Under the pieces are notes generated by a model. That model searched no databases, had not been told where the DNA came from, and was given only the letters and a program-made list of their open reading frames with translations. Below, in pieces: positions 1 to 64,000 of a stretch of 64,000 bases of DNA; the stretch's first letter is position 1, and each line of letters begins with the position of its first letter. The position numbers and the translations under genes were made by a program. Source of the DNA: Pohlia nutans (Eukaryota > Streptophyta > Bryopsida > Bryales > Mniaceae); NCBI GenBank assembly GCA_022496805.1, contig CM040094.1, positions 11,431,501 through 11,495,500 on the forward strand, written 5' to 3'.

Positions 1-291
1 CTGACACAACATGCTCAAGAAAGGGCCACAATCGGCCCTTTTCTTGATTTTTACCTTGTGGTCATGATCAAGCTGCACCACGTTCGAGGGACCCCAGTTG
101 TTTCTATCATGCATAGGTCTAATGTCGCACAATAGACCCACAACATTCAAAACAATAACCTTTGTCTTCAAAGATTCCGATACCGTTACCGCTGGAAATT
201 TAGACCCGCCCCTCACCTTCTTCTTTTTCGCAGGTGGACTTGCCGGTCGCTTCCTCTTTGCTGTTGCCTCCTCGTCAACGTCTTCGTCAAC
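1..291 (-). CDS. Exon 5 of the FCP1-like gene, runs off the left edge; FCP1-like domain
   Basis: Opens after acceptor CACACAG with acidic VDEDVDEE, then basic AKRKRPASPPAKKKK, then VIVLNVVGLLCDIRPMHDR and KKRADCGPFLSMLCQ. In FCP1/NIF-type HAD proteins the first strand ends in a DxDxT-type motif and a later KRP..eFL block follows. Here the strand and the second block are present, but both acidic catalytic positions are replaced. A possible GT donor at 216 was not used in the model because the frame stays open to position 1 and the FCP1-like block lies beyond it. Confidence 0.5.
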
Positions 292-3200
292 CTGTGTGCA
301 CCACCTCGATCACCCTTGGTTTAGCAACTAGATGGCACATACCACATTACATCACTTCAGGTTTAGCGTATACTGATGCATCTCATTTATGACTAGGCCC
401 TGTTATATTGTGCTTCATTACGACATGTCACTGTGCCCTTATCGGGATAGGTTACTGAACCCTGTGACATAACACCTGGACCTTACGGATCCTAGTCACA
501 TTCAGTGCGAACACATTACTAATCACGGTGATTACTACTGAAAACCTTCAGTGTCCAACAAAAGTACATTACAGATCACATAGAAAAGACTTGTACATAG
601 TTAGGGATGGTTGCAAGGTGACCGTATCTTTCGCGGTCGGGCACCGCTTGCTGTGACCCACCTGATCCTCCAATAGCTTCTCGGCCTCGCCCTTCCTCTT
701 CTTTGGCGCTTGTTTCTCCTTCTTCGCCGGCGCTTGGGCTGCGATGGCAGCTGAGGAGGGGTCCTCTGGGACACTCTCACCGGAGTGCTCGACCACCTCG
801 GTCGCGACCCCTGCGGCGGGATCCACTGGACAACTTTTCCCGAAGCCACCGGGCTTCACCAAGTTCGTGGTCCCCTGGTGCCACACGGTAAAGGGAAGTC
901 AGAAATCCACTAGTCATGAGTAAGCACATTTAAAATTTTGATTTGTACATTACTAGTAATAAGTGGCGCAAATAGGATCACTATAAATTAAATCTATGTG
1001 ATATCTTTGGACACACCAGAAAAGGAATTTTGTCGATTTCTATTACTTGCACTAATTGAAGATGTCAACACTGAAGGACGAGATACGAGAAGGGTAATCT
1101 GCAGTATTATGAACCATTGCAAGTCATGAGTATACAATGAGTGTGCGATGGCTCATTGTATACTACTCGGGGTCACGATGCATGTGATACCTCCTCGTTT
1201 GTCAAGTGGACTGCCTTTGGCCACACCGGGTCCACGACTGCCGGCCCTATTGCCGGTGGAGCCACTACTGGCGGGTGGGACTCCTCCAACCCCGTGTTCC
1301 CCACCTCCGACAATTCGTGTGGTGTCATGGGCGGTTTTAGTGTGCGGACCTCTTGGAGCAAAACCCTGAGTGTGGCCTTCATGTCATCGACCTCACCTGC
1401 AATACCGTCCATGCGTGCGTCCATGGCAGCCCTCCAAGGTGCGAGGCCTCGTGATGATGCTGGACCCCCCCTTGAAGAGGACGTTTGAGGCCGGCCTGAT
1501 TTCCCTGGTGTCGCAAGCTCCGCCTCAACTTCTAACTGGGTTGGGGGGCGGTCTAACTCTGCAGCCTGCAAGAGAAGCATCTATCCAACTGTCAAATATC
1601 AAAGCCAGGATCAACGACAGAACAAATACCACAGAACACCTCTGTGTTCTCATGTGGTTGCATTGAGAGCAGGTTTCAGACATGACGCTGTCCAGTCGTG
1701 TTCACGACAGAAGACAGTCACTTACCAGGGAAATACCAGTCACTGTAGAAAACGACACTGGGCAGTATCGCATGGCGCTGTCCAGTCGTGTTCACGACAG
1801 AAGACAGTCACTTACCAGGGAAATACTATTGAGGTAATTGATGCAACGTAGTATTGCTAGAAGCCAAAGACGTACGGGTGCTAAATAATGGTGTGTGGGA
1901 GGAGGGGTTAGGCATGGGCTGATCTCTAGAGTGTCCTTGTGATGAGTTATCCCATATGGTTTGTCCATGGTGACCTCCTAGTGTACACTACTTAAGGTGG
2001 AAGGCCTTTGAGTAAAGATCATCTCTTTCTACGCATTCCTTGTGTTTGTGTGTGTGTGCCTTGTGCAATCTTCTCTACCTTCAATAGGTTATGGGCCCAC
2101 TCATGTGTGTTTCATGAGTATTAGATTGCATTTGTGCAAGTATTTTGAGGTCGGTGCGCAACGGGCGGTTTTGGAGCATTGTTGGAGGTTTTGGAGCTTG
2201 TTGAAGCGTTGGTGTTTCTTGGAGGTGTGCATGGGCTGAAGTTACATGTTGGAGCACTCTCTTTGGTCAATTTCTTCCCTTGATCTCCTTCTTTTCTTTC
2301 TTCTATCTCTTCGTTGCGAGTGGAACTTCGTTTGGTTCAATTGTGAGCATTTGAGTAAATGCAAGTGATTTGTGAGGTGTGAAGACTCTCGTGGAGGGTC
2401 TACCATCTGATCCTAGTGATTAGGCACTTGCTTTGAGGTGTTGCATGTGTTTCATGCTCTTGGGGTGCTCAAATTTTCATTTGGAGCTAGTTTGTGCACA
2501 AAGGTGCGGTTTTGAGCAATTTCAATGCGATTGGGGTTTTGAGGGACTTGTGTGAGTTCATGTGCATTGAGTGAGTGCTCTTGAAGGACACAAAGGTGTC
2601 ATTGACGTGCATTGAGTGTTTGGGGACACTAAGGCGTCGTATTGAAGCATTTGGAGTTGTTTTGAGCTCCATTGAGTGATTTGAGGGGTTTTGGTGAGCC
2701 TCTTTGCATTTTTGGGTGAGGGATCTCACATTTGAGTGTTGGGAGGCGTGTGTGGAGCACAAAAGTGCTGATCTAGTGTTTGGGGTTGTTTTAAACCCAT
2801 TGGGTGCACAAAGGTGCAATATCAAAGCAAAAAATCACAAAAACAAAGTTGTGTGTTTGAGTTTGAGGTTTCATTTGTGTGGGGAGGCATACGTAAGTGA
2901 GGATCATGGCATCTTTTGAGGGTGAGGGTCCCAAGGTCGTGGACAAGTTCGATGGGGTGAATTTCCACTTGTGGAAGTTCAAAATGGAGATGGTGATGGC
3001 CGAGAAGGAGTTGTGGGAGATTGTCGAGGGTAGTGAGGAACCTCCTTTCTCTTCTACGGATCCTAGGATCATGCAAGCGTACACGAGGAGGGAGAAGAAG
3101 GCATTTGCCATTTTGGCACTCAACCTCGCGGATTCGCAACTTGCGCACATTCGTTCGTGCAAGACACCCGCGGAAGCATGGTCCAAGCTTTGCAACATTC

Positions 3201-6200
3201 ACGAAGCGAAAACATTGGCCAACATTTTGTTTTTGAGGCGCAAGTTCTTCACCATCAAGATGGGCGAAGAAGATGACATGTTGGCGCACATCAACAAGGT
3301 CAAAGCTCTCGCGGATCAACTCAACGGTTGCGACGTGTCGGTTACGGATGGTGACATCGTGATGACACTTTTGGAGAGCCTTCCATCATCATACGAGTAC
3401 CTCATCGTGGCGATGGAGTCAAGACCCATTACGGAGCTCACATTGGACTATGTGACCTCACGGTTGTTGCACGAGCTTTCGCGGCGAAAGGAGAACGAGT
3501 CTCGAGAAGATGGAGCGGCACTCGTGGCGAAGCAATCCAAGAATGGAGGCGGTGGGAGCTCAAGCGACAAGGTGTGCTTCTATTGTGGTAAGAAGGGCCA
3601 CATTGCCAAATTTTGCTTCAAACGCAAGAGGGATGAGAAAGGGGAGAGTGCAAACAATACTAAAACTCGTGACGATGATGAGTACGCATTTACGGCTAGA
3701 TATGAGGCAAGCATGAGCGATGGCATCGAGGGTGATGCAAGCATGAGTGATGGTATCGAGGGTGATGCAAGCATGAGTGATTGGATTGAGGTTGGTGATG
3801 AGTATGCAAACATGGCAAGCAATGTATCGTGCAATGGTAGTACGAGTGATTGGATTGTTGATTCGGGGGCTACAAGCCACATGTCACCACATAAAACTTG
3901 TTTTCATTCGTATGCTCTCATTAATCCAAGGAGAGTGATTTTGGGAGATGATACGGTGCTTGAGGCCGTTGGCAAGGGCCAAATTGTTGTAGACACCGAG
4001 GTGAGGGGTCGTGTGAAGACAATCACTATCCAAGATGTCCTCCACGTTCCCAAACTAACGGCAAATTTACTATCGGTGAGGCAACTAGTGGCAAAGCACT
4101 TGAGAGTAGAGTTTAGTGATAAGGGGTGTTATGTGTTGTCACCGAGTCGAGATGAGGTGGCCATCATTGAAGAACACGAGGGCTTGTACCACATCAAGTT
4201 CTCCAAGGTGCATTCCAAGGAATCGGCGGCGTTGGCGCATTCAAACTTGAAGGACGACAAGTTGGCGTTGTGGCATCGTCGACTTGGCCATCTGAACATC
4301 AAGAGTGTGAAGACACTACGCGGCATGGTAAGCGGTATGGATCTTCATCAATTGAAAGTGGATGCTTCTACATTCACGTGTGAAGGTTGCATTGAAGGCA
4401 AGCAACAACGGTTGCCATTTGCGGGTGAAGGGGCGACACGGGCCACAAAAGTTTTGGAGATCGTGCATTCGGATGTGTGTGGCCCCATGAAGACCACATC
4501 GATGGGAGGTTGCAAGTACTTTGTGACCTTCATCGATGATTTTTCAAGGAAGATATGGCTCTACCCTATCAAAGCCAAGAGTGAGTGCTTTGAGAAGTTC
4601 AAGGAGTTCAAGACATTGGTGGAGAACCAATCCGAGTTGAAGATCAAGGTGTTTCGGTCGGACAATGGCGGCGAGTACATGTCCAAGAAATTTGACGAGC
4701 TTTTGAAGAATGAAGGCATCGCACGCCAAACTTCGGCCCCGTACACGCCTCAACAAAATGGAGTTGCGGAGCGCGCAAATCGCACCATTGTAGAGATGGC
4801 GAGGAGCATGTTGCACGCTCAAAACTTGAAGTTGGACCTTTGGGCGGAAGCGGTGGTGAATGCGGTATACACACGCAATCGGTGTCCAACAAGCGCGGTT
4901 GAAGGCATGACGCCGGAGCAAGCGTGGAGTGGGAGGCAACCATGTGTTGCACACATGCGCATCTTCGGATGCATTGCATATGCGAAGGTTCCCGACGAAC
5001 GGAGGACGAAACTCGAGGCTAAGGCCTTGAAATGTGTGTTTCTTGGGTATTGTGAAGGTACCAAGGCGTATAGACTCATGTCGGTGGACACGAGGAAGAT
5101 CATTCGGTCACGTGATGTGACATTTTGTGAGGAGTCTACGATGGAGGCTCCTTTGGAGGTTGGTCCAAGTGGGAGTAGTGGAGACGTTTTGGTGGACACA
5201 CCCTCCAAGTCTCCTAGTGTTGTTGATGTAGGTGATGAGGACGGTGATGACGAAGCTGGCGACACGGAGGTTGTTGAAGCGCCATCGAGCTCAAAGGCCA
5301 AGAATGGCGCAAAGGGCACGCAAGAGGAGCAAGTTTCTTCAAGCGAGCGGCGGTACCCCGAGAGATCGCGCAAGCCACCTGGAGAATGGTGGAAGAACCA
5401 CATCTTCCCTCAAGTGGAGGACAAGCATGCCAATGTGGCATTATCGGATGGTCCATTGACCATTCGAGAAGCCATGCAAGGTGAGGATGCGGTCAAGTGG
5501 GAGCGCGCCATGCAAGAGGAGTACGACTCTCTAATTGCTAACGGTACGTGGCAATTAACTCCTATTCCAAAGGATCGCAACCCCATTGGTTGCAAATGGG
5601 TGTTTCGGACAAAGAGGGATGTTTCGGGTATTGTTGTGCGTCACAAGGCAAGATTAGTAGCCAAGGGGTTCGCGCAAGTGCATGGGGTGGACTTTCACGA
5701 GACATTTGCTCCCGTGGCCAAGTTCACCACCATTCGATGCATTCTTGCCATTGGAGCGGCCTTGGACTTGGAGATGCATCAAATGGATGTGAAGACCGCA
5801 TTTTTGAATGGCGATTTGGAGGAGGACATCTACATGGTGCAACGTGAGGGGTTTGTGCAACAAGGTAAAGAGCACCTTGTTTGTAAGTTGCAAAAATCAT
5901 TGTATGGGTTGAAACAATCTCCAAGAGCGTGGTACCAAAAGATTGACACGTTCTTGGTTGCACACGGGTTTACTAGGAGCATTGCGGATCATAGTCTCTA
6001 CTTCATGCAAGAGGGGCAACATGTGGTGATTGTGATCATATATGTTGATGATTTGATCATTCTTGCAAGCCTCATGAGTTTAATGAATGCATTAAAAGGC
6101 ATGCTTGAGAGAGAGTACGAGATAAGTGATCTTGGAGAATTGCACTTTTGTCTTGGTGTTGAGTTTGTGCGTGATAGGGCTACACGCACTATCACCATGA

Positions 6201-9200
6201 GTCAAGGCAAGTATGTGATGGACGTGCTCAAGAGATTCGGGATGGAGGATTGTAAGCCCGTGGCAACACCATTGGATGCAAACTCCAAGCTCGTCAAGCT
6301 TTCGGAGGAGGAGTATGCGATGGAGGCTAAATCGATGGCGGAGGTGCCATACAAGCAAGCGGTGGGGTCGTTGATGTATGCGATGATTGCGACACGGCCC
6401 GACCTTGCGTATCCAATTAGCGTGGTGAGTCAACACATGGCGAGACCGGGCTCGATGCATTGGATGACGGTCAAGAGGATCATGCGTTATTTGAGGGGCA
6501 CAAGCGATGTGAAGTTGTGTCTTGGAGGCAAAGACATTGTGTTGAGCGGCTATTGTGACGCGGACTACGCGGGAGACACGAGCGATCGAAGATCGACAAC
6601 GGGCTACATGTTCAAGGTCGGATCGGGAGCGGTGTCGTGGAATAGCAAGCGGCAACAAACGACGGCGACATCAACGGTGGAGGCCGAGTACATGGCTACG
6701 AGCCATGCCACGAAGGAGGCCATTTGGTTGAGGCAACTAATGGTGGATGTGGGTTGCACACAAGGTGAGGCTACAACGATTATGTGTGACAACCAAGGGT
6801 GCATTTCACTTGCAAAGAACCCTACACATCATTCACGCACGAAGCACATTGATGTGCAATACCACTTCATTCGGGAGAAGTTGGAATTGGGAGTTATACA
6901 TTTGGAGTATTGCCCAACGGAGCACATGGTGGCGGATGTGCTCACAAAGGGTCTTTGTACAGACCGACACCAACGATTAGTAATAGCATTTGGACTTAGA
7001 GGCTTTGGCTCTACGCAAAGTGGGAGTATTGAGGTAATTGATGCAACGTAGTATTGCTAGAAGCCAAAGACGTACGAGTGCTAAATAATGGTGTGTGGGA
7101 GGAGGGGTTAGGCATGGGCTGATCTCTAGAGTGTCCTTGTGATGAGTTATCCCATATGGTTTGTCCATGGTGACCTCCTAGTGTACACTACTTAAGGTGG
7201 AAGGCCTTTGAGTAAAGATCATCTCTTTCTACGCATTCCTTGTGTTTGTGTGTGTGTGCCTTGTGCAATCTTCTCTACCTTCAATAAATACCAGGAACTA
7301 GAGAATACGACACTGAGCAGTATCGCATGGTGCCTAAATCACAAGCATTTTTCCATCACAATTTGATCGAGCAGGGAAAGTTTATGGTCCCTCACCAGTC
7401 GTGAACGCACTTCTCCTTCTGAACGACCGGAGTGCGAGACGTTCGCGACAGTGCATCGCACGTTTTTCATCCGCTCGGCCTTGGCCTTCTTGTCCTCCCT
7501 TGCTATCAATTTCTTGAAATTCTCCACATGCTCTTTCCTGATAAACCCTGGAAGAGGGTCACCCTGGTCGAGAATTTTCTTCATGTTGCTCCTCTTTGTT
7601 CGCATTTGTCCTCGGAGAATCGACAAGAACACGTCCTCCGGAACGTCGCCTAGCCCCCCCCGGTACTCGTATTGCGCCGCCATCTTGTCCTTGATCGCCA
7701 TCAAGAGCGCTCGAGGATGATTCTTGAAGTCGTCAATGCTCCAGTCCAAGTCACGGGAATAGCCCCGTAACTTGGTGAGCCAATCCGGGCGGTGTGCTCC
7801 CGTCGGCGTTCCTCCATTATCAACTTCGACCCATAATCGCTCATCGAGTTTGTCACTTCTCCTCACTTGCCACCTCAACCCCTTCAACTTCGACTGCCGG
7901 CGTGGGGAGGCACCGACGTTGCACAATTCCTCGCGCAAGCCATGGGAATCTGCACCCTGCTCTGCCATCCGCCTAAGAACTTTCAGTTCTCTCAACTCGA
8001 TCTCGTTCTTCAACATCGTGTTCCCCCCGACCGATCTGTCTTCTACTTCTTCGTCACTGTACTCATCTTCCGATGCCTCGTCCTCATCCTCGATCTGGGT
8101 TTCTTGCAAGCTCGGTGACACCTCCACAAGCTCCTCATTGAGCGCTTCGCTCTTGCTCCCCCCCCCCCCCCGCCTCGATGAAGACATTTTGCGGTTTTTT
8201 CGAGACGAGTCCGCCGCCCACGACCTAGGCTTATCAGAAGAATCACGCTGTCCCTAAAATAGACGAATTTGTTGTCAGGCAATAAAATGTGGACATTGCA
8301 CTGAAATCTAGAACCTGGTTGTGCAAAACTGTACATACTTCACAATGACAGCGGGAAGTCATATTTAAGATGACTGCAGTCTTGTTTAAGAAAATGTGAC
8401 TACATACAGTCATATTCAAGATGTAGTCAGCCGTGCTGTGACATTTCATGGCTCAGAGCAGTCATATTTCAGCAAAGACAGTATGGACACTTTATTGTAC
8501 TCCGTTCACCTACTTCTTACTCGTATCACCTATTGAGAAAAATTACAACATTCAGCTCTTGCAATCCCTCACTACTCTACTGCGGATAGAGTTGTTTTTG
8601 CTCAATGTCAACAGACTCAGAACCGATCATTCAAACGTAGAAAAAAACAGTAGAGTTAGGTCATTAAGTACCTATAATCTATCTATCTATCAAGTGACAA
8701 GCGCCTATTTAATGTTAAGGGACACCATTTTGGTTCACCTTTGAACGACTTGTGGTTAAGGATATCAATTCTCCTTGGACACTGTATATTTTATGTGACG
8801 TTCCCTCGTATCCCAATTCACTTGTTTATTGACCAACATAATTCACTTGTTTATTGATTTTGTTGGAATTACATTTTCAAGATATGTTCGTTGGAATTTT
8901 TCATTTTACATCCATGCTCCTTTCGTTCATTAGGGACGAAAAAAACAAAACTACAAAATCGCACAATAAGGTTGATGATCTCCAATGCTTAGTATCAACT
9001 TTAAACGTTGTATGAGAAGAAATGAAAAAGAAAACTTAGCTTCTGTAACAACCCCAGCATTAAGCTCAAAAAGCCCTCCAAGGAATCCATTTGGTTGTAA
9101 TTTCAACCCCGTGACGATAATTGACTTCAAGCTATTAGTTCAAGCGGTTTTAGTATGCACAATTGCAAGGTTACTTGGAGCTTGATCTTTCACAAGCATT

Positions 9201-9822
9201 CAACGTGGGAGACAGGGACACAATCACTTTCTCTTGAGTTCAAGTCAGAGTACCTGGAACGAGAAGAACTACAATCCACTCGGCTGCAGTATACTCATAA
9301 TCACATATCTTCAAAACAGAATCGAGTTCTAAGAAACATCTAAGGTCAAAGACAGAAAAAGTGTTGCCTCCCATTTGCAAAAAGCATTAAAACTGATCAT
9401 CTCTTAGCCATTTCATTTTTCACACAAGAATTGCACCAGAAACTTTTTATTAACTTAGCGACAGTCTAAAAGAGATGGAAAACTTCGAGACTCTATAGAG
9501 ATTCCAAACATTCACAGGCGTATGGAAAATAGCTTGGTCTAAGGCAGAAAATAAATACTTCCATGCATTCCAAAACTAAGTAAAAATTGCGGTTTCAAAT
9601 TGAAGATGAAATTCTTGCCTTTCTTCGTGTCGTCTTCAACGGCTCCTCCACGCGTTCGTCCTCACCATCTTCCTCGTCGTCACGGTCGGAGTCGGTTAGG
9701 AGCTTCCTCCGCGTTTGTCGCGTGCGCGTTGGCTTGGCGGCGAGAGGCTCTTGCAAGGGCACGGTGCGACTGCTCTCAACAACATCCGCGATCTCAATGG
9801 AAGTCATTTCCAACATCGGCAT
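1..9822 (-). CDS. Five-exon gene with FCP1/NIF-like HAD domain, partial at its 3' end, split by a copia insertion
   Basis: I assembled this gene by reading minus-strand splice sites. The exons are 9822-9619, 8253-7396, 1565-1191, 874-662 and 291 to beyond the left edge. Every join is in phase 0 and the frame stays open for about 647 residues. Intron 1 is GC-AG (AAAG then GCAAG at 9618); the others are GT-AG. The protein begins acidic (residues about 45-68), has a charged helical stretch early in exon 2, basic nuclear-signal-like runs in exons 4 and 5, and ends in VIVLNVVGLLCDI (159-121) followed by a KKRADCGPFLSML block. That spacing resembles the FCP1/NIF family of HAD phosphatases, but the catalytic DxDxT positions read N, V and L, so phosphatase activity is doubtful. 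The middle of the protein is unrecognised. The start at 9822 is the best-placed of several Met codons. The copia element sits in intron 2, so removal by splicing could leave the protein intact. Confidence 0.6.
662..874 (-). CDS. Exon 4 of the FCP1-like gene
   Basis: 71 codons, from acceptor CACCAG (875) to a strong donor CAG/GTGGGT (661). The translation is Ala/Pro-rich, then basic (AKKEKQAPKKRKGEAEK), which resembles a bipartite nuclear localisation signal. Phase 0 at both ends. Confidence 0.5.
1129..1164. repeat. Short perfect hairpin in intron 3
   Basis: A 13-bp perfect inverted repeat (arms 1129-1141 and 1152-1164, AGTATACAATGAG and its complement) with a 10-nt loop, inside intron 3 of the FCP1-like gene. 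No function is evident. Confidence 0.6.
1191..1565 (-). CDS. Exon 3 of the FCP1-like gene
   Basis: 125 codons between a good acceptor (CTTCTCTTGCAG, cut at 1566) and a GAG/GTATCA donor at 1190. The translation starts AAELDRPPTQLEVEAELATP and includes a heptad-like segment, MDARMDGIAGEVDDMKATL, that could form a short coiled coil. The rest is Pro/Ala-rich. No family recognised. Confidence 0.5.
1680..1826. repeat. 91-bp tandem repeat, the copia target
   Basis: Two copies of a 91-bp unit begin near 1680 and 1771 and share GCTGTCCAGTCGTGTTCACG and the block ending in CAGGGAAATAC. A diverged part of the second copy continues after the retrotransposon at 7287-7330 (ACGACACTGAGCAGTATCGC against ACGACACTGGGCAGTATCGC). 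The copia element therefore landed inside this small tandem array, within intron 2 of the FCP1-like gene. Confidence 0.8.
1822..1826. repeat. Target-site duplication, left copy (AATAC)
   Basis: AATAC directly precedes the 5' LTR and the same five bases directly follow the 3' LTR. Confidence 0.95.
1827..2086 (+). repeat. 5' LTR of the copia element
   Basis: 260 bp, TATTGA...TCAATA. Promoter and polyadenylation signals are expected here by family. A TG-rich tract near its 3' end is shared with the 3' LTR. Confidence 0.97.
2087..2100 (+). promoter_or_regulatory. Primer-binding site for a half tRNA-iMet
   Basis: GGTTATGGGCCCAC begins directly after the 5' LTR. It is complementary to the anticodon stem-loop region of eukaryotic initiator Met-tRNA (GTGGGCCCATAACC), not to the tRNA 3' end. 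This is the arrangement known from Drosophila copia, where an internally cleaved 5' half of tRNA-iMet primes minus-strand synthesis. Most plant copia elements instead carry a site matching the tRNA 3' end. Confidence 0.85.
2101..2896 (+). other. Untranslated leader of the copia element
   Basis: About 800 bp between primer site and gag, rich in TTGAG and GCACAAAGGTGC-like words, without a convincing open frame. Packaging signals are expected here by family; none can be pinpointed. Confidence 0.7.
2897..7051 (+). CDS. gag-pol: Copia gag-pol polyprotein
   Basis: A single 1384-codon frame; translation probably starts at Met4 (2906, GATCATGGC context). Domains in order: UBN2-type gag; CCHC zinc knuckle CFYCGKKGHIAKFC (residues 227-240); three tandem decapeptides like DASMSDGIEG (about 271-300); aspartic protease DSGA (322-325); GAG-pre-integrase His/Cys finger (WHRRLGH from 459, Cys near 495); integrase core with D526, D589 and E625, giving D,D-35-E spacing and the NGVAERANR signature; reverse transcriptase with catalytic YVDD (1049-1052); RNase H starting YCDADYAGD (D1221) with DNQGCISLAKNP near the end. 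No stop or frameshift. The last eight codons lie within the 3' LTR. Integrase precedes reverse transcriptase, the order that defines Ty1/copia. The product makes virus-like particles, copies the RNA and integrates it. Confidence 0.97.
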   Translation: MRIMASFEGEGPKVVDKFDGVNFHLWKFKMEMVMAEKELWEIVEGSEEPPFSSTDPRIMQAYTRREKKAFAILALNLADSQLAHIRSCKTPAEAWSKLCNIHEAKTLANILFLRRKFFTIKMGEEDDMLAHINKVKALADQLNGCDVSVTDGDIVMTLLESLPSSYEYLIVAMESRPITELTLDYVTSRLLHELSRRKENESREDGAALVAKQSKNGGGGSSSDKVCFYCGKKGHIAKFCFKRKRDEKGESANNTKTRDDDEYAFTARYEASMSDGIEGDASMSDGIEGDASMSDWIEVGDEYANMASNVSCNGSTSDWIVDSGATSHMSPHKTCFHSYALINPRRVILGDDTVLEAVGKGQIVVDTEVRGRVKTITIQDVLHVPKLTANLLSVRQLVAKHLRVEFSDKGCYVLSPSRDEVAIIEEHEGLYHIKFSKVHSKESAALAHSNLKDDKLALWHRRLGHLNIKSVKTLRGMVSGMDLHQLKVDASTFTCEGCIEGKQQRLPFAGEGATRATKVLEIVHSDVCGPMKTTSMGGCKYFVTFIDDFSRKIWLYPIKAKSECFEKFKEFKTLVENQSELKIKVFRSDNGGEYMSKKFDELLKNEGIARQTSAPYTPQQNGVAERANRTIVEMARSMLHAQNLKLDLWAEAVVNAVYTRNRCPTSAVEGMTPEQAWSGRQPCVAHMRIFGCIAYAKVPDERRTKLEAKALKCVFLGYCEGTKAYRLMSVDTRKIIRSRDVTFCEESTMEAPLEVGPSGSSGDVLVDTPSKSPSVVDVGDEDGDDEAGDTEVVEAPSSSKAKNGAKGTQEEQVSSSERRYPERSRKPPGEWWKNHIFPQVEDKHANVALSDGPLTIREAMQGEDAVKWERAMQEEYDSLIANGTWQLTPIPKDRNPIGCKWVFRTKRDVSGIVVRHKARLVAKGFAQVHGVDFHETFAPVAKFTTIRCILAIGAALDLEMHQMDVKTAFLNGDLEEDIYMVQREGFVQQGKEHLVCKLQKSLYGLKQSPRAWYQKIDTFLVAHGFTRSIADHSLYFMQEGQHVVIVIIYVDDLIILASLMSLMNALKGMLEREYEISDLGELHFCLGVEFVRDRATRTITMSQGKYVMDVLKRFGMEDCKPVATPLDANSKLVKLSEEEYAMEAKSMAEVPYKQAVGSLMYAMIATRPDLAYPISVVSQHMARPGSMHWMTVKRIMRYLRGTSDVKLCLGGKDIVLSGYCDADYAGDTSDRRSTTGYMFKVGSGAVSWNSKRQQTTATSTVEAEYMATSHATKEAIWLRQLMVDVGCTQGEATTIMCDNQGCISLAKNPTHHSRTKHIDVQYHFIREKLELGVIHLEYCPTEHMVADVLTKGLCTDRHQRLVIAFGLRGFGSTQSGSIEVIDAT
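7017..7026 (+). promoter_or_regulatory. Polypurine tract
   Basis: AAAGTGGGAG directly abuts the 3' LTR, the expected position of the plus-strand primer. It lies inside the coding frame. Confidence 0.8.
7027..7286 (+). repeat. 3' LTR of the copia element
   Basis: 260 bp, identical to the 5' LTR except A at 7077 where the 5' LTR has G (1877). It contains the polyprotein stop codon at 7049-7051. Confidence 0.97.
7396..8253 (-). CDS. Exon 2 of the FCP1-like gene (286 codons)
   Basis: The acceptor is a T-rich tract ending TTTTAG at 8254 and the donor is CTG then GTGAGG at 7395. The exon opens GQRDSSDKPRSW and passes through a run of 14 G (8158-8171 on the minus strand, giving Gly-Gly-Gly-Gly) and an acidic segment. 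It continues into a Lys/Glu-rich helix and a conserved-looking block with WLTKLRGYSRDLDWSIDDF. I do not recognise a family for this part. An internal Met at 8187 gives a shorter open frame, but the upstream exon joins in frame, so I prefer the longer model. Confidence 0.6.
8254..9618. other. Intron 1 of the FCP1-like gene, AT-rich, no gene seen
   Basis: AT-rich sequence without a credible coding region. It holds three copies of an AGTCATATT-like word near 8356, 8409 and 8460, two followed by YAAGATG, and a short duplication (ATTCACTTGTTTATTGA) near 8816-8860. The intron is bounded by a GC donor and a TTTTAG acceptor on the minus strand. Confidence 0.5.
9619..9822 (-). CDS. Exon 1 of the FCP1-like gene
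   Basis: 68 codons starting MPMLEM, then a basic Thr/Arg stretch and an acidic run ending EEPLKTTRRK. The open frame continues upstream to 9954, but that part overlaps a 7-bp repeat block and looks like 5' untranslated sequence. The donor is AAAG followed by GCAAGA, the usual context of GC-AG introns. The joined frame enters exon 2 without shift. Confidence 0.55.
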
Positions 9823-10398
9823 TGTAATTGCCGGGAAACACGCAATTCCGTGGAATAGAACGAGGATAGTGTGCGCGCGGGGAGCGGGGAGCGGTGAGCA
9901 GCGAGCGAAGAAATGTGGGATTACGAGAAAGAATTTCAGGTCAACCGTGGTCAACGTTACTATTATTAGAAAATATTCGAATATTCGGTTATATTTAGTA
10001 AGTTTTTGGACCTATGACCGTGGAACATTCGGTACCTATTACCGTGGTTTAGGGTTAGTGGTTTAGGGATAAAGGCACATTAAAGGCACACTCTATCTTT
10101 ATAACCGTGGTAATTAGACCCAAATCCGCGGTTTAGATAGAAAGAGATTGTTATTTCAACGTCTTATTGGGGGCCAATCCACTCGTTTGGGCATAATTAT
10201 TTGAAATGCATAGCAAGTTTAGCGTTTAGACCAGATTGGGTACAAGATAGAAAAAATACCAGAGTTTAGGATTTAGGGTTTCGTAAATAATACAACACGA
10301 TTTTCAAATCCGTAGTAGTGGCCCTTTTAGTCTCACTACAATTTCATTGATTTGGAGAGTGAACATGTCAACAATGGAACCAACGACATTTTAGTATC
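9823..10398. promoter_or_regulatory. Motif-rich spacer: FCP1-like gene promoter and/or left end of a candidate large element
   Basis: The spacer has a run of four 7-bp GNGAGCN units (9880-9907). It also has several copies of an ACCTATNACCGTGG word (10010-10023 and 10034-10047 are the best; shorter ACCGTGG or CCGCGGTTTAG versions lie near 9944, 10103 and 10123). The same two features recur in opposite orientation at 60637-60791. The block lies upstream of the FCP1-like gene and downstream of the transposase gene, so it could be a promoter, a transposon subterminal region, or both. Confidence 0.5.
9880..9907 (+). repeat. 7-bp tandem repeat, four units (GNGAGCN)
   Basis: Units GGGAGCG, GGGAGCG, GTGAGCA, GCGAGCG. 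They match, in inverted orientation, the five TGCTCAC units at 60757-60791. Confidence 0.8.
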
Positions 10399-11856
10399 CT
10401 ATGATGTTGGATGAGTCAACAATCCGCTCTCAAGAACTAGCTTAACTTCGTTGAAGCTAAGAGTGGGTGCATGTATGAAGGCATCTACATCAGCATCAAA
10501 CCCACAAACGACCGTGAAGACAAAATAGAGATGTTTGCAGTGAGCCCATTGGTTGCGTCCTCTTTTTGCCTTGGTCACCATCTCCTTGAAATAAGGGCAG
10601 GAGCAGTCTGGAAACTGGGAAATTGTGAGAAGGTACTGTTGATTTGACGGAGGCGTGCCTGAATCCAACGTAACGATGCAACCCAGGGCAGGGACTGGAA
10701 CCATGTCCACCTTCCTTATGCAACCCTTGAATGCTGCAGCGCTAGCACAGTTGTTGGCTTGCTTGATGGATGGGCTCTTCTTGTTGCGGCGGACATTCTT
10801 GCCATGACGTCGCTTGGGAACTTCAGCAGGGAAAGCTGGAGTTACATATGTGGACAAGTCGACGGGGAGAGGGTGGTCTTGGAAGAGCCTTCGCGGCGAT
10901 ATGACCTCGCGCTGTGGAAGTCGAAAGCCGGCGTTTTCTAGGGCAAGTATCTCCTTGCGTGTTAGGCTAGTACCGTTCTTGACGGGCCAGATGTCGGGGA
11001 CCTCAGGGCGGGACATAACCCACTTTCTGCGGGTTCCTTTGACACACCTCTCGATGTCGTCGTTGTAGAAGAAGAATTGCATGCGCTCCTTGCGATTCTT
11101 CTTGTAGTTGTCCATCATGCCCGTGTACGTAGGAGCAGCGGTAGATTTCCCGTCTTGTATGATTCGAGCGATGCACTTCTTCTTAGTCACAGCCTGCTGC
11201 GCGAAACAAGCCTTCACACATGGGGCTTTCAGCCTAGCTATGTGCCACTGACTCTCGTCGCAAGCTGATTCTTGCACGGAAGTAACGTGGTGTACAGTTG
11301 CTGCTGGGGTTGCATCCTGAACCTGCACTGGTACATCAGACTTCTCTAGTTCTTGGGGAGAGACTGACAGCTCTACAGGAGAAGCATTTAGGTTTAGGGC
11401 GTTGTTCCTTGCACCCCTGGTGTGGACTCGAGGACGAGAGATGCTGATCTTGTGAGGTCTGTGAGAGTCATACTCCAAACCGATGGGAACGTCTGCTTTC
11501 CGCTTCAACGACAAGAAGACTTCTTCTCCTTCGAGTTGAGGCATTCGAGTGCAAAACTCCTCCGCTCCAGGCATCTTTGCTAATGCATCGTGTAGGGATT
11601 TTGAGTTCCCCGTGTGCTCAGCAGACTTCTGTGCAATCCGGAGTTTCAGTTCTTCTTTGGTAGGGCCAGTTCCACCTCTATCCCCCTTGAGGTATTGGTA
11701 GTACGCGACGCTCTGCATGAAGGATCGGACAAAGTCATCCACAGTAGCGACAAACAGGTCTGACCCTCGATCACCAGATTGCTGTTTCCATTTGTTGTGG
11801 ATACTTTCGGCTAAAGTGCAAGAGGGCATTTCCGCCAACTCGTCCTCGGTGAGGTC
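10399..11856 (-). CDS. Exon 3 of the MULE transposase (catalytic Glu and SWIM finger)
   Basis: Acceptor TATATTCCAG at 11857. The exon opens DLTEDELAEMPSCTLAESIH and ends at a stop at 10399-10401. It carries the likely catalytic Glu (residue 694 of the joined protein), a long basic linker and the C-terminal SWIM finger CxCx19CxH. Confidence 0.8.
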   Translation of the reverse strand, partial: DLTEDELAEMPSCTLAESIHNKWKQQSGDRGSDLFVATVDDFVRSFMQSVAYYQYLKGDRGGTGPTKEELKLRIAQKSAEHTGNSKSLHDALAKMPGAEEFCTRMPQLEGEEVFLSLKRKADVPIGLEYDSHRPHKISISRPRVHTRGARNNALNLNASPVELSVSPQELEKSDVPVQVQDATPAATVHHVTSVQESACDESQWHIARLKAPCVKACFAQQAVTKKKCIARIIQDGKSTAAPTYTGMMDNYKKNRKERMQFFFYNDDIERCVKGTRRKWVMSRPEVPDIWPVKNGTSLTRKEILALENAGFRLPQREVISPRRLFQDHPLPVDLSTYVTPAFPAEVPKRRHGKNVRRNKKSPSIKQANNCASAAAFKGCIRKVDMVPVPALGCIVTLDSGTPPSNQQYLLTISQFPDCSCPYFKEMVTKAKRGRNQWAHCKHLYFVFTVVCGFDADVDAFIHAPTLSFNEVKLVLESGLLTHPTS

Positions 11857-14041
11857 CTGGAATATAGAAAGCAATGCACATTTAGAATTTGTAGTTGTAT
11901 AGAGGAGAACAAGCAATGGCATGGACTTAGGGTTTTCAATATAGGGTTTAGAAGCTTACAAGTTGCATGAAGCCTCCCCACTGGCGGTATCGAAAATGCC
12001 AGAAGGCTAGCCATAGGTCGAGACGCCTCAATCCATCTTCACTAGTAGCTCCGGAGGAGTGCCACCAAGCTCGGATACTAAGATAGCGGGAATCTGCCTA
12101 CGCTTGCGTCGAGGCGTTTTTGTATTACTTGCAGAGCATGCGATGTTGGTCTTGGAGGTCAGCTCTGATGTCAGCCTTAGTGTGCTTCTCCAAAGACTGC
12201 ACCCAATGGAAGAGACATGTTCGCTCTTTATTAGGTATTGGTGTTGAAGCATCTCCACTCCCGTACACAATGCGTACAGCATTCCAGTTTACTTGCGCGC
12301 TGTCTGCCATGAAGCCCTTGAAGTTTGGATCGTGAAGTCCATGGCGAGTGACGACGGCATTGAGATTCTTCCAAACGACCATTTGAGCTGCGACGTCTTC
12401 TGACTGCATATCGCACAACGCAATGGTCATAACACGGCAATAAGTGGGGTCGTAAACATGGCAGCCCATGGTTGTCCATTGTTTCACCCTCTTCACATGA
12501 TCGAACATGAGCCATGCGTTCTGCAGGTCTCCACCAGGCTGCATTCGCTTCACAAGGTCAACTCCGCTACCGGGACCAATCTCTGACATTTTGAAGACGA
12601 ACACCTTATCCGACTCCGATCCTTGACCAGGGAACTTGTTCTCCTGGACAAATGGCCAGTTGCTGGAGCTTGGAGATTGGAGATGCTTGGAGATGCTATC
12701 CATGATACCGAACCTTCGGAAGTACTTGAAGCCCGTCACCTTGTTGCGAATGTTGGGGGAGGTCAACTCCTTGCATCTGTCAAAGAGCGGCAAGAGGTCA
12801 TCGAGTTCAAGAGTATTTGATTTCGCACCTTCGGCTGCCACAAGCATATCCCCTATCATCTCCTTTGTTGCCTCTAGGACAATCGCAGACTTGGTTGCAG
12901 AAGGAGTTCGGTGCACGTGCTCCTCCACCAAACTCTCGCCTTTGGCAATATCATCTCGGTAAGCCCCGACCTTGACAGGGTGGTCGTGAGTTCCAAAATG
13001 AACACAAGCTCGAGTCATGCTGTTTTTGCCTAGGACGTAATATATTTTTGCATCGCAGGTTGCAAGACAGGAGGGAGGAACTTTACAGCATTTGCAAACA
13101 AGGGTGGAGCCCTTGGGAGGAGTAGTTCCCACGTCAAAAACAAATGAGGATACGCCATCCCATTCAATTTCGTTAACAGCACTCGTGCGGTGAACGGGGG
13201 TTAGAAAATCGCAGTCGACATTTTCACACCTTAAATGACAACAGCAATAGGAGGTACGGAAGATCATCCCAAAATCATTGACAATGTTGGACGTGTGAGT
13301 ACGAGTCCACACATGCCCATCATAGTGTTTGTCCATGCCACGGAGTTGCTTCGCTCTGTTAGATCCTGAAGAGGATCCCAGGGGAGGGAACTCAAAGATG
13401 ACATCGCCATTGTACTGGGGTGGCAAGAACTCGACTCGTTTGACAGAGGTAGAGTTGTAGTCAAATTTTTTGAATATATTCCTAGAACCCTTCCTAGCAC
13501 ATAGCAATTTCAGGCACTCTACGACACTTTGTTTTGGTGACAGAGAAGACGGTGTAGGCTGCTTACTAGTGGATGGAAAACTGCCTGCAGAAGTTTGTGG
13601 ATTAGGCTGAGAAGGAGGAAGGTGGGGATCGTGTTCTACATTCTCTGGGACGTCATCATCACTAAGTTCATAGATCGTATCTAAACCTGGCTCAATTTTC
13701 ACTCGGCTTGGCATGGTAGTTTGCACAGTGCAAGTGGATGACTCCCTTGGAGTCAAGAGTTCGGTAGATGCACCCATAAGGCAATCGGATAGACAGTAAG
13801 CTCTATACCTATTTGCCTTAAGTAACCACACTCTTCCATCTTCAGTAGTGGTTGGGAGCTGCCTAACGGTGTGCGTAAGCAAACCAGATTCAGCATCGAA
13901 TACCTCTTCGTCAACGTGCACTGTTGCTGCGAGCAATTGAAACGTTAGACTAAGACTGAATGCAGAAACAACTACTACTCCATCGTCCCCCAGCGGGAAG
14001 GAAGTAGGGACGCCTGCTCCTTCGACACGAACGACTGCCAT
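10399..14041 (-). CDS. MULE-superfamily DDE transposase with SWIM zinc finger, three exons, 1162 aa
   Basis: Exons 14041-12129, 12077-11960 and 11856-10399 join in phase (AA + T = Asn; then phase 0). Exon 2 supplies 39 codons, starting IRAWWHSSGATSEDG and ending HFRYRQWGGFMQL, between helices expected in MULE cores. Domains: Ser/Pro-rich N-terminus; Cys/His block at about 260-355 (CENVDC, CKCC, HFGTHDHPV) resembling FLYWCH/WRKY-GCM1 DNA-binding fingers; catalytic candidates D514 (LMFDHVKR), D580 (FMADSAQVNW) with the C609..H612 motif that follows the second Asp in MULEs, and E694 (CTLAESIHNKW); SWIM finger CSC...CKH (C1095, C1097, C1117, H1119). No internal stops, so it may be active or domesticated. 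It would cut and move DNA flanked by its terminal sequences. It is transcribed divergently from the ParB/methyltransferase gene, whose start codon is 493 bp away. The shorter single-frame pieces ending at 12125 and starting at 11922 are artefacts of reading through introns. Confidence 0.82.
11960..12077 (-). CDS. Exon 2 of the MULE transposase (118 nt)
   Basis: Acceptor CTATCTTAG (12078) and donor CTT/GTAAGC (11959). The only frame without a stop is the one set by exon 1, and it is Trp/Arg/His-rich as expected in this part of a MULE core. This exon is too short to be seen as a separate open frame. Confidence 0.75.
12129..14041 (-). CDS. Exon 1 of the MULE transposase (zinc-binding domain and first catalytic residues)
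   Basis: 637 codons plus two bases. Starts MAVVRVEGAGVPTSF and ends at donor CTCTGCAA/GTAATA (12128). It contains the Cys/His DNA-binding-type block and the D514, D580 and C..H motifs. Confidence 0.82.
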
Positions 14042-14534
14042 GCTCTACTCTTGGGGAAGTGTAAATTCAAGACATTGAATGCAATCCGGAATGAGAGTGA
14101 GCATCTGGGAAATTAGCGCTTAAATCTACATGTGTGTTTCTGGATCTCTATACCCTAAACCTAGATGTCCGTTTCTGGAGATAGATATAATTGTAGGATG
14201 TAGCTGTTGCCTTCGGAAAACCACTGTGATTGGAAGTAGCCGTCCAAACTCTGACAGATATCTAAAAAGATTTGCACAAATGCTGCACGAGGAGCACGAT
14301 GGCAAGTTGATACTAAAGTATGCACTCAGGATTAGACTCTCTTAAAGAATGAATGATTCTTACCTCAATATTAGGCGCTCATATATTTGAATTCCCTGTG
14401 TTAGTCTAACGAACCCTAAACCAAGCTGACATGTTCTAATCATTCTGTCAATAGTAATTATTCAAAACAAAAGTCAGAAATGGCTAGTGCCGGTTCAAAG
14501 TTGTTAACTGCATGAACGATGGGAGTTATTCATT
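14042..14534. promoter_or_regulatory. Shared divergent promoter region (493 bp)
   Basis: This spacer lies between the transposase start codon (minus, 14041) and the first Met of the ParB/methyltransferase gene (plus, 14535). It is AT-rich, with two CCCTAAAC words (14152 and 14413). A short upstream frame begins at the ATG at 14513 and overlaps the start at 14535. The arrangement allows co-regulation of the two genes. Confidence 0.5.
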
Positions 14535-14825
14535 ATGCATAGAGGAGCCCAGAAGAGAAGACGAAAGAGTAGTCTCAGGTTTAGTAGTAGAAAGCAATTG
14601 ATGCGAAGCAAGATGAAGTTGAGGAGTGGAAGTACTCAGGAACCTGCAGAGGTGGACACGCAAAGAGTTTTGGATTATGGAAACATTGTGTCTGAGCGGG
14701 AGCTGGAGACAATTGTAGAGACAAACTTTGAGACGCCCAGACAACAGCCTCCACAACAAAGCGATCAACCAGACATTTGTGAGGACGAGGAAAGTGATTC
14801 AGAGGAAGAGTCGCATGATGTCGAG
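14535..14825 (+). CDS. First exon of the ParB/methyltransferase gene (97 codons)
   Basis: Starts MHRGAQKRRRKSSLRF, basic at first, then acidic (CEDEESDSEEESHDVE). The donor GAG/GTAATA at 14826 leaves phase 0, which matches the next exon (ATG GAG AGC after CCGCAG at 15465). The gene could instead start at the Met at 15466. Confidence 0.5.
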
Positions 14826-17800
14826 GTAATATTGTGTTGTTTATGTAAGCAGTCGGAGCTATCATTTTGCGTCTTACAGTAAACTCCAATGACGCTAAGT
14901 TTTGTATGCTATCTATGGACCATTTTTTTAAGAGAACAATGTTTACTATCGATTAGCGCCTCGACGACTACATTGTCCAAAAATCATAATATATATATAT
15001 TTTTTGGCCCCTGGACTTTATCCTAGCCTTTACATTTCAGCCCCTAGCCTTGCCTGAGTCTTCAAGTTCTAGAACACCGGCTTGCTTGCCATCGAAACCA
15101 TGGCGCTGGTCCTCGTGAGGTGGGCCCTAGCCCTCTTAGGGTTTTCGAATCGCCCTCGTCTATTGCACTGTCCCATGGCAGCTCTCACTTGGGCTTGTCC
15201 ATACGAGCTTTCTGTAGTGCTTTTTTTTTGGCCCTTGCCGGCTGCTACACATCTATATCCAGCCCTCGTCTCCATCTTCTGGGTCTCGATCTTCTCGTGT
15301 TTTCCACAGCGTTTGTTTGTCTCTCTCCTGCCTAGACACGCTCACCTGGGTCTCAGTATCCTCACTGCCGTTGACACGCTCAGGGTTTTAGTAGACACGC
15401 TCAGGATCTCAGTAGACACCTCTACATTCAATGCTTTTGATTAAATACTTAGAAGAACACCGCAGATGGAGAGCGCACCAAAAGGTGATGCTCAAGGGAA
15501 TGCGGAAAATGCTGGTGGACAAATTCAGGAACACTCAGTCACGGAAAAATTGGAGACGGGAGCCTCAGTGGAGAATGAGATCATGGCCATCGGAACTCAG
15601 AGTGTGCATCCACGTATGGATGCTTTGACAATTTGTCTGAATTCTCAAAGCAATTCTTAAACCCTAATCAAATTTTGATACTTTTGAACACTCAAATTTG
15701 TTTTTTTTCTATGACTTCACAAAGCAAAGTAACCCTTGTGGAAGCCTGTCCTTACCCAGCCGAAACTGGCCTCACTGTGGAGGTCAATTTTTAATTTTCT
15801 TGAACAATCAAATTTGTTTTTTGTTTGTGAATTCTCAAAGCAAAGTAATTCTTGTGGAAGCCTGTCCGTACCCAGCCGGCACCGGCCTCACTGTAGAGGT
15901 CAATTTTTCAAATTTTTGAACACTCAACTTTGTTTTTTTGTTTGTAAATTCTCAAAGCAAAGTAATCCTTGTGGAAGCCTGTCCTTACCCAGCCGGCACC
16001 GCCTCACTGTGGAGGTAAATTTTGGATTATTTTGAACACTCAACTTTGCTTTTTGTTTGTGAATTCTCAAAGCAAAGTAATCCTTGTGGAAGCCTGTCCT
16101 TACCCAGCCCGCACCGGCCTCACTGTGGAGGTCAATTTTTCATTTTTTTGAACACTCAACAATGTTTTTCGTTTGTGAATTTTCAAAGCAAAGTAATCCT
16201 TGTGAAAACTTGGCCTTACCCAGCCAGCACCGGCCTCACTGTGCAAGTCAATTTTTGATTTCTTTGAACACTCAAATTTGTTTTCTGTTTGTGAATTCTC
16301 AAAGCAAAGTAATCCTTCTGGATGCCTGTCCTCACCCAGCCGGCACTGGCCTCACTGTGGAGGTCAATTTTTGATTTTTTTGAACACTCAACTTTGTTCT
16401 ATGTTTGTGAATTCTCAAAGCAAAGTAATCCTTGTGGACGCCTGTCCTCAACCAGCCGGCACCGGCCTTACTGTAGAGGTCAATTTTTGATTCTTTTGAA
16501 CACTCAACTTTGTTTTTTGTTTGTGAATTCTCAAAGCAAAGTAATTCTTGTGGAAGCTTGTCCTTACCCAGCCGGCACCGGCCTCACTGTAGAGGTCAAA
16601 TTTTGATTTTTTTGAACACTCAACTTTGTTTTTTTGTTTGTGAATTCTCAAAGCAAAGTCATCCTTGTGGAAGCCTGTCCTTACCCAGCCGGCACCGGCC
16701 TCACTGTAGAGGTCAATTTTTCATTTTTTTGAACACTCAACAATGTTTTTTGTTTGTGAATTTTCAAAGCAAAGTAATCCTTGTGGAAACTTGTCCTTAC
16801 CCAGCCGGCACCGGCCTCACTGTGCAGGTCAATTTTTGATTTCTTTGAACACTCAAATTTGTTTTCTGTTTGTGAATTCTCAAAGCAAAGTAATCCTTGT
16901 GGAAGCCTGTCCTTACCCAGCCGGCACCGCCTCACAAGGAGGTCAATTCTTGATTTTTTTGAACACTCAACTTTGTTTTTCATTTGTGAATTCTCAAAGC
17001 AAAGTAATCCTTGTGGAAGCCTGTCCTTACCCAGCCGGCACCGCCTCACAACGAGGTCAATTCTTGATTCTTTTGAACACTCAACTTTGTTTTTCATTTG
17101 TGAATTCTCAAAGCAAAGTAATTCTTGTGGAAGCCTGCCCTTACCCAGCCGGCACCGGCCTCACTGTAGAGGTCAATTTTTGATTTTTTTGAACACTCAA
17201 CTTTGTTTTTTTGTTTGTGAATTCTCAAAGCAAAGTAATCCTTGTGGACGCCTGTCCTCACCCAGCCGGCACCGGCCTCACTGTGGAGGTCAATTTTTGA
17301 TTTTTTGAACACTCAATTTTGTTTTTTGTTTGTGAATTCTGAAACCAATCTCTTCCTTGTGGAAGCCTGTCCTCACCCAGCCGGCACCGGCCTCACTGTG
17401 GAGGTCAATTTTTGATTTTTTTGAACACTCAACTTTGTTTTTTGATAGTGAATTCTCAAAGCAAAGTAATCCTTGTGGAAGCCTGTCCGTACCCAGCCGG
17501 CACCGGCCTCACTGTGGAGGTCAATTTTTCATTTTTTTGAACACTCAACTTTGTTTTTTGTTCGTGCATTTTCAATGCAAAGTAATCCTTGTGGAAGCCT
17601 GTCCGTACCCAGCCCGCACCGGCCTCACTGTGGAGGTCAAATTTTGATTTTTTTGAACACTCAACTTTGTTTTTTGTTTGTGAATTCTCAAAGCAAAGTA
17701 ATCCTTGTGGAAGCCTGTCCGTACCCAGCCGGCACCGGCCTCACTGTGGAGGTCAATTTTTGATTTTTTTGAACACTCAACTTTGTTTTTTGTTCGTGCA

Positions 17801-20800
17801 TTTTCAATGCAAAGTAATCCTTGTGGAAGCCTGTCCGTACCCAGCCCGCACCGGCCTCACTGTGGAGGTCAATTTTTGATTTTCTTGAACACTCAACTTT
17901 GTTTTTTGATAGTGAATTCTCAAAGCAAAGTAATCCTTGTGGAAGCCTGTCCGTACCCAGCCGGCACCGGCCTCACTGTGGAGGTCAATTTTTGATTTTT
18001 TTGAACACTCAACTTTGTTTTTTGTTCGTGCATTTTCAATGCAAAGTAATCCTTGTGGAAGCCTGTCCGTACCCAGCCCGCACCGGCCTCACTGTGGAGG
18101 TCAATTTTTGATTTTCTTGAACACTCAACTTTGTTTTTTGTTTGTGAATTCTCAAAGCAAAGTAATCCTTGTGGAAGCCTGTCCGTACCCAGCCGGCACC
18201 GGCCTCACTGTGGAGGTCAATTTTTGATTTTTTTGAACACTCAACTTTGTTTTTTGTTTGTGAATTCTCAAAGCAAAGTAATCCTTGTGGAAACCTGTCC
18301 GTACCCAGCCGGCACCGGCCTCACTGTGGAGGTCAATTTTTGATTTTTTTGAACACTCAACAATGTTTTTTGTTTGTGAATTTTCAAAGCAAAGTAATCC
18401 TTGTGGAAACTTGTCCTTACCCAGCCGGCACCGGCCTCACTGTGCAGGTCAATTTTTGATTTCTTTGAACACTCAAATTTGTTTTCTGTTTGTGAATTCT
18501 CAAAGCAAAGTAATCCTTGTGGAAGCCTGTCCTTACCCAGCCGGCACCGCCTCAAAAGGAGGTCAATTCTTGATTTTTTTGAACACTCAACTTTGTTTCT
18601 CATTTGTGAATTCTCAAAGCAAAGTAATCCTTGTGGAAGCCTGTCCTTACCCAGCCGGCACCGCCTCACAAGGAGGTCAATTCTTGATTTTTTTGAACAC
18701 TCAACTTTGTTTTTCATTTGTGAATTCTCAAAGCAAAGTAATTCTTGTGGAAGCCTGTCCTTACCCAGCCGGCACCGGCCTCACTGTAGAGGTCAATTTT
18801 TCATTTTTTTGAACACTCAACTTTGTTTTTTTGTTTGTGAATTCTCAAAGCAAAGTAATCCTTGTGGACGCCTGTCCTCACCCAGCCGGCACCGGCCTCA
18901 CTGTGGAGGTCAATTTTTGATTTTTTGAACACTCAATTTTGTTTTTTGTTTGTGAATTCTGAAACCAATCTCTTCCTTGTGGAAGCCTGTCCTTACCCAG
19001 CCGGCACCGGCCTCACTGTGGAGGTCAATTTTTGATTTTTTTGAACACTCAACTTTGTTTTTTGTTCGTGCATTTTCAATGCAAAGTAATCCTTGTGGAA
19101 GCCTGTCCGTACCCAGCCGGCACCGGCCTCACTGTGGAGGTCAATTTTTGATTTTCTTGAACACTCAACTTTGTTTTTTGTTTGTGAATTCTCAAAGCAA
19201 AGTAATCCTTGTGGAGGCCTGTCCGTACCCAGCCGGCACCGGCCTCACTGTGGAGGTCAATTTTTGATTTTCTTGAACACTCAACTTTGTTTTTTGTTTG
19301 TGAATTCTCAAAGCAAAGTAATCCTTGTGGAAGCTTGTCCGTACCCAGCCGGCACCGGCCTCACTGTGGAGGTCAATTTTTGATTTTCTTGAACACTCAA
19401 CTTTGTTTTTTGTTTGTGAATTCTCAAAGCAAAGTAATCCTTGTGGAAGCCTGTCCGTACCCAGCCGGCACCGGCCTCACTGTGGAGGTCAATTTTTGAT
19501 TTTCTTGAACACTCAACTTTGTTTTTTGTTTGTGAATTCTCAAAGCAAAGTAATCCTTGTGGAAGCCTGTGCGTACCCAGCCGGCACGGGCCTCACTGTG
19601 GAGGTCAATTTTTGATTTTCTTGAACACTCAACTTTGTTTTTTGTTTGTGAATTCTCAAAGCAAAGTAATCCTTGTGGAAGCCTGTCCGTACCCAGCCGG
19701 CACCGGCCTCACTGTGGAGGTCAATTTTTGATTTTCTTGAACACTCAACTTTGTTTTTTGTTTGTGAATTCTCAAAGCAAAGTAATCCTTGTGGAAGCCT
19801 GTCCGTACCCAGCCCGCACCGGCCTCACTGTGGAGGTCAATTTTTGATTTTTTTGAACACTCAACTTTGTTTTTTGTTTGTGAATTCTCAAAGCAAAGTA
19901 ATCCTTGTGGAAGCCTGTCCGTACCCAGCCGGCACCGGCCTCACTGTGGAGGTCAATTTTTGATTTTTTTGAACACTCAACTTTGTTTTTTGTTCGTGCA
20001 TTTTCAAAGCAAAGTAATCCTTGTGGAAGCCTGTCCGTACCCAGCCGGCACCGGCCTCACTGTGGAGGTCAATTTTTGATTTTTTTGAACACTCAACTTT
20101 GTTTTTTGTTCGGGCATTTTCAAAGCAAAGTAATCCTTGTGGAAGCCTGTCCGTACCCAGCCGGCACCGGCCTCACTGTGGAGGTCAATTTTTGATTTTT
20201 TTGAACACTCAACTTTGTTTTTTGTTCGTGCATTTTCAATGCAAAGTAATCCTTGTGGAAACTTGTCCTTACCCAGCCGGCACCGGCCTCACTGTGCAGG
20301 TCAATTTTTGATTTCTTTGAACACTCAAATTTGTTTTCTGTTTGTGAATTCTCAAAGCAAAGTAATCCTTGTGGAAGCCTGTCCTTACCCAGCCGGCACC
20401 GCCTCACAAGGAGGTCAATTCTTGATTTTTTTGAACACTCAACTTTGTTTTTCATTTGTGAATTCTCAAAGCAAAGTAATCCTTGTGGAAGCCTGTCCTT
20501 ACCCAGCCGGCACCGCCTCACAAGGAGGTCAATTCTTGATTTTTTTGAATACTCAACTTTGTTTTTCATTTGTGAATTCTCAAAGCAAAGTAATTCTTGT
20601 GGAAGCCTGTCCTTACCCAGCCGGCACCGGCCTCACTGTAGAGGTCAATTTTTCATTTTTTTGAACACTCAACTTTGTTTTTTTGTTTGTGAATTCTCAA
20701 AGCAAAGTAATCCTTGTGGACGCCTGTCCTCACCCAGCCGGCACCGGCCTCACTGTGGAGGTCAATTTTTGATTCTTTTGAACACTCAACTTTGATTTTT

Positions 20801-23800
20801 GTTCGTGCATTTTCAATGCAAAGTAATCCTTGTGGAAGCCTGTCCGTACCCAGCCCGCACCGGCCTCACTGTGGAGGTCAATTTTTGATTTTTTTGAACA
20901 CTCAACTTTGTTTTTTGATAGTGAATTCTCAAAGCAAAGTAATCCTTGTGGAAGCCTGTCCGTACCCAGCCGGCACCGGCCTCACTGTGGAGGTCAATTT
21001 TTGATTTTTTTGAACACTCAACTTTGTTTTTTGTTTGTGAATTCTCAAAGCAAAGTAATCCTTGTAGAAGCCTGTCCGTACCCAGCCCGCACCGGCCTCA
21101 CTGTGGAGGTCAATTTTTGATTTTTTTGAACACTCAACTTTGTTTTTTGTTTGTGAATTCTCAAAGCAAAGTAATCCTTGTGGAAGCCTGTCCGTACCCA
21201 GCTGGCACCGGCCTCACTGTGGAGGTCAAATTTTGATTTTTTTGAACACTCAACTTTGTTTTTTGTTCGTGCATTTTCAATGCAAAGTAATCCTTGTGGA
21301 AGCCTGTCCGTACCCAGCCCGCACCGGCCTCACTGTGGAGGTCAATTTCTGATTTTTTTGAACACTCAACTTTGTTTTTTGTTCGTGCATTTTCAATGCA
21401 AAGTAATCCTTGTGGAAGCCTGTCTGTACCCAGCCCGCACCGGCCTCACTGTGGAGGTCAATTTTTGATTTTTTTGAACACTCAACTTTGTTTTTTGATA
21501 GTGAATTCTCAAAGCAAAGTAATCCTTGTGGAAGCCTGTCCGTACCCAGCCGGCACCGGCCTCACTGTGGAGGTCAATTTTTGATTCTTTTGAACACTCA
21601 ACTTTGATTTTTTTTTGTGAATTCTCAAAGCAAAGTAATCCTTGTGGAAGCCTGTCCTTACCCAGCCCGCACCGGCCTCACTGTGGAGGTCAATTTTTCA
21701 TTTTTTTGAACACTCAACTTTGATTTTTTTTTGTGAATTCTCAAAGCAAAGTAATCCTTGTGGAAGCCTGTCCGTACCCAGCCGGCACCAGCCTCACTGT
21801 GGAGGTCAATTTTTGATTTTTTTTAACACTTAAATTTGTTTTTTGTTCGTGCATTTTCAATGCAAAGTAATCCTTGAGGAAGCGTGTCCATACCCAGCCG
21901 ACACCGGCTTCACTGTGGAGGTCAATTTTTGATTTTTTTGAACACTCAACTTTGTTTTTTGTTTGTGAATTCTCAAAGCAAAGTAATCCTTATGGAAGCC
22001 TGTCCGTACCCAGCCGGCACCGGCCTCACTGTGGAGGTCAATTTTTGATTTCTTTTAACACTCAACTTTGTTTTTTGTTTGTGAATTCTCAAAGCAAAGT
22101 AATCCTTGTGGAAGCCTGTCCGTACCCAGCCGGCACCGGCCTCACTGTGGAGGTCAATTTTTGATATTTTTGAACACTCAACTTTGTTTTTTTGTTTGCG
22201 AATTCTCAAAGCAAAGTAATCCTTATGGAAGCCTGTCCGTACCCAGCCGGCACCGGCCTCACTGTGGAGGTCAATTTTTGATTCTTTTGAACACTCAACT
22301 TTGATTTTTTTTTGTGAATTCTCAAAGCAAAGTAATCCTTGTGGAAGCCTGTCCTTACCCAGCCCGCACCGGCCTTACTGTGGAGGTCAATTTTTCATTT
22401 TTTTGAACACTCAACTTTGATTTTTTTTTGTGAATTCTCAAAGCAAAGTAATCCTTGTGGAAGCCTGTCCGTACCCAGCCGGCACCAGCCTCACTGTGGA
22501 GGTCAATTTTTGATTTTTTTTAACACTCAAATTTGTTTTTTGTTCGTGCATTTTCAATGCAAAGTAATCCTTGAGGAAGCGTGTCCATACCCAGCCGACA
22601 CCGGCTTCACTGTGGAGGTCAATTTTTGATTTTTTTGAACACTCAAATTTGTTTTTTGTTTGTGAATTCTCAAAGCAAAGTAATCCTTGTGGAAGCCTGT
22701 CCGTACCCAGCCGGCACGGGCCTCACTGTGGAGGTCAATTTTTGATTTTCTTGAACACTCAACTTTGTTTTTTGTTTGTGAATTCTCAAAGCAAAGTAAT
22801 CCTTGTGGAAGCCTGTCCGTACTCAGCCGGAACCGGCCTCACTGTGGAGGTCAATTTTTGATTTTTTTGAACACTCAACTTTGTTTTTTGTTCGTGCATT
22901 TTCAATGCAGAGTAATCCTTGTGGAAGCCTGTCCGTACCCAGCTGGCACCGGCTTCACTGTGGAGGTCAATTTTTGATTTTTTTGAACACTCAACTTTGT
23001 TTTTTGTTCGTGCATTTACAATGCAAAGTAATCCTTGTGGAAGCCTGTCCGTACCCAGCTGGCACCGGCTTCACTGTGGAGGTCAATTTTTGATTTTTTT
23101 GAACACTCAACTTTGTTTTTTGTTCGTGCATTTTCAATGCAAAGTAATCCTTGTGGAAGCCTGTCCGTACCCAGCTGGCACCGGCTTCACTGTGGAGGTC
23201 AATTTTTGATTTTTTTGAACACTCAACTTTGTTTTTTGTTCGTGCATTTTCAATGCAAAGTAATTCTTGTGGAAGCCTGTCCGTACCCAGCTGGCACCGG
23301 CTTCACTGTGGAGGTCAATTTTTGATTTTTTTGAACACTCAACTTTGTTTTTTGTTTGTGAATTCTCAAAGCAAAGTAATCCTTATGGAAGCCTGTCCGT
23401 ACCCAGCCGGCACCGGCCTCACTGTGGAGGTCAATTTTTGATTTCTTTTAACACTCAACTTTGTTTTTTGTTTGTGAATTCTCAAAGCAAAGTAATCCTT
23501 GTGGAAGCCTGTCCGTACCCAGCCGGCACCGGCCTCACTGTGGAGGTCAATTTTTGATATTTTTGAACACTCAACTTTGTTTTTTTGTTTGCGAATTCTC
23601 AAAGCAAAGTAATCCTTATGGAAGCCTGTCCGTACCCAGCCGGCACCGGCCTCACTGTGGAGGTCAATTTTTGATTTCTTTTAACACTCAACTTTGTTTT
23701 TTGTTTGTGAATTCTCAAAGCAAAGTAATCCTTGTGGAAGCCTGTCCGTACCCAGCCGGCACCGGCTTCACTGTGGAGGTCAATTTTTGATTTTTTTGAA

Positions 23801-26800
23801 CACTCAACTTTGTTTTTTGTTCGTGCATTTTCAATGCAAAGTAATCCTTGTGGAAGCCTGTCCGTACCCAGCTGGCACCGGCTTCACTGTGGAGGTCAAT
23901 TTTTGATTTTTTTGAACACTCAACTTTGTTTTTTGTTCGTGCATTTTCAATGCAAAGTAATCCTTGTGGAAGCCTGTCCGTACCCAGCTGGCACCGGCTT
24001 CACTGTGGAGGTCAATTTTTGATTTTTTTGAACACTCAACTTTGTTTTTTGTTCGTGCATTTTCAATGCAAAGTAATCCTTGTGGAAGCCTGTCCGTACC
24101 CAGCTGGCACCGGCTTCACTGTGGAGGTCAATTTTTGATTTTTTTGAACACTCAACTTTGTTTTTTGTTCGTGCATTTTCAATGCAAAGTAATTCTTGTG
24201 GAAGCCTGTCCGTACCCAGCTGGCACCGGCTTCACTGTGGAGGTCAATTTTTGATTTTTTTGAACACTCAACTTTGTTTTTTGTTTGTGAATTCTCAAAG
24301 CAAAGTAATCCTTATGGAAGCCTGTCCGTACCCAGCCGGCACCGGCCTCACTGTGGAGGTCAATTTTTGATTTCTTTTAACACTCAACTTTGTTTTTTGT
24401 TTGTGAATTCTCAAAGCAAAGTAATCCTTGTGGAAGCCTGTCCGTACCCAGCCGGCACCGGCCTCACTGTGGAGGTCAATTTTTGATATTTTTGAACACT
24501 CAACTTTGTTTTTTTGTTTGCGAATTCTCAAAGCAAAGTAATCCTTATGGAAGCCTGTCCGTACCCAGCCGGCACCGGCCTCACTGTGGAGGTCAATTTT
24601 TGATTTTCTTGAACACTCAACTTTGTTTTTTGTTTGTGAATTCTCAAAGCAAAGTAATCCTTGTGGAAGCCTGTCCGTACCCAGCCGGCACCGGCCTCAC
24701 TGTGGAGGTCAATTTTTGATATTTTTGAACACTCAACTTTGTTTTTTTGTTTGCGAATTCTCAAAGCAAAGTAATCCTTATGGAAGCCTGTCCGTACCCA
24801 GCCGGCACCGGCCTCACTGTGGAGGTCAATTTTTGATTTTCTTGAACACTCAACTTTGTTTTTTGTTTGTGAATTCTCAAAGCAAAGTAATCCTTGTGGA
24901 AGCCTGTCCGTACCCAGCCGGCACCGGCCTCACTGTGGAGGTCAATTTTTGATATTTTTGAACACTCAACTTTGTTTTTTTGTTTGTGAATTCTCAAAGC
25001 AAAGTAATCCTTGTGGAAGCCTGTCCGTACCCAGCCGGCACCGGCCTCACTGTGGAGGTCAATTTTTGAATTTCTTGAACACTCAACTTTGTTTTTTGTT
25101 TGTGAATTCTCAAAGCAAAGTAATCCTTGTGGAAGCCTGTGCGTACCCAGCCGGCACGGGCCTCTCTGTGGAGGTCAATTTTTGATTTTCTTGAACACTC
25201 AACTTTGTTTTTTGTTTGTGAATTCTCAAAGCAAAGTAATCCTTGTGGAAGCCTGTCCGTACCCAGCCGGCACCGGCCTCACTGTAGAGGTCAATTTTTC
25301 ATTTTTTTGAACACTCAACTTTGTTTCTTTGTTTGCGAATTCTCAAAGCAAAGTAATCCTTGTGGATGCCTACCTGTACCCAAAGGGCACCGGCCTCACT
25401 GTGGAGGTCAATTTTTGATTTTTTTGAACACTCAACTTTGTTTTTTGTTTGTGAATTCTCAAAGCAAAGTAATCCTTGTGGAAGCCTGTCCGTACCCAGC
25501 CGGCACCGGCCTCACTGTGGAGGTCAATTTTTGATTTTCTTGAACACTCAACTTTGTTTTTTGTTTGTGAATTCTCAAAGCAAAGTAATCCTTGTGGAAG
25601 CCTGTCCGTACCCAGCCGGCACCGGCCTCACTGTGGAGGTCAATTTTTGATATTTTTGAACACTCAACTTTGTTTTTTGTTTGGGAATTCTCAAAGCAAA
25701 GTAATCCTTTTGGAAGCCTGTCCGTACCCAGCCGGCACGGGCCTCACTGTGGAGGTCAATTTTTGATTTTTTTGAACACTCAACTTTGTTTTTTGTTTGT
25801 GAATTCTCAAAGCAAAGTAATCCTTGTGGAAGCCTGTCCGTACCGAGCCGGCACGGGCCTCACTGTGGAGGTCAATTTTTGATTTTTTTGAACACTCAAC
25901 TTTGTTTTTTGTTTGTGAATTCTCAAAGCAAAGTAATCCTTGTGGAAGCTTGTCCGTACCCAGCCGGCACCGGCCTCACTGTGGAGGTCAATTTTTGATT
26001 TTCTTGAACACTCAACTTTGTTTTTTGTTTGTGAATTCTCAAAGCAAAGTAATCCTTGTGGAAGGCTGTCCGTACCCAGCCGGCACGGGCCTCACTGTGG
26101 AGGTCAATTTTTGATTTTCTTGAACACTCAACTTTGTTTTTTGTTTGGGAATTCTCAAAGCAAAGTAATCCTTTTGGAAGCCTGTCCGTACCCAGCCGGC
26201 ACGGGCCTCACTGTGGAGGTCAATTTTTGATTTTTTTGAACACTCAACTTTGTTTTTTGTTTGTGAATTCTCAAAGCAAAGTAATCCTTGTGGAAGCCTG
26301 TCCGTACCGAGCCGGCACGGGCCTCACTGTGGAGGTCAATTTTTGATTTTCTTGAACACTCAACTTTGTTTTTTGTTTGTGAATTCTCAAAGCAAAGTAA
26401 TCCTTGTGGAAGCCTGTCCGTACCCAGCCGGCACGGGCCTCACTGTGGAGGTCAATTTTTGATTTTCTTGAACACTCAACTTTGTTTTTTGTTTGTGAAT
26501 TCTCAAAGCACAGTCATCCTTGTGGAAGCCTGTTCGTACCCAGCCGGCACCGGCCTCACTGTGGAGGTCAATTTTTGATTTTCTTGAACACTCAACTTTG
26601 TTTTTTGTTTGTGAATTCTCAAAGCAAAGTAATCCTTGTGGAAGCCTGTCCGTACCCAGCCGGCACCGGCCTCACTGTAGAGGTCAATTTTTCATTTTTT
26701 TGAACACTCAACTTTGTTTCTTTGTTTGCGAATTCTCAAAGCAAAGTAATCCTTGTGGATGCCTACCTGTACCCAAAGGGCACCGGCCTCACTGTGGAGG

Positions 26801-29800
26801 TCAATTTTTGATTTTTTTGAACACTCAACTTTGTTTTTTGTTTGTGAATTCTCAAAGCAAAGTAATCCTTGTGGAAGCCTGTCCGTACCCAGCCGGCACG
26901 GGCCTCACTGTGGAGGTCAATTTTTGATTTTCTTGAACACTCAACTTTGTTTTTTGTTTGTGAATTCTCAAAGCAAAGTAATCCTTGTGGAAGCCTGTCC
27001 GTACCCAGCCGGCACCGGCCTCACTGTGGAGGTCAATTTTTGATTTTTTTGAACACTCAACTTTGTTTTTTGTTTGTGAATTCTCAAAGCAAAGTAATCC
27101 TTGTGGAAGGCTGTCCGTACCCAGCCGGCACGGGCCTCACTGTGGAGGTCAATTTTTGATTTTCTTGAACACTCAACTTTGTTTTTTGTTTGTGAATTCT
27201 CAAAGCAAAGTAATCCTTGTGGAAGCTTGTCCGTACCCAGCCGGCACCGGCCTCACTGTGGAGGTCAATTTTTGATTTTTTTGAACACTCAACTTTGTTT
27301 TTTGTTTGTGAATTCTCAAAGCAAAGTAATCCTTGTGGAAGGCTGTCCGTACCCAGCCGGCACGGGCCTCACTGTGGAGGTCAATTTTTGATTTTCTTGA
27401 ACACTCAACTTTGTTTTTTGTTTGGGAATTCTCAAAGCAAAGTAATCCTTTTGGAAGCCTGTCCGTACCCAGCCGGCACGGGCCTCACTGTGGAGGTCAA
27501 TTTTTGATTTTTTTGAACACTCAACTTTGTTTTTTGTTTGTGAATTCTCAAAGCAAAGTAATCCTTGTGGAAGCCTGTCCGTACCGAGCCGGCACGGGCC
27601 TCACTGTGGAGGTCAATTTTTGATTTTCTTGAACACTCAACTTTGTTTTTTGTTTGTGAATTCTCAAAGCAAAGTAATCCTTGTGGAAGCTTGTCCGTAC
27701 CCAGCCGGCACCGGCCTCACTGTGGAGGTCAATTTTTGATTTTCTTGAACACTCAACTTTGTTTTTTGTTTGTGAATTCTCAAAGCAAAGTAATCCTTGT
27801 GGAAGGCTGTCCGTACCCAGCCGGCACGGGCCTCACTGTGGAGGTCAATTTTTGATTTTCTTGAACACTCAACTTTGTTTTTTGTTTGGGAATTCTCAAA
27901 GCAAAGTAATCCTTTTGGAAGCCTGTCCGTACCCAGCCGGCACGGGCCTCACTGTGGAGGTCAATTTTTGATTTTTTTGAACACTCAACTTTGTTTTTTG
28001 TTTGTGAATTCTCAAAGCAAAGTAATCCTTGTGGAAGCCTGTCCGTACCGAGCCGGCACGGGCCTCACTGTGGAGGTCAATTTTTGATTTTCTTGAACAC
28101 TCAACTTTGTTTTTTGTTTGTGAATTCTCAAAGCAAAGTAATCCTTGTGGAAGCCTGTCCGTACCCAGCCGGCACGGGCCTCACTGTGGAGGTCAATTTT
28201 TGATTTTCTTGAACACTCAACTTTGTTTTTTGTTTGTGAATTCTCAAAGCACAGTCATCCTTGTGGAAGCCTGTTCGTACCCAGCCGGCACCGGCCTCAC
28301 TGTGGAGGTCAATTTTTGATTTTCTTGAACACTCAACTTTGTTTTTTGTTTGTGAATTCTCAAAGCAAAGTAATCCTTGTGGAAGCCTGTCCGTACCCAG
28401 CCGGCACCGGCCTCACTGTAGAGGTCAATTTTTCATTTTTTTGAACACTCAACTTTGTTTCTTTGTTTGCGAATTCTCAAAGCAAAGTAATCCTTGTGGA
28501 TGCCTACCTGTACCCAAAGGGCACCGGCCTCACTGTGGAGGTCAATTTTTGATTTTTTTGAACACTCAACTTTGTTTTTTGTTTGTGAATTCTCAAAGCA
28601 AAGTAATCCTTGTGGAAGCCTGTCCGTACCCAGCCGGCACGGGCCTCACTGTGGAGGTCAATTTTTGATTTTCTTGAACACTCAACTTTGTTTTTTGTTT
28701 GTGAATTCTCAAAGCAAAGTAATCCTTGTGGAAGCCTGTCCGTACCCAGCCGGCACCGGCCTCACTGTGGAGGTCAATTTTTGATTTTTTTGAACACTCA
28801 ACTTTGTTTTTTGTTTGTGAATTCTCAAAGCAAAGTAATCCTTGTGGAAGGCTGTCCGTACCCAGCCGGCACGGGCCTCACTGTGGAGGTCAATTTTTGA
28901 TTTTCTTGAACACTCAACTTTGTTTTTTGTTTGTGAATTCTCAAAGCAAAGTAATCCTTGTGGAAGCTTGTCCGTACCCAGCCGGCACCGGCCTCACTGT
29001 GGAGGTCAATTTTTGATTTTTTTGAACACTCAACTTTGTTTTTTGTTTGTGAATTCTCAAAGCAAAGTAATCCTTGTGGAAGGCTGTCCGTACCCAGCCG
29101 GCACGGGCCTCACTGTGGAGGTCAATTTTTGATTTTCTTGAACACTCAACTTTGTTTTTTGTTTGGGAATTCTCAAAGCAAAGTAATCCTTTTGGAAGCC
29201 TGTCCGTACCCAGCCGGCACGGGCCTCACTGTGGAGGTCAATTTTTGATTTTTTTGAACACTCAACTTTGTTTTTTGTTTGTGAATTCTCAAAGCAAAGT
29301 AATCCTTGTGGAAGCCTGTCCGTACCGAGCCGGCACGGGCCTCACTGTGGAGGTCAATTTTTGATTTTCTTGAACACTCAACTTTGTTTTTTGTTTGTGA
29401 ATTCTCAAAGCAAAGTAATCCTTGTGGAAGCTTGTCCGTACCCAGCCGGCACCGGCCTCACTGTGGAGGTCAATTTTTGATTTTCTTGAACACTCAACTT
29501 TGTTTTTTGTTTGTGAATTCTCAAAGCAAAGTAATCCTTGTGGAAGCCTGTCCGTACCCAGCCGGCACGGGCCTCACTGTGGAGGTCAATTTTTGATTTT
29601 CTTGAACACTCAACTTTGTTTTTTGTTTGTGAATTCTCAAAGCACAGTCATCCTTGTGGAAGCCTGTTCGTACCCAGCCGGCACCGGCCTCACTGTGGAG
29701 GTCAATTTTTGATTTTCTTGAACACTCAACTTTGTTTTTTGTTTGTGAATTCTCAAAGCAAAGTAATCCTTGTGGAAGCCTGTCCGTACCCAGCCGGCAC

Positions 29801-32800
29801 CGGCCTCACTGTAGAGGTCAATTTTTCATTTTTTTGAACACTCAACTTTGTTTCTTTGTTTGCGAATTCTCAAAGCAAAGTAATCCTTGTGGATGCCTAC
29901 CTGTACCCAAAGGGCACCGGCCTCACTGTGGAGGTCAATTTTTGATTTTTTTGAACACTCAACTTTGTTTTTTGTTTGTGAATTCTCAAAGCAAAGTAAT
30001 CCTTGTGGAAGCCTGTCCGTACCCAGCCGGCACGGGCCTCACTGTGGAGGTCAATTTTTGATTTTCTTGAACACTCAACTTTGTTTTTTGTTTGTGAATT
30101 CTCAAAGCAAAGTAATCCTTGTGGAAGCCTGTCCGTACCGAGCCGGCACCGGCCTCACTGTGGAGGTCAATTTTTGATTTTTTTGAACACTCAACTTTGT
30201 TTTTTGTTTGTGAATTCTCAAAGCAAAGTAATCCTTGTGGAAGCCTGTCCGTACCCAGCCGGCACGGGCCTCACTGTGGAGGTCAATTTTTGATTTTCTT
30301 GAACACTCAACTTTGTTTTTTGTTTGTGAATTCTCAAAGCAAAGTAATCCTTGTGGAAGCCTGTCCGTACCGAGCCGGCACGGGCCTCTCTGTGGAGGTC
30401 AATTTTTGATTTTTTTGAACACTCAACTTTGTTTTTTGTTTGTGAATTCTCAAAGCAAAGTAATCCTTGTGGAAGCCTGTCCGTACCCATCCGGCACGGG
30501 CCTCACTGTGGAGGTCAATTTTTGATTTTCTTGAACACTCAACTTTGTTTTTTGTTTGTGAATTCTCAAAGCAAAGTAATCCTTGTGGAAGCCTGTCCGT
30601 ACCCAGCCGGCACCGGCCTCACTGTGGAGGTCAATTTTTGATTTTCTTGAACACTCAACTTTGTTTTTTGTTTGTGAATTCTCAAAGCAAAGTAATCCTT
30701 GTGGAAGCCTGTCCGTACCGAGCCGGCACCGGCCTCACTGTGGAGGTCAATTTCTGATTTTTTTGAACACTCAACTTTGTTTTTTGTTTGTGAATTCTCA
30801 AAGCAAAGTAATCCTTGTGGAAGCCTGTCCGTACCCAGCCGGCACGGGCCTCACTGTGGAGGTCAATTTTTGATTTTCTTGAACACTCAACTTTGTTTTT
30901 TGTTTGTGAATTCTCAAAGCAAAGTAATCCTTGTGGAAGCCTGTCCGTACCCAGCCGGCACCGGCCTCACTGTGGAGGTCAATTTTTGATTTTCTTGAAC
31001 ACTCAACTTTGTTTTTTGTTTGTGAATTCTCAAAGCAAAGTAATCCTTGTGGAAACCTGTCCGTACCCAGCCGGCACGGGCCTCTCTGTAGAGGTCAATT
31101 TTTGATTTTCTTGAACACTCAACTTTGTTTTTTGTTTGTGAATTCTCAAAGCAAAGTAATCCTTGTGGAAGGCTGTCCGTACCCAGCCGGCACGGGCCTC
31201 ACTGTGGAGGTCAATTTTTGATTTTCTTCAACACTCAACTTTGTTTTTTGTTTGTGAATTCTCAAAGCAAAGTAATCCTTGTGGAAGCCTGTCCGTACCC
31301 AGCCGGCACCGGCCTCACTGTGGAGGTCAATTTTTGATTTTTTTGAACACTCAACTTTGTTTTTTGTTTGTGAATTCTCAAAGCAAAGTAATCCTTGTGG
31401 AAGCCTGTCCGTACCCAGCCGGCACGGGCCTCTCTGTGGAGGTCAATTTTTGATTTTCTTGAACACTCAACTTTGTTTTTTGTTTGTGAATTCTCAAAGC
31501 AAAGTAATCCTTGTGGAGGCCTGTCCGTACCCAGCCGGCACCGGCCTCACTGTGGAGGTCAATTTTTGATTTTCTTGAACACTCAACTTTGTTTTTTGTT
31601 TGTGAATTCTCAAAGCAAAGTAATCCTTGTGGAAGCTTGTCCGTACCCAGCCGGCACCGGCCTCACTGTGGAGGTCAATTTTTGATTTTCTTGAACACTC
31701 AACTTTGTTTTTTGTTTGTGAATTCTCAAAGCAAAGTAATCCTTGTGGAAGCCTGTCCGTACCCAGCCGGCACGGGCCTCTCTGTGGAGGTCAATTTTTG
31801 ATTTTCTTGAACACTCAACTTTGTTTTTTGTTTGTGAATTCTCAAAGCAAAGTAATCCTTGTGGAAGCCTGTCCGTACCCAGCCGGCACCGGCCTCACTG
31901 TGGAGGTCAATTTTTGATTTTCTTGAACACTCAACTTTGTTTTTTGTTTGTGAATTCTCAAAGCAAAGTAATCCTTGTGGAAGCCTGTCCGTACCGAGCC
32001 GGCACGGGGCTCTCTGTGGAGGTCAATTTTTGATTTTTTTGAACACTCAACTTTGTTTTTTGTTTGTGAATTCTCAAAGCAAAGTAATCCTTGTGGAAGC
32101 CTGTCCGTACCCAGCCGGCACGGGCCTCACTGTGGAGGTCAATTTTTGATTTTCTTGAACACTCAACTTTGTTTTTTGTTTGTGAATTCTCAAAGCAAAG
32201 TAATCCTTGTGGAAACCTGTCCGTACCCAGCCGGCACGGGCCTCTCTGTGGAGGTCAATTTTTGATTTTCTTGAACACTCAACTTTGTTTTTTGTTTGTG
32301 AATTCTCAAAGCAAAGTAATCCTTGTGGAAGCCTGTCCGTACCCAGCCGGCACCGGCCTCACTGTGGAGGTCAATTTTTGATTTTCTTGAACACCCAACT
32401 TTCTTTTTTGTTCGTGCATTTTCAAAGCAAAGTAATCCTTGTGGAAGCCTGTCCGTACCCAGCCGGCACGGGCCTCACTGTGGAGGTCAATTTTTGATTT
32501 TTTTGAACACTCAACTTTGTTTTTTGTTTGTGAATTCTCAAAGCAAAGTAATCCTTGTGGAAGCCTGTCCGTACCCAGCCGGCACGGGCCTCTCTGTGGA
32601 GGTCAATTTTTGATTTTCTTGAACACTCAACTTTGTTTTTTGTTTGTGAATTCTCAAAGCAAAGTAATCCTTGTGGAAGCCTGTCCGTACCCAGCCGGCA
32701 CGGGCCTCACTGTGGAGGTCAATTTTTGATTTTCTTGAACACTCAACTTTGTTTTTTGTTTGTGAATTCTCAAAGCAAAGTAATCCTTGTGGAAGCCTGT

Positions 32801-35800
32801 CCGTACCCAGCCGGCACGGGCCTCACTGTGGAGGTCAATTTTTGATTTTCTTGAACACTCAACTTTGTTTTTTGTTTGTGAATTCTCAAAGCAAAGTAAT
32901 CCTTGTGGAAGCCTGTCCGTACCCAGCCGGCACGGGCCTCACTGTGGAGGTCAATTTTTGATTTTCTTGAACACTCAACTTTGTTTTTTGTTTGTGAATT
33001 CTCAAAGCAAAGTAATCCTTGTGGAAGCCTGTCCGTACCCAGCCGGCACGGGCCTCACTGTGGAGGTCAATTTTTGATTTTCTTGAACACTCAACTTTGT
33101 TTTTTGTTTGTGAATTCTCAAAGCAAAGTAATCCTTGTGGAAGCCTGTCCGTACCCAGCCGGCACGGGCCTCTCTGTGGAGGTCAATTTTTGATTTTCTT
33201 GAACAGTCAACTTTGTTTTTTGTTTGTGAATTCTCAAAGCAAAGTAATCCTTGTGGAAGCCTGTCCGTACCCAGCCGGCACGGGCCTCTCTGTGGAGGTC
33301 AATTTTTGATTTTCTTGAACACTTAACTTTGTTTTTTGTTTGTGAATTCTCAAAGCAAAGTAATCCTTGTGGAAGGCTGTCCGTACCCAGCCGGCACGGG
33401 CCTCACTGTGGAGGTCAATTTTTGATTTTCTTGAACACTAAACTTTGTTTTTTGTTTGTGAATTCTCAAAGCAAAGTAATCCTTGTGGAAGCCTGTCCGT
33501 ACCCAGCCGGCACCGGCCTCACTGTGGAGGTCAATTTTTGATTTTCTTGAACACTCAACTTTGTTTTTTGTTTGTGAATTCTCAAAGCAAAGTAATCCTT
33601 GTGGAAGCCTGTGCGTACCCAGCCGGCACGGGCCTCACTGTGGAGGTCAATTTTTGATTTTCTTGAACACTCAACTTTGTTTTTTGTTTGTGAATTCTCA
33701 AAGCAAAGTAATCCTTGTGGAAGCCTGTCCGTACCCAGCCGGCACCGGCCTCACTGTGGAGGTCAATTTTTGATTTTCTTGAACACTCAACTTTGTTTTT
33801 TGTTTGTGAATTCTCAAAGCAAAGTAATCCTTGTGGAGGCCTGTCCGTACCCAGCCGGCACCGGCCTCACTGTGGAGGTCAATTTTTGATTTTCTTGAAC
33901 ACTCAACTTTGTTTTTTGTTTGTGAATTCTCAAAGCAAAGTAATCCTTGTGGAAGCTTGTCCGTACCCAGCCGGCACCGGCCTCACTGTGGAGGTCAATT
34001 TTTGATTTTCTTGAACACTCAACTTTGTTTTTTGTTTGTGAATTCTCAAAGCAAAGTAATCCTTGTGGAAGCCTGTCCGTACCCAGCCGGCACCGGCCTC
34101 ACTGTGGAGGTCAATTTTTGATTTTCTTGAACACTCAACTTTGTTTTTTGTTTGTGAATTCTCAAAGCAAAGTAATCCTTGTGGAAGCCTGTGCGTACCC
34201 AGCCGGCACGGGCCTCACTGTGGAGGTCAATTTTTGATTTTCTTGAACACTCAACTTTGTTTTTTGTTTGTGAATTCTCAAAGCAAAGTAATCCTTGTGG
34301 AAGCCTGTCCGTACCCAGCCGGCACCGGCCTCACTGTGGAGGTCAATTTTTGATTTTCTTGAACACTCAACTTTGTTTTTTGTTTGTGAATTCTCAAAGC
34401 AAAGTAATCCTTGTGGAAGCCTGTCCGTACCCAGCCGGCACCGGCCTCACTGTGGAGGTCAATTTTTGATTTTTTTGAACACTCAACTTTGTTTTTTGTT
34501 CGTGCATTTTCAAAGCAAAGTAATCCTTGTGGAAGCCTATCCGTACCCAGCCGGCACCGGCCTCACTGTGGAGGTCAATTTTTGATTTTTTTGAACACTC
34601 AACTTTGTTTTTTGTTCGTGCATTTTCAAAGCAAAGTAATCCTTGTGGAAGCCTGTCCGTACCCAGCCGGCACCGGCCTCACTGTGGAGGTCAATTTTTG
34701 ATTTTTTTGAACACTCAACTTTGTTTTTTGTTTGTGAATTCTCAAAGCAAAGTAATCCTTGTGGAAGCTTGTGCGTACCCAGCCGGCACCGGCCTCACTG
34801 TGGAGGTCAATTTTTGATTTTCTTGAACACTCAACTTTGTTTTTTGTTTGTGAATTCTCAAAGCAAAGTAATCCTTGTGGAAGCCTGTCCGTACCCAGCC
34901 GGCACCGGCCTCACTGTGGAGGTCAATTTTTGACTTTTTTGAACACTCAACTTTGTTTTTTGTTTGTGAATTCTCAAAGCAAAGTAATCCTTGTGGAAGC
35001 CTATCCGTACCCAGCCGGCACCGGCCTCACTGTGGAGGTCAATTTTTGATTTTTTTGAACACTCAACTTTGTTTTTTGTTCGTGCATTTTCAAAGCAAAG
35101 TAATCCTTGTGGAAGCCTGTCCGTACCCAGCCGGCACCGGCCTCACTGTGGAGGTCAATTTTTGATTTTTTTGAACACTCAACTTTGTTTTTTGTTTGTG
35201 AATTCTCAAAGCAAAGTAATCCTTGTGGAAGCCTGTGCGTACCCAGCCGGCACGGGCCTCACTGTGGAGGTCAATTTTTGATTTTCTTGAACACTCAACT
35301 TTGTTTTTTGTTTGTGAATTCTCAAAGCAAAGTAATCCTTGTGGAAGCCTGTCCGTACCCAGCCGGCACCGGCCTCACTGTGGAGGTCAATTTTTGACTT
35401 TTTTGAACACTCAACTTTGTTTTTTGTTTGTGAATTCTCAAAGCAAAGTAATCCTTGTGGAAGCCTGTCCGTACCTAGCCGGCACGGGCCTCACTGTGGA
35501 GGTCAATTTTTGATTTTCTTGAACACTCAACTTTGTTTTTTGTTTGTGAATTCTCAAAGCAAAGTAATCCTTGTGGAAGCCTGTCCGTACCTAGCCGGCA
35601 CCGGCCTCACTGTGGAGGTCAATTTTTGATTTTCTTGAACACTCAACTTTGTTTTCTGTTTGTGAATTCTCAAAGCAAAGTAATCCTTGTAGAAGCCTGT
35701 CCGTACCCAGCCGGGACCGGCCTCACTGTGGAGGTCAATTTTTGATTTTTTTGAACACTCAACTTTGTTTTTTGTTTGTGAATTCTCAAAGCAAAGTAAT

Positions 35801-38800
35801 CCTTGTGGAAGCGTGTCCGTACCCAGCCGGCACGGGCCTCACTGTGGAGGTCAATTTTTGATTTTCTTGAACACTCAACTTTGTTTTTTGTTTGTGAATT
35901 CTCAAAGCAAAGTAATCCTTGTGGAAGCCTGTCCGTACCCAGCCGGCACCGGCCTCACTGTGGAGGTCAATTTTTGATTTTTTTGAACACTCAACTTTGT
36001 TTTTTGTTTGTGAATTCTCAAAGCAAAGTAATCCTTGTGGAAGCGTGTCCGTACCCAGCCGGCACGGGCCTCACTGTGGAGGTCAATTTTTGATTTTCTT
36101 GAACACTCAACTTTGTTTTTTGTTTGTGAATTCTCAAAGCAAAGTAATCCTTGTAGAAGCCTGTCCGTACCCAGCCGGCACCGGCCTCACTGTGGAGGTC
36201 AATTTTTGATTTTTTTGAACACTCAACTTTGTTTTTTGTTTGTGAATTCTCAAAGCAAAGTAATCCTTGTGGAAGCCTGTCCGTACCCAGCCGGCACCGG
36301 CCTCACTGTGGAGGTCAATTTTTGATTTTTTTGAACACTCAACTTTGTTTTTTGTTTGTGAATTCTCAAAGCAAAGTAATCCTTGTGGAAGCCTGTCCGT
36401 ACCCAGCCGGCACCGGCCTCACTGTGGAGGTCAATTTTTGATTTTCTTGAACACTCAACTTTGTTTTTTGTTTGTGAATTCTCAAAGCAAAGTAATCCTT
36501 GTGGAAGCCTGTCCGTACCCAGCCGGCACCGGCCTCACTGTGGAGGTCAATTTTTGATTTTTTTGAACACTCAACTTTGTTTTTTGTTCGTGCATTTTCA
36601 AAGCAAAGTAATCCTTGTGGAAGCCTGTCCGTACCCAGCCGGCACCGGCCTCACTGTGGAGGTCAATTTTTGATTTTTTTGAACACTCAACTTTGTTTTT
36701 TGTTTGTGAATTCTCAAAGCAAAGTAATCCTTGTGGAAGCCTGTCCGTACCCAGCCGGCACCGGCCTCACTGTGGAGGTCAATTTTTGATTTTCTTGAAC
36801 ACTCAACTTTGTTTTTTGTTTGTGAATTCTCAAAGCAAAGTAATCCTTGTGGAAGCCTGTCCGTACCCAGCCGGCACCGGCCTCACTGTGGAGGTCAATT
36901 TTTGATTTTCTTGAACACTCAACTTTGTTTTTTGTTTGTGAATTCTCAAAGCAAAGTAATCCTTGTGGAAGCCTGTGCGTACCCAGCCGGCACGGGCCTC
37001 ACTGTGGAGGTCAATTTTTGATTTTCTTGAACACTCAACTTTGTTTTTTGTTTGTGAATTCTCAAAGCAAAGTAATCCTTGTGGAAGCCTGTCCGTACCC
37101 AGCCGGCACCGGCCTCACTGTGGAGGTCAATTTTTGATTTTCTTGAACACTCAACTTTGTTTTTTGTTTGTGAATTCTCAAAGCAAAGTAATCCTTGTGG
37201 AAGCCTGTCCGTACCCAGCCGGCACCGGCCTCACTGTGGAGGTCAATTTTTGATTTTTTTGAACACTCAACTTTGTTTTTTGTTCGTGCATTTTCAAAGC
37301 AAAGTAATCCTTGTGGAAGCCTATCCGTACCCAGCCGGCACCGGCCTCACTGTGGAGGTCAATTTTTGATTTTTTTGAACACTCAACTTTGTTTTTTGTT
37401 CGTGCATTTTCAAAGCAAAGTAATCCTTGTGGAAGCCTGTCCGTACCCAGCCGGCACCGGCCTCACTGTGGAGGTCAATTTTTGATTTTTTTGAACACTC
37501 AACTTTGTTTTTTGTTTGTGAATTCTCAAAGCAAAGTAATCCTTGTGGAAGCTTGTGCGTACCCAGCCGGCACCGGCCTCACTGTGGAGGTCAATTTTTG
37601 ATTTTCTTGAACACTCAACTTTGTTTTTTGTTTGTGAATTCTCAAAGCAAAGTAATCCTTGTGGAAGCCTGTCCGTACCCAGCCGGCACCGGCCTCACTG
37701 TGGAGGTCAATTTTTGACTTTTTTGAACACTCAACTTTGTTTTTTGTTTGTGAATTCTCAAAGCAAAGTAATCCTTGTGGAAGCCTATCCGTACCCAGCC
37801 GGCACCGGCCTCACTGTGGAGGTCAATTTTTGATTTTTTTGAACACTCAACTTTGTTTTTTGTTCGTGCATTTTCAAAGCAAAGTAATCCTTGTGGAAGC
37901 CTGTCCGTACCCAGCCGGCACCGGCCTCACTGTGGAGGTCAATTTTTGATTTTTTTGAACACTCAACTTTGTTTTTTGTTTGTGAATTCTCAAAGCAAAG
38001 TAATCCTTGTGGAAGCCTGTGCGTACCCAGCCGGCACGGGCCTCACTGTGGAGGTCAATTTTTGATTTTCTTGAACACTCAACTTTGTTTTTTGTTTGTG
38101 AATTCTCAAAGCAAAGTAATCCTTGTGGAAGCCTGTCCGTACCCAGCCGGCACCGGCCTCACTGTGGAGGTCAATTTTTGACTTTTTTGAACACTCAACT
38201 TTGTTTTTTGTTTGTGAATTCTCAAAGCAAAGTAATCCTTGTGGAAGCCTGTCCGTACCTAGCCGGCACGGGCCTCACTGTGGAGGTCAATTTTTGATTT
38301 TCTTGAACACTCAACTTTGTTTTTTGTTTGTGAATTCTCAAAGCAAAGTAATCCTTGTGGAAGCCTGTCCGTACCTAGCCGGCACCGGCCTCACTGTGGA
38401 GGTCAATTTTTGATTTTCTTGAACACTCAACTTTGTTTTCTGTTTGTGAATTCTCAAAGCAAAGTAATCCTTGTAGAAGCCTGTCCGTACCCAGCCGGGA
38501 CCGGCCTCACTGTGGAGGTCAATTTTTGATTTTTTTGAACACTCAACTTTGTTTTTTGTTTGTGAATTCTCAAAGCAAAGTAATCCTTGTGGAAGCGTGT
38601 CCGTACCCAGCCGGCACGGGCCTCACTGTGGAGGTCAATTTTTGATTTTCTTGAACACTCAACTTTGTTTTTTGTTTGTGAATTCTCAAAGCAAAGTAAT
38701 CCTTGTGGAAGCCTGTCCGTACCCAGCCGGCACCGGCCTCACTGTGGAGGTCAATTTTTGATTTTTTTGAACACTCAACTTTGTTTTTTGTTTGTGAATT

Positions 38801-41800
38801 CTCAAAGCAAAGTAATCCTTGTGGAAGCGTGTCCGTACCCAGCCGGCACGGGCCTCACTGTGGAGGTCAATTTTTGATTTTCTTGAACACTCAACTTTGT
38901 TTTTTGTTTGTGAATTCTCAAAGCAAAGTAATCCTTGTAGAAGCCTGTCCGTACCCAGCCGGCACCGGCCTCACTGTGGAGGTCAATTTTTGATTTTTTT
39001 GAACACTCAACTTTGTTTTTTGTTTGTGAATTCTCAAAGCAAAGTAATCCTTGTGGAAGCCTGTCCGTACCCAGCCGGCACCGGCCTCACTGTGGAGGTC
39101 AATTTTTGATTTTTTTGAACACTCAACTTTGTTTTTTGTTTGTGAATTCTCAAAGCAAAGTAATCCTTGTGGAAGCCTGTCCGTACCCAGCCGGCACCGG
39201 CCTCACTGTGGAGGTCAATTTTTGATTTTCTTGAACACTCAACTTTGTTTTTTGTTTGTGAATTCTCAAAGCAAAGTAATCCTTGTGGAAGCCTGTCCGT
39301 ACCCAGCCGGCACCGGCCTCACTGTGGAGGTCAATTTTTGATTTTTTTGAACACTCAACTTTGTTTTTTGTTCGTGCATTTTCAAAGCAAAGTAATCCTT
39401 GTGGAAGCCTGTCCGTACCCAGCCGGCACCGGCCTCACTGTGGAGGTCAATTTTTGATTTTTTTGAACACTCAACTTTGTTTTTTGTTCGTGCATTTTCA
39501 AAGCAAAGTAATCCTTGTGGAAGCCTATCCGTACCCAGCCGGCACCGGCCTCACTGTGGAGGTCAATTTTTGATTTTTTTGAACACTCAACTTTGTTTTT
39601 TGTTCGTGCATTTTCAAAGCAAAGTAATCCTTGTGGAAGCCTGTCCGTACCCAGCCGGCACCGGCCTCACTGTGGAGGTCAATTTTTGATTTTTTTGAAC
39701 ACTCAACTTTGTTTTTTGTTTGTGAATTCTCAAAGCAAAGTAATCCTTGTGGAAGCCTGTGCGTACCCAGCCGGCACGGGCCTCACTGTGGAGGTCAATT
39801 TTTGATTTTCTTGAACACTCAACTTTGTTTTTTGTTTGTGAATTCTCAAAGCAAAGTAATCCTTGTGGAAGCCTGTCCGTACCCAGCCGGCACCGGCCTC
39901 ACTGTGGAGGTCAATTTTTGACTTTTTTGAACACTCAACTTTGTTTTTTGTTTGTGAATTCTCAAAGCAAAGTAATCCTTGTGGAAGCCTGTCCGTACCT
40001 AGCCGGCACGGGCCTCACTGTGGAGGTCAATTTTTGATTTTCTTGAACACTCAACTTTGTTTTTTGTTTGTGAATTCTCAAAGCAAAGTAATCCTTGTGG
40101 AAGCCTGTCCGTACCTAGCCGGCACCGGCCTCACTGTGGAGGTCAATTTTTGATTTTCTTGAACACTCAACTTTGTTTTCTGTTTGTGAATTCTCAAAGC
40201 AAAGTAATCCTTGTAGAAGCCTGTCCGTACCCAGCCGGGACCGGCCTCACTGTGGAGGTCAATTTTTGATTTTTTTGAACACTCAACTTTGTTTTTTGTT
40301 TGTGAATTCTCAAAGCAAAGTAATCCTTGTGGAAGCGTGTCCGTACCCAGCCGGCACGGGCCTCACTGTGGAGGTCAATTTTTGATTTTCTTGAACACTC
40401 AACTTTGTTTTTTGTTTGTGAATTCTCAAAGCAAAGTAATCCTTGTGGAAGCCTGTCCGTACCCAGCCGGCACCGGCCTCACTGTGGAGGTCAATTTTTG
40501 ATTTTTTTGAACACTCAACTTTGTTTTTTGTTTGTGAATTCTCAAAGCAAAGTAATCCTTGTGGAAGCGTGTCCGTACCCAGCCGGCACGGGCCTCACTG
40601 TGGAGGTCAATTTTTGATTTTCTTGAACACTCAACTTTGTTTTTTGTTTGTGAATTCTCAAAGCAAAGTAATCCTTGTAGAAGCCTGTCCGTACCCAGCC
40701 GGCACCGGCCTCACTGTGGAGGTCAATTTTTGATTTTTTTGAACACTCAACTTTGTTTTTTGTTTGTGAATTCTCAAAGCAAAGTAATCCTTGTGGAAGC
40801 CTGTCCGTACCCAGCCGGCACCGGCCTCACTGTGGAGGTCAATTTTTGATTTTTTTGAACACTCAACTTTGTTTTTTGTTTGTGAATTCTCAAAGCAAAG
40901 TAATCCTTGTGGAAGCCTGTCCGTACCCAGCCGGCACCGGCCTCACTGTGGAGGTCAATTTTTGATTTTCTTGAACACTCAACTTTGTTTTTTGTTTGTG
41001 AATTCTCAAAGCAAAGTAATCCTTGTGGAAGCCTGTCCGTACCCAGCCGGCACCGGCCTCACTGTGGAGGTCAATTTTTGATTTTTTTGAACACTCAACT
41101 TTGTTTTTTGTTCGTGCATTTTCAAAGCAAAGTAATCCTTGTGGAAGCCTGTCCGTACCCAGCCGGCACCGGCCTCACTGTGGAGGTCAATTTTTGATTT
41201 TTTTGAACACTCAACTTTGTTTTTTGTTCGTGCATTTTCAAAGCAAAGTAATCCTTGTGGAAGCCTATCCGTACCCAGCCGGCACCGGCCTCACTGTGGA
41301 GGTCAATTTTTGATTTTTTTGAACACTCAACTTTGTTTTTTGTTCGTGCATTTTCAAAGCAAAGTAATCCTTGTGGAAGCCTGTCCGTACCCAGCCGGCA
41401 CCGGCCTCACTGTGGAGGTCAATTTTTGATTTTTTTGAACACTCAACTTTGTTTTTTGTTTGTGAATTCTCAAAGCAAAGTAATCCTTGTGGAAGCCTGT
41501 GCGTACCCAGCCGGCACGGGCCTCACTGTGGAGGTCAATTTTTGATTTTCTTGAACACTCAACTTTGTTTTTTGTTTGTGAATTCTCAAAGCAAAGTAAT
41601 CCTTGTGGAAGCCTGTCCGTACCCAGCCGGCACCGGCCTCACTGTGGAGGTCAATTTTTGACTTTTTTGAACACTCAACTTTGTTTTTTGTTTGTGAATT
41701 CTCAAAGCAAAGTAATCCTTGTGGAAGCCTGTCCGTACCTAGCCGGCACGGGCCTCACTGTGGAGGTCAATTTTTGATTTTCTTGAACACTCAACTTTGT

Positions 41801-44800
41801 TTTTTGTTTGTGAATTCTCAAAGCAAAGTAATCCTTGTGGAAGCCTGTCCGTACCTAGCCGGCACCGGCCTCACTGTGGAGGTCAATTTTTGATTTTCTT
41901 GAACACTCAACTTTGTTTTCTGTTTGTGAATTCTCAAAGCAAAGTAATCCTTGTAGAAGCCTGTCCGTACCCAGCCGGGACCGGCCTCACTGTGGAGGTC
42001 AATTTTTGATTTTTTTGAACACTCAACTTTGTTTTTTGTTTGTGAATTCTCAAAGCAAAGTAATCCTTGTGGAAGCGTGTCCGTACCCAGCCGGCACGGG
42101 CCTCACTGTGGAGGTCAATTTTTGATTTTCTTGAACACTCAACTTTGTTTTTTGTTTGTGAATTCTCAAAGCAAAGTAATCCTTGTGGAAGCCTGTCCGT
42201 ACCCAGCCGGCACCGGCCTCACTGTGGAGGTCAATTTTTGATTTTTTTGAACACTCAACTTTGTTTTTTGTTTGTGAATTCTCAAAGCAAAGTAATCCTT
42301 GTGGAAGCGTGTCCGTACCCAGCCGGCACGGGCCTCACTGTGGAGGTCAATTTTTGATTTTCTTGAACACTCAACTTTGTTTTTTGTTTGTGAATTCTCA
42401 AAGCAAAGTAATCCTTGTAGAAGCCTGTCCGTACCCAGCCGGCACCGGCCTCACTGTGGAGGTCAATTTTTGATTTTTTTGAACACTCAACTTTGTTTTT
42501 TGTTTGTGAATTCTCAAAGCAAAGTAATCCTTGTGGAAGCCTGTCCGTACCCAGCCGGCACCGGCCTCATTGTGGAGGTCAATTTTTGATTTTCTTGAAC
42601 ACTCAACTTTGTTTTTTGTTTGTGAATTCTCAAAGCAAAGTAATCCTTGTAGAAGCCTGTCCGTACCCAGCCGGCACCGGCCTCACTGTGGAGGTCAATT
42701 TTTGATTTTTTTGAACACTCAACTTTGTTTTTTGTTTGTGAATTCTCAAAGCAAAGTAATCCTTGTGGAAGCCTGTCCGTACCCAGCCGGCACCGGCCTC
42801 ACTGTGGAGGTCAATTTTTGATTTTTTTGAACACTCAACTTTGTTTTTTGTTTGTGAATTCTCAAAGCAAAGTAATCCTTGTGGAAGCCTGTCCGTACCC
42901 AGCCGGCACCGGCCTCACTGTGGAGGTCAATTTTTGATTTTCTTGAACACTCAACTTTGTTTTTTGTTTGTGAATTCTCAAAGCAAAGTAATCCTTGTGG
43001 AAGCCTGTCCGTACCCAGCCGGCACCGGCCTCACTGTGGAGGTCAATTTTTGATTTTTTTGAACCTTCAACTTTGTTTTTTGTTTGTGAATTCTCAAAGC
43101 AAAGTAATCCTTGTGGAAGCCTGTCCGTACCCAGCCGGCACCGGCCTCACTGTGGAGGTCAATTTTTGATTTTTTTGAACACTCAACTTTGTTTTTTGTT
43201 TGTGAATTCTCAAAGCAAAGTAATCCTTGTGGAAGCCTGTCCGTACCCAGCCGGCACCGGCCTCACTGTGGAGGTCAATTTTTGATTTTCTTGAACACTC
43301 AACTTTGTTTTTTGTTTGTGAATTCTCAAAGCAAAGTAATCCTTGTGGAAGCCTGTGCGTACCCAGCCGGCACGGGCCTCACTGTGGAGGTCAATTTTTG
43401 ATTTTCTTGAACACTCAACTTTGTTTTTTGTTTGTGAATTCTCAAAGCAAAGTTATCCTTGTGGAAGCCTGTCCGTACCCAGCCGGCACCGGCCTCACTG
43501 TGGAGGTCAATTTTTGATTTTCTTGAACACTCAACTTTGTTTTTTGTTTGTGAATTCTCAAAGCAAAGTAATCCTTGTGGAAGCCTGTGCGTACCCAGCC
43601 GGCACGGGCCTCACTGTGGAGGTCAATTTTTGATTTTCTTGAACACTCAACTTTGTTTTTTGTTTGTGAATTCTCAAAGCAAAGTAATCCTTGTGGAAGC
43701 CTGTCCGTACGGAGCCGGCACCGGCCTCACTGTGGAGGTCAATTTTTGATTTTCTTGAACACTCAACTTTGTTTTTTGTTTGTGAATTCTCAAAGCAAAG
43801 TAATCCTTGTGGAAGCCTGTCCGTACCCAGCCGGCACCGGCCTCACTGTGGAGGTCAATTTTTGATTTTCTTGAACACTCAACTTTGTTTTTTGTTTGTG
43901 AATTCTCAAAGCAAAGTAATCCTTGTGGAAGCCTGTCCGTACCCAGCCGGCACCGGCCTCACTGTGGAGGTCAATTTTTGATTTTCTTGAACACTCAACT
44001 TTGTTTTTTGTTTGTGAATTCTCAAAGCAAAGTAATCCTTGTGGAAGCCTGTGCGTACCCAGCCGGCACGGGCCTCACTGTGGAGGTCAATTTTTGATTT
44101 TCTTGAACACTCAACTTTGTTTTTTGTTTGTGAATTCTCAAAGCAAAGTTATCCTTGTGGAAGCCTGTCCGTACCCAGCCGGCACCGGCCTCACTGTGGA
44201 GGTCAATTTTTGATTTTCTTGAACACTCAACTTTGTTTTTTGTTTGTGAATTCTCAAAGCAAAGTAATCCTTGTGGAAGCCTGTCCGTACCCAGCCGGCA
44301 CGGGCCTCACTGTGGAGGTCAATTTTTGATTTTCTTGAACACTCAACTTTGTTTTTTGTTTGTGAATTCTCAAAGCAAAGTAATCCTTGTGGAAGCGTGT
44401 CCGTACCCAGCCGGCACCGGCCTCACTGTGGAGGTCAATTTTTGATTTTTTTGAACACTCAACTTTGTTTTTTGTTTGTGAATTCTCAAAGCAAAGTAAT
44501 CCTTGTGGAAGCGTGTCCGTACCCAGCCGGCACGGGCCTCACTGTGGAGGTCAATTTTTGATTTTTTTGAACACTCAACTTTGTTTTTTGTTTGTGAATT
44601 CTCAAAGCAAAGTAATCCTTGTGGAAGCCTGTCCGTACCCAGCCGGCACCGGCCTCACTGTGGAGGTCAATTTTTGATTTTCTTGAACACTCAACTTTGT
44701 TTTTTGTTTGTGAATTCTCAAAGCAAAGTAATCCTTGTGGAAGCCTGTCCGTACCCAGCCGGCACGGGCCTCACTGTGGAGGTCAATTTTTGATTTTCTT

Positions 44801-47800
44801 GAACACTCAACTTTGTTTTTTGTTTGTGAATTCTCAAAGCAAAGTAATCCTTGTGGAAGCCTGTGCGTACCCAGCCGGCACGGGCCTCACTGTGGAGGTC
44901 AATTTTTGATTTTCTTGAACACTCAACTTTGTTTTTTGTTTGTGAATTCTCAAAGCAAAGTAATCCTTGTGGAAGCCTGTCCGTACCCAGCCGGCACCGG
45001 CCTCACTGTGGAGGTCAATTTTTGATTTTCTTGAACACTCAACTTTGTTTTTTGTTTGTGAATTCTCAAAGCAAAGTAATCCTTGTGGAAGCCTGTCCGT
45101 ACCCAGCCGGCACCGGCCTCACTGTGGAGGTCAATTTTTGATTTTCTTGAACACTCAACTTTGTTTTTTGTTTGTGAATTCTCAAAGCAAAGTAATCCTT
45201 GTGGAAGCCTGTGCGTACCCAGCCGGCACGGGCCTCACTGTGGAGGTCAATTTTTGATTTTCTTGAACACTCAACTTTGTTTTTTGTTTGTGAATTCTCA
45301 AAGCAAAGTAATCCTTGTGGAAGCCTGTCCGTACCGAGCCGGCACCGGCCTCACTGTGGAGGTCAATTTTTGATTTTCTTGAACACTCAACTTTGTTTTT
45401 TGTTTGTGAATTCTCAAAGCAAAGTAATCCTTGTGGAAGCCTGTCCGTACCCAGCCGGCACCGGCCTCACTGTGGAGGTCAATTTTTGATTTTTTTGAAC
45501 ACTCAACTTTGTTTTTTGTTTGTGAATTCTCAAAGCAAAGTAATCCTTGTGGAAGCCTGTCCGTACCCAGCCGGCACCGGCCTCACTGTGGAGGTCAATT
45601 TTTGATTTTCTTGAACACTCAACTTTGTTTTTTGTTTGTGAATTCTCAAAGCAAAGTAATCCTTGTGGAAGCCTGTCCGTACCCAGCCGGCACCGGCCTC
45701 ACTGTGGAGGTCAATTTTTGATTTTCTTGAACACTCAACTTTGTTTTTTGTTTGTGAATTCTCAAAGCAAAGTAATCCTTGTGGAAGCCTGTGCGTACCC
45801 AGCCGGCACGGGCCTCACTGTGGAGGTCAATTTTTGATTTTCTTGAACACTCAACTTTGTTTTTTGTTTGTGAATTCTCAAAGCAAAGTAATCCTTGTGG
45901 AAGCCTGTCCGTACCGAGCCGGCACCGGCCTCACTGTGGAGGTCAATTTTTGATTTTCTTGAACACTCAACTTTGTTTTTTGTTTGTGAATTCTCAAAGC
46001 AAAGTAATCCTTGTGGAAGCCTGTCCGTACCGAGCCGGCACCGGCCTCACTGTGGAGGTCAATTTTTGATTTTCTTGAACACTCAACTTTGTTTTTTGTT
46101 TGTGAATTCTCAAAGCAAAGTAATCCTTGTGGAAGCCTGTGCGTACCCAGCCGGCACGGGCCTCACTGTGGAGGTCAATTTTTGATTTTCTTGAACACTC
46201 AACTTTGTTTTTTGTTTGTGAATTCTCAAAGCAAAGTAATCCTTGTGGAAGCCTGTCCGTACCGAGCCGGCACCGGCCTCACTGTGGAGGTCAATTTTTG
46301 ATTTTCTTGAACACTCAACTTTGTTTTTTGTTTGTGAATTCTCAAAGCAAAGTAATCCTTGTGGAAGCCTGTCCGTACCCAGCCGGCACCGGCCTCACTG
46401 TGGAGGTCAATTTTTGATTTTTTTGAACACTCAACTTTGTTTTTTGTTTGTGAATTCTCAAAGCAAAGTAATCCTTGTGGAAGCCTGTCCGTACCCAGCC
46501 GGCACCGGCCTCACTGTGGAGGTCAATTTTTGATTTTCTTGAACACTCAACTTTGTTTTTTGTTTGTGAATTCTCAAAGCAAAGTAATCCTTGTGGAAGC
46601 CTGTCCGTACCGAGCCGGCACCGGCCTCACTGTGGAGGTCAATTTTTGATTTTCTTGAACACTCAACTTTGTTTTTTGTTTGTGAATTCTCAAAGCAAAG
46701 TAATCCTTGTGGAAGCCTGTCCGTACCGAGCCGGCACCGGCCTCACTGTGGAGGTCAATTTTTGATTTTCTTGAACACTCAACTTTGTTTTTTGTTTGTG
46801 AATTCTCAAAGCAAAGTAATCCTTGTGGAAGCCTGTGCGTACCCAGCCGGCACGGGCCTCACTGTGGAGGTCAATTTTTGATTTTCTTGAACACTCAACT
46901 TTGTTTTTTGTTTGTGAATTCTCAAAGCAAAGTAATCCTTGTGGAAGCCTGTCCGTACCGAGCCGGCACCGGCCTCACTGTGGAGGTCAATTTTTGATTT
47001 TCTTGAACACTCAACTTTGTTTTTTGTTTGTGAATTCTCAAAGCAAAGTAATCCTTGTGGAAGCCTGTCCGTACCCAGCCGGCACCGGCCTCACTGTGGA
47101 GGTCAATTTTTGATTTTTTTGAACACTCAACTTTGTTTTTTGTTTGTGAATTCTCAAAGCAAAGTAATCCTTGTGGAAGCCTGTCCGTACCCAGCCGGCA
47201 CCGGCCTCACTGTGGAGGTCAATTTTTTATTTTCTTGAACACTCAACTTTGTTTTTTGTTTGTGAATTCTCAAAGCAAAGTAATCCTTGTGGAAGCCTGT
47301 CCGTACCCAGCCGGCACCGGCCTCACTGTGGAGGTCAATTTTTGATTTTCTTGAACACTCAACTTTGTTTTTTGTTTGTGAATTCTCAAAGCAAAGTAAT
47401 CCTTGTGGAAGCCTGTGCGTACCCAGCCGGCACGGGCCTCACTGTGGAGGTCAATTTTTGATTTTCTTGAACACTCAACTTTGTTTTTTGTTTGTGAATT
47501 CTCAAAGCAAAGTAATCCTTGTGGAAGCCTGTCCGTACCGAGCCGGCACCGGCCTCACTGTGGAGGTCAATTTTTGATTTTCTTGAACACTCAACTTTGT
47601 TTTTTGTTTGTGAATTCTCAAAGCAAAGTAATCCTTGTGGAAGCCTGTCCGTACCGAGCCGGCACCGGCCTCACTGTGGAGGTCAATTTTTGATTTTCTT
47701 GAACACTCAACTTTGTTTTTTGTTTGTGAATTCTCAAAGCAAAGTAATCCTTGTGGAAGCCTGTGCGTACCCAGCCGGCACGGGCCTCACTGTGGAGGTC

Positions 47801-50800
47801 AATTTTTGATTTTCTTGAACACTCAACTTTGTTTTTTGTTTGTGAATTCTCAAAGCAAAGTAATCCTTGTGGAAGCCTGTCCGTACCGAGCCGGCACCGG
47901 CCTCACTGTGGAGGTCAATTTTTGATTTTCTTGAACACTCAACTTTGTTTTTTGTTTGTGAATTCTCAAAGCAAAGTAATCCTTGTGGAAGCCTGTCCGT
48001 ACCCAGCCGGCACCGGCCTCACTGTGGAGGTCAATTTTTGATTTTTTTGAACACTCAACTTTGTTTTTTGTTTGTGAATTCTCAAAGCAAAGTAATCCTT
48101 GTGGAAGCCTGTCCGTACCCAGCCGGCACCGGCCTCACTGTGGAGGTCAATTTTTGATTTTCTTGAACACTCAACTTTGTTTTTTGTTTGTGAATTCTCA
48201 AAGCAAAGTAATCCTTGTGGAAGCCTGTCCGTACCGAGCCGGCACCGGCCTCACTGTGGAGGTCAATTTTTGATTTTCTTGAACACTCAACTTTGTTTTT
48301 TGTTTGTGAATTCTCAAAGCAAAGTAATCCTTGTGGAAGCCTGTCCGTACCGAGCCGGCACCGGCCTCACTGTGGAGGTCAATTTTTGATTTTCTTGAAC
48401 ACTCAACTTTGTTTTTTGTTTGTGAATTCTCAAAGCAAAGTAATCCTTGTGGAAGCCTGTGCGTACCCAGCCGGCACGGGCCTCACTGTGGAGGTCAATT
48501 TTTGATTTTCTTGAACACTCAACTTTGTTTTTTGTTTGTGAATTCTCAAAGCAAAGTAATCCTTGTGGAAGCCTGTCCGTACCGAGCCGGCACCGGCCTC
48601 ACTGTGGAGGTCAATTTTTGATTTTCTTGAACACTCAACTTTGTTTTTTGTTTGTGAATTCTCAAAGCAAAGTAATCCTTGTGGAAGCCTGTCCGTACCG
48701 AGCCGGCACCGGCCTCACTGTGGAGGTCAATTTTTGATTTTCTTGAACACTCAACTTTGTTTTTTGTTTGTGAATTCTCAAAGCAAAGTAATCCTTGTGG
48801 AAGCCTGTCCGTACCCAGCCGGCACCGGCCTCACTGTGGAGGTCAATTTTTGATTTTCTTGAACACTCAACTTTGTTTTTTGTTTGTGAATTCTCAAAGC
48901 AAAGTAATCCTTGTGGAAGCCTGTCCGTACCCAGCCGGCACCGGCCTCACTGTGGAGGTCAATTTTTGATTTTTTTGAACACTCAACTTTGTTTTTTGTT
49001 TGTGAATTCTCAAAGCAAAGTAATCCTTGTGGAAGCCTGTCCGTACCCAGCCGGCACGGGCCTCACTGTGGAGGTCAATTTTTGATTTTCTTGAACACTC
49101 AACTTTGTTTTTTGTTTGTGAATTCTCAAAGCAAAGTAATCCTTGTGGAAGCCTGTGCGTACCCAGCCGGCACGGGCCTCACTGTGGAGGTCAATTTTTG
49201 ATTTTCTTGAACACTCAACTTTGTTTTTTGTTTGTGAATTCTCAAAGCAAAGTTATCCTTGTGGAAGCCTGTCCGTACCCAGCCGGCACCGGCCTCACTG
49301 TGGAGGTCAATTTTTGATTTTCTTGAACACTCAACTTTGTTTTTTGTTTGTGAATTCTCAAAGCAAAGTAATCCTTGTGGAAGCCTGTCCGTACCCAGCC
49401 GGCACGGGCCTCACTGTGGAGGTCAATTTTTGATTTTCTTGAACACTCAACTTTGTTTTTTGTTTGTGAATTCTCAAAGCAAAGTAATCCTTGTGGAAGC
49501 GTGTCCGTACCCAGCCGGCACCGGCCTCACTGTGGAGGTCAATTTTTGATTTTTTTGAACACTCAACTTTGTTTTTTGTTTGTGAATTCTCAAAGCAAAG
49601 TAATCCTTGTGGAAGCGTGTCCGTACCCAGCCGGCACGGGCCTCACTGTGGAGGTCAATTTTTGATTTTTTTGAACACTCAACTTTGTTTTTTGTTTGTG
49701 AATTCTCAAAGCAAAGTAATCCTTGTGGAAGCCTGTCCGTACCCAGCCGGCACCGGCCTCACTGTGGAGGTCAATTTTTGATTTTCTTGAACACTCAACT
49801 TTGTTTTTTGTTTGTGAATTCTCAAAGCAAAGTAATCCTTGTGGAAGCCTGTCCGTACCCAGCCGGCACGGGCCTCACTGTGGAGGTCAATTTTTGATTT
49901 TCTTGAACACTCAACTTTGTTTTTTGTTTGTGAATTCTCAAAGCAAAGTAATCCTTGTGGAAGCCTGTGCGTACCCAGCCGGCACGGGCCTCACTGTGGA
50001 GGTCAATTTTTGATTTTCTTGAACACTCAACTTTGTTTTTTGTTTGTGAATTCTCAAAGCAAAGTTATCCTTGTGGAAGCCTGTCCGTACCCAGCCGGCA
50101 CCGGCCTCACTGTGGAGGTCAATTTTTGATTTTCTTGAACACTCAACTTTGTTTTTTGTTTGTGAATTCTCAAAGCAAAGTAATCCTTGTGGAAGCCTGT
50201 CCGTACCCAGCCGGCACCGGCCTCACTGTGGAGGTCAATTTTTGATTTTCTTGAACACTCAACTTTGTTTTTTGTTTGTGAATTCTCAAAGCAAAGTAAT
50301 CCTTGTGGAAGCCTGTGCGTACCCAGCCGGCACGGGCCTCACTGTGGAGGTCAATTTTTGATTTTCTTGAACACTCAACTTTGTTTTTTGTTTGTGAATT
50401 CTCAAAGCAAAGTAATCCTTGTGGAAGCCTGTCCGTACCGAGCCGGCACCGGCCTCACTGTGGAGGTCAATTTTTGATTTTCTTGAACACTCAACTTTGT
50501 TTTTTGTTTGTGAATTCTCAAAGCAAAGTAATCCTTGTGGAAGCCTGTCCGTACCCAGCCGGCACCGGCCTCACTGTGGAGGTCAATTTTTGATTTTTTT
50601 GAACACTCAACTTTGTTTTTTGTTTGTGAATTCTCAAAGCAAAGTAATCCTTGTGGAAGCCTGTGCGTACCCAGCCGGCACGGGCCTCACTGTGGAGGTC
50701 AATTTTTGATTTTCTTGAACACTCAACTTTGTTTTTTGTTTGTGAATTCTCAAAGCAAAGTAATCCTTGTGGAAGCCTGTCCGTACCCAGCCGGCACCGG

Positions 50801-53800
50801 CCTCACTGTGGAGGTCAATTTTTGATTTTCTTGAACACTCAACTTTGTTTTTTGTTTGTGAATTCTCAAAGCAAAGTAATCCTTGTGGAAGCCTGTGCGT
50901 ACCCAGCCGGCACGGGCCTCACTGTGGAGGTCAATTTTTGATTTTCTTGAACACTCAACTTTGTTTTTTGTTTGTGAATTCTCAAAGCAAAGTAATCCTT
51001 GTGGAAGCCTGTCCGTACCGAGCCGGCACCGGCCTCACTGTGGAGGTCAATTTTTGATTTTCTTGAACACTCAACTTTGTTTTTTGTTTGTGAATTCTCA
51101 AAGCAAAGTAATCCTTGTGGAAGCCTGTCCGTACCGAGCCGGCACCGGCCTCACTGTGGAGGTCAATTTTTGATTTTCTTGAACACTCAACTTTGTTTTT
51201 TGTTTGTGAATTCTCAAAGCAAAGTAATCCTTGTGGAAGCCTGTCCGTACCCAGCCGGCACCGGCCTCACTGTGGAGGTCAATTTTTGATTTTCTTGAAC
51301 ACTCAACTTTGTTTTTTGTTTGTGAATTCTCAAAGCAAAGTAATCCTTGTGGAAGCCTGTCCGTACCCAGCCGGCACCGGCCTCACTGTGGAGGTCAATT
51401 TTTGATTTTTTTGAACACTCAACTTTGTTTTTTGTTTGTGAATTCTCAAAGCAAAGTAATCCTTGTGGAAGCCTGTCCGTACCCAGCCGGCACGGGCCTC
51501 ACTGTGGAGGTCAATTTTTGATTTTCTTGAACACTCAACTTTGTTTTTTGTTTGTGAATTCTCAAAGCAAAGTAATCCTTGTGGAAGCCTGTGCGTACCC
51601 AGCCGGCACGGGCCTCACTGTGGAGGTCAATTTTTGATTTTCTTGAACACTCAACTTTGTTTTTTGTTTGTGAATTCTCAAAGCAAAGTTATCCTTGTGG
51701 AAGCCTGTCCGTACCCAGCCGGCACCGGCCTCACTGTGGAGGTCAATTTTTGATTTTCTTGAACACTCAACTTTGTTTTTTGTTTGTGAATTCTCAAAGC
51801 AAAGTAATCCTTGTGGAAGCCTGTCCGTACCCAGCCGGCACGGGCCTCACTGTGGAGGTCAATTTTTGATTTTCTTGAACACTCAACTTTGTTTTTTGTT
51901 TGTGAATTCTCAAAGCAAAGTAATCCTTGTGGAAGCGTGTCCGTACCCAGCCGGCACCGGCCGCACTGTGGAGGTCAATTTTTGATTTTTTTGAACACTC
52001 AACTTTGTTTTTTGTTTGTGAATTCTCAAAGCAAAGTAATCCTTGTGGAAGCCTGTCCGTACCCAGCCGGCACCGGCCTCACTGTGGAGGTCAATTTTTG
52101 ATTTTCTTGAACACTCAACTTTGTTTTTTGTTTGTGAATTCTCAAAGCAAAGTAATCCTTGTGGAAGCCTGTCCGTACCCAGCCGGCACGGGCCTCACTG
52201 TGGAGGTCAATTTTTGATTTTCTTGAACACTCAACTTTGTTTTTTGTTTGTGAATTCTCAAAGCAAAGTAATCCTTGTGGAAGCCTGTCCGTACCCAGCC
52301 GGCACGGGCCTCACTGTGGAGGTCAATTTTTGATTTTCTTGAACACTCAACTTTGTTTTTTGTTTGTGAATTCTCAAAGCAAAGTAATCCTTGTGGAAGC
52401 CTGTCCGTACCCAGCCGGCACCGGCCTCACTGTGGAGGTCAATTTTTGATTTTCTTGAACACTCAACTTTGTTTTTTGTTTGTGAATTCTCAAAGCAAAG
52501 TAATCCTTGTGGAAGCCTGTCCGTACCCAGCCGGCACGGGCCTCACTGTGGAGGTCAATTTTTGATTTTCTTGAACACTCAACTTTGTTTTTTGTTTGTG
52601 AATTCTCAAAGCAAAGTAATCCTTGTGGAAGCCTGTCCGTACCCAGCCGGCACGGGCCTCACTGTGGAGGTCAATTTTTGATTTTCTTGAACACTCAACT
52701 TTGTTTTTTGTTTGTGAATTCTCAAAGCAAAGTAATCCTTGTGGAAGCCTGTCCGTACCCAGCCGGCACCGGCCTCACTGTGGAGGTCAATTTTTGATTT
52801 TCTTGAACACTCAACTTTGTTTTTTGTTTGTGAATTCTCAAAGCAAAGTAATCCTTGTGGAAGCCTGTCCGTACCCAGCCGGCACGGGCCTCTCTGTGGA
52901 GGTCAATTTTTGATTTTCTTGAACACTCAACTTTGTTTTTTGTTTGTGAATTCTCAAAGCAAAGTAATCCTTGTGGAAGCGTGTCCGTACCCAGCCGGCA
53001 CCGGCCTCACTGTGGAGGTCAATTTTTGATTTTTTTGAACACTCAACTTTGTTTTTTGTTTGTGAATTCTCAAAGCAAAGTAATCCTTGTGGAAGCCTGT
53101 GCGTACCCAGCCGGCACGGGCCTCACTGTGGAGGTCAATTTTTGATTTTCTTGAACACTCAACTTTGTTTTTTGTTTGTGAATTCTCAAAGCAAAGTAAT
53201 CCTTGTGGAAGCCTGTCCGTACCCAGCCGGCACCGGCCTCACTGTGGAGGTCAATTTTTGATTTTGTTGAACACTCAACTTTGTTTTTTGTTTGTGAATT
53301 CTCAAAGCAAAGTAATCCTTGTGGAAGCCTGTCCGTACCCAGCCGGCACCGGCCTCACTGTGGAGGTCAATTTTTGATTTTCTTGAACACTCAACTTTGT
53401 TTTTTGTTTGTGAATTCTCAAAGCAAAGTAATCCTTGTGGAAGCCTGTCCGTACCCAGCCGGCACCGGCCTCACTGTGGAGGTCAATTTTTGATTTTCTT
53501 GAACACTCAACTTTGTTTTTTGTTTGTGAATTCTCAAAGCAAAGTAATCCTTGTGGAAGCCTGTCCGTACCCAGCCGGCACGGGCCTCTCTGTGGAGGTC
53601 AATTTTTGATTTTCTTGAACACTCAACTTTGTTTTTTGTTTGTGAATTCTCAAAGCAAAGTAATCCTTGTGGAAGCGTGTCCGTACCCAGCCGGCACCGG
53701 CCTCACTGTGGAGGTCAATTTTTGATTTTTTTGAACACTCAACTTTGTTTTTTGTTTGTGAATTCTCAAAGCAAAGTAATCCTTGTGGAAGCCTGTCCGT

Positions 53801-56800
53801 ACCCAGCCGGCACCGGCCTCACTGTGGAGGTCAATTTTTGATTTTCTTGAACACTCAACTTTGTTTTTTGTTTGTGAATTCTCAAAGCAAAGTAATCCTT
53901 GTGGAAGCCTGTCCGTACCCAGCCGGCACCGGCCTCACTGTGGAGGTCAATTTTTGATTTTTTTGAACACTCAACTTTGTTTTTTGTTTGTGAATTCTCA
54001 AAGCAAAGTAATCCTTGTGGAAGCCTGTGCGTACCCAGCCGGCACGGGCCTCACTGTGGAGGTCAATTTTTGATTTTCTTGAACACTCAACTTTGTTTTT
54101 TGTTTGTGAATTCTCAAAGCAAAGTAATCCTTGTGGAAGCCTGTCCGTACCGAGCCGGCACCGGCCTCACTGTGGAGGTCAATTTTTGATTTTCTTGAAC
54201 ACTCAACTTTGTTTTTTGTTTGTGAATTCTCAAAGCAAAGTAATCCTTGTGGAAGCCTGTCCGTACCCAGCCGGCACCGGCCTCACTGTGGAGGTCAATT
54301 TTTGATTTTTTTGAACACTCAACTTTGTTTTTTGTTTGTGAATTCTCAAAGCAAAGTAATCCTTGTGGAAGCCTGTCCGTACCCAGCCGGCACCGGCCTC
54401 ACTGTGGAGGTCAATTTTTGATTTTCTTGAACACTCAACTTTGTTTTTTGTTTGTGAATTCTCAAAGCAAAGTAATCCTTGTGGAAGCCTGTCCGTACCC
54501 AGCCGGCACGGGCCTCACTGTGGAGGTCAATTTTTGATTTTCTTGAACACTCAACTTTGTTTTTTGTTTGTGAATTCTCAAAGCAAAGTAATCCTTGTGG
54601 AAGCCTGTCCGTACCCAGCCGGCACCGGCCTCACTGTGGAGGTCAATTTTTGATTTTCTTGAACACTCAACTTTGTTTTTTGTTTGTGAATTCTCAAAGC
54701 AAAGTAATCCTTGTGGAAGCCTGTCCGTACCCAGCCGGCACCGGCCTCACTGTGGAGGTCAATTTTTGATTTTCTTGAACACTCAACTTTGTTTTTTGTT
54801 TGTGAATTCTCAAAGCAAAGTAATCCTTGTGGAAGCCTGTCCGTACCCAGCCGGCACCGGCCTCACTGTGGAGGTCAATTTTTGATTTTCTTGAACACTC
54901 AACTTTGTTTTTTGTTTGTGAATTCTCAAAGCAAAGTAATCCTTGTGGAAGCCTGTCCGTACCCAGCCGGCACCGGCCTCACTGTGGAGGTCAATTTTTG
55001 ATTTTTTTGAACACTCAACTTTGTTTTTTGTTTGTGAATTCTCAAAGCAAAGTAATCCTTGTGGAAGCCTGTCCGTACCCAGCCGGCACGGGCCTCACTG
55101 TGGAGGTCAGTTTTTGATTTTCTTGAACACTCAACTTTGTTTTTTGTTTGTGAATTCTCAAAGCAAAGTAATCCTTGTGGAAGCCTGTCCGTACCCAGCC
55201 GGCACGGGCCTCACTGTGGAGGTCAGTTTTTGATTTTCTTGAACACTCAACTTTGTTTTTTGTTTGTGAATTCTCAAAGCAAAGTAATCCTTGTGGAAGC
55301 CTGTCCGTACCCAGCCGGCACGGGCCTCACTGTGGAGGTCAATTTTTGATTTTCTTGAACACTCAACTTTGTTTTTTGTTTGTGAATTCTCAAAGCAAAG
55401 TAATCCTTGTGGAAGCTTGTCCGTACCTAGCCGGCACCGGCCTCACTGTGGAGGTCAATTTTTGATTTTTTTGAACACTCAACTTTGTTTTTTGTTTGTG
55501 AATTCTCAAAGCAAAGTAATCCTTGTGGAAGCGTGTCCGTACCCAGCCGGCACCGGCCTCACTGTGGAGGTCAATTTTTGATTTTTTTGAACACTCAACT
55601 TTGTTTTTTGTTTGTGAATTCTCAAACAAAGTTATTCTTGTGGAAGCATGTCCTCACCCAGCCGGCACCGGCCTCACTGTGGAGGTCAATTTTTGATTTT
55701 TTTTGAACACTAGAGTGCTGGAACTACTGTATGTCAGAACCCAACTTTTATCGAGTTATTGTGATCTCAATGAAGTTGGCGATCAGAACTTTGATTTGTC
55801 TCAGAGCTATGGATTTAGGGTTTAGTACTCTATGGGTAGTGGTTACAGCTTTGAACGAAGTGTTAAGATGCAACGATCTTGTTTCTCTTGTGAGGAAATT
55901 TCTCAATATTGTATGTACACTACGGTTTTCATTCCGATTAATTATGGACCTATGCGGTTTTATGTGTCATGCTGGTCTTTTCATGGTGGTTCAGTTGGAA
56001 TATTGTGTATTGTAGATCACACGTGGTATGGATTCAATGGGGATTTTGGCTAATAGGTTACATATTGAATACATGGGCATTTCGTGTAAGGAAGATCATA
56101 CGTGGTATGGAATAATTGGGGATTTCTTGAACCATAATTCACACGTTTTATTTATTCAATTGCGATTTTCTGTACTAGAGATCACACGTGATATTGATTC
56201 TATGTTGATATCGTGTACCATAGATTACACGTGGTATTGAGTTCATATGTAGTGAGTGCTCAAATGCTAACATCGTTTTGGTGTCTATAGAGCAATCTCC
56301 ATTGGATACAAAGGGTGAAATTCAAGAAAATGAAGGAGAAGACCTTGAAGGTGCTAATCTATCATGATGATGATTCACATTGCCTGTTTATTATTTACCT
56401 TTGAAATACTAAATTTTTTATCTTCATTATTTTGAAGGTGATTCTGGCGACCTTGGTGATCCCGTTGACCTCGGTGACCATACGCAAGATGGGCGGTTGA
56501 GTGAGAGGGACGTTCATTCACAGCTAAACTCTATTCTCTTGAGTGAGACCCCTAATACACGATCTCGAATTGAACGACTGCGGTTCCAACCTCGTCACAA
56601 GTCCCGTTTGCTAATTCCTCTCTGTAGAATGGTATGTCTTCTTGTTGTGAGACCTTTTCTCAAAAACGATGTCATGAAGCTGGCTTCCCATTTTATCAAA
56701 AATGGATACATGGAAGGTAACGGTGTATTCTATGTGGCCACTGAGGACAACAACGGTAAGACCAAACTTGTCACTCCAGAAATTAAATCATCTTGGAGTC

Positions 56801-59800
56801 ACCATTGGATTCGTGTCAACGATGATTTCGAATCCATGCTTGCTGCAGATCCCATCCTCAATGTGTTCTGTGGGAAGATGTTCCATGTTTGGAATGGAAA
56901 CCATAGAGTCCAGGCTTGGATGCCAATCATAAATCAGGACCATTCAAATGATCTTAGATGGCATTACTTAGTTGATAGCATCATCCTAGAGGTAAAAGGA
57001 GATGTACCCACGATGCTTACTGCTCTACACGAAGTCAATTGGTACGATTTCTATTACTGATTAACTTTGCTTTTATGTAGTTTTTGTGTATGATTTCATA
57101 ACTAGACTTATTCAAATGTATTTGATTTAACAGGAGAAATGAAATGTCTCATGTGACTTCCAACCTTGTGCATAAACTCTATCAAGTTCGAACCATTAGG
57201 GCTCAACCTCTCTCATATTTTAAATCATTGGTGCCACCTGAGGACCTTCGACTCTCTGATCAGAAACAGAAGGGTGACAAGAGCCAGACATGGTTTTCAT
57301 TGACTGTTGATTCTCTCAGTGCTCTTCTGAATCAGGTATAACCGTCACTTAACTGCTGAAGTTTGTGTATAATGTTGGCAATTAGTTCTTTCATAATGTC
57401 TGTTTAATTGTTGTCTTCCTATTGCAGCAAGAGATTGGAGAAGCAACCGCCGTTGCTCAGAGGAGATTTTATGAGAGATATCCTAATCCAGAAGATTGGA
57501 CTGCTAAGAGACTTGAGGAACTGGTGCACAGGGCTGTGAAGAAAACCAAAGTTCATTACAAGGGTGAGTTGAAGAAGATGCTGCCTGTTGCTGATCCCAG
57601 CAATACCATACCTTTTCTTGAGGAAGTGAAGTATCACTATGAGTCTCATGATGAAGATCCAGAGATGAAGCTTGAGAAGCTTTGGATGCTTGGCACCAGC
57701 GTTATGGATCCTATAATGAAGGTTCTTTGGCTTGAACGTTGGAATCAGCCTGCAAAACTCCGAGTGCAACTCAGGTTTCCTAAACCAAACTTTAGTGATG
57801 ACACCTTCTTGATCTGGCTTCACAAAGCTACTTGGTGGTCCCAGGTATATTCCAAGTTTTCTCTACCAAGTTCTCTATGTTTTCTATTAGTGCTCCCACA
57901 ATTTCACATTGGATTCTTATATCACATTGTTATTATTTCATTACATTTTTCTCAAATGTTACAATTTCTGCAGTTGACCATGGAAGCTGGTGTCATTTTC
58001 AAGTGCATTGTTCGAGATCAAAAGGTCACCATCGATTACCACCCAGACGGTAGAGACCCAATACCCACCATCTATGATTACATTGAGGAAATGCGAATTT
58101 CACTCTGGGACACTGCTTTCTACAGAGAATTTGCTGTTGATAAAGGCATTCACAAGAACAATACGGTTGACAAGCAATATCTGTTCAAACCTGCATTGCA
58201 CCGTGTCTTGTACCGATACTTTAAGTATATTTTGTTTCCGGCAAAGGCCATGTCTAGGTCCCCTCCATTATTTGTGAACTATCTTGATGAAGAAAGTGAT
58301 GAGTTCATGCTCACAGAAGGGCTTATGAAACAGTGGGATATTGTGCACTGGGACCGCTGTGGGTGGTACTTAGATTGTCCACTTACCAAGCCTCCTTCAT
58401 TTGACATTGCCCTGCGAGACTCCCTCGAGCCTAGGCTGATTGGAACAAGTACACAGAAGGACACAGCAACTGTTGAGAAGGAAGCTGCTTCGACGCAGAA
58501 GGCAACCACGACATCCAAGCGTGGTTCAAAACGCAAGGCTGATGCTGTTGAGACTTCTGCACCAGCGGCTGCAGTTCCATCTACTCCCACTGTGGCCAAT
58601 ACCGCAGCACCACCACCAGCACAGAGTCGACCTCCACCGGTAGAGACCCCAACAGTGACAGTAGCGGAGCCTGCAACGAAGAGGGTGAAGTTGTCCAATG
58701 CAGGCCCTTCTACTCCAACGGTGTTCCTTTCTCCCCCGAAACGAGCACCCATGTTGAGCAAGCCCGGTGTTAGTGTTGCAGAGTACACTTGTCTTGACCT
58801 TCTTGTCAACGATTCTTTCTTGCGAATGGCAGATGAAAAGAAGAAAACCGGTCAATTCTGCCCAGAGTATAATCAGATCGTGGAGTTTTTGAAGAAGGTA
58901 AAAACTACTTCTATATTTTTTGGGTCTATTGTTTGCCAATTGTTATTAGTTTGTGTATTGTAGTCTCAATATTTGATTCTTTATGTTGTAATGAGATAGT
59001 GGAGTTATTGAAGAATGTGAACACTACATTTTGTTTTTGATTCATTGTTTGCCAATTGGTATTAGTTAGTGGATTGTAGTCTCAATATTTAATTCTCCAT
59101 GTTTCTTCATTGTGACACAGGTTTCTGGCTCTAGACAGCTATTCTTTGACGGTAAGGCTGTAGAGAAACCGGGGGTTGATCTACTTATTGCAGAGTATCT
59201 AGATGGCTTGAGGGTCCCCGGTGTTTCAGACCCTCCATCTCAGGTTCCTAATTGGAATGAGAGTCTTGAGGGTTTTTTGAAGGTCACCATGGGATTTGCG
59301 TATGCTTATCTCCATGACGATGGTGCATTTCTCGTTTTTTACTCTGACAGTTCCATTGTCAAAAAAGAAGTAATGTCCTATTTTAAAAACTATAAGATGA
59401 AAGTAGTTGATGAGTGGACAATCATCAACTACCTCCATCTAGCGAATCCGCTCCATCCATCTAAAAATGTGAGCTCCTCTAACTTTTAATCCTTCTTCTA
59501 ATTGTATTTCTAGGACATGTTATGTAATATGACATTGTATGTATTAATATTCATTGTTTTTTTTGTAGACCTTGAAGTTCAAGGCGGTTCTTCTTGCCCG
59601 TGATGTTCCCTCTACTGCTGCCCGTCAGCCCCCACCTCTAGTTATTGTAAAAGACCCGTCCATTCCGCAGGTCGACCTAGCGTGCGATGACGTTCTTTTC
59701 AACGCTGTGACGCTAGAGTCACAGCTGTTGAGGAAGGATACAGGGAGACCATGGCGTGGTCCCAAAGAGAAGTCAGAGGTGTTGATGAAATTGTTTGTGT

Positions 59801-60489
59801 ATGGTTTAACTCCAGAGAACGGTATCGTAGCAGACCTAACGGCATCCACAGGTAATTTCATTCTCCTTCATTGAATGCTAGAATTAATATCATGTGACCT
59901 TAAAGCCTTTGTTTCTAATAAACCTTTTCTACTCTATTGTGCAGGTGCATCTATCCGTGCAGCACGTGCTTGCAACCGTCACATTCTCGCACTTGAAAGC
60001 GACTCAAAGCTATTTGCTGAGGTCTTGAAGCCCCTCATTGCTCCTCAGCCACGGTCAGCGCCACCTAAGACCGCTCACATCACCCTTCCTGATTCTGATG
60101 ATGAGACCGTTCCTGATGAGCCCCTTGACTGTCCATGTGAGTAAGTTTCAATGTTTATTTAATGCACCTTGCAAATACTAGTTAATACATCTTCATCTGA
60201 ATACGTATTCTAATACTTTTACACTTCTCTTGTTTGCACTTTGACAAAGAATAGACCACTACAACGGCGCCGTTTTAACCTTAGAAAGTCCATGCAGAGT
60301 TTGGTAAGCCCTGATAGTTCCCCTCAAGGACTTCCACTATACGCAGAAGCATTGGCAACAGCATTTGCAAATGCTAGTCCTAGCCCTAGTGGTTCTTCAT
60401 GCTATTCTACACCGCATCGACATTATGATCCTCGTGTGCTTTCATATGTCGATGTGAGCGCTATCGAATCTGATACAGATTCACTTTGA
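14535..60489 (+). CDS. ParB-like nuclease domain / DNA methyltransferase-like fusion protein, 11 exons, about 1235 aa
   Basis: Model exons: 14535-14825, 15466-15613, 56291-56350, 56438-57041, 57134-57335, 57428-57844, 57974-58897, 59121-59468, 59569-59851, 59945-60140, 60255-60489. All joins keep frame with GT-AG borders. Residues 1-195 are basic, then acidic and disordered. Residues about 219-340 match a ParB/Srx-type nuclease fold: RLLIPLCRM, VRPFLKNDVMKLASHFIKNG, then HVWNGNHRVQAW (GNHR at 320-323). Residues about 436-740 are unrecognised. Residues about 740-840 are Thr/Ala/Pro-rich with nuclear-signal-like SKRGSKRKA and TKRVKLS. Residues about 883-1120 resemble a beta-class N4C/N6A methyltransferase: VDLLIAEYLDG where xDPPYG is expected, then a helix-strand (DGAFLVFY), then the AdoMet loop VADLTASTGASIRAA (D1087, G1093) and ILALESD. 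A Ser-rich tail follows. ParB plus methyltransferase is a phage/bacterial architecture. The link between the first two exons and the rest spans the satellite and is inferred from phase only. Confidence 0.6.
14985..15010. promoter_or_regulatory. AT-rich TATA-like tract
   Basis: A (AT)n run followed by T-rich sequence, inside the first intron of the model. It could be an alternative core promoter for a transcript starting before the Met at 15466, or simply part of the intron. Confidence 0.25.
15466..15613 (+). CDS. Second exon of the ParB/methyltransferase gene, directly before the satellite
   Basis: The acceptor is CCGCAG. The translation is MESAPKGDAQGNAENAGG... to SVHP, hydrophilic and probably disordered. 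Donor CAC/GTATGG at 15614 leaves one base, which fits the exon after the array (C + AG = Gln). If not spliced here, the frame ends at 15660 inside the first satellite sequence. Confidence 0.45.
15632..16740. repeat. Diverged left edge of the satellite array
   Basis: The first monomers carry many private changes (CCGAAACTGG, AACAATCAAATTTG, GAAAACTTGG and others), unlike the near-identical units further in. Degenerate edges with a homogenised centre are usual in satellites maintained by unequal exchange. Confidence 0.75.
16743..20800. repeat. Three copies of a complex satellite block with shortened monomers
   Basis: A distinctive series recurs near 16781, 18401 and 20253 (spacing 1620 and 1852 bp): a CACTGTGCAGGTC unit, then one with TTTTCTGTTTG, then two shortened units reading CACCGCCTCA-AAGGAGGTC or similar, then a TTTTTTTGTTTG unit. 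Confidence 0.75.
22919..24950. repeat. 929-bp higher-order repeat with type-B monomers
   Basis: A run of GTTCGTGCATTTTCAATGC monomers with CCCAGCTGGCACCGGCTTC is followed by units with CCTTATGGAAG and TTGCGAATTC. The same series returns 929 bp later (for example 23267 and 24196). Confidence 0.7.
25360..30000. repeat. Higher-order repeat marked by the GGATGCCTACCTGTACCCAA monomer
   Basis: This rare monomer occurs near 25360, 26753, 28494 and 29887. The spacings are 1393, 1741 and 1393 bp, and the neighbouring variant monomers recur in the same order. This indicates duplication of 12- and 15-monomer blocks. Confidence 0.8.
35649..42500. repeat. 1740-bp (15-monomer) higher-order repeat
   Basis: A marker monomer with TTTTCTGTTTG and GCCGGGACCGG occurs at 35649, 38433, 40173 and 41913. 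The last three are exactly 1740 bp apart with the same order of variants between them; the first is 2784 bp (24 units) before the second. Copies are nearly identical, pointing to recent amplification. The third 1740-bp copy is interrupted after about 42500. Confidence 0.85.
43923..51985. repeat. Long-range duplication inside the array (5104-bp offset) and 1624-bp block
   Basis: Monomers with AAAGTTATCC followed by two GAAGCGTGTCC units appear at about 44039-44600 and again at 49143-49700, offset 5104 bp (44 units). A related block follows at 51579. Between them, a 1624-bp (14-unit) series marked by paired GTACCGAGCC monomers repeats (46011/46707 against 47635/48331). Confidence 0.75.
55712..56290 (+). 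repeat. Right flank of the array: degenerate minisatellite with CACGTG words
   Basis: No satellite similarity after 55711. Between about 56003 and 56240, four diverged copies of a GATCACACGTGGTATGGATTC-type word occur (near 56012, 56096, 56180 and 56223), most keeping a CACGTG or ACGTGG core. The short open frames here have no protein-like composition. The sequence lies just upstream of exon 3 of the ParB/methyltransferase gene. Confidence 0.6.
56291..56350 (+). CDS. Third exon of the ParB/methyltransferase gene (60 nt)
   Basis: Between acceptor GTCTATAG and donor GAAG/GTGCTA. Encodes an acidic stretch, QQSPLDTKGEIQENEGEDLE. Phase 1 on both sides. Confidence 0.5.
56438..57335 (+). CDS. ParB-like exons (56438-57041 and 57134-57335)
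   Basis: Acceptor TTTTGAAG; internal junction AATTG/GTACGA to AACAG/GAGAAA joins as Trp; donor AATCAG/GTATAA. Encodes the ParB-type domain with strand RLLIPL, helix DVMKLASHFIKNGYMEG, a variable insert, and the diagnostic WNGNHRVQAW. A helical LHEVNWRNEMSHVTSNLVHKL region follows. In ParB proteins the GxHR loop binds CTP or acts in a nuclease fold; which applies here is unknown. Confidence 0.75.
57428..58897 (+). CDS. Central exons of the ParB/methyltransferase gene (57428-57844 and 57974-58897)
   Basis: First part helical (RRFYERYPNPEDWTAKRLEE, YHYESHDEDPEMKLEKLW). Second part has a compact block (KCIVRDQKVTIDYHPDGRD, HWDRCGWYLDCPL), then a Thr/Ala/Pro-rich linker with two nuclear-signal-like basic runs, then a short helical segment. 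No known domain recognised. The junction between the two is Gln/Leu in phase 0 (CCAG/GTATAT, CTGCAG). Confidence 0.75.
59121..60140 (+). CDS. Methyltransferase-like exons (59121-59468, 59569-59851, 59945-60140)
   Basis: Order of motifs fits a beta-class amino-methyltransferase: the strand VDLLIA with EYLDG in the catalytic motif IV position, then DGAFLVFYSDSS, then PWRGPKEKSEVLMKLF, then the AdoMet motif VADLTASTGASIRAARAC and RHILALESD. The glycine loop is split by an intron (ACA G/GT). Canonical (D/N/S)PP(Y/W) is not at the expected place; a DPPS occurs about 15 residues later. The enzyme may therefore be altered or inactive. Confidence 0.7.
60255..60489 (+). CDS. Last exon of the ParB/methyltransferase gene
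   Basis: Acceptor AAGAATAG at 60254. The frame set by the previous exon (GA + A = Glu) reads EPLQRRRFNLRKSMQSL... and ends ...IESDTDSL, stop 60487-60489. The tail is Ser-rich and of low complexity. Confidence 0.65.
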
Positions 60490-60800
60490 TTGTTTCCATT
60501 TCAGTATTTACTTATTTCCATATCATTTCTTGATACCCTAACTAGTTTGAATGCATTTCTGTTAGTTTCAGGAACGAGCGATTGCTATTTGAAGCTAATA
60601 AATTCCAGTACTTACTCTAAAAATACACACTAAATTCCACGGCTATAGGTACTCACCTTAAATCAATGTTTCATAAATACTCACTAAATACACCTAAATC
60701 CGCGGTAATAGGAGGTCCTTTAAAATCCAACAGCCCGAAATTTTTCCAAAAATCTCTGCTCACTGCTCACTGCTCACTGCTCACTGCTCACGTAATAGCT
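60490..60800. promoter_or_regulatory. Motif-rich spacer: right end of the candidate large element
   Basis: Downstream of the ParB/methyltransferase stop. Contains CCACGGCTATAGGT (60637-60650), CCGCGGTAATAGG (60700-60712) and five perfect TGCTCAC units (60757-60791), followed by a CCGCGCGG palindrome near 60805. These are the reverse complements of the motif types at 9880-10047. Confidence 0.5.
60757..60791 (-). repeat. 7-bp tandem repeat, five perfect units (TGCTCAC)
   Basis: On the minus strand the unit is GTGAGCA, identical to one of the units at 9880-9907. Confidence 0.9.
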
Positions 60801-62219
60801 TTTTCCGCGCGGAATACTTCAATTTGCTTCTCATCCGGCAAATTAGCAACATCTCTAATCAATTTACTAACAAAATTATCCATATCCATACAAATATACG
60901 ACTACTCGGGGTCACAACCGGAGCGATGTGTGACTCCAGAGAGTCACAACTGCCTGCCAATATGACTGCAAAGCAGACTAGGGTTTTCAAGCTTAGGGTT
61001 TTGATGCAGTTAGGGTTTCAACGACGGACCGAAGGGACCTCATGATCCCCCACTCCGCACGGCGCAGTACTTGTTTCAGGACCACAACTACTAGAACCCA
61101 GCAAGGAGTACACGGACAACTTCGACTTTCGGCACTAGGAGTACCGCATGCGGCAGGAGATTTCGGCAAGGAGATCCGGCACTAGATGGAGTGACGCACA
61201 AGCCAGCCAGGAGATTTCGGCAAGGTGCGACGACCGTTTCGGGTGCCTCGGCAGAGAGAATCGGCAAGGTCACCAGCTCGACATTCAACTTCGACTTTTT
61301 TGCGCAAACCCTAGGCAACATAGTTCACACATTCGGCAAAATATACAGGGAGAATCGACAAGGTCGGCCACCTCTACCTCCTCGTTTCAGCAAGGTCGGA
61401 ATACAAAAGAAGAGCGCAATTCACAAATTCAAGGACGTCACACCACGCAGGTAATCACTCACCTCTTGTCTTTTGGCTTCTTGAAGGTTTGTTTTGAAAG
61501 CGACGGCAACTCCAAGTTCTTCAAAACTCCGTTGATCTCTTCGATGCAACTGCTCCTCAGCCGCTCCTATGTGGGGGGTGAAGGCGCCATCATTCACGGT
61601 CCTTGGGAACTCTGCAAAACTCTGTAGTACGCCGTGAGTATTGCTTGAGTGATGGTCGCGCGGTCAACTGGTGCCACGTGTATCTCCGTTGACCAAGCCG
61701 GAGGACACAGAGACGACTGAGCAGGGTCATCTTCGTGACACCACTCCGTTATACAACACTCCCCAGTCATATAGATGACGCTCTATAGTCATGTCAATGA
61801 CTCTGTAGTTCAGTATAACTCTCTCTTGAAAGTCGTAGACCTTGATACCCAAATGGTGTGCACAAAACTGGTTTTCACAAGCTCGTTATCTGAGTAAAGA
61901 GGAGTGCACCAGTACTAGGGTATAATAATTGTCTCCACCTACTTGAAGAACCAAAATGTAAGCAAGTTGATGAACCAGAACACCTGATTTAACCATTCCT
62001 ACACGCTAGATGATCTAAAAAGCACTATGAAAGATTAGTCCAAGAAAAGTCTCTTGTCAAATGGAAAAATGTGTCCTTGTTGCCGATTATGCTTTGTCAA
62101 ACCTCGTTTTACCAAAAGCGGCTAGTTAGGGTTTCTAGGGCAACTAGGAGTAGTCTTTCCTCCATAAATAAGTGGAGTAGTGGCCATAATGGTCCAGTTA
62201 TTTATTTAGAAAGAGAGTA
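60801..62219. other. Unclassified intergenic region
   Basis: Contains three AGGGTTT words (60979-61017) and repeated GAGATTTCGGCAAGG-like phrases (61157-61235). An open frame at 61191-61454 ends near a CACGCAG/GTAATC donor and could be an exon of a rightward gene, but its composition is weak evidence. From about 61640 to 62219 I see no gene. Confidence 0.35.
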
Positions 62220-62351
62220 CCATCCGGGCGCAGCCTAGGGGAATTATTACAGGACTAGACTGACAGCAAGTTCCGGTGGGGAACCGGATGGGAGACCGGA
62301 TAGGAGAGGACGGGTCTCCGATGGACCCGGTCGCGGGTCCTTCAACCGGGA

Positions 62352-62711
62352 TTGGAGGGAGCAGCTCGGATGAAGAATGTAGTCCGGGAGTACTCGGACA
62401 AGGTAGAAGCGTTTTTGGTGGAGTTCCGGGTACTGGCGGAATGCATCCGGGAGAGCTCTTCGGAGGAGGAGTCGGAACAGGAGGGACCTACCTCCCGGAC
62501 TGTGTTGGATGTGGAACCCATCCACATGGCCCGACCCGCAGGAGTAAGCCCAGAAGAAGTCCGGGATCTGAGCGAAGGCATGGAAGCAATGGATGTCCAC
62601 CCGGACAGGGCGGAAAAGCAACAGGAGGGACAGTCGGCGGGGCGCGGAATGCGGGGAGACAGGCCAGCTGATCCAATTGTAGTAGGAAGTCCGGAAGATG
62701 GGGAAGAGTAG
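62352..62711 (+). CDS. Possible small acidic protein, doubtful
   Basis: 119 codons with KVEAFLVEFRVLAECIRESSSEEESEQEG and many Glu/Asp, plausible as a short helical segment with a disordered tail. A longer overlapping frame (62276-62671) is Gly-rich and less protein-like. No family recognised and no splice evidence, so this may not be translated. Confidence 0.25.
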   Translation: MEGAARMKNVVREYSDKVEAFLVEFRVLAECIRESSSEEESEQEGPTSRTVLDVEPIHMARPAGVSPEEVRDLSEGMEAMDVHPDRAEKQQEGQSAGRGMRGDRPADPIVVGSPEDGEE

Positions 62712-63042
62712 CCGCCGGAGGACCAGTGGCTGCCCAGGAGTCATCGGAGGCCCGGAATCAGTGGCCCGGTCTTCGTGGGCCCGGCTGTTTGGAAGGGGAC
62801 TTTTTGAGCAGTAGGGTAGGACTCTGTTTGGGAGTTAGTTTTTAGGATTCTGATTTTAGGTTGCAGCGTAGGATGAGAATTAAATCGTGGGGTAGTCCCC
62901 CGGTTTTTCCGGATCTGCGGGTTTCCCGGATCTAGTCGGCTTTGTGTTTTCTTTTTATCCAGGGATGTTCTTCATTCCTGGGGTCTTCTTGTGTGCCACC
63001 TTCTCTTTGTAAATGATCATAGGCATACTCTTCTACAGACCA

Positions 63043-63072
63043 GTGTGTATGTGTGTGTGTGTGTGTGTGTGG
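63043..63072. repeat. (GT)n microsatellite
   Basis: About 15 GT units with one interruption (GTAT). Confidence 0.9.
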
Positions 63073-63145
63073 TTGCTGCTTGAGATTATGGTCCAATTAG
63101 TCCCTTGGCAACCGGGAGGGTTGATAGGATTCTGTTGTGGATCTA

Positions 63146-63504
63146 GTTGTTTCATGCTCGGTTGCAGGGTTTGATCCGGGTTAGCGGCTGAGTGAATAGG
63201 AGGGGGTACTCCGGTTCTCTCAGAACTCCTGGATGGGTAGTCCGGTTGAGGTGCCAGCACCTGGGTAGACCATGTGACAGATGAGTCCGGAATGGCTAGA
63301 GTAACCGGGTTCTGTTGTAGATCCAGTTAAGAGTCTGGGTATTGGGAAAACTCAGAGATTGTTTGAAGGTGGGTTGTTTCGTGCTCGGTTACCTGGTATA
63401 ATCCGGATAAATGGCTGAGTGAATAGGAGGGGGTACTCCGGTTCTCTCAGAACTCCTGGACGGGTAGTCCGGTTGAGGTGCCAGTACTTGGGTAGACCAA
63501 GTGA
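63146..63504. repeat. Direct duplication of about 132 bp, two copies
   Basis: Copies at 63146-63277 and 63373-63504 share GAGTGAATAGGAGGGGGTAC and ACTCCTGGANGGGTAGTCCG with scattered substitutions. The intervening 95 bp is CCGG-rich. Confidence 0.8.
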
Positions 63505-64000
63505 TAAGGAGAGCTGGAAGGATCAGAGTAAAACGAACAAATTAGGAGTCCAACCAATTCTGGATACCCCGGATAAGAGTCCATCCCGGTTATCAAGTCG
63601 TTGTAGTAATCTTTAGAAGGGGGGGGAAACCTGGGTTGCACTTAAGTGACCGGCTGTGGATTTGGGATGAATCTGCAGCTGAAGTGCAGTACGGGAAAGT
63701 ACCCAGATTGGGGATTAGGAGTTTTTGTTGAGACAACCGGAAAGTAGTGAATTTCCCATCACTTGAATCAGTAGGGAGGGGTGGGTCTTTCAATCCAGCA
63801 CCACTAATGTGAATGGAGAACCCTCTGAAGGAAAACAGAGGTTAAATATAAACCGGTTTGAGTTGTCTTGATAGACCGGACAGAGTACGGTTGGATAAAT
63901 TCCCAACTCGGACGAAAACCGGATCTAGTTGTAACCGGGTCAGTCAGTGGGAGGAGACCCAGTTTGGTAGGAAAGAGGAATTCAGCTGGTGATAGAGAGA

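Follow-up and report, generated by a model that had tools for sequence, protein, structure and literature searches.

An intron-bearing ParB-methylase-like gene of a moss, with a conserved change at the catalytic motif of its methyltransferase-like domain

ParB domains joined to DNA methylases belong to phage and plasmid biology. Such fusions are described from bacteria (PMC5512222), as the earlier note on this DNA had said. We analysed a window of 64,000 nucleotides from Pohlia nutans, in which that note had read positions 14535-60489 as a single acquired gene for a DNA-modification protein, possibly serving a mobile element. This interpretation proved half right: the architecture is confirmed, and the activity and the mobility are not. 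The window contains a gene core with introns, a ParB fold, methylase homology and a conserved motif change. The protein probably belongs to a multi-copy family, found at least in mosses, of nuclear proteins that come from a bacterial or phage ParB-methylase and use the methylase fold as a DNA-recognition module. The fusion itself is known in prokaryotes; what is new is a eukaryotic version whose catalytic motif has changed in an unusual and conserved way.

The core consists of eight exons on the plus strand (56438-60489), which encode a ParB/sulfiredoxin-fold domain and, about 700 residues on, a beta-class (N6A/N4C) methyltransferase-like domain:

56438..57041, plus strand: exon 3, ParB/sulfiredoxin-fold domain (fold about 56599-57039)
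57134..57335, plus strand: exon 4, region after the ParB domain, placed by splice consensus and phase
57428..57844, plus strand: exon 5, middle region
57974..58897, plus strand: exon 6, middle region and Pro/Lys-rich linker, covered by relatives P0030-P0033
59121..59468, plus strand: exon 7, beginning of the methyltransferase-like domain by profile alignment to YhdJ, with the motif IV position EYLD at 59193-59204
59569..59851, plus strand: exon 8, methyltransferase-like domain with WRGPKEK and the first part of motif I (59833-59851)
59945..60140, plus strand: exon 9, rest of motif I, then helix and strand (RAARACNRHILALESD); relatives P0020, P0027 and P0028 run through the same intron
60255..60489, plus strand: exon 10, C-terminal tail, open frame ending in TGA at 60487-60489

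The spliced model comprises ten exons and nine GT-AG introns with consistent phases, seven of the introns lying inside the homology-supported core and two of them inside the methylase domain, and it encodes 1138 aa with no stop or frameshift over its 1138 codons. The longest plus-strand ORF in 56291-60489 has 525 aa, against a mean of 104 and a maximum of 207 in 300 shuffles, and GC content is 0.42-0.54 in the eight core exons as opposed to 0.25-0.34 in the introns between them. Exons 3, 5 and 6 were open in none of 401, 2000 and 401 shuffles, respectively, and the corresponding fractions for exons 4, 7, 8, 9 and 10 were 0.022, 0.0005, 0.008, 0.066 and 0.013. Gene calls of relatives from environmental DNA run through the introns at five of the nine model positions (57042, 57845, 58898, 59469 and 59852), which supports these junctions. 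Introns at positions common to the relatives would fit a long-resident eukaryotic gene, in agreement with the earlier note. The middle region encoded by exon 5 has no Pfam match and no known domain, and exon 6 contains two runs that resemble nuclear signals by eye (KRGSKRKAD and ATKRVKL).

The 5' end of the gene is unproven. The following features lie ahead of the core:

14535..14825, plus strand: exon 1 of the earlier note, 97 codons, basic then acidic, with a GT donor at 14826 and an in-phase join to 15466
15466..15613, plus strand: possible exon 1 of our model, starting with ATG, with an in-phase GT donor
15668..55711, no strand: satellite array of a 116-bp unit, 345.2 copies at 96% matches (TRF)
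56291..56350, plus strand: possible exon 2 of our model, by splice consensus and phase

The stretch 14535-14825 is open in a fraction of 0.003 of 2000 shuffles, which is beyond chance; it is covered by none of the homologues found, and would be part of the gene only through splicing to 15466. The two possible exons of our model are open no better than chance (fractions of 0.18 and 0.35, respectively, of 2000 shuffles each). The ten introns counted previously are obtained only if 14535-14825 is included, and otherwise there are nine. The satellite, which the earlier note did not mention, puts about 40 kb between the proposed first exons and the core; should the 5' exons be real, it would lie in intron 1. 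The core is well supported, and a single gene over the whole of 14535-60489 is a candidate only.

The whole-protein search (residues 90-1138) brought none of 7991 scored candidates to E 0.001, and relatives were recovered with the query cut into its two domains. A large protein collection yielded 48 relatives of the ParB half and 30 of the methylase half, the latter with E-values from 8.4e-67 to 1.2e-14 and with 26 of the 30 aligned over the domain itself. The sole named relative, from the moss Ceratodon purpureus, is a U-chromosome protein whose annotation of 191 aa comprises just the ParB part. The middle region is linked with the beginning of the methylase search piece by relatives P0030-P0033, and P0011 and P0045 give the same longest-contig figure, 7087, which indicates, if only indirectly, that both halves occur in one protein among the relatives. 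Sequence searches of the PDB with both halves, as single sequences and as profiles, gave only unrelated weak matches (SPT16, LacI and eL24). No relative was found in viral contigs scanned with exon 3, exon 6 and the ParB alignment, or in prokaryotic genome contigs scanned with the ParB alignment, and the consulted text of two giant-virus papers (PMC3493329, PMC3620924) held nothing relevant. We recognised no published description of this family in a partial literature search, and do not claim its absence from print.

A tree was built from 45 rows of the ParB half (P0073, P0075 and P0077 were left out, and P0081 is absent from the ParB alignment). Close copies group into several clusters in it, with the Ceratodon protein on a long branch beside a short one. 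Repeated amplification of the family would give such a pattern, and so would the pooling of related species.

The ParB-type motif (GNHRVQA) reported in the earlier note occurs once in the window (56896-56915, plus strand) and in none of 100 shuffles, and corresponds to residues 223-229 of our model, that is, the previous numbering of 320-326 minus 97. The pocket motif with its arginine reads NGNHR in the window and DGNHR in 36 of 48 aligned rows, five rows being gapped there. An AlphaFold model of the ParB half, based on the 48 aligned sequences, reached a pLDDT of 85.8 and a pTM of 0.74, and it matched ParB, Noc and sulfiredoxin structures and a DNA methylase from Mycobacterium phage Vincenzo, the Foldseek E-values being weak (none at or below 0.001). 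No member of the 48 has a Pfam match to ParBc at E <= 1, and the kinship with ParB and sulfiredoxin therefore rests on fold and motif. The predicted structure places this half in the ParB/sulfiredoxin superfamily, as the previous reading would have it. Exon 3 folded alone without relatives had a pLDDT of 42 and was discarded, and among the 48 rows of the ParB alignment Pfam gave weak matches to DUF5531 (six rows), MC2 (four) and DndB (three), which were not accepted as an identification. Canonical partition ParB has an HTH parS-binding domain and a partner ParA; a Pfam scan of the joined protein revealed no such domain, and PADLOC returned one weak homing-endonuclease match and one weak JetC match among the 48 members.

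The AdoMet loop DLTASTGAS, which the earlier note had placed some 700 residues further on, is present at residues 990-998 of the spliced frame; the raw pattern has no match in the unspliced DNA because the motif is split by the intron at 59852-59944. The sole Pfam match of the joined protein up to E 1 is N6_N4_Mtase (E 0.016, 15.6 bits, below the 26.7-bit cut-off), a family that is also matched by nine of 26 relatives with a best E of 0.0061. PHROG 3008 (DNA methyltransferase) matches at E 0.013, and the NCBIfam scan gave no match, so that no single-sequence family match of the joined protein reaches the cut-off in Pfam, PHROGs or NCBIfam. We compared the alignment of relatives with a reference profile of 11 sequences (Escherichia coli YhdJ and ten phage methylases), masking the read-through or unaligned ends of P0013, P0022, P0024, P0026 and P0027 and leaving out P0030-P0033, which cover only the region before the domain. 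Residues 800-1031 align with YhdJ 30-261 at a score of 51.6 (P 1e-6). The score was 50.4-51.6 with four alternative reference rows and 36.7 with the window sequence alone. Controls reached at most 20.7 for 12 other E. coli proteins, each a single sequence where the reference is an 11-sequence profile, and at most 16.5 for ten column shuffles, the only controls in which the same profile was used. In the aligned order motif IV comes first and motif I last, which is the order of beta-class amino-methyltransferases, and the profile accordingly predicts a class I fold of that class, as had been proposed. Motif I reads D(L/M)(T/S)(A/T)(S/G)TG in 17 of the 20 rows that cover it, a loop of the D-x-F-x-G-x-G type for which AdoMet binding is predicted. 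The fusion is more than a chance pairing of two motifs.

Active beta-class enzymes have (D/N/S)PP(Y/F/W), for example DPPY, as their catalytic motif. The residues aligned with DPPY of YhdJ are EYLD in the window protein. The site is covered by 17 of the 27 alignment rows, and all 17 have an acidic residue, an aromatic residue, P or L, and D or N; PP followed by an aromatic residue occurs in none of them. Since the change is common to the relatives and conserved, it does not represent decay of the window copy. With DPPY replaced, canonical base methylation is doubtful. In the account of the bdelloid rotifer enzyme N4CMT, mutation of SPPY to APPA abolished 4mC (PMC8885841), and this loss, taken together with the altered motif here, leads us to doubt ordinary amino-methylation. 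Judged from the motifs, the methylase-like half is a doubtful writer of 6mA or 4mC, although altered chemistry is possible instead of lost activity. The reading as a working DNA-modification enzyme is not supported, with EYLD in the window copy and no DPPY-like motif in the other 16 covering rows either.

Like the bacterial and phage ParB-methylases Bce_0392 and Vincenzo, the window protein has a ParB/Srx domain ahead of an amino-methyltransferase domain. Unlike them, it is encoded by a gene with introns and is predicted to be nuclear, has about 500 extra residues between the domains and a 50-residue insert in its ParB fold, and lacks DPPY at motif IV; the searches run found no sequence similarity between them. 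In the published account, Bce_0392 from Bacillus cereus joins a ParB domain to an adenine methylase, and its ParB domain has nonspecific nicking activity (PMC5512222). N4CMT, too, is described as a bacterial-type beta-class amino-methyltransferase that is established in a eukaryote and extended by a further domain, but this domain is a C-terminal chromodomain, not an N-terminal ParB domain as in the window protein, and N4CMT is active and has kept SPPY (PMC8885841). The Marchantia proteins MpDN4MT1a/b, compared by description only, are DNA N4-methyltransferases from another bryophyte, and differ in that their description mentions no ParB domain (PMC8566409). DndB/DGQHR proteins are also counted among the closest known systems.

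We infer ancestry by capture, nuclear location, DNA binding and loss of catalysis. The most likely history is the ancient capture of a bacterial-type ParB-methylase, which mosses would then have retained as a DNA-binding protein of the nucleus. Its ParB/Srx-fold domain (residues about 124-270) would most likely bind a nucleotide and clamp or nick DNA. The predicted methyltransferase fold (about 800-1031) keeps an AdoMet-loop-like motif I, with the catalytic DPPY replaced. Since the replacement is acidic-aromatic-(P/L)-(D/N), this fold most likely recognises DNA, AdoMet-bound or not, instead of acting as an ordinary 6mA/4mC writer. The protein may also be the product of an accessory gene of a transposon, a putative SWIM-type transposase gene lying divergently upstream. 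If plant nuclei do have such a family, intron-bearing and uniformly altered at the catalytic motif, it would clearly exemplify a phage or plasmid module kept and reshaped in a multicellular eukaryote. As 4mC is reported in bryophyte sperm (PMC8566409), a second, structurally different methylase-like family makes it testable who writes, reads or ignores such marks.

It is unlikely that the protein is instead an active eukaryotic 4mC/6mA amino-methyltransferase with an unorthodox motif IV, guided by ParB and serving transposon or sperm epigenetics in the manner of N4CMT or MpDN4MT1. Motif I is kept in 17 of 20 covering rows and the first residue of motif IV is acidic in all 17, and there are precedents in the captured beta-class N4CMT, reported to write 4mC at transposons and tandem repeats (PMC8885841), and in the 4mC of Marchantia sperm, attributed to MpDN4MT1a/b (PMC8566409). 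Against this, P-P-(Y/F/W) is absent from motif IV in all 17 rows, and the APPA mutants of N4CMT are reported as inactive (PMC8885841). A joining artefact, with two unrelated genes or a decayed pseudogene behind the apparent fusion, is very improbable. It would agree with searches that retrieved no relative spanning both domains, with exons 1 and 2 at chance-level openness, and with the ParB-only Ceratodon annotation of 191 aa; but every one of exons 3-10 has an open frame in phase, three of them open in no shuffle, P0030-P0033 connect the middle region with the beginning of the methylase piece, and 1138 codons run without stop or frameshift. We also consider it a tenable possibility, short of probable, that the window contains a TIR transposon of large size (about 9.8-60.85 kb, enlarged by the satellite) whose transposase is MULE-like, bears a SWIM motif and is encoded divergently, and that the ParB-methylase-like gene is an accessory of this element, its protein binding or protecting the element's ends or repeats. 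This is a narrower reading, compatible with a nuclear DNA-recognition protein of ParB-methylase descent. It draws on the following features:

12125..14044, minus strand: stop-to-stop ORF of 639 aa, by eye a MULE-like transposase core (HVYDPTY..., GFMADSAQ...), divergent from the ParB gene
10399..11955, minus strand: stop-to-stop ORF of 518 aa with a SWIM-like CxC...CxH motif (CSC...CKH), read as the second part of the transposase-like gene
9822..10072, no strand: left arm of an inverted repeat, possible element end, with two copies of CCTATDRCCGYGG on the plus strand at 10011 and 10035
60612..60849, no strand: right arm, with two copies of CCTATDRCCGYGG on the minus strand at 60712 and 60649 and a run of five CTGCTCA

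Both ORFs are divergent from the ParB gene and presumably resemble MULE and SWIM proteins, but neither has a Pfam match up to E 10 to support a transposase identity. The arms of the inverted repeat lie outside both genes, and their local alignment score of 67 exceeds 200 shuffles (mean 29.5, sd 4.3, maximum 45) and is the best of 676 block pairs, the next unrelated scores being 49 inverted and 51 direct. The 13-base CCTATDRCCGYGG, found post hoc, occurs four times outside the array, twice per end and in inverted orientation, and the ParB-half tree shows bursts of close copies. On the other side, the arms match imperfectly and owe most of their score to a GAGC-rich block, there is an overlap between the left arm and the beginning of a further minus-strand ORF region, and a search for target-site duplications gave 16 near matches (8/9 bases) among 321860 pairs, none of them outstanding. 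A score of 111 for the masked inverted repeat counts N against N and is meaningless; what is left without the N block is close to noise, which makes the GAGC-rich block the mainstay of the repeat. A permissive flank alignment for the element ends wandered over 3 kb and was discarded. Neighbours and ends taken together are no more than suggestive of a mobile-element origin. A more elaborate scheme, to which we give little credence, is that the phage-type ParB-methylase serves a moss transposon family in self-recognition, ParB loading on the element's own sequence (perhaps the 345-copy satellite, which would have grown within the gene) and the methylase half reading DNA instead of writing on it, or modifying it differently, so that copies are marked, including those on the U/V sex chromosomes.

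The satellite was considered as a parS-like site: a near palindrome, GCCGGCACCGGC, is present 200 times, but the palindrome is broken by GCCGGCACGGGC in 100 units, and we make no claim. Among the 344 units compared, 105 are distinct. Units at the left end have an identity of 0.94 to the consensus and those at the right end about 0.99, indicating that the right part of the array was homogenised or amplified more recently.

The 116-bp satellite carries a clear age gradient, its left side being older and its right side almost uniform. It is listed here with the other repeats and with an ORF from the region beside the left inverted-repeat arm:

7339-8253, minus strand: 304-aa ORF, part of the region 7339-9823
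15668-55711: satellite of 116-bp units, 40 kb
55990-56260: GATCACACGTGGTAT-type degenerate repeats, in the stretch from the satellite array to the possible exon 2 of the ParB-methyltransferase-like fusion gene
58870-59103: tandem repeat, two copies of about 116 bp, covering the end of exon 6 and the intron 58898-59120

The exon 6 repeat and the satellite unit are equal in length but differ in sequence, and the shared length is probably a coincidence. The GATCACACGTGGTAT-type repeats, whose self-matches are weak, are possibly promoter elements.

The named moss relative, P0060 (Ceratodon purpureus M758_UG129100), neighbors the ParB-half relative P0043 in the tree. Since its branch is long (0.26, versus 0.011 for P0043) and KGNHR replaces DGNHR, it may be a U-chromosome copy in decay.

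The 304-aa ORF has no family match (Pfam up to E 10, PHROGs), and a possible exon lies upstream of it, starting near 9823 on the minus strand. The region 7339-9823 is possibly a further gene or element adjoining the left arm. A Copia LTR retrotransposon that looks intact lies at 1827-7286, with 260-bp LTRs (99.6% identical to each other by BLAST), an ORF of 1384 aa with gag, integrase and RT domains, and a flanking 5-bp repeat, AATAC; its insertion is recent.
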